Of a stretch of 64,000 nucleotides of DNA, positions 1-64,000 are shown one piece after another. The notes under the pieces are model-generated. The model ran no database searches. It was not told where the DNA came from and worked only from the letters and a program-made list of their open reading frames with translations. Position numbers and translations under genes: made by a program. Source of the stretch: Hydractinia symbiolongicarpus (Eukaryota; Cnidaria; Hydrozoa; Anthoathecata; Hydractiniidae); NCBI RefSeq assembly GCF_029227915.1, contig NC_079879.1, positions 6,694,001 to 6,758,000 of the forward strand. Direction: 5' to 3'. Each line of letters starts with the position of its first letter. Position 1 is the stretch's first letter.

Positions 1-254
1 GCAAAAAACACTTTGTCACTTTTTTACAATTTTTGATTTGGATTATGTAAAATGAGAAAATTTCTGCAAAAATTGTATATTTTCACATTCTCTAACATAT
101 TTGTAAAGATAGTGCAAAAAATCAGAACAATCTTGCAATTTTAAAAAGTACAGCTGAAATTTGAAAATATCGAATAATCAACTTTTTGCGCAATTTACTT
201 CTACACTAAGTGTAAATCTCACAAAAACAAGTCATAACATCTTAGTTTTATTTT
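1..254. other. AT-rich non-coding DNA
   Basis: A/T-rich sequence with no open frame, RNA gene or repeat that I can support. Confidence 0.5.
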
Positions 255-1204
255 CAATTTTGGTCTTTGTTCACACAACTATAATCTTTTAATGTATTAT
301 AAACTTCAAAACACACCGCTCATGGTTTTGTTATGTTTTTGATAACGTCTCGCTTCATAACCGGATCACCAGTTATTCCGTTCTTTTTGCCACTATTAGC
401 GTATTATCCAATATGTATTGCAGACAGCATACTAGCAATTTTGTGGTTTTGTCTTAGTAATGTCATTCCACCTCATTAACATAAGATTACCATGCATTCT
501 GATTTTGACACCCCCTTTCGCAGGTTTCCCAGACCAGATGTTTCTCGCTACGCCTTCTTTGAGCCTCAAAGTCTAATAGCAAGATAAAAAAATTCATCTG
601 CTTCCTCAAAGAGAAAAACACCTTTGATTGGGACTTCAATGTGTCAAATGTTGCCAGTAAGTTACGTCCTGTATCTTGCGGGAACGTGATATCAGAACAA
701 TCTTCGTACTTAGTGTCTGCACCTGCATAAATAATAAAGCGACACAAATACCCACTAATGCTCTCACACAGCATGAACAGTTTGACACCATTATGTTCTC
801 TTTTGGGTCGTATGTATACCGGCCTTTCAACAGGGAAAGATATTCGTCAATGGCAACATTTTTTTCCGGCGTATAATTTGCTTCATAGTTTTTACTAAGT
901 TTCTCCATGATGAGAAACCTAAGCTTATGTAAGTGGTCTGCCTTATAGTCGTTTATGTCAGAAAAATGAATCATTTTCTGGAGCAAATGAAATCTGTTCC
1001 AACTGATAAGTTTTTGAAAAATTGGGGTTTGAAATACCAATAAATAAAATTATATAAAATTACTCCAATACATATCAATCTCTGGTTTGCGCTTGATTTC
1101 CATTAGCATAATAAAAGTGTTGTAACAAAAACCCAGATCTCATCAGCGTCTGTATCAACCCATTTAGCAAACAAACTCTCATTCTCAGCTTCAATTCGCT
1201 CCAT
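255..1204 (-). pseudogene. piggyBac-like transposase fossil (PGBD/DDE_Tnp_1_7 type)
   Basis: Read on the minus strand, successive frames recall a piggyBac transposase in the correct order. Near 1204-1100 lies an N-terminal piece with DEIWVFVTTLLL, then KRKPEIDMYWS. Near 1035-830 lies TPIFQKLISWNRFHLLQKMI, then YTPEKNVAIDEYLSLLKGR; the Asp of AIDE sits where the family's first catalytic Asp falls. Near 780-700 lies LFMLCESISGYLCRFIIYAG. Degraded C-terminal pieces include a YNKTMSGV-like stretch near 310-290, the equivalent of the family's 'YNK.MGGVD' block. At least two frameshifts (near 1090 and 800) and several in-frame stops break it, so no transposase can be made. I saw no terminal repeats or TTAA target duplications, so only the coding fossil is called. 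The family call rests on recalled motifs, not a search. Confidence 0.8.
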
Positions 1205-1544
1205 AATTTATCTCTTCTTGAGTTTTAATTACAATAATAGTATCTAATTGCCATTCAGAAGATACTCACTGAATAAAAAAACACTTCCATCTTGCACCAC
1301 AATTTCTTGCATACAGAAATACAATATTGATAACACTTACTACCATGGAACGCAATGTTGCAGAGTTGGTTTTTAATTTCGTTAATGAAAACACGCGTTA
1401 TTATCTCTTGTGTTATGCGTAGACACGTTTCTCCCTAATTTGAATATATCTCCGTGAAGTTTGGCTAACTATGACAAAACTAATACGTTATCCGCTTTGC
1501 TGCTACCGTAATTAGCTTCGTTCGGCAGCGTTGCACACGGGGCT
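1205..1544. other. unassigned non-coding stretch
   Basis: No gene or recognisable repeat seen. It lies between the piggyBac fossil and a dispersed repeat and could hold the rest of that transposon, but no termini are visible. Confidence 0.4.
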
Positions 1545-2095
1545 TAATCGCTGTGTTAACTGTATCGGACCTGAAGACTGCAAATAAGGTCTATGAAGTT
1601 TTTATCTGTATCATTCTGGAGGGAAGGAAGGAGCAGGGTACCCATGGATCATGGATCTGCAATAACTTAAGCTAACTCACGAAACTTTGTTGTGGGATAT
1701 TTAGCTACTACATTATTCCAAGTAAATATATATGACTGTGCAATTGGAATCAGAAATGACCATTCTCCTCACTTTCTTCTTGTGCTGTTAATGCTATAGC
1801 CTTGATTTTAGCCAGGCTTGAAGATCTATTTAACATAAATGGGAAATTAAAGAAGAATAGCAAACTTTTTTAGTTTGAAAACATGTCTGCAAGACATTAT
1901 CAATTAATACATAAACAATTTTTTTTAAACACGTGTTTAGAACGCGTATATAAGTAATTTTTTTAACATGTATTTTGCCATCACAAGCCACTAATAATAC
2001 TTTCCGAAAATCGCAAAATTTCAGCAATAAATTACATGGAAAATAAAAATACGTGAATTAAATCACAGGGCATGTGTGCCAAAATTTTTAGTTTG
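1545..2095 (+). repeat. dispersed repeat R1, longest copy
   Basis: The stretch 1545-1830 matches 17395-17767, sharing exact runs such as GCAATTGGAATCAGAAATGA and TAAGCTAACTCACGAAACTT. The stretch 1870-2095 matches 21040-21200, sharing for example a CATCACAAGC block followed by a TTTCAGCA block. The two other copies therefore cover different halves of this one, suggesting an old interspersed element of at least 550 bp. No coding capacity or clear termini are visible, so its class is unknown. Confidence 0.6.
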
Positions 2096-2102
2096 TAGAT
2101 TT

Positions 2103-2290
2103 GCGAAGATGATGTAGTGGTTGCGCATTCGACTTGTAATCATAAGATTTCAGATTCCCCACTCCGGCGTACTTTAAATGTAGTGTTGTCAGACTATTTG
2201 GTGCTATCTACAGACCGCAAATTGGCTTGGGTGGCAAGGCAAGTATGTGAGAATGCCATATTTTTGCCGTGAATAAATTTTTGTTTTGAA
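2103..2290 (+). mobile_element. tRNA-derived SINE, copy 1
   Basis: The head looks like a degenerate tRNA: an A-box-like GATGTAGTGGTTGCGCATTC and a B-box-like CAGATTCCCC about 30 bases on. It is followed by a unique body (ACTTTAAATGTAGTGTTGTC, then TTTGGTGCTATCTAC). The same order recurs at 40967-41260 with high similarity. Two dispersed copies with the same tRNA-like head joined to the same non-tRNA body are diagnostic of a SINE rather than a tRNA gene. The 3' limit is approximate; a short T/A-rich tail follows. Confidence 0.72.
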
Positions 2291-5200
2291 CAACATGGAC
2301 CGCAAATTTAAAACCATTTGGACATTAGTCAACAGTCTCTAAAGTATTTTAGTTTGAAGGTAGTGGGAAAGGCAGTTGCTAATAAAGCGTTTATCTCCGT
2401 TGAAGAGAAATAATAACTTCTTGTATCAATAGTGCTGAAGTTCAGTGAAAGGAAGGAACTATAAATTAGATTCGTCTAAGCAATTACATTTTCCCTACAT
2501 ATTTTTACATAAAAATTTTTATTACATGTTTAATAATGCAGAGACACGAGGAAAAGTCGTCAGGTTGTAGCACAAATCCCCGCCAGGTATAACCAAATTA
2601 ACGGAAAGCTACTTCGTGTATCGCTAACATACAGAATTTGATCGATACATGTCAACTACACCATATGCAGTAATATGTTAGCGATGTACCCAGATGGCGT
2701 GTACACGTAGTTCAAAGTTAATATTGCACATCCATTTGTCACTCCGCTATAATTTTAATATTTCTCACATTCGCAAAAATTACTATCCGTAAAAATTAGT
2801 ACCATCAAAGTGGAGACAACAGGACCAAAACTTTAGTGGCGTTAATTCGTCTACTTCATTTTTAAAAAAAGAGGTTTTATCACAATTAATTGCGACTTAC
2901 ACAATCTGACAAAACATATCTTGACATTTTTGACAGTTGTCCATTACCACAGACCACAAAGGGGAAGTAGAAATAGCTGTCTGAATATTTTGATTACTTG
3001 AAATTGTCATTTGATACTATGTCAGGTAAAATTGATCGGTATTAACAAACAGAAACCATTAGACTTTATAGGATGTAAAAGATGACATTTGATGCGCGTT
3101 TAACCAGCAACTTGTCATAAAAATGGAAAATGTTAAATATAGAGAAATGCGATTGTAATTAACATCTTAATCAATTTAATTGCAGGGAAGTCATGAAATC
3201 GTTAATATACGCAAATGTTAAAATTTAATTCATCTGTGTTCACTACATATAAGTGATTCACTCCCTCTTGCTAACTTCGCAAATTAAATGTATTTTTACA
3301 GTCCTGTTTTGCCTTGATGACTGGTGACATATACAGCTTTGTGGTTGTGTATATCTACCATCACGTTCAATAAAATACAACTTTTTTATGAGGACAAGTT
3401 CCATTTTAAAGCCTGATTGACAGTCTATTTTGTCTTAATTGAAAAAGTTGTACAAAAGGGCTGTTGTTGCTCTGTGTGGAGAATAATTCTCAATGAATTA
3501 ATCAATTTTATAAAACATAAGTTGCAGATCAAAAAGGTAAAGACAACGCCAGAAAATCGCATAATGTTGTCTCGCAAAAAGACTGTAACAGAACAGAACT
3601 AGAGCTAGCTAGATAACTAAGCCGGACTTTTCATACGATGTGCATCTGTGTATGTTCAGTACTTCTACATAGCTGTTCTTAACACATAGCAAAATCTAAA
3701 AAATAAAAAAAACCACAAGTGGCCTTTAAAATGGCCACCCCTTCACTTTTCATATTCTAAACATCGTGTGTCGGCTAGGACTTTATTTTGCACTCATGTA
3801 CAAAACCGGTAATTAGTACATAGAATAGCGTAATAAAACTTATACGTCTTTCCATAATAAATAGGACTCTCTTGTTTTTTTTTAAAAAATGAGGAGCCAC
3901 AAATAGGGCCTGCGATGCCACCATTTTGAACACATGATAAAATTTGGTTGTTAATAAAGGAGACTAGTAGCAACTAAGTGTATTACAGCATAATTCATAT
4001 GGTAACTTTAAATAGCCCTTATGGTAAATTGAAAAGGTATAAATATTTCTGATGAAAATCACACGTATTGAAACAGGACAAGATTAAATTCTTTAAGGTA
4101 ACAAAATATGACATTAAATGTGAATTTAATTAGAAATCTCTTTGAAGAAGGTAAATTGTGAAAAAAATTAGGGTCGAGATCTTGATCTGTTTAATTGCAA
4201 GGAAGTCATTACAACAAGAAGACTGCTTAATGTAAAATCAAACCTAAAAATGTGAATAAAATCTTTTACAGCATCTGTCAGTAAATTAATTGAATCTGCG
4301 CTGGAATCGTTTTTCGAGGCGTCAGTTGAAGAAAGAAACGAAGATATTCCAGCACACACAACTAAATAATCTTTATATTTCAGCCTTTTATTTCCTAGAA
4401 TTTGTATCTTAAGAGAAGACGTGATATAAATTAAACTATGACTATGCTTTGCAAAAAAACTATGATGCATGCTGTAGCAATTTTAATGATTTTTTTATTT
4501 TGCATTATTGACAATAATTTTAATCTAAACGAATAAATTATCTTTTTCTTGGCTGGACTTACATAGATCCGGAACAACGCTTTATAATTAGAAAGATTTA
4601 ATACCCAAAGATAAACAATCTGCTTGATTGTTGCATGTATATAGCAGGTATGTAAAGATGTAACATCATAAGAAGCACTTATACTGTTTAATTAAGTAGA
4701 GAGGGAACCTCATGCGTTGTGTTACAGCATGGATGCAGTGGTTTTCGAGTACCAGGGGAGTCCTTTACATTCTGAATTTAGTGAGTATGTTCTTTCTCTG
4801 GGCGTGAAAATCGGCCAAAGATTTGAGATGAACATGTTACATTATTTAAATAACTAACCATGTAAAAAACAAATTCGAAGCATTTTATAATGTCGAATTT
4901 AAAAAAACAATGTTTTTATCGATATGACCATTTAGTGGTCACTGTAGGGATTTGATTAAATTTATGAATACAGGAGTAAAAACTGTCTATACGGAAACCA
5001 TCTGTTTTTTTAAGTTCAATTCTTAGTTTTAAAACGACTTATGTTTTTGCAGCATGATAAAATAATTGTTAACAAAAAGACTTTCGTCTAGACCATGTGT
5101 GCAACAGAAGACTATTCACGGTTCCCACACAGAAGTACTTCCTAGTAGCTCTATTCCACAATTAATTACTTAAATTTTTTTAACAATGACAAATCAAAAT

Positions 5201-6197
5201 CGTCTTGCCTTGGCCTCGGGTCGATTTCCGTACTAGAAGACTGAAAGTTTACCTCGCCGTCCTTATTTCAAAAAGAGCCAAATGTTCCTGCCGCAACAGA
5301 TTGTTTTTACGAATAACATTTCCAAACTCTGTAGTAAATACAGGACATAAGTTTAACCAAGGCGAAACGCTCAGAAATTTTATAGGTAAAGTACTCAACG
5401 TATGATACAAAAATATTCTTAGGTAAGTCAAAATTTCATTGAGGAAGTATAGCACTGGGATAAAACCACGCTTAAAAGCCTTCCTATGAAAAATTCAAGC
5501 ACGTAATTACATTGTCTTATGACCAAATTTTTCCAATATATCTTCTATTTTCTACATATAGCATATGATTCCTATTGGACTTCACTGCAGTAAAAATTCT
5601 AATTATATTTGTTACACATGAATTATGCATTGAAAATCAATAGGATTTTGCCCATTATACCTACATTTATATTATCGCATTTCATACGCCTGTTAGCACA
5701 ACGTAATGAAAAAATTCTGCGGGTGGTCCGAAATAAATAAATTTGAAATAGACAAAATGCCGGCAGTTATAATGTGGTTGATTTAGTGGGAAGCTTTCAG
5801 GATGTTGCAATTGACTTAAATAGGAAGTTAATTATCAAATCTTTGTGTTTTTGCATGTTGCATTAGGTAAGATTGATATGTGAAATTTGTTAACTGGGCA
5901 TTTAATAACACATAAGATAAATATATCTTTTAAGTTTTCTCGCAGTAATTCAAAACATAGATTATTGAAGCATTTTTATTGTGCCTAGAAAACTGAAGTG
6001 GAAGAAAGTCACACTCTCCTAAAGAAACAAACAAACAAATTAACATAGAGAATGAAAAAGAGACGTAAGAAGATGAGGGAGAGTTTAAACACTGCGTCGA
6101 TTGATTGAAGGTTAGTTTGCAAAGGCTATAAAAGATGGTACATAGACAGTTAATAATTTTATGTCATAATACTTCTTGTTTTGTTATCAATTTTGTT
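2291..6197. other. long non-coding interval
   Basis: Only short open frames without recognisable motifs, codon bias or splice context. A weak echo of the sequence near 3172 (TTAATTGCAGGGAAGTCAT) occurs near 4190, hinting at an old local duplication. No RNA gene or transposon end was identified. Confidence 0.45.
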
Positions 6198-6335
6198 TTC
6201 CTCTACCTTGTTTACGGATACAAACTCCTCCACTATTTCCCTGATTTTTATCTTATCTATCTTTTTTTATAGATAAGATGTTGACGCATTTCCGAAAAAT
6301 GGAAGTAACACATTGGATGGTACATGGCGATGGAA
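6198..6335 (+). repeat. dispersed repeat R3, copy 1
   Basis: Shares the ordered blocks TTTACGGATAC, then CTCC, then GTTGACGCATTTCCGAAAAA with 10790-10905 and 29690-29815. The copies differ in the middle. This one carries a perfect inverted repeat there. The class is unknown; a short non-autonomous element is likely. Confidence 0.55.
6250..6279. repeat. perfect 11-bp inverted repeat (hairpin)
   Basis: ATCTTATCTAT at 6250-6260 is the exact reverse complement of 6269-6279, with an 8-base T-rich loop. It lies inside repeat R3; the other two R3 copies lack it. Confidence 0.7.
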
Positions 6336-7019
6336 TCCTTGATTTAAACTTTTGCGTGACGTATAATGGAGAATCTTTTTCATACATTGGATATTTTTGT
6401 CTTAGCTAAGAGAAGACTTTTAAAGCACATGCTGCAGAATATAGCTAAAAGGTTATGTATAGTTAGTTAAAAATTTAATGATACTAAAAAAAGATTGATG
6501 CACGCTCTAATTAACCTTCCTACAACATCAGCACTCAGGTCTAGGTTATATACCATCAATGATTACTCATATATAATCTATGATTACTCCAATAGACCTT
6601 CCACACAGTCCCTAAACAGTAAATCCTACGCTTTTTGTTGCTTAACCTATGGGCTATGTAGTATTTGAAAAGACCTATATAAAAGTTTTCACAAAGTTGT
6701 TTTTATGAGTTTGTAAAAGAAGCTAATTATGATAACGTTATGTATTCGGAAACGACGCAATATTCACGAAATTAAACTACGTAAAAATGACTAATGTATG
6801 ACTGAGCATTTAAAAACTAACAAATAATGTTTCAGATTTTTTGCTGCGATTGTAGTTATTTAAAAAGAGGTTCTCAAATTTTCTTATCAAAGATTACTAA
6901 TTACATGGTGATAAAAATCCATTTCATAACGACCTGTTTTACGTTTTTGTTTTTTCCTTTTGTAATTTTCCAATTATGGATATGGACCCCTCCATTATTT
7001 TTCCTATTTTTTTATACAT
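6336..7019. other. unassigned non-coding stretch
   Basis: Very A/T-rich. A block near 6930-7019 (CCAATTA, then CCCCTCC, then T-rich) is echoed near 9985-10080. No coding exon could be supported. Confidence 0.4.
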
Positions 7020-7029
7020 ATTTTCATAA

Positions 7030-7116
7030 ACAAAATGCACTACTGACGTCAGCAAGACACATTAAACAATCTGATCTTCTGCCTAAGTGGAATTTTCCAC
7101 GGACTTTTTCCACTAG
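7030..7116 (+). mobile_element. 3' end of a Helitron-like element (family 2)
   Basis: The perfect 14-bp palindrome GTGGAATTTTCCAC at 7087-7100 is followed by a short spacer and CTAG at 7113-7116, with T next. A GACGTCAGCAA block upstream matches the sequence before the hairpin at 20125-20140. The hairpin plus CTAG|T end matches the complete short copies at 17768 and 32188. Confidence 0.5.
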
Positions 7117-7919
7117 TTTAGTATCAAAAGTAAGAAAAGAAATAATTTCAAAAATTGAAATTGCATAAAAACTTCTGACTTGTTTTGTCTTGATGTAAAA
7201 AACAAAGAACAAAGTGGCAAGGAATTTTACTTCATAGCTTTGTTTATCAGAGTTGGTTTAATAAATAACCACTGCATAACCACTTGCATAACCACTCAAA
7301 AAGTAGATATATTGAAACACATCATAATGGTATCGATTATACAGCTCAGTCATTACTCAATACGTAGTCCACGCGTGAAGCAAGATCAATCGTAAATTTC
7401 TATCAAAACCTTTGTCATAGAATGGTGAGTTATTAAAAAACGTTCAAGTTTGTGATTTATTAATTTAATTTACAGAAGTTATTACTAAATATATTCTTGA
7501 ACGCTGTTTTTCAATAAACAAGAAATGCTGGCCCATCAAAATGACTAAAGTGTTTAAATAAATGCTACCATCTTTAAACAGGTCTTTTAGTTAGTGGTTA
7601 ATCCAAAAATAATATGTGTACTAACTACTTTGAATTTTAATAATGGAATTCTACGCTACATGATCAGATCTACTCAAATGTAGGCGGATGGGTGAATCAA
7701 TGATCACTTTCATAAACTGATATTTCATTGCTTATCTACACCTTGGAGGAAGTTTACACTGACAACGCTTTTGTATAAAAGAGAATAAGATATCGCAAAC
7801 AAGATCATTGCAAGGATCACAGCATCAATTTCTTGTTTCCAGTTCTTTCTTATAAAATACCTTAAAAGCACGGTCTGGCTTGATGTGGTTTTAAGCGTAA
7901 ATAAATACTTGAATTAAGG
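7117..7919. other. unassigned non-coding stretch
   Basis: No recognisable gene, RNA or repeat seen. Confidence 0.4.
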
Positions 7920-8180
7920 TGAAAACGTTTCAAGGAATAATTTTAAATATTCCCACAGTTATGAAAAGGAATGTTAATATATAAGAAGTTGGAGCAATAA
8001 AAATAAATTTTGGCAATTAAAACAAGTTTGTTTGCGCATTTTCAGTACGAAGATCTTTTGTAAGCACTACTGGAATATTGATCACTTTGGACTAATAAAT
8101 GATCGTTATTAACATTAAAATGCCTTGAAAACCTTTTTCTCCTCCCATAATGATACCTATCTATTTTTTGTAGTTAATTT
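7920..8180 (+). repeat. segment shared with the gene A and gene B upstream blocks
   Basis: The order CCCACA, GGAATGTTAAT, AGCAATAAA, TTGGCAATTAAA, GAAGATCTT, AAGCACTAC, GATATTGATCAC-like, CTCCTCCCAT, ATACCTATC recurs with moderate divergence at 11960-12200 and, in shorter form, at 32670-32780. In the two later copies this segment starts the block that ends in a peptide gene. No peptide gene was found within the following 3 kb here. Confidence 0.6.
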
Positions 8181-10789
8181 TCAGTTTGTGTAAATAAATT
8201 GCAAAAAAGTGACTTCATCTGAAAGTTGGTAGTCATCTCTAGTACTGATGACACAAGTGCTGATACTAAACAGAGCATACAGGAATACAAAATCCTAAGA
8301 AAAGTAGCAGACGTTATCATCAAAAAGTTTTAAACACTAGCATGATTTTGAAATTTGTAGTAAAGAGTCAATGACGATCTATATTAACAACATTGAGTAA
8401 CAAAAAATGTTAACACATGAGTGCAAATTTTGAAGTCCGCCGCCACAAGGAGTAAATCTCGATTATAAATTTATGTATTAGACTTACACAATTTGAACAA
8501 AGTGTACTTGTTAGGTGATTTGGTAAAATCCAAACTGTTAATCCGTACTAGCGTCAGTATGAGCCCATTATAGGATATTTCGGCACTTTGTGGCACCCGA
8601 TGTGGATTATTCCGCAACTATGAAATTTTAGTATATGCGACTAGCGCATTCTAAACGCTACCATATAAGGAAGTTGCATTTTCGCATTGTGCTGACTGTG
8701 GAATATTGGGATTTGATTGTTTTTGCTAACTTTGAAAACAGACCAAAGAACAACCGTTGTTAAAAATTTTTGTCACTGATTGTAGATAGTCAATAAGAAA
8801 CCAAACTTTTTTCCTTGCCAAGTTATATGTGCTAAGGGTAGATCAAAAAGATCCACAATGCAGGGGCACTGAGATAATTAACGTGAAAAATTGCAAAAAT
8901 TAGTTTGATGTTAGAGTGTTAAAGAAGATTACCTTATAATTGTAATTAACAGTTTATAATCATATTTAGTTGATTTAGTTAATAGACCTTTCCCGAATTT
9001 CCTATTATGTCAAAACTAAAGGTCGATACTAAAAATGATTTTTATCTTTCAGTTCCTTAGCAAAAGGTTGAACAATTTATCTAATTTCATAAATATTTCT
9101 GTTGGTTAAGTGCCTCAATTGTAAACTGGAAGTTACGGTCAAACCCTTTTTATAGCCGAGCTTTCTAAGAATAGCCTCGTTTTTAAAATAAATATTTTCT
9201 TCAAATCTAAATAAAATCCAACCAAAATATTATATTGCTCTAAAAACTTCAGTTTCGTCTTGATAATTTAATATTCTATCTGAATATCCTTATTTGAAGA
9301 GCATAAAACCTTTTGGATGACGTCATAATTATTTGGTTTCAGACATATTTTCCTTGAATTTACATTGCATATTAAACAAACAGAGCTGTGATTTCAGTGT
9401 GTGATAATAAGCAAAACGGAACAAGCAGCAAGTTTATAATACGATGAATGACACAATATCTGTTAAAGTTTACGATGACATAAACGTGTTAAACAATTTT
9501 TCACAATTGTTTAAACACCTATGGCCACATAATGTCGTTTACGGTTTTCTTCATATCGGCATTTCCATACCCTTCTTTTTAATTAGGTTAAATTTGCGAT
9601 TATTATTGCTTACGTTGACTTTGTAATAATTTATGACGAAGATGTATAATAGATACCAATATGTCGTATTTAAATAATCACAGAAGGGAAGTTTATTATC
9701 CTAATGTTGTGCTTTTTGAGGTCCCGTAATATCTACGCAATATATAGAAACACGTAACTATGATTGTAGGGTGACTTGTAGTGTGATTTTGAGTGGTTAT
9801 TTAAAAAGGGTTAGAGAGCTATTTCTACTAAATATACAAAGTAAAAGTATTCGAACCTGGACAAGAGCAGGGATAAAGAGAGCCTTGGAAAATAAGAAGA
9901 AATTGAAATAAAGCTGATTACCCAAAGGTTAGGTTACCAGAAAAAATCTTATGAAAAAAAAGGAATAATAATCAGATTTCACAATAACCTGTTTTTCTTC
10001 TTTTTTGTTTATTCTAGTTGTAATTTCCAATTACGAATACTAACTCCTCCGCTTTTTTTCATATTTTCATCTGTTGTGTAAAGATGAGGTTAGCAGAGGT
10101 TCTAATAACGTTAACATAGTTATTAAATGCTACGTGGTAATTTGGAGATGCTGATTCAAACAAGTTAAATACTTATTACACAGATACAACGTAATTCTTA
10201 ACTTGAAATTTGATATTGCAGTACAAATTAGTGACAAGTGAAACCGAGTTGCAAATCCGGGATAGAAAGAAGTTACAGTACAGGATATCAGTATGAAGAA
10301 ATATAACTGCATTTTGTTATACGAGAAATACATCATGTTAAGTAAGTTAACTCTCTCAGTGAATATAATAGTCTAACAGACACATAAAAGCTATGTTTAG
10401 ATTTAGTCACTTTGAACATATACCAGGGCGCACAGTTATTGAAAAACTGTTGCTCGCATTATGTTCTTAATTATCTTGCAGTCGTAAATATACGTAATAT
10501 GCGATAAAAAGACATTGTATTATGTACAAGTTAAATGCATATATACATAAGCTGAATGCAGACTCTATATACATAAGTTTTAATTACTGAACAAGACCTA
10601 ACTTATATGTTTTGCAATGTATACTTTCGACTGGTTGTGGTTACCTTATGGTAACGGATCGGATGTCTCCTATTCTGATGTGTCGGCGTGTTTTTTAATA
10701 CTGTGACACTGATTAGATGCTGTAAGCACGTTTTACTGTTTTAGAAGACACTACCTTATAGTGAATTAAATTAATTTTTATTTTTCATG
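8181..10789. other. long non-coding interval
   Basis: Short open frames only, none with recognisable features. The block near 9985-10080 echoes 6930-7019. Confidence 0.4.
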
Positions 10790-10905
10790 GGGTATTTTCC
10801 TGTTTACGGATACTATCGCCTCCATATTCACTCATATGTTTTGTTGGTTGAACGTTGACGTAATTACGAAAAATGGCAACAGTATGTTATACGATGCATC
10901 TTTAA
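10790..10905 (+). repeat. dispersed repeat R3, copy 2
   Basis: TGTTTACGGATAC, GCCTCC and GTTGACGTAATTACGAAAAA occur in the same order and spacing as at 6198 and 29690. Confidence 0.55.
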
Positions 10906-11929
10906 TGCTAGATACCGACTAGCCATGCAGTTGTTCTACATAAATTGAAATTGATAACAAAAAGTGTTCAAACTCATCTTTTAAAAGCAGCTCACGTACT
11001 AAAATTAAAAAAAAATGAAAACTGCAAAGAAAAATAATAATAATAATAAAATAATAAGAACAAAAATTACGTGCGGCAAATAAAGGCGGCTCCGGAATTG
11101 CAATTATTAAGGAAAGAATCCATGGAAGAATTTGTACAATTAACAGTTGTTTAATGAGTACGTATTAGATATATTAAAACTGTAAACTAATTAGAAAGCA
11201 GGTTTGCTAAACTTTCCAAAATTATGTCGATGTGGCTACTTTGGCTGTCAAAAATCTGTTCACTTTCACCATGACGAATTATTATTTGTCTTAGTTAACA
11301 CTCCTTTAAGCACGAATTTTGATTGAACAATAGCGGCTACTCCGTTTGACGATGTAAGCAAAGTTACCGCCTCAATTGTTTTCGACTATTTTTAAAACAA
11401 TGAGGTACAGTAATAAGTTCAAAACAAAAGAAGTTGAAACGATTTTAATGATTGAAATCAAAATGAAATTAGTCACAAATAAAATTACAATAAGAAATAA
11501 ATAAATTTTTGATAATAAAGATAATAAAGTCTTGTTTTATTGGATAGCCTTCTGGTATATAACAAGCTAGCATAAGACAAAGCAGCTTTGGCTATGGACA
11601 AATTATTGTCAAAATGGTGTGGTTTACTTTAGTTTGTTGACAGAAGCGTAAGAATTGACTGAGAAGTCGTGAAACTATATCAATTATTATTTAAGTACTA
11701 CAACCCCCATGTATCAAATCAGTAGGGCATTCATTATCTCATCTAAGGTAATTTTAGCCAATATTTTTATAACATCATAATCAAAACAATGTTACAACAC
11801 CTTTGTACCATGTCCTTATTGGATATAGTTTAAAGTGGGAAGGACTAAACTATCACATTATATTTTTAATCTCTTATTTGAGTGAATGGCGAGAAAGAAC
11901 CCATTAGCGACAATACGTTTTCCTTAACC
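10906..11929. other. unassigned non-coding stretch with simple A/T repeats
   Basis: Contains an (AAT)n-rich tract near 11030-11060. No gene supported. Confidence 0.4.
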
Positions 11930-14100
11930 AATGGAATTATATTATAAATGTGTCGAGAAATAATTCAGAACATTCCCACAATTATAAAAATGGAATGTTA
12001 ATTCACAAAAATTTGAAGCAATAAAGATAAATCTTGGCAATTAAATTAAACTTTCTTATGCATTGCCAATGGGAAGATCTTGTTAAGCACTACTTCGATA
12101 TTGATCACATTAGGCTAATGAATGATGATGCAATATTATATAAAATGCCTCAATACTTTCCTCTCCTCCCATATATAATACCTATCCACTTCTTAGTTTT
12201 CATGTACCGTTTTGTCTGAAATAATTTCTTAGGAGAAAGTTGAAACGAAGTACATTTTATTTATTATCTTCCAAGTGATCGTTCTAATTGTCCATAGCAA
12301 ATTTAACATGCAGGGAAAACCCCCCAAAAAGAAACAAACTAAAGTCGCGAGAACAAAGATCAAATGTAGCTAAAGTTTGTTTTAAAAATTCCTCTCGCAT
12401 TTCTAAGTATTAGAGACGAAGGAGACTTAGGGAGTAATTTTCACCAAAAAAATAGTTAATAAATAGTAGTTAAACAGCAAGAATGTAAATTAGTATGTTC
12501 GCGGTAGATTTCTATTGTTAGTTGTTTTTTTGGGTGCAATGTCGTACTTTCTGTACGTATGATCCCCTTGAGAATTAGAAGATCAGCATATAAAATAAAA
12601 TAAATAAAATAAATAAATAAAAGGAAATAAAAAAGTTTTAGTGGAGATTTAAATATATTTTCTTGATTGGCATTTACAATCACATTACACGCCAAGAAAA
12701 AGGAAATAAAATTGTCCTTATGATTGCCTTTTTAAACATTTCTGGCTTGTTGTTATGCAAATTACATACTTTGTTTAATTTATGCCAGAGAAATGTTTCT
12801 TATGATACGATACTGCACTTTAAATAATGACTGTTATGGACTACAAGCGTAAGATCTTGGCACTTTACGAAACAAACAGATTTAATTTGACCACAAAAGT
12901 TGAAAAGTACAGGGTCCAATTACTGCTTAGTAATTGCGCGGGGAAATCTTTTGAAAAAGAAATGGTGTCTTTGAACAAACCAGTTTAAAGTAGGCCGATC
13001 TGACATATTATTTTGCGGAAATAATCTTCTATGAAAGTTTTAAACAATGTGCATTGATGAGACTTATCTCCCTGTCCATGATTGTGCATATCTTCCCTAA
13101 ATACTTTTTTAATAAAGTGTTATTTTCTAAGAATAGAACACATGAAGTTCTTATAATATATGAACTCATAAGACCAAATAATCCAATGGTGTTGCCAGAA
13201 GTTCTTACATTATATGAGAATTATGTAAAAATTATCTCCGAATTGCATTAACAAGCAATATATTCTCACATAACAAATAATAAACAAATAAATCATTAGA
13301 AGAGTACTCTAAACAACAGTCAGTATGCATGTTTTTGCATGTACAAGTTTCAATACACATTTTAGAACACTGATTTAGAGGAACAGCATGCACTTCTAAC
13401 CTCAAGAATAGGTACCAGAAGATCGCATAATAAATTTAATAAAGAAACAAGCAAATTAAACACCAATAAAAAGGTAAAAAATCATTCATGTAAAATATGC
13501 GACTGTGATGTACAGAGGAACGAAATCCTTAAAAAATGTCAAATGAAAGTTTTTAAGTAGTTTGATTATTGGACGAGTGGTTAAAAAGAGCATGTTTAAT
13601 TACCTTAATAACATTCTGTAAGGTTTGATTAAGTATGTTGCAAGTGCAAAAGTTGTTAAAATTTTTAGTCACAGTGAAATGAGATGCTAAATCGATACAA
13701 ATTATCTTTACTTTTTAATAGATTTGAAATTAAACTTTACTTAATACATATTTAATACCAATCAGTAAAGTATGTTTTAATTATTTGATAGTTTCCTGGT
13801 TTTATTTTAAAGAATTCCGTATAAACTTTTAAGTCTGCCAAAATTTGTGCAATTCAGTTCCGTTGAAGTGACGCATTACGGAGAAAAACAAACAAACTTC
13901 CAACAAAACACAAATGAAAACCATAGAAGAAGAACTTTGGTAGAAAATGTTATTTTGACAGATCATTTGAAGTGTTAGAGTCTTACATGCATTGTAAACG
14001 CGCCAAAAAGTAAAAAAGAATCATATAACAAAAACGAATTGTGCCAAATGATCTAATAATAAATTGAAAAGAAGGACAAATAACGGAAGTTGTAACTCAC
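11930..14100 (+). repeat. duplicated upstream block of gene A
   Basis: Several separated blocks match the region upstream of gene B in the same order. The segment at 11960-12050 matches 32670-32760. The segment at 12780-12920 (ATGCCAGA, later AACAGATTTAATTTGACCACAAAA) matches 34945-35070. The sequence just before the promoter (AATGATCTAATAATAAATTG) matches 36578-36598 exactly. The duplication therefore carried far more than the gene. Divergence is high and insertions differ, so it is old. An A/T microsatellite of TAAA type lies at 12590-12625, and short open frames here show no recognisable product. Confidence 0.6.
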
Positions 14101-14109
14101 CCTAGTAAT

Positions 14110-14282
14110 ACGCTTTGTATTATATGTCCCTCCTCCGCATATTTCCATGTATATATATATACCTAATGATAGCTTGATTAATTTATATGAATGCAGTAAT
14201 TTCTGTTAGTCGGTGTGTTTATTGACGAAAGTAAGATAGACAGAGAAAAAATTGCGTTACAAGAAAGAAGAAAAATTTAGTG
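14110..14282 (+). promoter_or_regulatory. promoter and non-coding exon 1 of peptide gene A
   Basis: The order CTCCTCC, (TA)n, ACC, GAT-AG, TTATATGAATGCAG, CTGTTAGTCGGTGTG, TTGACGAAAG is conserved with gene B and, on the other strand, with genes C-E. The TTATATGA at 14183 is a TATA-like candidate in the position where C and E have TTATATAAAAGC, which would put the start near 14209. The probable 5' splice site is GTAGGT at 14283, equivalent to GTAAGT in the other four genes. Start site and donor are inferred from comparison only. Confidence 0.6.
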
Positions 14283-14552
14283 GTAGGTGGTACTTATACT
14301 TCTTATTAGTCACGTTATTTTGTGTCGCATTTTTTAACTTCTTCTTGTTGGAATATTTAGAATGACTTTTTTTAAAAAATAAATATAGATATATAATGTG
14401 CGTTGGTGACAAAATCGTTAAGGTTTTCTTTTATCGAGGCTATCCGAGTTAATATGCATATTGAGAATATCTTTTAAATCCGAAAAGAACATGACTTTTA
14501 ACATATTCATTATTGATGGTATTTATAAATGATTTTTTAATTGTTAGCCACG

Positions 14553-14995
14553 ATGAAGCTCGTTTTATTATTCGCCTTGCTACTCTCAATCTCTGTGTTC
14601 ATCAAGGCTGTACCTGTAAGTATGAATACGTATATTTCATTTCAACTCAAAGATATGTTGGATTTTTGTTCTGCTAGAAAGTTAGACTTCTATAAATGAG
14701 TAAAAAAGTAATTTCCAATGCAGTCAATTCTATAGAATTCAGACATTGTATTAGAGAATATTATTAATCATTCTGTCTTTTCTAACCAAAGGTTCCTGAC
14801 ACTACAACTTCTACCACAACAACGGCTACTACCACAACGTCCTCATCAGTGGATTGTAACATCGCATTATTCAAGAAGTGTGATTTTGAAGCTCCGAATC
14901 CTTGCTTTGGATGTGCTAGTTTAACATGCGAATTTGTGATTTCATTTAATGAATATGTTTGCATACTAAGCGGTAGTGGTCCTAGAATTAAGTAG
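14553..14995 (+). CDS. gene A: secreted Thr-rich six-cysteine peptide
   Basis: A spliced gene joining 14553-14615 and 14792-14995 gives 88 residues. Intron 1 (about 14283-14547, ending TTGTTAG) lies in the 5' UTR. Intron 2 is 14616-14791 (GTAAGT...AAAG, phase 0). Exon 2 encodes only a signal peptide: MK, a Leu-rich core, then KAVP, with likely cleavage after KA (V-x-A rule). Exon 3 encodes VPD, then a run of Thr/Ser (residues 25-40) resembling an O-glycosylated linker. Next come six Cys at 43, 51, 59, 62, 67 and 78, spaced C-x7-C-x7-C-x2-C-x4-C-x10-C, and the ending GSGPRIK. All family members keep this spacing, so three disulfides are likely. I do not recognise the domain. Export and disulfide bonding are inferred; function is unknown. 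The start ATG follows the conserved splice acceptor and CCACG context. Confidence 0.85.
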
Positions 14996-16339
14996 CATCC
15001 TTTAAAGAATGCATTGTTTTATTTGTACATATAAAAAGATGTAATATTGAGGGCTACAGCTTAGATTTTATTTAAAAATAACTTATATATTCTATAAAAA
15101 CGTGTTATACTGAATTCTACCCCATGGTCAGTTTTATCTGATAGTGCCACATTGCCTAAGTTAAAAAATGACGTATGATAAAATTTTCGTCGCTTTTGTC
15201 ATTTTTGTCTGACATCTACTAGTTCCACATCTTTGTCTTCCACATCTTTGTCGTCAATAATTTGCTTGTATGATGCAACGCGGAATATGTGTTTCTTGTA
15301 ACGTTTCTCTGTTAAATAATTGCGGTAGCAATACAAGTTAAACGAGAACGCAAATAACCCAACTTCTCTTTCTTACGTAGACACGTCAAGAAAATCTAGT
15401 TAAATCTTGATGCAATATCAACAACACTTTTCTATATTTATATAGACGGATTAAGAAGGTACACATTACTTGCACAAAGTAATGATAGCGTTGTCTAAAA
15501 TTTGCCAAAGTATATAACTATTATCGTACTACCACCTTAATCCTTGCACAATTAAGTTTTGATAGTTGGCTTTGTTACTTTTTACATGAGTATATTTCGT
15601 AGAACACATTACTCATGGTTTTTTAAAAAAAAAATCTGTCGCAGTAAAAATCGGCTTACGTCTGCGGAAAATGACGAATCTTCTTACTTTTTTCAACCGG
15701 TTAGATCCTGTTAGGTTATGTAAATATTAATAGCTGGAAGACTTTGCCGTTTCTAAAAAATGTTTTTATTTTCAGACATGATTAACCGTTTTTATATTTA
15801 AAGGTGATTGCAAAGTAGTTAGTGTTGTTGAGGAGTGGCTATTTTAGGTTACTTAAAAAGTGTTGAACAACAGTTGTACAACAAGCGTTGTTACAACTTT
15901 AATGGAAACACAACATACCACACAAGAGATAGAATATACCGACTTTAATAAAAAACGACCTTATGATACATTGATCCCGTGTTATAGAAATTTTAATATC
16001 TTTGTTAAGCAGTTAGTTCATGAAAAAATAAGAAAACATGTTAATTAGTTCACTTAGTGGCCAGTTAGTCATAGATGAGCGTTCTACAGATTCATTTCGT
16101 GAAATGTGTTAATAAACTATCATTTGGTTTCGTCTGAACACGTACCTTGGTAGTTGCATCTGAGATTTATGTCGAAGAAGTGCATGCAAAAATTATGCAT
16201 GTAAAAAGATAAACATCATTAAGTAATATTATTTATATGTTATTGCACCCAATTGTATTTTGCTACATTTATTTATGAGTTTAAAGCAGCTTAAGTTTGG
16301 CTAGGATAACAAGTCACAACCCTAGTGACAAATGTTTTT
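14996..16339. other. 3' flank of gene A and non-coding interval
   Basis: The first ~130 bases (CATCC after the stop, then ATATAAAAAG and GGGCTA...GATTTTATT...ATAACTTATAT) are shared with the 3' flank of gene B and, in part, with genes C-E, so they probably include the 3' UTR. Beyond that I see no gene. The duplicated words TTCCACATCTTTGTC occur twice near 15225-15255. Confidence 0.45.
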
Positions 16340-16745
16340 CTAACATATTATGACCTGGCGGGGGCGGATTCCGCCAGCACTTTTTCCGTGACGTCACCGG
16401 AAGCTTGAAATTTGTCCAAAATACCACTTTCAATTCAATTACAGTAGTTCTGAAGCGAATTTAATATATTTTTTAAAAGTTTCTGACAGCTAAGTAAATT
16501 AATTTAACAAATGTTCTGTTATATAGTTTCTATGAAAGAAAGTCAATTTTCCTAATTTTTGGGTGAAATCCGAAAATATCAGGAAAGATTAATGGTAAAT
16601 AAAGTTGTATTGTAAGTTTCGTATTCATAGGGTAAACCTAACGAAAGTCATTTTATTTCCCCGATTATAATTTCGAGTCAGCGAAAATCTATGGGTCTGA
16701 GATGCATGGGTCCTAAAAACATCTGCCTAAAAAATAAATATATAA
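16340..16745 (+). repeat. dispersed repeat R5, copy 1
   Basis: Matches 52277-52810 in order: GTGACGTCA, TTGAATT/TCAATTAC, TAGTTCT, AGCGAATTT, GAAATCCGAA, AAAGTTGTATTGTAAGTTTC, GGGTAAACCTAAC, TTTCGAGT, then an A/T tail of TAAATA type. The tail at one end suggests a retroposed element, but no coding sequence or tRNA-like head is visible. Confidence 0.6.
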
Positions 16746-16764
16746 ATAAGTAAGCATCTTAACC

Positions 16765-17154
16765 ATGCAGCATGGCAAAAAAGCGTTTCTTAAAATAAGT
16801 CGTCAAAGGGGGGATCCGCCCGCACCTGGATCGAGCAGGGTTAATATCGTTAAAAATGTGATAAAATATTCATCGTATCAAGCTAAAAGTTATAAAAGTG
16901 CATGTTCTGAATGTAACAGGTATTTAGATAAAAAGCGTCAAAGTAAGGCCTTTCACAATAATCACCGCTACACTAGATTGTCCATCAAAGATGCTACAAT
17001 CGCTAGAACCATATTTTGCATGGGTTTGTGTTTAAACTGCTGTATTGCAAAAATGCGGCTTTTAGTGAAATGGAAATGCAATTTTGTAGATAGCTTGGCG
17101 GCAAAATCAAAGGAGCCATCGCTACGACAATATCATATTGACGACGGCGCATAA
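16765..17154 (+). other. 129-codon open frame, unidentified
   Basis: An uninterrupted frame with a mixed, basic composition and several Cys and Lys residues (for example ACSECNRYLDKKRQSK near residue 45 and CMGLCLNCC near 85). It is less low-complexity than other open frames here. It follows directly on repeat R5 and precedes R1, so it may be a fragment of a transposon protein. No family is recognised, no neighbouring exon is evident and no second copy exists in the window. Confidence 0.2.
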
Positions 17155-17394
17155 TAAGCTACGTCTATTGTAAATAGTTTCCAAACACTTTATGATGCCT
17201 TCATTTGCACGAAGAAAGTTCTTGCTAAATCTGTCTAAAGTAGGCAGTAAGTAAAAGCTCTAAATAGACTAAAAGAAAAGCCAATCTATTATCTATTCCT
17301 TTGAAATGTTACTTCAAAATTTCCAACAAATATTTTTTTCAAAAAGCATTCTTCTTTCAGGCAAATGAAATAAAAAATTGGCTTCGAGCACCTG

Positions 17395-17767
17395 GTGAAT
17401 CGCTTTGTAAACTATGTTTGGACCTGACAGCAGCATCTAACGTGTATGAAATCACTCTTTTAAAAGTAAAAAATCACCGACCTTCTTTTTCTTCGCAAAA
17501 TAAGGAAATACGGACTATAAAAGTTGAACAATTTTTAGTTATATTCTTCTTGAGGGAAGGAAAGCATAAGATACCTACGGGTTTTTTATCTCAATAATTT
17601 AAGCTAACTCACGAAACTTTGTTATGGAATATCTTGCTACTATATTATTACAGGTAGAATATATTTGACGGTGCAATTGGAATCAGAAATGACTTACACA
17701 TACATAATAGCTTCTCTTGTGCTGTTTATGCTGAAGCCTCGATTTCAGCCAACCTTATTATTAAGAA
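17395..17767 (+). repeat. dispersed repeat R1, partial copy (first half)
   Basis: Aligns with 1545-1830, including TAAGCTAACTCACGAAACTT and GCAATTGGAATCAGAAATGA. It is cut off at 17767, exactly where the Helitron-like element begins. Confidence 0.6.
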
Positions 17768-17881
17768 CTAGTCGTTAGCCCGTGGAAATATCCACGGGTT
17801 CGCCCGTCGCAGCTAAGCTACCATTTTCCGTGACAGACAGACGGACGGACGGACAGACGTATACGGGCATTATAATATAGA
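17768..17881 (-). mobile_element. complete 114-bp non-autonomous Helitron-like element
   Basis: Read on the minus strand it begins TCTATATTATAATGCCCGTA, runs into a GTCY-type microsatellite (CGTCTGTCCGTCCGTCTGTC), and ends with an 8-bp perfect hairpin (CCCGTGGA, four-base loop, TCCACGGG; 17798-17779), 11 bases on to CTAG. It is flanked by A on the 5' side and T on the 3' side. TC at the 5' end, a hairpin about 11 nt before a CTRR 3' end, and A|T insertion are the hallmarks of Helitrons. An internal GTCY microsatellite is known from Helentron-associated elements such as DINE-1. It has no coding capacity, so mobility would depend on a partner elsewhere. Confidence 0.72.
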
Positions 17882-19140
17882 TTATTTAAAGATAATTAAC
17901 TCCTATATATACGAAGGTGTGGCACTCGAGGGCTAAAATATGCTGATATCACCAGCAAAAATCTGAATATCATAAGGCAGAACCAAATTTTTTCAAAATT
18001 ACTCAGGGTTCCTCGACGTTGTTAATCATATTGGCTAGCGCTGAAACTTGTGAACGAGACGCGGTTGGAAGCTAAGGAATCGTTTTTTTTTTCATGCAGA
18101 AACGCCTTTCTGATGTCTGATGACGAGAGATGGTCACATCTGGATAATATTAATTTTGTGATTTTAAGCTACATAGCCAGTACCATGCCAGCACTTCAGG
18201 GGCACATTTGTTATTAAAGAGTTAAGTGATAAACAAACTACAAGGGCTAAATATATTGTTTTTATGTAGCTGGCTACACAAAGATTTTTCAAGGGATTTC
18301 GTCATTTTAAATATATAAAGATGGCTAGCTAGCTCCCATAACAGTGAACAGTCAAGACTAGAGTATATAGCTAGTTTGGTATGCAAGGCATGTCATGTAG
18401 GTTAAATATGTTGCCAAAAAAAAAAAAAAACTATATTTCATAAATAAATTTCTACAAATGTTCAGGTTTCTTTTATCAAACGGGAATCTATTTTTCATAA
18501 ATAAATTTTTGTAGATTTTCAGGTTTCTTTTAAGAAATAACAAAATTTGAGGAATATTCGCTTGGAGCGGTAATACCTAAAGTCTCTGTCCAAGTTAAGA
18601 CACACGGAGGAAATTTAGTGTAATGTGTTACAAGTCCAGTGGAGCGCTTATAGCATTAAAGTATGATATATTTTTCATAAACTAACATTCACAGGACTTA
18701 TGATAAAGCGTATGTTACTTCTGCAAAGAAAATACAGTTGTTTAGCATTTTTCGTTTTGCATAATAAGTTTCTGTGGATATTCAAAAATTAATTGTGAGT
18801 GGCAACAGGTTGAGCGATTAGTGAAAGTACACGTGTTGCAGATCCAGGTGGACAAAAAAAATTTCTAACCACTTTGTATTTATATGGCATAAAATCTAAA
18901 TTATGTATTTGGCACTGTGCCTTAGAAGCACATTCCCACTTTCTCTGAGCTGGATCTGAAGGTATTTTGTCCTAAAACTAGTTCACATTTTATCTGTTTG
19001 AACTATTTATAATCCTGAAAATCACTTTGAAGGTTTTCTGTACACATGGGTTGTTAAAATTGATATGCTGTCAAAAACACTTTATCGGGTTCTCCAAAAA
19101 TGGCTACATTTAGGAACTCAGAAACTATAATAGTAATAAA
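17882..19140. other. non-coding interval
   Basis: No gene supported. Contains the short tandem duplication listed separately at 18431. Confidence 0.4.
18431..18541 (+). repeat. 57-bp tandem duplication
   Basis: CTATATTTCATAAATAAATT...CAGGTTTCTTTTA at 18431 recurs 57 bases later (18488) with a few changes. Both copies follow a poly-A run. Confidence 0.65.
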
Positions 19141-19192
19141 AAAGGTTTTTGGGTGCATTTCATCAAACTGGTCTAAAAACATATAATACTAA

Positions 19193-19690
<498 letters not shown>

Positions 19691-20165
19691 AAAACATTGC
19701 CTAAACGTTAAAGCAATATTGACGTCAACGGAAAGTATATTAAGATTAGTAAAGCCATTGCATTGCACTTTTAAATTTAAGGCTAAATAACTTGGAAACG
19801 GGTGGAACTAACTGACGTCATCTCCTGTGTGGGTAATTAGGGACTACCTGAGACCAGTTTGAGTAAGTTTTTCAAACCTGGGTCACCAAATCCGTTTCGA
19901 AATAGACGGGTTAATGACGTCATCAAAAACTTATAAACCATAATGTCTCTGCATCCATTTGTCAAAAGTACACGATCCTATACATTTTCTTGATCAGCGT
20001 TTCAAGATCTATACGATGAAGGCAACAGGTATACATATTTCTGAATTTTTTTTTGTGTTTTTACAGGTCTCTGCTGATGTCAGCAAAATTTAAATGACGG
20101 TTGTTTTTCTCTGTTATCCTGCTTAAGTGGATTTCTCCACGGGACTTTTTTCACGGGTATTTTAA
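19691..20165 (+). mobile_element. Helitron-like family 2 body and 3' hairpin
   Basis: Blocks ATTAAGATTAGTAAAGCCAT, TTGCA-TGCA-TTTTAA, GGCTAA...AACGGGTGG, GGTAATTAG and several TGACGTCA words align in order with 33165-33584. Near the right end is GTGGATTTCTCCAC followed by GGGACTTTTTTCACGGG, the degraded equivalent of the hairpin end, without an intact CTAG. With the TGTC tract the element would be about 970 bp, starting near TCTAAAAACATATAATAC at 19172. Confidence 0.55.
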
Positions 20166-20409
20166 AAACAACATTTTTCTCTTTGTGTGTTTTTATTTTT
20201 CTGCAAAAGTTGTTGCATAGCTTATGTATATGACATTAGGATAAGGATGAAAAAGTTACTGTGGGACATGGGTTTTAAAACTTAAAAATTTCCAGCAAAA
20301 ATTTAAAAATTAATAAATGACAAAATTGCAAAAAATTATCTTAATTTTTTTTAAATTTTTGTTAATGTGAAATTAATCGACATAAAGTTTCTGATGTTTT
20401 TTATGAAGA

Positions 20410-20485
20410 AATCTTCCATATTACCGACGTGGATTACCCCATATAGGTAATATGGAAGATTGTTCATCACGTTATCTTGATGAAC
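20410..20485. repeat. two adjacent perfect hairpins
   Basis: Hairpin 1: AATCTTCCATATTACC at 20410-20425 is the exact reverse complement of 20446-20461 (16 bp, 20-base loop). Hairpin 2 starts at the next base: GTTCATCA at 20462-20469 pairs exactly with 20478-20485 (8 bp, 8-base loop). There is no coding context on either side. It could be a young palindromic mobile element or a structured RNA; it is too short for a typical microRNA precursor. Confidence 0.8.
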
Positions 20486-21039
20486 AATAAATTTTCCCGC
20501 AGGTGTTCTCAAATATGTGTAATATAATTAAAAAAAATGTGATGTAATTTTCTATTTAAGTTTTGACTTTTAATCCTGGTAAAAAGCTCAGATTTATCCT
20601 TTCATACTTAGTCTCGTTAGCTACAGCGAAAAAGTTTGATTTAAACTTGAGCTATTTTACTGAGTATTAAGTAGTAAATGCTAGTTTAATCCTAAATCTA
20701 GCTAAACGGTAGCTAAGCTACCTGTAAGAACGACATCAAACAACGTCCAAGCTGTTCTCTTTTGTAAACAAACGAAGTGGTATTTTTGTAATAAGTACCA
20801 AATTTTATGTGTGCATTTCTTGCGCTTATTGGTGTAACCAAAGTGCACTGTACGTAAATCCTAAAAATTTATGTCATTGGCTCACTCTTTACGAATGACA
20901 TCACATAACAAAGAAACCGCGTTTTGCTATTTTTCGTAACCTATACCGAGATTTGGTTGTGATATATGTAAGAATTAATTGTCGTTAATATAAATTGTGA
21001 ATCTAAGAAGACTAACAAACTTTGGCTACAAGAAATCAT
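20486..21039. other. unassigned non-coding stretch
   Basis: No gene, RNA or repeat identified. Confidence 0.4.
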
Positions 21040-21200
21040 CAGTTAAAACATGTACAACTTTCATTAAGTACTTATTTATAAGTATTTATAAGTAATATAT
21101 TAAATATATATCTTGTCATCACAAGCTCCATAATAGTACTTTGCGAAAATTTCAGCACTAAACACATGCAAAATAGAAAAACAATAATTAGCTATTTAAC
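21040..21200 (+). repeat. dispersed repeat R1, partial copy (second half)
   Basis: Aligns with 1870-2095 (CATCACAAGC, AATA-TACTTT-CGAAAAT, TTTCAGCA, ACATG-AAAATA-AAAA). Confidence 0.5.
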
Positions 21201-21471
21201 CGAAAAGTTTTAGATTTTACATTTAGCGCTTCAACCCATTAGGTTCAGGGTTTTCAAATATGTTGTGCTTGTAAGGGGATAGCAAAACAGGAAAAATGTT
21301 AGTGAAAAAATTGAATAAAAAGTTTTTCAAACAAATCTTTCATTTGGGTTGCCTTATTATTGTAATTGTTGCATATATAGTCTATTGTTGGTATTTTTAT
21401 GAAGATTCTTTTGGGAGGATATAAAAACTGAGATTTAAGAACTGAAAGTTGATCTCTAATTGTTTTCTTGA

Positions 21472-21600
21472 CTAGGGGGGTGCGTAGTTACCGACGCGGT
21501 AAAATCAACTGACGTCACTACCCCGTTTTCGAGTTACTTGGCTTTAAAGTTTTAAGTGCATTGTAATGGCCTCATTAATTTGATATGAGATATTGACATT
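21472..21600 (-). mobile_element. fragment of Helitron-like family 2
   Basis: On the minus strand, AATGAGGCCATTACAATGCA...GCCAAGTAACTCGAAAACGG and TGACGTCAGTTGA align with the family 2 bodies at 19750 and 33220. It stops at CTAG (21475-21472) followed by T, but no hairpin precedes the end. Confidence 0.45.
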
Positions 21601-21789
21601 GCATTAATGTTATTGTTTTTTTTTGTACACAATAAATAGTCTCTTCTCAGAAGAGTTAACATTACACAGAATCAAATAACGATTTAACTGTTCACAATGG
21701 ATTCATTATGTTTATTTACAATTCGACGCTTTTACTGCAATTTTAATATTATCCAAATGCATTATATTTTGTCTTCGAGTTGAACGAGA

Positions 21790-23880
21790 ACCACGTAAAC
21801 ACAGCAACATTGATCGTAACAACGAACAATTGAGTTTGGTTTGCAACCAATTTATTACCAGGGATTTTTGTATTTTTCTTTCATCATCAATAACTCACTC
21901 AATCGTGAATAAAACATACGACATTCTCCACCCATTGCACCTCTGACGCTGAAAACTAACAGAGAAAAGCTTCCTTGATCAACTTGGTTGATTTTGCCAT
22001 TATAATAGCGTTTTTTCTTAATTTTATTTTTCGCGAAGTGCTGTTTGATGGATTGATTCTTGTATCGTTGTGCATTAGGTTTAAAGACTTTTACGTCAAG
22101 TTACGTTCTCTGACTTTTAATCCAGAAATCATTTGCACAAATATCTACTCTTCACAAGCATTGGTTCAGTTTCAACATCTTTAAACACTTCCTTCAACAA
22201 TTTTGCAGTGTTTTTTCAGCTCAGGGTGACGTAGTGTCACAAAACACCTTTTTATACGACATAGAATGTTGTACATCATATAGCGTGTAGGTAAACCAGG
22301 TATCGGTCAGTTGTACCTCAGGCTTAGTGCATCCCCAAACTCTTGTTTGCTCAGATTTAAATTAAATTCTGCTAGAGGTTATATTGTTAGCCAGTTTGAC
22401 ATACCGGTTTCTTGAATGATGTCATTCTGTGTGCTCTCGAACGTGCTGAAGTTTCAATTGATGTCGTTCATTCCTTTTTTTCAGCAACTTTTACTTCACT
22501 GTTTTTTTATCACTCGTATCATTAGTTACCATCTTTTGTTGAGATATAACAGATTCCACAAGATTTTTCGTCAATCTTCTCGATGCATTACATTCACGTC
22601 CAGATCTTTCATCAATCATCTCAAGACAAAGTCACCAGGTTTCATAGGTAATTCTAGTAACATCCGTTCATTATCAGAGCAATGATGACCAATAGTTATT
22701 GCAGGTATGGATAATAACTTCTAAAGATTTAAGTATTCACCTATTTACAGTATCGTTCTCATGGCGTAGGTAAATTTGCTTTTAAATCCATGAATGTAGG
22801 CTGAGTACGCAGCATGCGGCTTTGTGATAGCTATTTTCGATTACAGATGTAGATCTTTACTCCATCTATCGACAAGATCATTCAAAATCACTGCTCTTAG
22901 ATGACGTTTACCAGATGAAGTTAAATCTATGTATGTCCCAAAGTACATGCGTTGTTCCTGATTGATCTTCTTTCACAATCAAATACTTTGAAGGTTTCGG
23001 ATAGTATCCATACTTAGGCCCAGTCTCCAGTAATTTCATCCACCAATAATGCAGCTGCTTTAGCAACCCAGCACCTGTCAGATCGTCACCAAAGGCAACT
23101 ATTTTTGCAGTATTATCAATAATGGAGAGTATATTTATCAGAGGAACAAGCCCAAACACATAAGTAGCCATTGTATTAGGCTCACCTTGTGTTGTACCTT
23201 CCTTGGAACTTATTTCTTTCCCACCGATGAAAAAAAGTCGTGAACATGATAGCAATTCAGCATAAAGGTGTGAATGCTTGGGCTTATATACTGAATATTA
23301 TGTATCAAAACCTTTCTGTTGATTAAATTGAAGAAAAAAAGTACCGCTAGTATTTTACCAAAAAACCAAAAGTATTTGATTGAAACACATCTTGCATTGC
23401 GTCAACAGCAGCTTCGCAACCCGAGTCATGACCACCAGTAGATTTTTTCACATTTTCCTTACCAATTGGGATGACCACTTTCCCTGCTATGCGTCGCAGC
23501 ACTTCACCTACACCAATAGGCCGGAAAACCAGGATTCTTATTTAGAGTTATCAATCTGTGTGAAAGTAAAGCTTCCAATGAAAATACACCTTCTTTTATC
23601 AGGATCTCCCCACACACATCTTCTTTATCATGTCTGTAAATGCTCTTCACAAGTTAATGTTTACTTTACCATAATGATGCAATGATTGTCTCCAGCCATC
23701 GGCATCCATCCCAGATGGACCAGAACCACCTCTTGTCTTCAACGCAGCTTTTTTGATCATATATTCATTGATTTCCTCGAAGATAATAGGATGCACCTCA
23801 TTTAACGCGCCAGACCTCAAAACATCATCTGTTGTATCTGCTGCATCAGGATGTTTCTTCTTTGCAAAGACTCATTCTTC
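21790..23880 (-). pseudogene. reverse transcriptase ORF fossil of a LINE-like retroelement
   Basis: Minus-strand translation gives an ordered, frame-broken polyprotein. Near 23850-23690: VHPIIFEEINEYMIKKAALK, then GGSGPSGMDADGW. Near 23560-23400: RLITLNKNPGFRPIGVGEVL, then GCEAAVDAMQDVF. Near 23240-22910: GGKEISSKEGTTQGEPNTMA, VAFGDDLTGAGLLKQLHYWW (the catalytic-type box reads FGDD where FADD is usual) and GPKYGYYPKPSKYLIVK. Near 22910-22600: RHLRAV, QPHAAY-type AYIHGFKSKFTYAMRTI, CSDNERMLLELP. C-terminal pieces near 22440-21800 include SNWLT, SLRYN-PIPGLPTRY and GGECRMFYSRLSELL. Multiple frameshifts and stops make it dead. I associate this type with cnidarian repeats from recall; its exact clade is uncertain. 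Confidence 0.82.
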
Positions 23881-26800
23881 TCTCTAGCGCTTTCATATGA
23901 TCCTGAGATTTTGAAGATCTACTGGGGTTTTGCAACAGCAAAAGAGGTATCACATGTAACGCATTTATCTGTACAGCACGGGGTAATCGGTTATTAATGT
24001 ATTTGTTAACCGTTAGGTTAAATGAAAATCAAAAATAAGAAGTTCGCTTTGGTGTTCTTATATTATTATAATTCACTTTTTCGTTAACACACTCGTAGAA
24101 ACATTATTCTTATCTACGGCGTGTCATAACTTACCATTTCAGACGTACGTTTTTCGGCGACGTCAAAGGAAAGCGAACACGATAGGTGATGTAGTTGTTC
24201 TTGTAATGGCACATTGGAAAACAAAACTTAAGTGATAAAAAATGATACTTAAGTTCTTTACTGCCTAATTCAGTTGACATAAATATCTGTCCAATGGCAG
24301 TTTCCTTGATAATAAGTACATACATAGAAAAATTTATATAGTTTGAACCTTTCGCAGAATCTCGCTCTAAGACCAAAACTCGAGGTCCAATCAGTTATTT
24401 TTTTTAGAAACAATATACTTCACTGTGCGATTGCTGAGTTGTTCGATATGAAACATCAAAATCATTTGAGAAATGATACAAAACACGATCGTGTTTTTGT
24501 CAATCACGCATTAAGAAATTTTATTGTAAACTACAATATCAAAAACCAAGTTGTCACCTTACATGTATGAAAATTACCCTTGACAATAGACCTATAGGAT
24601 TACAACTTATTATGCAAACAACCAGATGTATATTCGCCCACATGTGTGGTCTAAACTTTTACCTATTTTTCTTTCAAAATTTAAATTTAATGACTTGACA
24701 TAAACTAATATTCTACACGCAACAATTTTATTAGGATAATCCGTCGATGACAGCTGTAGCTGTTAAACCGTAGTCTAGAAATAACTCGTTTATTCATGGC
24801 ATGATAGTATCTATATAATTCATTGCAATGACTGAGCAGATAAGTGGTAATATTTTTAAAACAATTTTCATGTGCTATTGTTTGACACTATAGTTTTCTT
24901 CTTCGTTCTGAAAGTTAAAATTACCTTGAATTCTACTCTCAGCTATTTGTTTAGTTTTTTACTTTCGTTTTTAGATATATTTCGGGATACGTATACTAAT
25001 TTGCGTTGTTATGCTGTAAAAAGAATGAAAATTCAAAACTCCATCGGAAAAATTGGAAAGGACGTCTTTTCAGAATATAAGGTGATGGATGGTCCAACAT
25101 ACTTTCTAGTTTAACTAGCAAAATTTGACAGTTTTTTGTACAAAATCAGCAAAGGTGAACTGTTTGGATAATTTAAGATTACTAATTGTTAACCATACTA
25201 TATCTATAATTTTCATTTAAATCCTTGCGTGGAAAACCACGTAATTACTAACTTTCTGTTAAGCGAACAAATTGAGGTAAAATTATGCACATTATACCCA
25301 ATTCGGTTCGGGAAATTGGTTACATAATCGTATTAATTCACAATGTATGTTTTCATTATCGCCATGACGTAATATAAACCAACTAATTTTTTTTAGATTT
25401 TCCGATAAGTTATAAGAACATACGAATAAAAAACAAACAAATTAACTCAGGAGACGTTACTGTCTGCTGTAGGACTTACTCTCAATCTATTTGAGGTTAT
25501 CTCAAGTTGTGGCATTACGTGTCAACCGCATTGCTGTTGTTTGTCTATAGAAGGTATTGTTGTTTTATTGTTGTTTACCCTGCTTTATCAGAAAGGAATG
25601 TATGTAAAGAGTAGTTTTGAAAACTTAGGTAATGAGTTTTGTAATTGGAAATGTTAAATTTAAATCGCAATTTTGACGGTTGGTGACGGAAACTGTTGAA
25701 AGTGTTTAAGAGATCTTTTTAATAAGTAGAAGTAATTGCGGGTGATAGGCACCACATAATTTTAGCACGAAAAACAAAAAGTTTGAGGACAATGTTTCTA
25801 ACTATTGATTTGGAATGATGAAGCAGCAGAAAAATTACAATGGATAATGTTTTTTAATTTTTCAAACACTGTGTATAGCCTGACGATAGATTCATTCATC
25901 TTGCATGCTGCCAAGGTTTATCTCAGGTAAAAGTAACTTTTAACCACGAACATTTATCTCCTTATGGTCATTTAGTAACATTAAGGTTTCACCAACAAAT
26001 ATATATATCTAATACTAGAAGGATAAAGAGAGTAAAGGAGTTGAAAATTGGGATTCCTAGGATCCTATGTCATTTGGTTAGATCGAAAATCTTACAGTGT
26101 GATAATTTGTGCTGACGCGTGTCATTTGGTAATTCGAAAATACGGACATTGTTAAAATTGCAGATAACGCATTTTCTGACGTTGATTACTTTGACAAGGT
26201 AAGACTTTTACGGCCTACTAGTTGCTGAGTATTAGATTTTCATATTATAATGACCAGTCAGGGCATATAGCGCTCTCACTTTGTTTTATGATACAAGGCT
26301 TTACAAATTCGTAAGTTTTGTTTGCATACCTACATACGTTCTAAAATTGATAAAAAGCTGATAAAATTGTTGTACTAAGATTAAATCTTGTTGCAATCCA
26401 TTATTATAAGAAGTGAAATGACATTCATTTTGCGCGAGAAAAACTGGGCAAACACTTTGCGCTCGTTTGCTTATTATATTGGAAAACAATAAGGAATTAA
26501 ATAGTTTCGAGGCTCTTGAAACTCAATTTTCGTCTATTGTCGCAGCTAAAAATGTTTATTGTGAAAAAGATTGCATTTATAAATACTGTGAATGATTATT
26601 ATCACCAGTTCTTTGCAAGAGAAGCAAGGAAGCAACAAAAACACAACATGATTAAATCAATTTGATGGTAATTAAAACAATCGATGAAATTTGTTATGGA
26701 AGCATGTGTGGTCGCAATACCACAGTCGACAACGTGTCTGCATTGTTGTGCATAATTGGTTAGAAATTATAGAATACAAATATGCACTGTTAGAAACCAG

Positions 26801-29689
26801 TCATAGCTGTGGAGGCCTAAAATAGCACATTAATATCTCCAAGGATTAATGCATTTTGGATTGAATTGGTATTATACACAGTATTTTCTAGGTATTGCCT
26901 AAATTGTCTATCCCCTCAAACAGCAAATGACAGGCTTACACCTTTTGTCTATGAAAATAAACCCTTCTGTATTGTAGAATTATTTGTGAAGGACATTGTG
27001 CCAAACTTGTGCCATAATTTTTGCCGGATCGGTTAGGGTGGGGGAAGGTGGTTATTGGATAAATAATAAGAAAATGAGAATAACACAAGAGGTTCTGAAG
27101 CAGCTACAAAAACTACTTATCACTGCGAGAGTGCTGAGGCCGCTATTTCCTAACTTATTTGGTGTTTTCCATAACATATCACCTAAACATGCGTTTTCTT
27201 ATTTATAACTTTTCACAGAATAGTTGAAACATAGTGAAGGGCAATATGAAAATATGGTCGAAACAAAACCTGTTACCCCATTTAGTATACCAGATATTAT
27301 CCCAACAAGATTTCATTCAAATTACCAAAAGTTGCATCTTACAAGCTTGGTTGCAAAACTTCTACACACGTCACAAACGATGTACCCACTTTACGTCCGT
27401 TATGCATAAATCTTATAGCAAAGTTTATGCGGAATCAGCACATTGCACACGCTACACCTTTTTAAGAATATAAACTACAACCACGGAGATGAATTATTTC
27501 AAAGAAGGGCAGAATTTTAAAGTTCGTAACAGCTGACTTACAGCTTAGAACATTATTTAGTTAGATTTAAATTTTGCTGACGTCAACACGTCTAGATTTA
27601 CGGCTTTTTTTGCTCATTTCTTGGTTGTGTAGCGGACTGTTTCGTAATGTGGACATTGTGAAAAGTCTGGCAAGCGCACTTTAGACGTTGGTTACTTCAC
27701 CTTACCCTACTATTTGGCCAGAAATGGCCGAAATATTCCGCAAATATGTTATGTCACTGATTAAAATAATTTGTTTCTAAACATGAGTCTTAGGCTTTGC
27801 TATAGTTGATGTGAAACCAACATTTCATGCGTGAGATAAATTTTGCGACAAAATGCTATAACTGCGTGAAATACAAGCATTGCTCCGTGTGAAAGAACAC
27901 GATTGTGTACCATGAAGATGTCTTAGGCTAGAACTAATTCACGATGAAATCTAGGTGAAAACGCCAAAAAGCAATTATAGCATACCAAGCGGAAAAACCG
28001 ATATCTTTAGCCAAGATTTTAAAGTCAAAGATGTATAGTTGGCAAATAAGAAATATAATGCAGCTCCTATAAAGTCAGCAATATGTAATGCAATCCTTAT
28101 TAAACCTTATATTATATACTTCATCTTCCTAAGTCACGTTTTACAATGGCTGAAACTAAACTGACACAGCTAATATGGTGACATTCTGACAGTAAATGTC
28201 CTAAACACCAGTAAGTGTCGCAAACACCAGTGAATATTGCAGCATCAAGAGCAAGGGTTGCAAAATGAAAAGCGCGATATCCCGCTAACGGAGCCCGAAA
28301 AAAATTTTCGAAGGCCCCTTACGACATATACTGTTGAAAAAAATGTATTTGACAAAATCTCAAGTTTTGCGACACCTACTATTTATTTGCGACACTTTTT
28401 AAAGTTTTCGCCACATTTACCAGAGTTTACGCAATAACCAGCGATTACGGCAGTTACCGTCGGTACACAAAGAATTGTTTTTTATGATAATTACTTTGAT
28501 GAACGTCGAAGCGTAATCGGATTTTGAAAACAAAGAACAAATCAAATTTTTTCAACACACTGTAGCTCATTCAAAAAAGGATTAAATGGTGCTAAATTTA
28601 ATATCGTTATTTTAAATAGTGCTTAGGCTAAATAATTAACATTTAAATGTTTCTGGTGAGGATCACAGGTATTAAGAAACGGAAGCTATATAGGCTCAAC
28701 GGATGGCACTAATCGGGGCTAAACTGAATTAAATCACAAAGGTTACTTGTTACAAAGGACTGCAAGTGTGATTGATGACCAAAATTCAATTTCAAAGAAG
28801 TTACTACAATACAGCCTTCGCGTATGAATAACCTACTGAAACACCAGTCAATCACTTACGTCTGTTATCTTTGTGGTTTGTAGATGGTATTTACTGGTTT
28901 CAACAAAAAATTAGAGTGTTGCAGAAGGCTTTTTTTCTATAATTTAGTTATCAATTCACCTTAGTAGAAGTCATGAAATCCTATTTGCTCAATCTGTTAT
29001 ATAAGGGTAGTCAATATCGTATTGGCACAGGAAGTGCGATCCTACTCTACGTGACCAAGAATATAGAGCGGATATTTGACATGACGTCTGCTTTTGATAA
29101 TCGATATTTTCAGTCGAAATTTAAATCAAGAACTAACTCGTGAAGCGACTTCAATAAAAACTTGTTGAGAGGGAAATAGTTGAAAATAATTCTTAAGGAA
29201 AACTATGTAATGTTACAACGTCCCTAACCTGGGTTTGTGTTGAACAGTCGTTGCTTGCTATAATGTAAGTCCTTAGCAAAAAAAATAGTTTCATTAACAT
29301 TTTCTCTTTGTCTTCGTAATAAACAGACATATGTTGTCATGGTTATACATTTTCTAATTATGTAAAATTATTACTATTTTGTTTCTCGTGTTATGTTACA
29401 GTAACTAAATATTTTATGTAATCTCCAATTTAAATAGTTTACCAAAAGCATGAAGTATATGTATAGGTACAAGCAAATCAATGGATAAAAGGTAAACTTA
29501 CAACAAATATAATTATCAAAAGATAGAAATAATTGTTACATGTCATGGTCATAATAAATATAAAAACTACATACATGTTATAAATTGTGAAAAAATATGA
29601 CGCTACGAAAATACCTACTCAAATCAGTAGGAGTTTTAGAAGCCATGTTTATTAAACAAAAAATTTGTATGCAGCAAAGAAATTTTTTT
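23881..29689. other. long non-coding interval
   Basis: Nearly 6 kb with only short open frames and no convincing exon, RNA gene or transposon protein. A block near 26145-26215 (CGGACATTGTTAAAA...GACGTTGATTACTTTGACAA) is echoed near 27650-27715 (TGGACATTGTGAAAA...GACGTTGGTTACTTCACCTT), so an old repeat is present twice. The segment 28200-28440 reuses TTTGCGACAC-type words several times. Confidence 0.4.
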
Positions 29690-29815
29690 TAGTACTTTCC
29701 TATTTACGGAAGCTGACGCCTCCAATAATCCCAATATCTAGATTTGTTTTCACAGTTGGGAAGGTTGACGCAGTTCCGAAATAAACAAGTCTTACGGTGC
29801 ATGACTAGACGAAGC
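29690..29815 (+). repeat. dispersed repeat R3, copy 3
   Basis: TATTTACGGAAGC, GCCTCC and GGTTGACGCAGTTCCGAAA in the same order as copies 1 and 2. Confidence 0.5.
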
Positions 29816-32187
29816 GTTGAAAGGTGGATGCCAATTCCCAAGATTCAGTTACATAACTTCCTCTAAAACAAATGAAGTGAATGTTCAATATAACTTATTT
29901 AATCAACCCGACCTCTCTCTGGCTGCCAAGTCACTTTTTTCTCTTTATCTTAAGCTCTCACAACTAATTTTTAATCAAAAAAACTTCTGCTAGAAAAATA
30001 TTCTACTACAATTTTTTTCGAATGACGAATTCTACAAAAAAGAACGCTCTTTTCTCAATTACAAACAGAAACAAAAGAAACAAAATTAATTTCAGTAGAA
30101 GACAATTTGTGTTTTTTTCTAATCTATCGTCGTCGAAAACAAATGCAACGACGAACAAAAATATTTCCACTTGTCTATTACCAACTATTATTTTCCGCTT
30201 TCTTAATGAAACCAACAACTTAATATCTTTTTCTTCCACTTTTTTAAAATACAATAAATGTATATTTTGTTTATTTTGTTTTATTTTTCAGTCTCTTTTA
30301 TTCAAATTATTTTACTTTTTAAATTTTCTGCAGTAGTATGCAGTATGTCGCGATTTAATGCGTACATCATTTTTTTAAATTTGTTTTTATATTATTGATC
30401 TATCAGCAATTTCTACACATTCTGATTGGAGAAAAAATATTTCCACTTTTTAATTTTAAATACAAGTTGAAATAGTCAAACAGGCAAAAAAAAAAGAAGA
30501 AGAAGAACAGGGTTAAAAATTACCAATGTGCATTACGTTTTGTACTTGAATATTTTTGAACGGAGTGTGACGTTGAAGAATAGAGATTATTTTTTTCTCT
30601 TTTATTATATCTCTATGGTTACAGTAACATTACTTATGTTAAGCAGAATTTTCAGTTTCATGTAAATTATAGCTACTGTTGACATACCGAGTTTACAGTG
30701 TAATTCAAATTTTTAGTTTTAGGTAATAATGATTAAAGATGCTATTTATTATGATTAAAAGATATTAATAAAAATTACTTTTTTAAAAAAAATATTTTTT
30801 TCATTGATATTACTTGTTAATATATTAAGTAAGGATATAAAAGTGTACATTTTTATGCGGCTGTTTGTTGAAAACAGTTTGTTACGCAGAATAAATGCTA
30901 TGGCCTAATTAAGGGATAAAATTGTCAAGATTTTTTAAATTCTTGTAACCACAACTCCGACAGATGCCAGAAAAAATAAGTTCAGATGTGGTAAAAATAA
31001 TTTTGTACTAAGAAAATTAATTCAAAATTTTATTATAATTGGGTAACTAAGGCTGTTATAGTTACAGCTAAGGCTACAATTACGTTAATATGTTATAGCT
31101 AAACACATTTCATTTATAAAATTGAGAATGTATGAAAAAGTGCCCATAGTATATATCAGTGTTTATTCATATTTGGTGCTTAGTGACACCAAATGTTTTA
31201 GTTTCTTATGTTCTAACTACGGAACACCCCAAGAGTTTGCTTTAACATCCCAAAGAGATATTAGAAAAGAAAAATTTAGTACAAATAGAACATATATTCA
31301 TTTTGTACATATAGTACTAAACTGGACTGATGCTATTCGAGGAAATATGTTACAATTGAAATTTGTGATATTAAAATAGTTGCTGCCTACGCTTATTACA
31401 ATCATACGCTTTTAAATAAATAACTTTTTGTTTGACGTGCTTTTATATTTTTAATCTTCTTTTTAAAATACAATACTAAAGGTTAATGGGTCACTATAAT
31501 TTTATGTTAAGACTTAAGTGTCTAGGGGATTGTCAAGTAAATCTTGATTGTTCAAAACGATATGAATGTATTAAGTCCAGATACAAACTATTTCCTTAAC
31601 ACGCAATTCAGTTGTAACAACTTTTATTGGATGTCGCAAAAGAATCCAGTCAAATACTATAGCCTATGCTTATCTTAAAGGTTTTGCTTGGAGAAAATAG
31701 CATAGTAGCGAAACATTGTTACCGAAAACGTTTCCAGGTAGAGAAGCGATAATAGAGATGAATAACCTTTATTTTTGTTTGTTTTCTTACTGGTGCTATA
31801 CTCGGTACTTTAATAGATTATACATGCAGTAAACAATGTGTACACCAAAGTTTCAATTAATTTGTGTCCGTGGAAACTTTAAAAAACTATTTTGTCATTC
31901 ATCCCTGGAGACATGCACGTATCAAATTTTACAAGAAATCCTAAGCGAGTACTTAATCAGGAAATTCTATGAAGTTTTGATTTTCTTGCCTGTTGTTGTT
32001 GTCCAAATACCCGACGGGTGCTCTATGAATGGTGGTTAGGGACAGAACAGTCTACGCCAAATGCTTAAAGTCAACAATAAACCTGATTTATCTAGCTACT
32101 TCTATCCCTATACTAAAATTAACAATATTTAAAACCTTAACTATAATAATAAAAATTTTAACACCAAACGATATCGCTTTGATACAA
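29816..32187. other. very A/T-rich non-coding interval
   Basis: Open frames at 30006-30336 overlap on both strands and are low-complexity (Phe/Lys/Asn-rich), so I do not call them. A (GAA)n run lies near 30490. No gene supported. Confidence 0.4.
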
Positions 32188-32321
32188 TCTATATTAAAAT
32201 ACCCGTATACGTCTTTCCGTCACGCGAAATGGTAGGTTCGTTGCGCAAGTAGCAAGACGCACGCAATGCGGTATAAAAAGGACGGGCAAACCCGTGGATT
32301 TTTCCACGGGCTAACAACTAG
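32188..32321 (+). mobile_element. complete 134-bp non-autonomous Helitron-like element
   Basis: Begins TCTATATTAAAATACCCGTA at 32188, then CGTCTTTCCGTCACGCGAAA (a short GTCY tract), a body with GACGCACGCAATGCGG, and ends with the perfect hairpin at 32291-32310 (8-bp stem, TTTT loop), then CTAACAACTAG to 32321. It is flanked by A and T. Ends and internal order match the minus-strand copy at 17768-17881 closely, and its centre matches the copies at 49236-49460. Confidence 0.75.
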
Positions 32322-32659
32322 TTTATTTTAAATACTTTAAAAAATGAGAGATTTTTAAAGATTGAAAATTTTTTATAATTATATCGATGAATTTATAAGT
32401 AAAAGAAAATTTACATAGCTTCCGGCGGCACGATAAGACAGGAACTATTTTAATAGGCTATCCATCATGTATCAAATATTTAAACAATATATCAAAGCAA
32501 GGATCATAATAGGGCGAACAAGACTGTTATATCAGATTTTAGTAAAAACGCTGACATCAAAGGAGTTTTGTTGTTTGCACAAGCGACAAAGGCCAAACTC
32601 ATTAGGAATCATTGGCATATTTTTCATCTTTATCAAGAGATTTAAAAAGAAAATATGTT

Positions 32660-35600
32660 AAAGAATAGTCTAAAATATTTCCCCAATTAAGAAGAGGAAT
32701 GCTAATATACAAAAGGGTGGGAGTAATTAAACCTAATGATGGTCATTAAAACAACCTTGTTTACGCATTGTAAAGTTATTAAAACCCTCTTAACTGATCG
32801 TTACACATAGCAAAGTTTGCCATAGCAAATAACTTTAAGGGGTGAATGTTTGTGCAATGTGATATTATGCGCTATATGTGCAGAGCTATTATGTGTCGTG
32901 TATGGCCTTGAAGTAAAATGTTTGCAAGTTGATTTAAAATATTAGTCATTCTATATAGCAAATAAACATTAGAATGTTCAAATGCGTAACAGATAGGCGA
33001 TTGTTTTATTCATTAAAATTCAATCAATCTAATGTCAAAATGGCGTAGATAAAACGGAAAAAGCTATAAGCTCGTAGCTAAATGTTGTATGTGTGTGTGT
33101 TTTTGTAACACGCAAAGAGGATATACGTTCCTAGCAAAAGCGAGACATTATATTGACCTTAAAATAATTTATTGAATGTGTTGATTTGCTCTAAAACCGA
33201 CAATTAAGATCAGTGAAGTCATTGCAATGCAGTTTTAACTATGAGGCCAAAAAACTCCACAACGGTTATAAATAATTGACTTTTTTTCTAAGGTGAGTAA
33301 TTAGAGTCAACCCTGGACCACAATTTGGCCCAAACTGGGTCAACTTATTCGTTTTAGAACCGGCGGACTCGTGAAGTCATGATAAATACTTACACGTTAT
33401 GTTTACTGAGAGCACATGATCTTATGCATTATTTCAGTCAGCATTTCCAGCTCTACCCAAAAAAATGAAACAGACAAATTTATTAAAAAAATCTTTTGTG
33501 TATGGGTGGATCATAAAGTCAAAACTTTAAAAACCATTATTTATTGCCTACCTAGGTGGATTTTTCCGCGGGACTAACATCTAGTTTACTATAGATCATT
33601 GTGTAAACATTTAAATTCTACAGATTGTGTGTGATCTGTCTTGATTGCTATAAAATAAATCGCATCATTCCATACTAGGAAAATAATGTCACTAATATCT
33701 ACAATACTACTTTCTAATGGTATTTCTAACTGCCGATTTATAACTACCGGGAGAGGGACGAGCTAAACTATACATCGAAATCTCGTATATGTCTAAATGA
33801 GCAAATACGACAATGAGGTTTTTTGTACTTATTTTATGATAGATAGCCGTTTTCGTGGCTTTAATTATTGAAAATAGGAAATTGACCCCGTAGACCAGTT
33901 TCGTTACAATTAGAACGAAGTGTTTTTTTCCGTGGGTTATTAGTAGTTTATAACTTAGCTACCAACCATTTGTGCTGCCTTCGTGCTACGCGGTATATAA
34001 TACCGAGTTTTCCGGCCCAAATTAATTTCTCTTCCAGGAAAATTCTTTACCGTAGGAATTTATCATTATATTTAGAAAATGTACTTATATGTCGAACTGA
34101 CAATAACATGTAAAGGAAGAAAATAAAATAATGGCCCTATGACGTCACGTACATCAGTGATAAAATTGTGTCGAAGTATTTAATGTATATCTTGCTTTAT
34201 TATCAGTGTAACGACGTCAATTAGTCGATAAACAACATAACAACATTATCATTTAAGTACAATTTAAAAAAAAAGTTTTATTGTTGCATTCTTTAAATGA
34301 CAAATTTAACTATGCATGATGTTTGTCTCACAACAAATGAATGTCGTATCATAATGAATGTCGTATCATGCATGACGTCGTATCACAAAACATATCATAT
34401 CACACAAATCAATACTAAGGGAACCTCCACCTACCGCTGCTTATACAATCCTTTAAACGATCCAATTCACAATACAAGAAACAAAAATCATTTTTTCGGC
34501 AAGATTATTTAATCATTTTACTACTTTGTGAATAATTTTTTTAGATTTCCTTTTAACAAGAGAAGTATTATGAGAAGTATTATCCGTATAATAGGACACT
34601 TGTTTTGCCTGTTTGTTCAAAGTAGACAAATCACAGTTTTATTTCGGACCTCGCAAAGAAATTTTATAACTTTATGATAACATGCGAACAAGAATACACA
34701 AAATATTGATGCAGGCAATATGTACAACGAACGGATTCCTGTAGATTTTTCCAAGCGCTAACAAAGTAGCATAAAAAGAAAGGGATATTGTTACTAAAGT
34801 TTACTTTTCAGCCTGAAATTAACAAGTATTATATACAGGAGAAGCGATGAGAAACGTCATAATTTCAACACAGTTGCTATTTTTTTATTTGACAGTGCCA
34901 AAGTTTCTGTTGCTATGTAAGCTTCACGCCTTGACTCATCTATGCCAGACAAACAACATTTTTTAGATGCGTAAATGCAATTTAAACGATGTGCGGTATG
35001 AACTTTAACGTAAGAACTTAGTGCTTAAGGCGAAGTAAACAGATTTACTTTAACCACAAAATGTAAAAAAGTAAAGGTTCATTTCCATTTTTTGCTGAAT
35101 AGCGGACAGGCGGTGAGTTTATTCTTCGTACAAAAATGCGATGGTTTTTTTTAAAGGTTGTGTTCAAAAGTGATTATCCCAGTGGGTAATTATTGCTAAT
35201 TAAGCATATTTCAGTAGTATTGGCACGATTTCATCTTTTTTAGCATCAAATGACAAATATGCAAAGAAAACACTTTAACCTGGCACAGCCATTTCTTGTA
35301 ACATTTAAACAAAGAAAAAGTACTTTAAAAACAGACATGTATAATTTTGCCTCTATTACCTTGTTACGCCACTTTAGGTCTGAAACAAATGCAATTTATT
35401 TTATCGCTTTACATCAACGAAAGCTTCTTATTCCTTTTTAATAGACTTAAAAAGGAATTCTAATCAATTTCTTTTTAAATACTAAAATAGATATTTAGTA
35501 ATGCTGCGTAATGGTGTACCCCGTTAAGTACTAAATATCAGATGGCATTGAATTGATAACACTAACAGACAGACCCTATAAAACAAAGGCAATAAGTCAG

Positions 35601-36580
35601 TTAGTTCATTAATGAGACGATTTCTTAACAATGCTTGATTTGTTGTCTTTAAAAAATCAATTTGAAGCAATTACCTATCCTGCTTATTTCCGATATTGTC
35701 CAAAATTGTAGTTTGTTAAAATTAAAAGTGCTTTGTTTCAAGATTATAAAACGTATATTTAAAATAACAATAACCAACTTATTCGCAAAGGAAGTTCGCC
35801 CGTTTTTTTTTTTTTACAAAAAAATAAATACACTTTTCTATTGTAGGCATACTCATGGCATGTTTCTAATTCTTTCCTGTCATATTAGGCGGCATAGTTG
35901 AAAGAAGCCTAAATTAGGGGGTGCAGACTAAATGTCCTGACATAATGCAGCGAGAATGTTTGACAAGTAGCTACTTTAATCATCCATTAACCGGATTGGT
36001 CAGTTTTTAAGATAAATCTAACCCGGGGGTTAAAGTAGGAATGCATAATTACTTTATCACGTGGAGCGTAAGGTTTAATGAGATCTTTTATTGGTGCGAA
36101 GGAAAATTGTGATACGCTGATATAACAAAAGATGATGCTACTATAATGACCAATGGTAAAGAAATGAATGTTTTATTGTTGTAGCTATCGATGGGGATTT
36201 AATTAACCTTTTCTTTGACACCTTTTTAATAAAATTTTGATATCCGTCATTAAAGTAGGTATGATTTTTATGTCCCTGCTTTGTAATCGTTTCCTGATCT
36301 TAGTTTTCAGATTCCTTTTTTCATGCCAAAAGTAAGTAATTTTTTTTCAAAGAGTCACGCATTAAGAGAGATCGAAAGTTCAATTCTCAGCTACTGCAAT
36401 TTTACACAGAAGAATTAAAAAATTATAGAACTGAATGCGACTCCCATGACACATATATTGGTAAATCAAGAAAAGAACCATTAGTTTTATAAACAGAATA
36501 CACATGAATATATATTCAAAACTAATTAAAACAAAAAAAAAAAGGATCGTGTAATAAATGAAATATGCCAGGTTGCCCAA
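32660..36580 (+). repeat. duplicated upstream block of gene B
   Basis: Counterpart of 11930-14100. The segment 32670-32780 matches 11960-12050 and 7930-8030. The segment 34945-35070 (ATGCCAGACAAA, AACAGATTTACTTTAACCACAAAA) matches 12780-12920, and the last bases before the promoter match exactly for about 20 bases. Between the first two it has gained a Helitron-like family 2 element and other sequence, making the block longer. Short imperfect repeats of ATGAATGTCGTATCAT lie at 34335-34390. No additional coding exon was recognised. Confidence 0.55.
33165..33584 (+). mobile_element. Helitron-like family 2 element with intact 3' end
   Basis: Aligns with 19735-20150 along its length. It ends GTGGATTTTTCCGC (stem with one G-T pair, 33556-33569), GGGACTAACAT, CTAG (33581-33584), then T. 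The 5' end is not clear, and no TGTC tract is present in this copy; a short (GT)n lies at 33090. Confidence 0.6.
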
Positions 36581-36589
36581 TGATCTAAT

Positions 36590-36822
36590 AATAAATTGTA
36601 TAGCATGGAAACACTACCGGATGTTGTAATTCATTTAATAATAACCTTTGTAGTGATTACCTCCCTCCCCCCTGTTCCTATAAATACCTGATGATAGCTT
36701 CATTACTTCAGATGAATACAGTTATTACTGTTGATCGGTGCGTTAGTTTCTAGTAAACATTGTTGACGCAAGAAGAACATAAAAACAGTTCATTATAAAA
36801 CAAGACAGTACAAATTTCATAG
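36590..36822 (+). promoter_or_regulatory. promoter and non-coding exon 1 of peptide gene B
   Basis: Conserved with gene A: ATGATCTAATAATAAATTG, GTTGTAA, CTCCCTCC, TATAAATACC (36679), TGATGATAGCTT, CAGATGAATACAG, CTGTTGATCGGTGCG, TTGACG. TATAAATA at 36679 is the best TATA candidate in this gene, because the downstream TATA-like site of genes C and E is mutated here (CAGATGAA). The probable exon 1 donor is GTAAGT at 36823. Intron 1 would run 36823-37175. Confidence 0.6.
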
Positions 36823-37180
36823 GTAAGTTTTATCAATGTGTTTTATTAACAATCTATCTTACTTTGTCACTATATCTATTATATTTACACCACTATGCAT
36901 ATCAATAAAAATTAAACAATATGTTTCCAAGTTTTTGTGGTAACAACGTTAATGTTTTTCTTTGTTATTTCCATTCGTGTCTTACGTCAGTTTTCACGTC
37001 GAGAACATATCCCTTAAGTTCAAAAAAGGATCTAGCTTACGCATGTCTATTTATTACTCAGCTTACGTATTTGTGTATCGTTGTGTTTGTTTATGTAGCA
37101 CTACGGTGACAATCCGATATATAAATCACTTTTTTAAATCATCAATTCTAATAAAATTATTTTTTTAATTGTTAGCCACG

Positions 37181-37681
37181 ATGAAGGTCGTTTTATTATT
37201 CGTGTTGCTGTTACTATCAATCTCTATGTACGTCAGGGCTGTACCTGTAAGTATGAATACGTATACTTTAGTACAACTCAAAGATATGTGGCAGTCTTGT
37301 TTTACAAGGAAGCTAGATTGCTATGATCAGAAAAGGAATTTTCAACGTCAGACAATTATATAGAACAAAAGATTTTGTATTATAATTTATTTTTTTTACC
37401 TTCTGTTTTTTTTCCAATTAAAGGTTCCGGACACTACCACTTCTCCAGGAGTTACAACAACGTCAGACGGATCGTCGACAGATGCAGCGACGACACAAGT
37501 AACAAGTACTGAAGAAACGTCTACAAGTTCGTCAGTTAATTGTAACGATGTATTTTTCCTACCATGTGACGAAAATAATCCAAACAGCTGTTTTAACTGT
37601 GCGAACTTTGCATGCGAATTTGTCACCTCATTTAACGAGTTTGCTTGCCTACCAAGTGGTGGTGGGCCCAGAGTGAAGTAA
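37181..37681 (+). CDS. gene B: secreted six-cysteine peptide with long Thr/Ser linker
   Basis: A spliced gene joining 37181-37246 and 37424-37681 gives 107 residues. Intron 2 is 37247-37423 (GTAAGT...TAAAG, phase 0), directly after the signal peptide (MKVVLLFV, Leu-rich core, YVRAVP), as in gene A. Exon 3 begins VPDTTTS, then has a Thr/Ser/Gly/Glu linker of about 35 residues. This is the longest in the family and contains acidic residues the others lack. The six Cys lie at 62, 70, 78, 81, 86 and 97 with the family spacing C-x7-C-x7-C-x2-C-x4-C-x10-C. The ending GGGPRVK matches GSGPRIK of the others. The upstream region is a diverged duplicate of the gene A region. Secretion is inferred from the signal peptide; function is unknown. 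Confidence 0.85.
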
Positions 37682-39930
37682 CATCCTTCGAAAAATCCAT
37701 ATGATTAATTGTAAATATAAAAAGAAATAATATTAAGACGAAGGGCTATAGCAAAGATTTTATTTATTGAATAACTTATATATCGTATAAATACGTTTTT
37801 AATACCTAATGTTGTTGCGTCTGTTGCTCTCACCGTTTCTGCACTACTTATTCCACATTTTCTTTCCCACATAAATGTAATCAAATGTATGTTCTCATGC
37901 AGTTATCATATTCAAATCTGTTTTTGTTCAATTGCGCTAAATACAAAATATATTACAAATAGCGGCAGATAAAAAGCTATCCGCGGGAATGTAACTTTCA
38001 AAAAATAGGAAAGAAAGCAGGCATAATAGAATTTTTTTTATAAGAGTAAGCTGTTATGTAAGACTTCAGATGTAAAACCCATTCTAAAAAACTCAATTTT
38101 CAGCTACGGATGTAAACACGTAGATATTTTAAGAGTTGAGTTTGTGTAATAAAAGTGATGAAATTAAATCCAATGTTTATTGATCTGGAGGTCTCAGGGT
38201 GCTGATTAAAATTATCAAGATAGCAAATATAGCAAGCAAATTTATAGAACTATCAATCTAAGTTAACTGATGAAGACATGATGAATTGACTAAACTATAA
38301 TTATAGTTCCGCAATTCCCCTTCATTATTGTCCTAATTAAAAAACATATTCTTTACCTGTAACTTTATTTGAATATTCTTAAAAATGAATTTTGTTTTCA
38401 AAAAAGGAACATGGCTTTAATCAAACTCAGGCTAAATTTAGGACATGGAATTGGATTGACAGTAACATAAATAGGTACAACAAACAAGGAGTAATTCCAA
38501 CCTGTTTATTTCACACAGTAACGTAATGAATGACGCAGCATGCATTATTGTTATGTGTCGAAGTTAAGGAGAAAAGAACAACAAGAGTAATTAGAGAAAA
38601 ATGGCTCATTAAAACTACTTCGAGAACAATTAGGGGAAGTCGGTGTTTTTAATCGACGACAACCATTACGAAGTGTGACCGGAATTTGAAATCAGAGAAA
38701 ATATAATACCTAATTTTTTTATGGGAAGCATAAGATTTAAATAAATAATTCTGATTGATAAATAAGATATTCTGATTTAAGAGTGACACAGAATGCGTTT
38801 CTTTGGTCAAGTATACAGTGTAAAGAACGCTGTACTGAAACAAACCTTTAAAACAAAATTGATAAAGAAGCACATTTCCTTAAATTTGGGTCACGCCTTT
38901 GCAAAAAAAAGTTTTAACAAAAATGTCTGTTTTTTATAGAATTGGAAAATACTATAATTGAATATATTTTCGTATGTATGGCCAAAGCAGGTCACGTGAT
39001 TTAACGTCTTTAAAGGGCGTGCAAAGCATGAAAGCGCTCACATGTCAATTAGTTGTAGAACTGTAAGCAATATTGTGTATGCATAATATAAGCAGTTTTT
39101 TGAATAGTTTGTAATGCTGTTGTAAAATTAGTGTTTATTTAACGATACACTTAACCTTGGAGGGTTAGTGGCTGTAGCACTGGTCCAAGGATATGTTTCC
39201 CCATAGAATGGGTTTTTTCGTATCCGGCGTAGCTACGATTTCGGAAATGTTTTGATTGTAAACTAGCGATTGTATTTTTGTCCGTAAGAGATATAGATGA
39301 AATATATTGTGTTAAGGCTCCGAAAGCAGACGGCTCTTAAACCTAAGATGACACAGATGTCGAAGTTCTTAAGTATTCCCTGTTTCAGAATTGAAAAAAT
39401 AAATAATGCTTTTTAAATTCACCTTTCAGTAACGATCATTTAGATATTAAATGCTTGACAATTTTTTCAAATGGGATTATATAACTCCGTTAGTGCTCTT
39501 CTCTCCTAATTGACAACAGAGCGTGTGTAGTATCGAGTTTCTTACCTTGATGTTAAAGGTACGAAAGTTTTTTGGTTTTTGAAACAAATCTCTTTAGGTA
39601 AGGTTTTAGTTTTAAAAAGTACATGTTTTTTTTATAAGAAATATACTTTATAAGCATTAATTAGACAAAGAATATCCTAAGATAATGCTCATTTTGAAAT
39701 TTTTGAACCTTTGGTTTTTGGTATTTTCTTTTTGATTTTTGGTATTTGGTGTTTTCTCAGGTTTTCTTGGAAATATTCCCCTGAAAAATCCACTTATCTT
39801 TCTGTCACTTAAATTTGGCTGCTGAAACAATAGCACCCTAGGGGTAACTTGTACGCCAGTTTCCATTCCCATATCTTTTACCTTAACTGTGCTAAAAATA
39901 CGCTAAGAATGTTAAAACCAAAAAATGCAT
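37682..39930. other. 3' flank of gene B and non-coding interval
   Basis: The first ~120 bases (CATCC, ATATAAAAAG, GGGCTATAGC, ATAACTTATAT) match the gene A 3' flank, a likely 3' UTR. The rest has no supported gene. The stretch 39700-39770 is low-complexity TTTTTGGTATTT-type sequence that generates a spurious minus-strand frame. Confidence 0.45.
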
Positions 39931-40000
39931 GAATTAGTCAGGGTTTGAATCCAAGACCTCCCGCACTTGCAGCGATCACTCTACCATAAGGCTACCATTC
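39931..40000 (-). pseudogene. tRNA-like sequence (tRNA pseudogene or SINE head)
   Basis: On the minus strand, TAGCCTTATGGTAGAGTG resembles a D-arm/A box, and GGATTCAAACCC 30 bases on resembles a T-arm/B box, at normal tRNA spacing. The acceptor stem pairs in only about five of seven positions and the anticodon stem does not pair, so an active tRNA is unlikely. It does not share the body of the SINE at 40967. Confidence 0.4.
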
Positions 40001-40966
40001 TGTGAATTTATGGTCGTTCATTTAAACTTCCAGAACGCTCTTGAAACGCAATATTAAGATTGCTGTAGTAACGTATACTTTTTTGCTACATAAACTAAAC
40101 TCTAATTAAACTAAAATTGATTAGCTGGAACAGACGTTAAGGATTTGCTTTACGTGTTTTCAGATTGTCCAATTAGAATACTGAAGTATTTCAATTTAGA
40201 TAAAGTTTTTACCTTTAAAAAGTCAAGAATGTCAAAAAAATTGTGACATCATCAAAAATCAACTACATTGTTAAAAGTCAATAACGTCGCTAAAATGTTT
40301 CTTCAATTTACTTTAATTACCCGTCCTGTTTTAACTTAAGAACAGAAAGAAAAAAGGACAAGCTTGATACGTTAAGAACTATTTATCATATACTTCGCAT
40401 TTGCAGAAAATGTTAATTTTACCGTTCATTCTTGTTTTTCAATTATAATAGTTTGCTTTCTGTGCAGTTAATGATCTAGTTTTATGTGCATTGGGTGTAT
40501 AATCAATAATTTCTTGCATTAGTTACTTTAATGTTAATGTAAGCATGATTTATCCGAAATGAAAGTTTTGCGCGCGTGTAGAAAGCTAATGCGCAGGTGT
40601 ACAAAGTTACTTCGCATGTGCAGTTCACGCAACTCCTAAAATGAAGAACTTCATATAAACTGGAAAAAATTCCATCGCGTATTAAATCTCGCTACGGCTA
40701 AGTCATATATGGCTATCAAACTCGCCTGTTTTTCCTCTCACTTTTTCTGTTTGTATTTTATTGATCGAAAGTGTTAGCATTCTAAAGTGAGGAAACAATC
40801 AGAAAAATTTTCAGAAACACGTATCTCAAGCAATACTTTAAATTTTGTTAAATTTGGCTTTTGTTTATGTACAAAAATGTGCAGCGAAGCCACAAACTTA
40901 AACAACTATGTAATAGTCGTAAAAACTGGAGATGACATAAAATGCTTATGTAGACCTTGCATCATG
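40001..40966. other. unassigned non-coding stretch
   Basis: Short frames only. No gene or repeat recognised. Confidence 0.4.
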
Positions 40967-41260
40967 CGGAGATGGTGTAGTGGTAGCACATTTGGGTTGT
41001 GATCATATGGTCTGAAGTTTGAGTCCCCACTTCCGCGCATTTTAAATGTAGTGTTGTCGTGTTGTCAACTCATTTGGTGCCATCTACTGAACGCCAATCG
41101 GCTTGTGTGGCAGGCAAGTAAGTTAGAACAATGCTGTATGTATCTCGTGTGGTATTGTAACATAGCTGCAGTTGGAGGAAAGGGAGAGCCAGCCGTTAGG
41201 ATGGAATCCCCAAAAACATTAACACTTCCCGTTACATCAGCAATTCCTGAATTTTAAAGA
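40967..41260 (+). mobile_element. tRNA-derived SINE, copy 2
   Basis: GCGGAGATGGTGTAGTGGTA gives a strong A box; GTTTGAGTCCCC gives the B box, and GCGGAGA...CTTCCGC can form most of an acceptor stem. The position equivalent to an anticodon reads GTG, but its stem is unpaired. The body (ATTTTAAATGTAGTGTTGTC, TTTGGTGCCATCTACTGAAC, GGCTTGTGTGGCAGGCAAGT) matches copy 1 at 2103-2290. This copy is longer at its 3' end (to about 41260). Confidence 0.75.
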
Positions 41261-43119
41261 TTTTAAAACTGTGAACTCATTTTACAGTATTTTATGAATC
41301 TAAATTCTAACTAGAACATTTTCCATGATTACACAAATAAATTAATGCCTAACTGGGACATTTAAACACGTTGTCGGTCCGTTTCAGCTTTTTGCTAATT
41401 ACAGGTTTAAGTAGAATAACAGCTCAGCGCAAAACAAACTTTTATATTTTTCAATTCACAAACCTAGACAGTGTACAAATCGCCTACTCTGCTAATTTGT
41501 GCCCACGACCTATTTTTCAATTAATCGGAAAAAACAAAGAATTGATACCTTGTCAACGCTTCTAATAATATACATCGATACATCAAAAGTATTGTTTTTA
41601 AATAATTAACAAATGACCAAGCAAAAAGCATTCGATACGACACGAGGAAGAACATACTCGACTACTTGAAACGGAAAACTTACGCCGAAAACAGAAAAAA
41701 TACATTACGTTCACTTGCTTCGTTCCCTCTCTCAGTAAATATTATTCCAATGAATTGTTCCAAAACATTATAATGTAAAGGAATAAAAAAAGATTATTTT
41801 TGCCATAAAATCCAATAAACGATTAGAATTATTAATCTAGCGCTGACTTTCGTGTAATTGATAGCTAATGAATACAAGTTTGTATTATAAATATATTTCT
41901 ATCAATGTATAAATTCAACAATTCTAAAAAACAGGTGTGCTTAGGTTATATGTTTGATTATGAGTTTCACACTTATTTAAAATTCTATGAGGAGTACACG
42001 TTTGTTTGTTTTTTTACAATATTGGAATTTCACAATTTACCTAGGATTTCATATAATACATTTTCTGAAAAAAGAATGGGAGAAAGCGGCAACACATAAG
42101 AAAAAAACTAATTTGGCTAAAGATGTATTTGACTACGTTGACGCTCTGACGCTCTTGACGCATTGATAGCTAGGCTTTCACAGTATTAAAAAAGAGTGTT
42201 TAAGCACCCAAATTTTGAGTAGGAAAGGGTAAAGGTAAAAGGAATAACATTATTAATGATTTTTCAATTTTAGAAAAAGTATTTTCAAAAGTGCATTCAT
42301 AAAGAGCCACTAAACAAGGGTGTATAAAAAAAATATTAGATTACATGAGGTTTTCATAATGTCTGGTTGCTATGACAAAGTCTTTCTGATGGGTTTTCTT
42401 GTGGACAGATTCCCAACTTAGAAGTATTTCCTGCAGCATGTTAAGGCTGGTTTGTGTGGTTTTCATTATAAAACACATCATATGCTTGTCTTAGTAAAAT
42501 AATATACTATAACGAGCAACTCAATGAAAATCATTAGTATCCACGTTTCTTAGCGGGTTTTGTCATATCTATTGTTTATTCATAATTGATATGGCATGTG
42601 CGTATTAGAATGCGTAACTGTAAAATTATCTTATCCGAAAGGAGAGTAGAAACGGTGCAATCAGATTTTAACTTCTTGTTTTAGCGTGGTGTATGTCAAG
42701 TTTTGCTTATTGGCAGCCCAATTCGCGGCAAGACGGGTCACTTAACAGAAAAGAAATGGAAAAATTTCAGGATGACAAAATTTACATGATTTTTTGTTTG
42801 CTTGGAAAAGAAACTATAGTATATATGCTAAAACCTAAAACCAAAATTACACAAAAAAAATAAAAATAAAAAATGGTACCACTTTAGTAGTTGGTGTAAA
42901 AATGCACGAAAAAGGAAAAAATGCTTAAAAACTTTAAAATATCCACAAAAAAATTAATATTTTAGAAATACCTAAATTGAATAAAAAGTATTCATACTAA
43001 ATAATATAACCAGAAGTCTAAATATTGTTAAAAAGAAACAGAGTCGAAAAAGTTTCTTTTAAATTGATATTTCGAATTTACATTCCAAAGGCCATCATCT
43101 GAAAAAATTATTCACAAAA
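41261..43119. other. non-coding interval
   Basis: A/T-rich, with several poly-A runs near 42850-42960. No gene, RNA or transposon end recognised. Confidence 0.4.
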
Positions 43120-43990
43120 ATCATACACTGAACTTTCCGAAGAACAGCAGTGTTCACGTAACCAAGCCAAACATTTGACACATTGAATCCATGACTCACC
43201 TGGTAGAGAATCAAGCCACAAATCACCACAAACAAAATATTCGCCATCCTCAGAACTTAGTGCCACGTTTTTCGTTTTTGGCAACAAAATTTTATTTGCC
43301 TGCGAAACATTTCTTCGCTATTGAACTACTTTTACTGAATTGTGCTTTTTGTAAGATGTTGTTTTCTTTCTCTCAAGAATTTCTGGAGCCATGACAATCT
43401 CGTCGAAAGTTACTTGCATTTGTGACGAGAAGGCAACAGATTCCTCGTTATCACTTGTCACCACCAAAGGACGTGGATGGTCATACAAACAGGTGCGTCG
43501 TAATTGCCTGTTGTCACCTATTGCGTACTGGGTGTAGAAACAACTTCTGCAGTATTGGAATCACTGCTGGATAAAAGTGGATCTCTATGAACTGACAGGA
43601 ATTCGGTTTCGGGCAAAATGTTGGAATTTTGGAACAATACCGATAAACCTAGATCTTGATGAAGCATGTTTAATGGTTGCTGCTTTCATGTACGCCGTCT
43701 TGAGTAAACTAGCTATCTTATCTACTATGATACCTCTAATTGGATGTAATCGCACCCATGAGGTACAAGCGGCATTGAAGGCAACTTTAAGTTGTTCAAA
43801 AAATGTACAATCCAGAGGTTGTAACTTGTGCGAAGTGTGTGGAGGAAGTGAGAGCATTTTTATTCCATTACTCTGGCAAAGTTTATAAGTTCAATATTCT
43901 TTCTAAAATAACGAGCATTTGGTCATCTTTTGTTGCCTTTGTATGTTGGCTTAAGTGTCTTAAGTACTTCATGAATTGATTCCTATTAAT
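43120..43990 (-). pseudogene. pogo/Tigger-like (DDE_1) transposase, C-terminal fossil
   Basis: On the minus strand, NGIKMLSLPPHTSHKLQPLD (just before 43800) is the strongly conserved end of the DDE_1 domain in Tigger/jerky-like transposases, where it precedes the last catalytic Asp/Glu region. It is followed in one frame by CTFFEQLKVAF, SWVRLHP and AYMKAATIKHAS to 43585. Beyond a frame break, DGEYFVCGDLWLDSLPGESW, then IQCVKCLAWLREHCCS (43250-43140), recalls the Cys/His-rich tail found in many such proteins. Weak DDE sequence lies before it near 43900. Stops at several points and the missing N-terminus make it non-functional. Terminal inverted repeats were not found. Confidence 0.78.
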
Positions 43991-45309
43991 CCAACTATTA
44001 CTCGAAAGAAATCGGATAGTAAAATTCCTCCTCAAATGTTTGATTTTGTTTTGATTCTAGAAAACCATTGTCGGCAAGTGTTTTTATCTCATTTCAGAAA
44101 TTAATTTTGCCATATCGAGCATTTGCTAACTTCCAGTTATCTCTTATAATAATAAGAAATTGCGTGTACTGTTTTTATAACCAATGGGAATGTAATACAC
44201 CTTTCCGAGTCGCAGTGTGCACTTCAACGTTGAGACAACGTTGAAAAGAAGATAATCAACGTCATTTCTATGTTGTTGGAAAATGTTTTCGTAGCCGTTA
44301 CGTAAATTCTTCACAATGCTAAAACAACGTCTAATCAAAGTCCTTTCTATGTTGTTTATGATCTTAAATCCGTTATGCAATACATTATTAACGCTAATTT
44401 ATTTTCTTTGTTGTTCAGAAAAGTCATTGCAACCCTTATTCCATTTATTTTCAGCGCTTAAGCAAGAGGCTTTTAGCAAAATTAATGCATAATGTGCTCA
44501 CGTAACCTCTCCGCAGCATGATCCCGACAATTTTGTTACGTTATTTGTATATGACTATTCCGAATAGAAATAATATAATTTGCACCGTTAACGCAACTTA
44601 GCGGTAGCAACTAAGAGTGGGAGGTTTTACTGACACGACGTATTGACTTTACTTTTCTTTCACATTTCGCGACGCTACAAACAAACAAAACTAAATTACT
44701 TAAACAACAGAAACAAAAAGTGTATATAAATAAAATGACATAAAACAAAAATAATGCTGAAAGCACGAGGCCGAGGCCGAACGGCCAATGCATTCGACAT
44801 AAATAACACAAGCTAGAACACATACAAGAAAAGCATATACGCACTAAAACAACAAATTCTCTTCACTTCACTTCAACGTACACATATGGCACAGACACTT
44901 TACGCACTGACAAACAGAAGCTTATGCACGCAAAACACGACAAATACGCTATACCCAAGGGACGCAATATAAAACAGCATACAACAGACAAACTGAACAT
45001 AAAAAAGTGTTTGCAAAAAAAACGGAAAGAAAAATAACCAGATGCTCCTATGTAGGGTTGGGGGATTAGTTGCGCTCAATACAGAAACATGCACTGTATG
45101 TCATTTTTTTATCATAAACAACAGCAATACAACCAAATTTTCCAATAAAACATGCTTAATGAGACTGTAAAGTGCTTCATAATAACAAAATATGGCATTA
45201 AAACAATGCGTGTAGTATTCACAACTGGTACTAATTAGAAATCTCCAGTATTTTAACCCAATAAAAAAGTAATGCAGTTTGGGGACGACATTGTTAAAAT
45301 GTATGCTTT
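43991..45309. other. non-coding interval
   Basis: Frames near 44611-45094 on the minus strand are Cys/Phe/Leu-rich without recognisable motifs. A local duplication, CAACGTTGA...GATAATCAACGTC / AACAACGTCTAATCAAAGTC with TTTCTATGTTGTT, occurs at 44225-44365. Confidence 0.4.
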
Positions 45310-46235
45310 AAATGAATATCTACAGCTGTCGTAGCTTCACGTGCCAGGTCCGCCTTCTGATAATGCAGCCTGTTAGCATGCTCCAACAATCTAAATTGTC
45401 AAGCAAAGCTGTTGTACTCAAGTCTTTAATCAAGCATTGGTTAGAGAACCTTCTGTCGAAAATCAGATACGAAGTCGAACTTGCAACCGCCAAGTTAATT
45501 TATCAAAGTATAGTGATGCCAAAGTTCACCTATTGTGGGCTGCATCTCTTGGCACTCACGAACACTCAGCATAACAAAATGGATTCCCTGCACAGGAGAG
45601 CTTTGCGTGTTGTGTATAGATGTAGAGATTATAGTGATCCGAACAATCAGCTTAAATCAATAGTAAATGAAAAAAAAAAACGTGCGTGTTTGATTGTCAA
45701 AACGAGTCTTGATGGTACTGCAACAAATGTCTTTCAGAACTATTTTCACGCTCAAAATCATGAAATGAACACGAGAAATAACAGAAAGTTGATTACTATT
45801 CCAAAAATTAAAACGGAGTATGCCAGAAAAAGTTTTTATTTCATATGAGCAAAAATTTATAATACGCTTCGTCTAGAGGCCCGTTCTTTAGGCATGTCTG
45901 ATTTTAAAACATTTTTAAATGAGCATTTCAATTAGTTTTTATTAATAATACTTAGGTCTTTAGCCAGTCGTTAAATTGGTTTACCAGTTTGTCTCTGCCT
46001 TCAATCTTTTTTCCTAGGTTATTTTAAACTCTTTTTCACCCTACTTCTTTATTTTGACCAGTCCTTGATTCTTGTGTGTCTATCATACTTGGTTTTATTA
46101 TTTATGTATATATATTTATATTTTAATGTCTTTTTATATATTTCAACTGGACACATATTTATAACAGCTTTTAGTTGACATGTATATCCAGTATAAATAT
46201 TCGTTTAATAAAATAAAATAAAAAAATAAAAAGAA
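45310..46235 (+). mobile_element. 5'-truncated LINE, C-terminal RT region and 3' tail
   Basis: The frame 45312-45845 encodes the region after the catalytic RT core of a jockey/CR1-type non-LTR retrotransposon: KIRYEVELATAKLIYQSIVM, PKFTYCG, LTNTQHNKMDSLHRRALRVV, then RNNRKLITIPKIKTEYARKS. An in-frame TGA at 45846 interrupts it. The same frame then continues with AKIYNTLRLEARSLGMSDFK and TFLNEHFN to a second stop near 45935, the normal C-terminus for such proteins. About 270 bases of 3' UTR follow, then an (AAATA)n-type tail at 46208-46235, marking the retroposition end. The catalytic YADD region is absent, as expected for 5' truncation. The clade is not certain. Confidence 0.8.
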
Positions 46236-47929
46236 AATATGTTCACTTGTGTCAGTTGTGAAAAGATAAAGCTGTTTGTTATGGATACCAGTTGCAAATA
46301 CGATCATTTTACTATGTCGATAATACACGATTAATTCTCATGGGATATATTTGATTTTTAATGTGGAATTGAAAGGAGGCTTTATCGAGTATTTACAGTA
46401 CTCCATGAAAATTGTGTATCTGCAAACCTCTAGCCCTGAAAACAAGTTTGTAAAAGTTATTATAAAAATAATCCGATACATTTTAGGACTTTCACGCATT
46501 CATGCATAAAAACAAAAACAAGATCTCTAATACAATACTCATTCCAAAAAGCTTGGAGTCAATTCAACTTCTGGCAACCTAAATGTTTTTTTAGTTGTTG
46601 GCGGTTATTTATCACCAGCACGTTAATATTGTACTACACTATAAATTATTTTAAAGATTATAAAACAGAAAAATGTTCAGCGAAATTTCTTTCGCTCCTT
46701 CACATCTGTTCAGTACGTATTAATCGATGCTATATACACGTACGTAATAAGAGTATAGACATAATTTTTCGTTGGGACAGCTAAAGTTTTTTACCATAGT
46801 TTTTAGAACTGAATTATTTTAGGTTGCTGGCAGACGTTATCATCAGCAAAAGTTCATACTTGATCTAAGAAACATCATTATAGTAATCCTTAAGTTCACC
46901 CATTCAATACTACAAGTACCAAACACGTCTGCTAATGAGATAACTAGTCAGTATATGATTCAACCACATCAAGCATCCAACCTATCTGTGCACAGAAATC
47001 ATGCTTTTCAGTTGGCTTTTGCAGCCTGTCTGTATGCTCCTCCTAAAATTTCAAGCACGACATGAAAGCAAATAGCAAAAACTTTTAATAATTATGAATA
47101 TAAAGTTTCATGACCAATTTTGATGTTTGCTCAACCCTTATATAGTTATTTTATTATGCCTGATTTAATTGATACTGATTTTAAGAATTACGAACCCAAA
47201 AAAACAGGACAATATTATTGAAACAAATTATAATAAAAATCGTATTTGCTTCAGAAAAAATTTTCTAGGAATAATTTGTTTTTTCTGCCGTTAAATAATA
47301 AAAAGAAAGCAATAGAGACACAATAGTTGAACGATGAATTTCAAATACCTTTTTTCAAAACTTCGTTTACCGAGACTAAAGCACGAAAACCATATTGGTT
47401 TGGAAGTGATGGTGTCAGGTTTCTTAGTCTTTGTTTGACTGTTTTCTTTTCTATAAACTTTGCATCTATAGGAATAGTTATTTTTAGTAGTTCTTCTATG
47501 TTGAGATGAATATATCATCACGATTTCTAGCCATGTTTAGATCTTAAACAAATCCATTTTAAGATTATGGCTATGAACATAGATTTTAAGGCAGCATTCT
47601 GCTAAACCAGCTAGCTAGCTATAACTACACTTTCATATTCCTATTCTTTTAAAGTTTTCATTCAGTTTGGTATAATTTTATTTATTTTTATTTTGGGATT
47701 GTAACTATCTAGCTCACTCTTTAGCAATAAAAAGTAAAAGTTGCGAAATAGCAGTTTCACTATAGCTAGCTATATATCTGTTTGGCTATAGCTAACTATA
47801 TATCTCTTAACCAATAATCTTTATGCAAAATGCAGTTGGTTAGCAACTTCTATTACTATTACGAATACTTATTCCGTCAAAAAAAGCATTTAAGTTTTTT
47901 TTAGCTGGACAGGGTTACAATAAGCTGTT
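46236..47929. other. non-coding interval
   Basis: No gene supported. The stretch 47600-47820 contains repeated GCTAGCTAGCTAT and TATAGCTAACTATATATCTC motifs. Confidence 0.4.
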
Positions 47930-49090
47930 TCACGTGTTTTTGTTTACAGCGAAGTTGCAATAAGGTTTTCTTGGAAAAAGATGCGCCTAAGCGCCTATGC
48001 AACACCGTTTAGCTGTGGTAACAGCGGTCTGTTTTATGTAGGGCTTTTTCAAATCAAGTTGTGATGAAGTTTTTTGAAAAGGGTGTTACGCCTGTGCGGA
48101 TGTGCAACATGTTTTAACTGTACTAACCCCTCAGGCAGGTATCACGATAAATTTTTTAACTTTAACGGAAACTTGTTCCGTAAAATGAAGTAATTATTAT
48201 CTGGCTTTCGGCGCATTTGGGCAACCGCAAATTTTTCCATAAATTAGCTATTCAGCAAGCCTTAAGATTTTGTTGCGCGCGTTTTTCTATTAAATTTTTC
48301 TTCCTGCCTTCACATCAGCACTTTCAACTGTTTTCTCTTTCGGCAAAGTTGTCAAGAAGACTGTCGTGGTCGTAGTCAGTGTTAGGTAGGTCTCAGTTTG
48401 ATCTTTTTTTATTTCGAAAGCGTTTTATATCTGTAATATTTGTTTCTTGTATACGTGTTTCTTGTATACATGTTAAGATGAATACATTTTCCCGCCATAT
48501 AAAAATCTTAAATCAACCAATTTTGGCTACAAACAAACAGGAAGACAAGCCAAGAAGTGGGGTAGGATCCCAAAGTCAAATAGCTGACTAGCCTTATTTA
48601 TTGCTGTTCCTTTACAGGGTGTTATTGGCTGCAACAAAATTTTCAAATATTTTTCTTATGCAAAACGCAGTTTTATGTAGCTACAGCTTTTACTGTAACA
48701 TAAACTTTAGCAGAAGGTCTAAAGTTTCTCAATATTTTTTTACAAAAGGGTTTTGGATGTGTTTTATTTAAATTGTTGGGTGATTGCTTTAGGTGGGCGG
48801 TAAGATGACGGGCTGAAATCGACATTGCGTTAAAGATTTTTGTGAAAAGGGTAGTACTACACGTGTACGCATGTTGGAAACAGCTTACCTGTGCTAAGTG
48901 TTCAATCGCGTGTTTTTTATTTAAACTGAATTTGCAATCAAGTTTCTATGGACAAGATTATTACGCCTAAACGGATGTGTAAGATACCAAGCGCACAGCT
49001 TGGACTCAATTATTTCTGAACTTTCACAGAAACATTTTCCACAAAACATTAAAATTTGGCTGACTGTTTTTTGCTATGACAAGGTACTAA
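47930..49090 (+). repeat. diverged tandem repeat cluster
   Basis: Four imperfect copies of a motif reading roughly GTTGCAATAAGGTTTTCTTG, then GAAAAAG, ACGCCTAAGCGGATGTG, CAACAC, TTTAGCTGT, begin near 47953, 48058, 48830 and 48935. In two of them it is followed by TTTTTAACTTTAACGGAAAC, TGTTCCGTAAAA or equivalents. Divergence is large, so this is an old local amplification. No protein frame spans the copies. Confidence 0.5.
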
Positions 49091-49235
49091 CAAGGTACTT
49101 TTTCAGATAAATTTGCGGGAAAGGATTCATATCAAAAGTATATTACACCCGAAACCGTATAATGGCAGGTCACACTGTTACTTGTGCCTTAACCCAGCTT
49201 AACCCGACGTCGAAACACCACGTCCCCCAACGAGT

Positions 49236-49360
49236 CTCTTTAATAATAGCCGCCATCTGTCTTTCTGTCTCTGCACAAAATGGTACCACATATAGCGAGA
49301 AACACGAAGTACGGTATATAAAGGACGGTCAAACTTGTGGATTTATGCACGGGCCACTGG
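49236..49360 (+). mobile_element. Helitron-like element, left copy of an abutting pair
   Basis: TAATAATAGCCGCCATCTGT, then CTTTCTGTCTCTGCAC, resembles the 5' end and GTCY tract of the complete copies. The body ends with AAGGACGGTCAAACTTGTGG, ATTTATGCACGGGCCACTGG, a mutated form of the hairpin and 3' end. The next base starts another copy. Confidence 0.5.
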
Positions 49361-49460
49361 TCTATATTATAATATCCCTGACGTCTCCCTGTCACGCAAA
49401 ATCGTACTGTAAGTAGCGAGACGCACGCATTGCGGTAAGAAAGGGCGGCTGACCCCTCAA
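49361..49460 (+). mobile_element. Helitron-like element, right copy, 3' end degraded
   Basis: Starts TCTATATTATAATATCCCTG at 49361 with no spacer after the left copy, then CGTCTCCCTGTCACGCAAAA, GAGACGCACGCATTGCGG and AAAGGGCGGCTGACCC. The hairpin and CTAG end are lost. Confidence 0.6.
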
Positions 49461-49719
49461 TACTTAACTGGATATGTTTTTAGCACAATATATCGAACAG
49501 TCAAGCCAATCAATTGAGAATTTTTTAATGGAAAAGTCTTCCTTAAAGCACGCCTCATAATTTGATATGTTTGCTAGCATATTTTCCCATGTCGGAACAG
49601 TTTTTCATAAATCAACTAAACATGTATCGCATTCAATTAATATAAAACAAATGATTTCTGAATTGAACTCATTTGTCTTATGCAACTATATTAAAATTTG
49701 TAACCACCAACAGAAAGAT
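49461..49719. other. left flank of the peptide-gene array
   Basis: Sequence not matching the repeat units. A 60-codon frame here is unremarkable. Confidence 0.4.
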
Positions 49720-50469
49720 GTCACAAAAAGCTGCCTCTTAGCCTGTTAGATAATGCAACGATATTATCTCTGTGTGTTTTCTCTTTCTTATTTGTGAAAG
49801 AAAAGTGTAAAAAATTTCTTTAAAACGAAGGCAATAATCCCTTCGCACTGAAATGAAAAAAGCATCTATCTCGTCACTAAAACGGCTATTTTTATAACCA
49901 CAAAGCTGTGAGAACATTCATTATTGGTCTATTCGTAACCGTAATCCTGACACTAACTTTTAATGTAGATATGTGTACAATAAACACATAGTTCACGTTG
50001 CATTATAGCAGCGAGCTATTGACGACAAAAGAGTGCACAAATAGACTTCAGAAACAACAACAGGGTCGACGAAAGGTTTGTCTGGAGAAACGTTTGGCCG
50101 ACTTTTTTTGTATGATAAGACTGAGTTGATTTCATACAAAAGGGACCATGGAACAATTAAAATTTCGGTAAACAGGAATGAAATATATATATGGGATTTT
50201 CACTACAATATTTAAAAACAACAAGAAAAAGTTAAGGAAATATTAAAAACTATACTATTTTTTGGATTTAAAACATATTTTTAATATGCACAGTAATTTT
50301 TATAGCCTGGATAAACGAGATCATTAACGATTTTGCCACGAAATAACTTTTGTAATTCTACCTCTTTTAAAGAAAAAATTGAATGTGAATATCTGGGTAA
50401 GATATGCGACACAAAGCAACGTGACTTATGAGAAATAAAAGAACTACCTACCACTAAATTCTGCACTTA

Positions 50470-50600
50470 CTTCTACTTTTATAAAAAAGATCTATTATAT
50501 CTTTCTTTCGTCAAAAAACAAACCGACGAGCAGTAAGAACTGCTTTTATATAATTTAATGCATCTATGATAAGGTATATATATATATACATACAAGTATG
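50470..50600 (-). promoter_or_regulatory. orphan promoter and exon 1 of the deleted unit 0 gene
   Basis: Retains the exon 1 donor (GTAAGT, 50470-50465), the conserved CTGCTCGTCGGTTTG and TTGACGAAAGAAAG of exon 1, TTATATAAAAGC (50553-50542), the (TA)n tract and the CTCCTCCACATACTTGTATG upstream block. Nothing in the core differs from genes C-E, so it could still be transcribed, without a peptide to encode. Confidence 0.65.
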
Positions 50601-50654
50601 TGGAGGAGGGGCATAGAATGCAAAACGTGTTACTAAGGTGGATTACAACTTCCG

Positions 50655-50948
50655 TTATGGGTTTTTCTTCTTGTTTCTTAATTCTTGGTCGGACCGAATT
50701 ACGATAATCGATCTCACCTTCTCATCCACCATAACCGCCTTAAATAACCTTTGATATAGCCTTATCTTCTTCATCTCAAAAAAATCTACCACATCCCTCG
50801 CGATTACAGAAATGGAGTCAATTGAATGACTACGGCCAATTGACATCAACATTTTTAAGTGCTCTAGCCATTCCGTCAACTCTAAACTTTGCTTTGCGAA
50901 GGTTGATGTCAACTGTAGTATTACCTCCCACTTCTCCTCATCCAACAA
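50655..50948 (-). other. spacer open frame, intact version (97 codons, unidentified)
   Basis: An open frame 5' of the orphan promoter, on the same strand. The predicted protein is helical and charged: LDEEKWEVILQLTSTFAKQS near the start, then a stretch with ISVIARDVVDFF and IRLYQRLFKAVM. Compared with units 1-3, differences are mostly conservative in this frame, and one indel between units is exactly three bases (VILQL versus VLQL), which suggests coding descent. There is no in-frame ATG at its start and stops lie just upstream, but a possible splice acceptor (TTTTACTTTTAG) is near 50980. It could be an exon or a relic of a gene duplicated with the array. No family is recognised. Confidence 0.4.
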
Positions 50949-52276
50949 TTATCAACCTTACCATAGCACTCTTCCTAATAGTGCACGTTATTTGAGAACA
51001 GTCCCTAAAAGTAAAAATGCACTACAAACGTACTGATTAACATCACCATTTCTACTTTTTGTACACGAGAACTTTTGCCAGATGCCTGTTTGTTGCAGGC
51101 CGTACATATTCCAATTATTTAAAGATGTTTAAAATAATTACAGCAGATAGCTTATTGACTATACATGCGCGCAAAAAGGCATTGAGACTAACGAGATTTT
51201 AACAAAACTTGCTCCCTGTACATTCGACATACTCTTGTTTTGCCTATCTCAATGTCAAAAATCATTAGGGAGTTTCTTTGCTTTTCAGCAATAAGAAGAG
51301 AGTATTTTTTAATACAAATTATAGCTGCATTTGTTTCATTATATTACTCACACCATCTGTTTCTTTTTTCAGCTTTTCCGTGCATGTTATGTTTTTTTGA
51401 GCTATGATAATCAATGTTTAAATAATAACTAAAATGATATAATAACTAAATGTAGTTCGTATTAACTTTCTTACGAGAACAAAATTAAGTATTTGAATAA
51501 ATTGAGGTAAGACGGAACATGACAGTATAAAAGTGGATAGGTATCCTATATCATGAAAAAGGGCAAAATGGAAGCATTTTTTTAATGTCGACGATTATTA
51601 TTCGTTACTAAAACTTGATTAATATTGAGATAGTGCCGATACATATCTTTCCATTGTCAATGCATAAGAAATGTCATTGCTAAAATTACATTAAGACTTC
51701 AACTTTATGTCAATTAAAATGTCTTTTCTGGAATTAAAAATCATTTCTGGATACATTTCTAATATAATACCGTTTGTAGGGATAAAATGTAGTAGCAGAT
51801 AAAAAGTAAGACACCTTTGTTAGGACGCATTTGTGATAAAAAAGAGAACTAATACCACTTAATTTAATCTGAAGTCGAAACATATTTTTAACAGGCCCTG
51901 ATATAACAAAACAAATTTTCATTAAACAACTGTTAATTCTAGGCCAACTTTTTACGATTGTTTTTATAAAAACTGCAAATTCAGAGCCTTCTTTATTTGC
52001 GCAAGTATTTTTTACCCTTATCTTTTTCGTGACGTTTACTTTGATAATAAAATGTGGATTTATTTTAATTTCACACACAAAGCAAACATAATTTTTAATT
52101 TTATTTTATAAGTTGCTATTAAAATATAAATTTTTAAAATTTTTCCTAAAGAAATTTAATTGAAATTGAATAACAACTGCATGTCAAAGCGATATCCATC
52201 ATTTCATGCCTACATCTAGTGATGCATATACTTTTGCAATTTTCGTAACTGTATCAACAACTAATCTGCAAAAACG

Positions 52277-52810
52277 GGGTTTTTCAAACATGTTATGACT
52301 TTTCATAGATCCTTTCAAATTGAATCAAACTTGGCACACTTATAGTACGTCACAAAAGGAACACAATGGCGGCAATAAATTTTTGCTTGTGTCAGCGCAT
52401 TTTTTGTGACGTCAACTGCTTAAAATTGAATTGCTTTAGTTCTACAGCGAATTTTACATTCTGTTTGAAGTTTGTGAAAGCTACATAAATCTTATTTTTT
52501 TCATATAGATCGTATGAAAAAATTCCAAAATTGCATGGAAATCCGAATAAATCGGAAAATCTCGTGTCCAAAACATAGGCGATGATTCTTTTTGATGGAA
52601 CAAAGTTGTGTTGTAAGTTTCAAGGTCTAAGGATAATCCTAACAAGAGTGATTATATTTTCTCTTTTATAAGGGTTTCATAGAGATTTTTAGGGGTAGTT
52701 TCGAGTAATTGCCAATATCAAAGCCTCTGTAAGGCATGGGACCAAAGAATTTGACATGCAGGTGTCTAATAAATAAATGTTGAAACTCATAGGCCTGCAT
52801 TATAGCGTTA
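52277..52810 (-). repeat. dispersed repeat R5, copy 2, inserted in unit 0 only
   Basis: Matches 16340-16745 in order (ACGTCA, TAGTTCTACAGCGAATTT, AAAGTTGTGTTGTAAGTTTC, GATAATCCTAAC, TTTCGAGT, TAATAAATAAATG tail). The tail is at the high-coordinate end, so the element reads left to right; the array genes read the other way. Units 1 and 2 run directly through this site (CTGCAAAACCGG, then ACTAAGACAAG), so it is an insertion or a replacement. Confidence 0.6.
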
Positions 52811-53879
52811 AGGATAGTATCAGTAAATAAAAAATATCCAATGACATATTGGAATGTTTACTCAAGCAAATCACAATTCGAACAGAAAGCAATGTAAACA
52901 GTGTATTTTTGGCGTTATAAAATCACCTTATTAAAATCACTTTATTTTGGTTAATGTTCAATTGCAAAGTACCAAGCAAGAAGTAAAACGTATGTTGGCC
53001 AAGAAAGTAAAAAGAACTGAGTAAAGAGCACAGTTTCTTGTGTTTTTTCTTTCGGTCTTTCTACACTTATGTATCGAAGTAAATTATTATGAAAATATTA
53101 TGAGAAACCTAACTTGCATCATAAAAAAGTTTGTGTAAAACTTTCATGCTTAAGAACAACAGCGTCAGCTTAGCTAGCTACAAGCTCTTTGTTTCGAGAC
53201 CCATAGCCATTTTCTCTAAGTCCTAATTTACTTTATCAGTTATAATATGTTATAGCCTACTGCTATTATATTTCTTTATGTTTATGGCTGGAGTGGTCAG
53301 AAATAGTTAGAAAAAGCCTGTTGGATCATGAAAAGACATTATCTCTGTGTATTCTCACTTTCTTATATGTGAAGAACAATTGTGAAAAATCTCTTTAAAA
53401 TGATGTCAATGAAAATCCCTTCGTACCGAAATAAAAAAATCTTCTATCTCCCCCACTTAATGTCACTAAACCTTAACAAAGCGGCTATTTTCATAGCCAA
53501 AAAGCTGTGAGAACATCCTATATTGGTCTATTCGCGACCTTATTGCTGACAGTAAATTCTAATGTAGATACGCGTGCAACAAATACATACTGCATGTTTC
53601 ATTAGGAGCGAAATATTGACGACAAAAGAGTGCAGAAATAGATTTTAAAAACAATAACAGGGTCGACAAAATGTTTGTCTGGAGAAATATTTGACCGAAT
53701 TTTTTTGTATGATAAGACTGAGGTGATTTCATTAAAAAAGGACAACGGAGTAGAATTCAATTAAAATTTGTTACACGACATATAAGTTATATTTCAATAA
53801 AAAATTTTCGCCATAGCCCATCATCTGAATGTTCCTTCTTTTAATGTTTACAAATAACCACAGGATGTTTCGAATGATC

Positions 53880-54307
53880 CTACTTAATTCTTGGACCACT
53901 ACCATTTGTCAAGCAAACATATTCTTGAAATGGAGTGGAAAAGTCGCATACAAAATTAGCACATCCAAAGCAAGAATGCGGATCTTCAGAATTACATGTT
54001 TTGAAAAACATTTTGTTACAATCAAATTGTGTTGTTGTTGTTGTTGGAAAAGGTGCCGTGTTAGTAACCTGTGGTTGAAAAAGGTAGAATGGTTAATAAT
54101 ATTCTCTAATGCAATGTCGGAGTTTTACAAAATTGACTGATGTTGGAAATTACTTTTTTAGTTATAGCAATCTAGTTTCCTTGTAAAACAAGACTGCCAC
54201 ATATCTTTGAATTGTAATAAATTATACGTATTCATACCTACAGGTACAGCCTTAACAAACATAGAGATTGATAGTAGCAACACGAATAATAAAGCAAGCT
54301 TCATCAT
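53880..54307 (-). CDS. gene C: secreted six-cysteine peptide
   Basis: Minus-strand gene joining 54307-54242 and 54068-53880, 84 residues. Intron 2 (54241-54069, GTAGGT...CACAG, 173 nt, phase 0) follows the signal-peptide exon. Two adjacent in-frame ATGs open it (MMKLALLFV...KAVP); the second aligns with the single ATG of genes A and B, where the first reads ACG, so both starts are possible and equivalent for secretion. Exon 3 begins VTNTAPF, a short linker of one Pro and five Thr, then FDC. The six Cys lie at 39, 47, 55, 58, 63 and 74 with the family spacing, and the end is NGSGPRIK. The linker is far shorter than in gene B. Intron 1 (54640-54310) lies in the 5' UTR. Function unknown; extracellular by inference. 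Confidence 0.85.
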
Positions 54308-54640
54308 GGCTAGCAATTAAAAAATTAAAATTAATAAAATCTATAACTAAAAAAATAAAATATATATATGGGATTTTCACTACAATTTTTAGCAACAAGA
54401 ACAAAAAGCTACAGAAATGTTAAAAGCTTTACTATTTTTTGGGGTTAAAAGATATTTTTAATATGCACAGTAGCATTTATAGCCTCGATAAAAGAATTCA
54501 TTAAAAATTTAGCTACGAAAACACTTTTATGATTCTATTCTTTTTAAAGAAAGGAATGAATACAACTACCTCGGTAAGATATGCAACACAAAGCAACGTG
54601 ACGGCTAGGAAATAAAAGAACTACCTAATTCTACACTTAC

Positions 54641-54790
54641 TTCTACTTTTATAAAAAAGATCTATTATATCTTTCTTTCGTCAAAAACAAACCGACGAGC
54701 AGTAAGAACTGCTTTTATATAATTTAATGGATCTATGATAAGGTATATATATATACTTACATACAAGTATGTGGAGGAGTGGCATAGAAT
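54641..54790 (-). promoter_or_regulatory. promoter and exon 1 of gene C
   Basis: Minus strand: CTCCTCCACATACTTGTATG, (TA)n, TTATATAAAAGC (54722-54711), CTTACTGCTCGTCGGTTTG, TTGACGAAAGAAAG, ending at the donor GTAAGT (54640). The TATA-like box would place the start near 54690, making exon 1 about 50 nt and wholly non-coding. Confidence 0.6.
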
Positions 54791-54849
54791 ACAAAACGTG
54801 CTACTAAGGTGAATTACAACTTTCGATATTGAATTTACTTTTTGTTTGT

Positions 54850-55110
54850 TAATTGTTGGTCGGACTAAATTACGATCATCGTTCTCACCTTTAATCCACC
54901 ATAACCACCTTAAATAACCTTTGATATAGCCTTATCTTCCTCATCTCAAAAAATCTACCGCATCTCTCGCAATTACAGAAATGCAGTCAATTGGATGACT
55001 ACTGCCCATTGACGTCAACATATTTAACCGCTCTAGCGCTTCTGTCAACTGTAAACTTTGCTTTGCAAAGGTTGATGTCAACTGTAGTACCTCCCACTTC
55101 TCCTCCGCCA
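54850..55110 (-). pseudogene. spacer open frame, frameshifted copy (unit 1)
   Basis: Homologue of the 97-codon frame at 50655-50948. The first part reads LAEEKWEVLQLTSTFAKQSL and continues similarly. It then loses frame because the T-run of the minus strand (A-run 54948-54953) is six bases instead of seven, giving a stop soon after VDFL. The sequence after the shift still aligns in the other frame (RLYQRLFKVVMVD). This indicates decay of a formerly coding segment. Confidence 0.4.
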
Positions 55111-57610
55111 AAAATTATCGACTTTTGCATAGCCCTCCTCTTAATAGTGCACGTTATTAGAGAACAGTCCCTGCAATAAAATCCACTACAATCGTACTAA
55201 TTAATATAAACATTTCTACTTCTTGTAAACGTCATCTTTAACATTTGCCTGTTTGTTACAGGACGCGCATGTTTCACTTATTGACTAACAAAAATGTTTA
55301 AAAATGTTAAAAATATTTACAGCAGATAACTTACTGGTTACCTAGTTAATTATAGATATAGCAATTGATTATATTTGTCGCAAAAGCATTGAGACTAACG
55401 AATTTTTTATGAAAGTTGCTTACTGGACATTCGAAAGACTCTCGTTTTTCCTATCTCAATGTCAAAATATTGTTAGCAAGATTCTCTGGTATTCTGTAAT
55501 AAGAAGAGAGTTTTTTAAAACAAATTTCAACTCCATTTGTTTCAATATATTATTCGTACCATCTGTTTCTTTTTTGGTTTAGCTGTCCATGTTATGATTT
55601 TCTGAGCTATAACAATCAGTATTTAAAAATAATAAATAAAATGTAGTTCGTATTAACTTTCTTACAATAATAAAATTAAGTTTTTGAATTAATTGAGATA
55701 AAACGGAACATGACAGTAAAAATGTGAATTGATATCCTATATCATAAAAGAAAAAAAAGGATGGAGAAATTTTATTTTATGTTAATGATGATCATTCATT
55801 ACTACAACATGATTATTATTGAAATAGTGCCGATACAGATCTTCCCACTGTTAATGCATAAAAAAATCATTGCCAACATTCACATTAGCACTTCAACTTT
55901 TTGTAAATTAAAATGTCTTTTTTACAGCTGTAATTATTATAAAATCATTTCTGGACACATTTCTAATATAATACTGTTTGTAGGGATAAAATGAGGTAGC
56001 AGATAAAAAGAAAACCTTTGTTAAGACGCATCTGTGATAAAAAAAGAACTTATACCATTAAAAATACTCTGAAGTCGAAACATATTTTAACAGGCAAAGA
56101 TATCACAAAACAAAATAAAATTATTATTCGTCTTTTTTATCCGTGAAAAAATCATATCTATCTGAAATTGGAAAGCTTAGTAAACTTGCTTCCTAATAAG
56201 TTCACCGTTTTAATTATATTATATACGTTAAGCAGTGCTCTCACAAACAACTGTTAATTCTAGGCCAATTTTTCTGCGAATCTCTTTATAAAAACTGCGA
56301 ATTCTGAGCTTTATTTTTTTATTATTAATTTGCTTTTATATTTTTCGTTGCGTTCACTTTGGTATTAAAATTTCGATTTATTCTAATTTTACACACATAG
56401 AAAACATATTTTTAAATCTTATTTTATAAGTTGCTAATATAAGATTGAAATTTTTCCTAGAGAAATTTAATTGATAAACAACAACTGCATGTCAAGTCGA
56501 TATTTATCACTTCATGCCTGCATCGTAATGGACATACTTTTGCAGTTTTCGTAATTATGTCAAAAACTAATCTGCAAAACCGGACTAAGACAAGTAAATA
56601 CTTGAGGTAATGGTATCTGTAAACAAAAAATTACCCCATGAAATATGGAAATGTTTACTTAAGCAAAACACAATTCGTAAGGAAAGCAATGTCTTGTGAA
56701 ACAGTGCATATTTGACATATTTGAAATCACCTTATTAAAATCACTTCATTTTGGTTGATGTTCAATTGCAAAGTACCGAGCGATAAGTAAAATCTATGTT
56801 GACCAAGAAAGTAAAAAGAACTGAGTAAAGAGTACTGTTTTTTGTGTTTGTTCTTTCGGGCATTCTACACTTATGCTTCGATATAAATTATTATGGAAAT
56901 ATTATAAGAAACCAAGCTTGCATAACAAAATAGTTTGTGTAAAGCTTTCATGCTTAAAAGCAACAGTATCAGCTTAGGTAGCTACAAGCTCTTTGTTTCC
57001 AGACCCATAGCAATTTTCTTTTAGTACTGGCTTAATTTTTCAGTTATATGTTATAGCCTACTGCTATTATAGTTCTTTATGTTCATGGTCAGGAGTGGTC
57101 AGAAATAGTTAGAAAATCTTCACAAAAACTGCCCCTTAGCCTGTTTGATCATGCAAAGATATTATCTCTGTGTATTCTCACTTTCTTATATGTGAAGAAC
57201 AATTGTGAAAAATCTCTTCAAAATGATGTCAATGAAAATCCCTTCGCACCGGAATAAAAAGAACCTCGATCTCCCTAAATTAATATCACTAAACCTTAGC
57301 AAAACTGCTATTTATATAACCACAAAGCTGTGAGAAAATTCTATATTGATACATTCGTGACCGTAATCTTGACTCTAATTCCTAATTTAGACAATATAGG
57401 GGCGAGCTATTGACGACAAAGGAGTGCGTAAATATATTTCTGAAACAATAACCGGGTCGAAGAAAGGTTTGTCTGGCAAAATGTTTGGCCGACTTTTTGT
57501 ATGATAAGACTGAGGTGATTTCATAAAAAAGGGACAACGGAGTAGAATTCAATTAAAATTTGTTACACGATATATAAGTTATATTTCAATAAAAAAATTT
57601 TCGAAAGATG

Positions 57611-58039
57611 CTACTTAATTCTTGGACCACTACCACTTGGTAAGCAAGCATATTCTTGAAATCCAGTGACAAATTCGCATACAAAATTAGCACATCCAAA
57701 GCAAGAATTCGGATCATGAAAATTACATGTCTTGAAAAACACTTCGTTACAATCCAATTGTGTTGTTGTTGTTGTTGGAAAAGGTGCCGTGTTAGAAACC
57801 TGTTGTTGGAAAAGGCGGAACGGTTAATAATGTTCTCTAATACAATGTCTCAGTTTTACAAAATTGACTGATGTTGAAAGTTACTTTTCGTATTTATAGC
57901 AATCTAGTTTCCTTGTAAAACAAGACTGCCACATATCTTTGAATTGTAATAAGTTATACGTATTCATACTTACAGGTGCAGCCTTAACAAACATGGAGAT
58001 TGATAGTAGTAACATGAATAATAAAGCAAGCTTCATCAT
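57611..58039 (-). CDS. gene D: secreted six-cysteine peptide, divergent array member
   Basis: Minus-strand gene joining 58039-57974 and 57799-57611, 84 residues. Intron 2 is 57973-57800 (GTAAGT...AACAG, phase 0). The signal peptide reads MMKLALLFM...KAAP, with two in-frame ATGs as in C. The linker is the same as in C with VSN for VTN. The six Cys positions and spacing are identical to C, and the end is SGSGPRIK. Relative to C, exon 3 differs at 18 nucleotides: 16 change the amino acid (13 residues) and two are silent, while every Cys and the FGCANFVC core are kept. Several changes alter charge (K to E, E to H, D to E). Exon 1 and promoter lie at 58373-58510. Confidence 0.85.
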
Positions 58040-58372
58040 GGCTAGCAATTAAAAAATTAAAATTAATAAAATCGATAACTAAAAAATTAAAATATATATA
58101 TGGGATTTTCACTAAAATTTTTAGCAACAACAACAAAAAGTTTCAGAAATGTTAAAAGCTATACTATTTTTTGGGTTTAGAAAATATTTTTAATATGCAC
58201 AGTAAAATTTATAGCTTGGATAAACGAGATCATTAACGATTTTGCCACGAAATAACTTTTGTATTTCTACCTCTTTTAAAGAAAAAATTGAATGTAAATA
58301 TCTGGGTAAGATATGCGACACAAAGCAACGTGACTTATAAGAAATAAAAGAACTACCTAATTCTGCACTTAC

Positions 58373-58510
58373 TTCTACTTTTATAAAAAAAATCTATTAT
58401 TTGTTTATCTTTCTTTCACAAACCGACTAGCAGTAATAACTGCTTCTATATAAATTAATCGATCTATGATAAGGTTTATATACATACATACAAGTATGTG
58501 GAGGAGGGGC
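58373..58510 (-). promoter_or_regulatory. promoter and exon 1 of gene D
   Basis: Same architecture as gene C, with CTCCTCCACATACTTGTATG, a shortened TA tract, a TATATAGAAGC box (58452-58442) and CTGCTAGTCGGTTTG. Exon 1 lacks part of the GACGAAAGAAAG block. The donor GTAAGT is at 58372. Confidence 0.55.
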
Positions 58511-58569
58511 ATAAAATTCCAAATGTGTTACTAAGGTGGATTACAACTTCAGTTACTGTTTTTCCTTTT

Positions 58570-58840
58570 TGTTTGTTAATTGTAGGTCGGACCCAATTAC
58601 GATCATCGTTTTCACCTTTCCATCCACCATAACCACCTTAAATAACCTTTGATATAGCCTTATCTTCCTCATCTCAAAAAATCTACCGCATCTCTCGCAA
58701 TTACAGACATGCAGTCAATTGGATGACTACTGCCCATTGACGTCAACATATTTAACCGCTCTAGCGCTTCTGTCAACTGTAAACTTTGCTTTGCAAAGGT
58801 TGATGTCAACTGTAGTACCTCCCACTTCTCCTCCGCCAAC
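58570..58840 (-). pseudogene. spacer open frame, frameshifted copy (unit 2)
   Basis: Same one-base loss in the T-run (58676-58681) as in units 1 and 3. After the shift the reading continues with VVMVDGKVKTMIVIGSD, closer to unit 0 than the unit 1 copy is. Confidence 0.4.
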
Positions 58841-61397
58841 AATTATCGACTTTAGCATAGCCCTCCTCTTAATAGTGCACGTTATTTGAGAACAGTCCCT
58901 GCAATAAAATCCACTACAATCGTACTAATTAATATAAACATTTCTACTTCTTGTAAACGTCATCTTTAACATATGCCTGTTTGTTACAGGACGCGCATGT
59001 TTCACTTATTAACTAACAAAATTGTTTAAAAATGTTTAAAATATTTACAGCAGATAACTTATTGGTTACCTAGTTAATTATAGATATAGCAATTGATTAT
59101 ATTTGTCGCAAAAGCATTGAGACTAACGAATTTTTTATGAAAGTTGCTTTCTGGACATTCGAAAGACTCTCGTTTTTCCTATCTCAATGTCAAAATATTG
59201 TTAGCAAGATTCTCTGGTATTCTGTAACAAGAAGAGAGTTTTTTAAAACAAATTTCAACTCCATTTGTTTCAATATATTATTCGCACCATCTGTTTCTTT
59301 TTTGGTTTAGCTGTCCATGTTATGATTTTCTGAGCTATAACAATCAGTATTTAAAAATAATAAATAAAATGTAGTTCGTATCAACTTTCTTACAATAATA
59401 AAATTAAGTTTTTGAATTAATTGAGATAAAACGGAACATGACAGTAAAAATGTGAATTGATATCCTATATCGTAAAAGAAAAAGGATGGAGAAATTTTAT
59501 TTTATGTTAACGATGATCATTCATTACTACAACATGATTATTATTGAAATAGTGCCGATGCAGATCTTCCCACTGTTAATGCATAAAAAAATCATTGCCA
59601 ACATTCACATTAGCACTTCAACTTTTTGTAAATTAAAATGTCTTTTTTACAGCTGTAATTATTATAAAATCATTTCTGAACACATTTCTAATATAATACT
59701 GTTTGTAGGGATAAAATGAGGTAGCAGATAAAAAGAAAACCTTTGTTAAGACGCATCTGTGATAAAAAAAGAACTTATACCATTAAAAATACTCTGAAGT
59801 CGAAACATATTTTAACAGGCAAAGATATCACAAAACAAAATAAAATTATTATTCGTCTTTTTTATCCGTGAAAAAATCATATCTATCTGAAATTGGAAAG
59901 CTTAGCAAACTTGCTTCCTAATAAGTTCACCGTTTTAATTATATTATATACGTTACGCAGTGCTCTCACAAACAACTGTTAATTCTAGGCCAATTTTTCT
60001 GCGAATCTCTTTATAAAAACTGCGAATTCTTAGCTTTATTTTTTTATTATTAATTTGCTTTTATATTTTTCGTTGCGTTCACTTTGGTATTAAAATTTCG
60101 ATTTATTCTAATTTCACACACATAAAAAACATATTTTTAAATCTTATTTTATAAGTTGCTAATATAAGTTTGAAATTTTTCCTAAAGAAATTTAATTGAT
60201 AAACAACAACTGCATGTCAAGTCGATATTTATCACTTCATGCCTGCATCGTAATGGACATAATTTTGTAGTTTTCGTAATTATGTCAAAAACTAATCTGC
60301 AAAACCGGACTAAGACAAGTAAATACTTGAGGCAATGGTATCTGTAATCAAAAAATTACCCCATGAAATATGGAAATGTTTACTTAAGCAAAACACAATT
60401 CGTAAGGAAAGCAATGTCTTGTGAAACAGTGCATATTTGACTTTATGAAATCACCTTATTAAAATCACTTCATTTTGGTTGATGTTCAATTGCAAAGTAC
60501 CGAGCGATAAGTACAATCTATGTTGACCAAGAAAGTAAAAAGAACTGAGCAAAGAGTACTGTTTTTTGTGTTTGTTCTTTCGGGCATTCTACACTTATGT
60601 TTCGATATAAATTATTATGGAAATATTATAAGAAACCAAGCTTGCATCACAAAAAAGTTTGTGCAAAGCTTTCATGCTTAAAAGCAACAGTATCAGCTTA
60701 GGTAGCTACAAGCTCTTTGTTTCCAGACCCATAGCAATTTTCTTTTAGTACTGGCTTAATTTTTCAGTTATATGTTATAGCCTACTGCTATTATAGTTCT
60801 TTATGTTCATGGTCAGGAGTGGTCAGAAATAGTTAGAAAATCTTCACAAAAACTGCCCCTTAGCCTGTTTGATCATGCAAAGATATTATCTCTGTGTATT
60901 CTCACTTTCTTATATGTGAAGAACAATTGTGAAAAATCTCTTTAAAATGATGTCAATGAAAATCCCTTCGCACCGAAATAAAAAAAACTTCGATCTCCCT
61001 AAATTAATATCACTAAACCTTAGCAAAACTGCTATTTATATAACCACAAAGCTGTGAGAACATTCTATATTGATACATTCGTGACCGTAATCTTGACTCT
61101 AATTCCTAATTTAGACAATATAGGGGCGAGCTATTGACGACAAAGGAGTGCATAAATATATTTCTGAAACAATAACCGGGTTGAAGAAAGGTTTGTCTGG
61201 CAAAATGTTTGGCCGAATTTTTTTGTATGATAAGACTGAGGTGATTTCATAAAAAAGGGACAACGGAGTAGAATTCAATTAAAATTTTTTACACGACATA
61301 TAAGTTATATTTCAATAAAAAATTTTCGCCATAGCCCATCATCTGAATGTTCCTTCTTTTAATGTTTACAAATAACCACAGGATGTTTCGAATGATC

Positions 61398-61825
61398 CTA
61401 CTTAATTCTTGGACCACTACCATTTGTCAAGCAAACATATTCTTGAAATGGAGTGGAAAAGTCGCATACAAAATTAGCACATCCAAAGCAAGAATGCGGA
61501 TCTTCAGAATTACATGCCTTGAAAAATATTTTGTTACAATCAAATTGTGTTGTTGTTGTTGTTGGAAAAGGTGCCGTGTTAGTAACCTGTGGTTGAAAAA
61601 GGTAGAATGGTTAATAATATTCTCTAATGCAATGTCGGAGTTTTACAAAATTGACTGATGTTGGAAATTACTTTTTTAGTTATAGCAATCTAGTTTCCTT
61701 GTAAAACAAGACTGCCACATATCTTTGAATTGTAATAAATTATACGTATTCATACCTACAGGTACAGCCTTAACAAACATAGAGATTGATAGTAGCAACA
61801 CGAATAATAAAGCAAGCTTCATCAT
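61398..61825 (-). CDS. gene E: secreted six-cysteine peptide, near-identical to gene C
   Basis: Minus-strand gene joining 61825-61760 and 61586-61398, 84 residues, with intron 2 at 61759-61587. The signal peptide is identical to gene C. Exon 3 differs from C by three bases: Met to Ile and Thr to Ala between the first two Cys, and one silent change. Cys spacing and the NGSGPRIK end are kept. Promoter, exon 1 and introns correspond to those of C at the 7,518-bp offset, so it is a very recent copy that should be expressed in the same way. Confidence 0.85.
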
Positions 61826-62158
61826 GGCTAGCAATTAAAAAATTAAAATTAATAAAATCTATAACTAAAAAAATAAAATATATATATGGGATTTTCACTA
61901 CAATTTTTAGCAACAAGAACAAAAAGCTACAGAAATGTTAAAAGCTTTACTATTTTTTGGGGTTAAAAGATATTTTTAATATGCACAGTAGCATTTATAG
62001 CCTCGATAAAAGAATTCATTAAAAATTTAGCTACGAAAACACTTTTATGATTCTATTCTTTTTAAAGAAAGGAATGAATACAACTACCTCGGTAAGATAT
62101 GCGACACAAAGCAACGTGACGGCTAGGAAATAAAAGAACTACCTAATTCTACACTTAC

Positions 62159-62310
62159 TTCTACTTTTATAAAAAAGATCTATTATATCTTTCTTTCGTC
62201 AAAAACAAACCGACGAGCAGTAAGAACTGCTTTTATATAATTTAATGGATCTATGATAAGGTATATATATATACTTACATACAAGTATGTGGAGGAGTGG
62301 CATAGAATAC
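62159..62310 (-). promoter_or_regulatory. promoter and exon 1 of gene E
   Basis: Matches the gene C promoter at offset 7,518, including TTATATAAAAGC, the start region CTGCTCGTCGGTTTG and donor GTAAGT (62158). Confidence 0.6.
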
Positions 62311-62367
62311 AAAACGTGCTACTAAGGTGAATTACAACTTTCGATATTGAATTTACTTTTTGTTTGT

Positions 62368-62628
62368 TAATTGTTGGTCGGACTAAATTACGATCATCGT
62401 TCTCACCTTTAATCCACCATAACCACCTTAAATAACCTTTGATATAGCCTTATCTTCCTCATCTCAAAAAATCTACCGCATCTCTCGCAATTACAGAAAT
62501 GCAGTCAATTGGATGACTACTGCCCATTGACGTCAACATATTTAACCGCTCTAGCGCTTCTGTCAACTGTAAACTTTGCTTTGCAAAGGTTGATGTCAAC
62601 TGTAGTACCTCCCACTTCTCCTCCGCCA
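62368..62628 (-). pseudogene. spacer open frame, frameshifted copy (unit 3)
   Basis: Matches the unit 1 copy at offset 7,518, including the six-base run (62466-62471) that breaks the frame. Confidence 0.4.
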
Positions 62629-64000
62629 AAAATTATCGACTTTTGCATAGCCCTCCTCTTAATAGTGCACGTTATTAGAGAACAGTCCCTGCAATAAAAT
62701 CCACTACAATCGTACTAATTAATATAAACATTTCTACTTCTTGTAAACGTCATCTTTAACATTTGCCTGTTTGTTACAGGACGCGCATGTTTCACTTATT
62801 GACTAACAAAAATGTTTAAAAATGTTAAAAATATTTACAGCAGATAACTTACTGGTTACCTAGTTAATTATAGATATAGCAATTGATTATATTTGTCGCA
62901 AAAGCATTGAGACTAACGAATTTTTTATGAAAGTTGCTTACTGGACATTCGAAAGACTCTCGTTTTTCCTATCTCAATGTCAAAATATTGTTAGCAAGAT
63001 TCTCTGGTATTCTGTAATAAGAAGAGAGTTTTTTAAAACAAATTTCAACTCCATTTGTTTCAATATATTATTCGTACCATCTGTTTCTTTTTTGGTTTAG
63101 CTGTCCATGTTATGATTTTCTGAGCTATAACAATCAGTATTTAAAAATAATAAATAAAATGTAGTTCGTATTAACTTTCTTACAATAATAAAATTAAGTT
63201 TTTGAATTAATTGAGATAAAACGGAACATGACAGTAAAAATGTGAATTGATATCCTATATCATAAAAGAAAAAAAAGGATGGAGAAATTTTATTTTATGT
63301 TAATGATGATCATTCATTACTACAACATGATTATTATTGAAATAGTGCCGATACAGATCTTCCCACTGTTAATGCATAAAAAAATCATTGCCAACATTCA
63401 CATTAGCACTTCAACTTTTTGTAAATTAAAATGTCTTTTTTACAGCTGTAATTATTATAAAATCATTTCTGGACACATTTCTAATATAATACTGTTTGTA
63501 GGGATAAAATGAGGTAGCAGATAAAAAGAAAACCTTTGTTAAGACGCATCTGTGATAAAAAAAGAACTTATACCATTAAAAATACTCTGAAGTCGAAACA
63601 TATTTTAACAGGCAAAGATATCACAAAACAAAATAAAATTATTATTCGTCTTTTTTATCCGTGAAAAAATCATATCTATCTGAAATTGGAAAGCTTAGTA
63701 AACTTGCTTCCTAATAAGTTCACCGTTTTAATTATATTATATACGTTAAGCAGTGCTCTCACAAACAACTGTTAATTCTAGGCCAATTTTTCTGCGAATC
63801 TCTTTATAAAAACTGCGAATTCTGAGCTTTATTTTTTTATTATTAATTTGCTTTTATATTTTTCGTTGCGTTCACTTTGGTATTAAAATTTCGATTTATT
63901 CTAATTTTACACACATAGAAAACATAATTTTAAATCTTATTTTATAAGTTGCTAATATAAGATTGAAATTTTTCCTAGAGAAATTTAATTGATAAACAAC

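Follow-up and report, generated by a model that had tools for sequence, protein, structure and literature searches.

A compact cluster of genes for apparently secreted six-cysteine peptides in the hydroid Hydractinia symbiolongicarpus

The genome of Hydractinia symbiolongicarpus carries a family of small genes whose products share a hydrophobic first exon, a Thr/Ser-rich linker and six cysteines in the spacing C-x7-C-x7-C-x2-C-x4-C-x10-C. Genome searches listed nine copies, all within an 80-kb stretch of C5 (6,687,154-6,766,740), and found none outside this cluster in the species. The spacing is fixed in all nine, and eight of the nine frames are intact, the remaining one being frame-shifted. 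Hydractinia is so far the only named source of the family. From their sequence, the peptides may tentatively be read as lineage-restricted, stalked and disulfide-locked effectors that would be secreted into the surface coat, with a role in defence or in the management of microbes.

Gene models

A sequence-only reading of the window (the whole 64,000-nt stretch of DNA analysed here) had proposed a family of five genes, A to E. All five are found where it placed them (Table 1), although the family proved to be larger, as the cluster extends beyond the window. A six-frame scan of the whole window gives exactly five matches to the cysteine spacing, while none occurs in 60 first-order Markov shuffles of it, ruling out a chance pattern; a looser cysteine pattern is too unspecific (317 places vs 94 for the reversed control). 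The proposed phase-0 intron directly after the signal-peptide exon is present in each window gene and measures 173-177 nt, with GTAAGT donors in A, B and C, GTAGGT in D and E, and AAAG or ACAG acceptors; over all nine loci the intron length ranges from 144 to 233 nt. The predicted C-terminus also holds, since GPR[IV]K stands immediately before the stop in all five. Precursors are 83-107 aa long. The first exon, judged by eye, is hydrophobic in all five window genes and in all nine copies, which suggests that the peptides are secreted.

Table 1. Coordinates of features in the window.
Feature	Position	Strand	Remarks
Gene A signal-peptide exon (21 codons)	14553..14615	+	gene model
Gene A exon 2: Thr/Ser linker, six-Cys core (C1 at 14855), GPRIK, stop	14792..14995	+
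Gene B (LOC130644451) signal-peptide exon (22 codons)	37181..37246	+	identical to P0001
Gene B exon 2: 39-residue linker, six-Cys core, GPRVK, stop	37424..37681	+
Gene-less tandem unit	49721..52277	-	upstream block (from 50177) and downstream block (to 50165) kept
Direct tandem array, ~3.7-kb units D, C, E	53868..64000	-	runs on past window end with F, G, H
Gene D exon 2	53880..54068	-	spacing match and gene model
Gene D signal-peptide exon	54242..54304	-	gene model
Gene D upstream block: TATA-like stretch and acceptor before ATG	54305..54823	-	common to A, B, C
Gene C exon 2	57611..57799	-	protein identical to exon 2 of copy G (outside window)
Gene C signal-peptide exon	57974..58036	-	gene model
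Gene E exon 2	61398..61586	-	two residues from D
Gene E signal-peptide exon	61760..61822	-	further in-frame ATG at 61825

Because genes C, D and E start with ATGATGAAG, the first ATG of E lies at 61825, the end position given in the sequence-only reading. The three-exon models of that reading are borne out for two coding exons; the third is at most a plausible 5' non-coding candidate, suggested by a conserved TATA-like block and a conserved acceptor, TTTTTTAATTG[TC]TAG, immediately 5' of the ATG. The TATA-like block upstream of gene D also occurs in a tandem unit without a gene.

The model of gene B is identical to an NCBI prediction for this species, "uncharacterized protein LOC130644451". 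A search of 5.8 billion proteins matched only B (P0001) and a 105-aa relative (P0002) and gave no match for a C-type query, a restriction that holds at the sensitivity of a search depending on shared 5-residue words. P0002 is a frame joining both exons, and its source contigs (at most 2,815 bases) are inferred to be spliced RNA. The intact frames of eight of nine copies, the conserved splice signals and the public model of B argue against an unspliced artefact or pseudogene array.

Cluster history

Six of the copies form an array in which successive ATGs lie 3,660-3,786 bases apart. The units D, C and E are mosaic. From -2170 to -671 they are 96.7-100% alike per 150-base bin, whereas C is 5-16% off in the gene body; past +530 in the downstream direction, C and E stay within 2.7% of each other and D is 6-25% off. 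In the gene-less unit, both coding exons are missing between retained upstream and downstream blocks. A second gene was sought in the 3.7-kb unit, where the longest upstream frames reach 87-125 codons per unit.

A larger dispersed superfamily was considered and rejected. Eleven further genome matches (E 0.004-0.07) each carry two stop codons, and in the best alignment of each the aligned part keeps only three of the six cysteines. These matches are nearly alike from chromosome to chromosome and are thus attributed to a dispersed repeat; a twelfth, at E 5.5, lay outside this comparison.

Relatives, known domains and the linker

The family was described in the sequence-only reading as apparently undescribed, with a spacing not recognised as a named domain, and both statements hold up. 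The public annotation predicts one member, as an uncharacterized protein; LOC130644451 is named in none of the 5.39 million papers searched, and the papers listed by literature searches contained no description of the family. A confident match to a known family, named beforehand as counter-evidence, was looked for in Pfam, NCBIfam and PDB, none of which gave a credible match to the cysteine core. Kazal, Kunitz, ShKT, EGF, trefoil and defensin domains are small, disulfide-rich and secreted, as these peptides are predicted to be; the Pfam matches listed, which extend to E 10, include none of them, although HMMER filters drop most matches above ~0.1 and the absence of a match is not a test of fold. 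The PDB matches (E 0.9 or worse) and those to Pfam Zn_clus, Meg, HCMV_UL116, DUF515, FYVE_CARP1-2 and YxzE were read as chance.

Below threshold, Pfam gives one noteworthy signal, New_glue (PF21827), which we take to represent the Drosophila new-glue/salivary glue proteins. It matches three of six members at E up to 10, and B at E 4.1e-5 with 23.7 bits, below the curated cut-off of 31, so that B does not qualify as a member. Both have a low-complexity, Thr-rich stretch after the signal peptide, and the match covers residues 1-59 of B without the cysteine domain, as composition would give; compositional convergence is the likely cause.

This signal bears on whether the peptides are structural or adhesive matrix glycoproteins, for which insect salivary glue proteins are the model: a hydrated, O-glycosylated stalk would carry a cysteine head that cross-links into mucus, perisarc or holdfast glue. 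The linker is 56-76% Ser/Thr/Pro and varies in length as spacers do. It spans 16-39 residues before Cys1 in exon 2, confirming the reported Thr/Ser richness but not the reported 9-35 residues, a figure that probably covered the Thr/Ser part only. However, each molecule has a single domain and no repeats, and a cross-linking head has no need of a variable lobe, so that a matrix function appears rather unlikely.

Sequence variation

The first two inter-cysteine loops hold a disproportionate share of the variation. Loops 1-2 vary above the rest (permutation p 0.016), and in the pair Z/A five of eight core changes fall within the 7-residue loop 1 (p 0.0015), both tests having been picked after the alignment had been seen. 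The wide variation claimed earlier is true of loops 1-2 and less so of the C-terminal half. Only two residues, both in the core, separate D from E.

When the D/E group is compared with the C/G/H group, non-synonymous change in the core (0.125-0.14) exceeds change in the intron (0.075-0.087), but not significantly (p 0.32 and 0.10). The signal exon changes less than the core, again without significance (p 0.15). In pairs with B, pN is well under pS. Positive selection was not significant in the core-versus-intron tests. Loss of constraint explains the pattern as well as diversifying selection does, since divergence is just as high in the 450 bases 5' of the ATG (0.113-0.117 in D/E vs C/G/H pairs).

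A variable first loop inside a fixed cysteine frame would suit small protease inhibitors, families of which are often most variable in the contact loop; loop 1 would then be a reactive-site loop varying with the target protease. However, the list of Pfam matches to E 10 contains no inhibitor family, and loop 1, which holds one invariant F, has Pro only in B and no evident fixed P1-like site, making this reading improbable. Hydractinia is also known for polymorphic allorecognition, and genes that are variable, clustered and apparently secreted could encode signalling or self-recognition ligands of the colony. Against this, the exon 2 proteins of C and G are identical and diversity within the genome is modest, which leaves such a role very improbable.

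Charge and comparison with known peptides

All eight intact copies are acidic, with a computed net charge at pH 7 of -1.2 to -8.3 for the assumed mature chain and -0.2 to -3.3 for the core, although the chain ends in a locally basic GPR[IV]K. The linker contains no Lys or Arg in any of the eight, and hence no dibasic pro-site; the one KK of gene A lies inside core loop 1. The core contains no Trp. Acidity and a linker free of Lys/Arg argue against an antimicrobial peptide of the cationic type and against a classic nematocyst toxin precursor.

Many cnidarian toxin precursors carry a dibasic pro-site between signal peptide and mature toxin, and a Thr-rich stalk retained on the head is, to our knowledge, unusual for cnidarian toxins. 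Both points weigh against nematocyst or gland venom peptides, that is, disulfide-rich ligands against prey or competitors diversified by tandem duplication, even though small, Cys-rich, clustered and lineage-restricted peptides with a variable loop would fit that description. In favour, a nematocyst-enriched transcriptome study of H. symbiolongicarpus gives 105 venom-like transcripts, of which 10.5% are "unknown" and 24.8% "uncharacterized" (PMC8917316). On balance, a venom function seems unlikely.

Genus-restricted, clustered and secreted families with defence roles have been described in Hydra, including periculin, arminin, hydramacin, Kazal-like and six-cysteine HyCWR peptides, and the survey found no Hydractinia homologues of its families (PMC10945409). 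The Hydractinia genes resemble them in small precursors with a signal-peptide-like first exon, a cysteine pattern and tandem-duplicated paralogues, all nine in one cluster; restriction to one hydrozoan genus, a trait of the Hydra families, may be a further likeness. However, the Hydra peptides are mostly charge-split, whereas all eight intact Hydractinia copies have a negative net charge, and HyCWR, compared by description rather than by aligned spacing, is Trp-rich with a strongly positive C-terminal part (PMC10945409).

Coral SCRiPs are likewise anionic (-1 to -10), and they are taxon-restricted with a signal peptide and a Cys-rich domain (PMC2652719). Their spacing, Cx6-7Cx4-6CPx3-6Cx4-6Cx5-6CCC, is found in none of the nine copies, which have six cysteines and no CCC. 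Almost all SCRiPs carry a proprotein convertase site (PMC2652719), whereas the Hydractinia peptides have a Thr-rich stalk and a linker free of Lys/Arg.

A proposed mode of action

The surface-coat effector that we tentatively favour would be a small acidic secreted glycopeptide whose signal peptide is cleaved approximately after [KR]-A. A Thr/Ser-rich stalk, probably O-glycosylated, would bear a 46-residue head closed by three disulfides. Change in this head is rapid in the N-terminal half, which comprises loops 1 and 2, and slower in the half that leads to the terminal GPR[IV]K. Epithelial or gland cells would most likely release the peptide into the glycocalyx or mucus of the surface. There its variable half may contact a foreign or fast-evolving partner such as a microbial, competitor or prey molecule, presumably by means other than the cationic attack on membranes typical of classic antimicrobial peptides. 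Tandem duplication, unequal exchange and deletion within the one C5 cluster would account for the gain, mixing and loss of copies. The sequence-only reading left function open between defence, mucus, prey capture and signalling; charge, the absence of dibasic sites from the linker, loop variability and cluster history may narrow function a little, without deciding it.

The anatomy of the peptide would also suit a matrix, adhesive or venom protein.

In a bolder version, which we consider doubtful, both the fold and the effector class would have been born within the Hydractinia lineage, as a mucin-like stalk with a two-faced head whose N-terminal loops would be under diversifying selection against a microbial or competitor target, in a repertoire that unequal exchange makes different between colonies.

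Implications

Hydractinia serves in the laboratory for work on stem cells, regeneration, coloniality and allorecognition, and by protein searches only one of the nine copies is in public protein sets. The peptides may be surface or mucus effectors, a type that cnidarians often invent lineage by lineage; the family is new, its type is familiar, and nothing is overturned by the cluster alone. Compact, recently duplicated and mostly unannotated, the cluster offers a small testable case for the origin of secreted proteins, and perhaps also for how new disulfide folds arise, and it could shed light on surface management in a marine hydroid that does without the Hydra peptide families.

Gene models and extent of the cluster

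Scanning all six frames of the 64-kb window gave exactly five matches to the spacing C-x7-C-x7-C-x2-C-x4-C-x10-C, all five followed by GPR[IV]K-stop, whereas the spacing was absent from all 60 Markov shuffles of the window. The invariant spacing and C-terminus claimed in the sequence-only reading are thus borne out for genes A to E. Upstream of each six-Cys exon, at 173-177 nt, lies a short first exon (63-66 nt) whose product is a hydrophobic stretch that begins MK[LV] and finishes A[VA]P. As this exon stops at a codon boundary at a GTAAGT or GTAGGT donor, with AAAG or ACAG acceptors at the six-Cys exon, the intron is in phase 0, and the proposed arrangement of a signal-peptide exon and phase-0 intron is present in all five genes. 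Predicted proteins measure 88 aa (A), 107 aa (B) and 83 aa (C, D and E), with an alternative start one codon earlier (ATGATGAAG) possible in the last three. The existence of this gene family is close to certain.

The five-gene set stands within the window, but the cluster goes on outside it: a search of 100 kb on either side added four copies (Z, F, G and H; see table). Searching the genome with B gave 21 matches, of which nine (E <=3.5e-14) all fall within positions 6,687,154-6,766,740 of the same contig, 11 have E 0.004-0.07 and one 5.5; all nine candidates listed in the search with C are the same nine copies. This number is formally a lower bound, as the genome search scores the best candidates only. 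The 11 weak matches to B (L030-L040) were rejected as family members, with two in-frame stops each; their aligned part retains three of the six Cys in every case and recurs nearly unchanged across many chromosomes, which identifies them as a dispersed repeat. Frames are intact in eight of the nine copies; the exception, copy F, would be a pseudogene unless the assembly is in error there.

Features of the window and its flanks (window coordinates)
Feature	Position	Strand	Remarks
Copy Z	-7151	+	flank search
Copies F, G, H	beyond right window edge	-	flank search
Copy F	65131-65555 (outside window)	-	frame broken by one-base length difference in linker
Gene-less tandem unit	49721-52277		both coding exons lost; upstream (promoter-like) and downstream blocks retained
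DDE_Tnp_1_7 transposase matches	487-1049	-	two overlapping frames, consecutive parts in different frames
DDE_1 transposase fragment	43585-43890	-	exactly at Pfam cut-off
tRNA-like stretch	40966-41037		only window Rfam match at gathering score; sits in repeat
Short-period tandem repeat, ~500 bases	19160-19700		open in several frames, both strands

Among the other features, the DDE_Tnp_1_7 matches, which we take to be a piggyBac-type transposase, are a decayed element. The repeat holding the tRNA-like stretch recurs at 2102-2253 (75%) and is probably a tRNA-derived short interspersed repeat. The short-period tandem repeat translates as TDRQ or VCLS reiterated.

History of the cluster

The direct array runs D, C, E, F, G, H, with an ATG-to-ATG step of 3,660-3,786 bases; in the gene-less unit 11 bases separate the two aligned blocks. 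A tree of the nine copies groups Z with A, D with E, and C with F, G and H; the branch leading to B is long. D, C and E are alike at 96.7-100% in every 150-base bin over the stretch from -2170 to -671 before the ATG. Across the gene body (-670 to +529) the divergence of C from D and E is 5-16%; past +530, C and E differ by <=2.7% and D is 6-25% apart. The three units are mosaics, a pattern characteristic of unequal crossing-over or conversion among tandem units. D and E are identical over ~2.7 kb save 5 bases, three of which fall inside 11 bases of the Cys core (D 53999-54009; E 61517-61527), possibly as a small conversion tract.

Rates of change

Between D/E and C/G/H, the 46-residue core shows 0.125-0.14 non-synonymous and 0.055-0.076 synonymous differences per site; the corresponding values are 0.075-0.087 for the intron and 0.113-0.117 for the 450 bases that precede the ATG. 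The whole core therefore changes about as fast as the non-coding DNA of the unit, its non-synonymous excess over the intron not being significant (Fisher p 0.32 for D-C and 0.10 for E-H, from rounded counts), nor the slower change of the signal exon relative to the core (p 0.15). In other pairs, chiefly those with B, pN lies well below pS (A-B 0.27 vs 0.65). Across seven distinct cores 18 of 46 positions are invariant, including all six Cys. Change concentrates in the first two inter-Cys loops (permutation over non-Cys positions, p 0.016), and five of the eight changes between Z and A lie in the seven-residue loop 1 (p 0.0015), both partitions having been picked after looking. Loops 4 and 5 are not quiet (0.41 and 0.37 differences per site, vs 0.50 and 0.52 in loops 1-2), so that, the partitions being post hoc, a functional meaning of the variable N-terminal and steadier C-terminal halves is likely but not proven.

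Comparison with known proteins

With the five exon 2 sequences as queries, a protein search of ~5.8 billion entries returned two. One (P0001), 'uncharacterized protein LOC130644451 [Hydractinia symbiolongicarpus]', is letter-for-letter identical to predicted gene B; the other (P0002) has 105 aa, 89% identity to B, source contigs of <=2,815 bases and a reading frame continuous across the exon junction, which fits an origin in spliced RNA, the kind of sample being unstated. A full-length profile search, scoring just the 8,000 candidates with most words in common, found the same two and nothing more, and a C-type query found no match in the protein search. Of the nine copies, one thus seems to be represented in the public protein sets.

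In agreement with the earlier view that the spacing is not a recognised named domain, Pfam and NCBIfam held nothing credible for the Cys domain, and a PDB sequence search gave only matches at E 0.9 or worse. New_glue, the single Pfam signal worth noting, falls below its cut-off and spans the signal peptide and Thr-rich linker only. No mention of the family was found in the accessible text of the H. symbiolongicarpus venom paper (PMC8917316). The same holds for the accessible parts of the Hydractinia genome and cell-atlas papers, and in those of PMC11067881 'cysteine' and 'secreted' each occur 0 times. Of the lineage-restricted cnidarian families described in the consulted sections, the Hydra antimicrobial families resemble this one in size, clustering and its apparent lineage restriction but differ in charge (PMC10945409), and coral SCRiPs share its acidic nature and predicted secretion but have a different Cys spacing (PMC2652719).

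Chemistry, regulation and possible role

The linker is indeed Thr/Ser-rich, as had been claimed, with 56-76% Ser/Thr/Pro and no Lys/Arg in the eight intact copies. In these the presumed mature chain has an acidic pI of 4.1-5.5 and a net charge of -1.2 to -8.3; the core by itself ranges from nearly neutral to acidic (-0.2 to -3.3) and contains no Trp. The linker consequently lacks a dibasic pro-site, and the peptides have no net positive charge; the one KK pair lies in loop 1 of A, and the predicted peptide may carry a locally positive patch. Two upstream motifs are common to A, B, C and D: a TATA-like block ~400-500 bases before the ATG and, immediately in front of the ATG, a TTTTTTAATTG[TC]TAG acceptor. 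They would fit either a non-coding 5' exon or the addition of a spliced leader, a process reported in Hydractinia in the available part of PMC11067881.

We regard these genes as an apparently lineage-restricted family that encodes secreted peptides, stalked and disulfide-locked. Of the roles weighed, all put forward tentatively and by analogy, matrix or glue and then venom come close behind the most likely one, a surface or mucus effector in which the stalked peptide would face microbes, competitors or prey.
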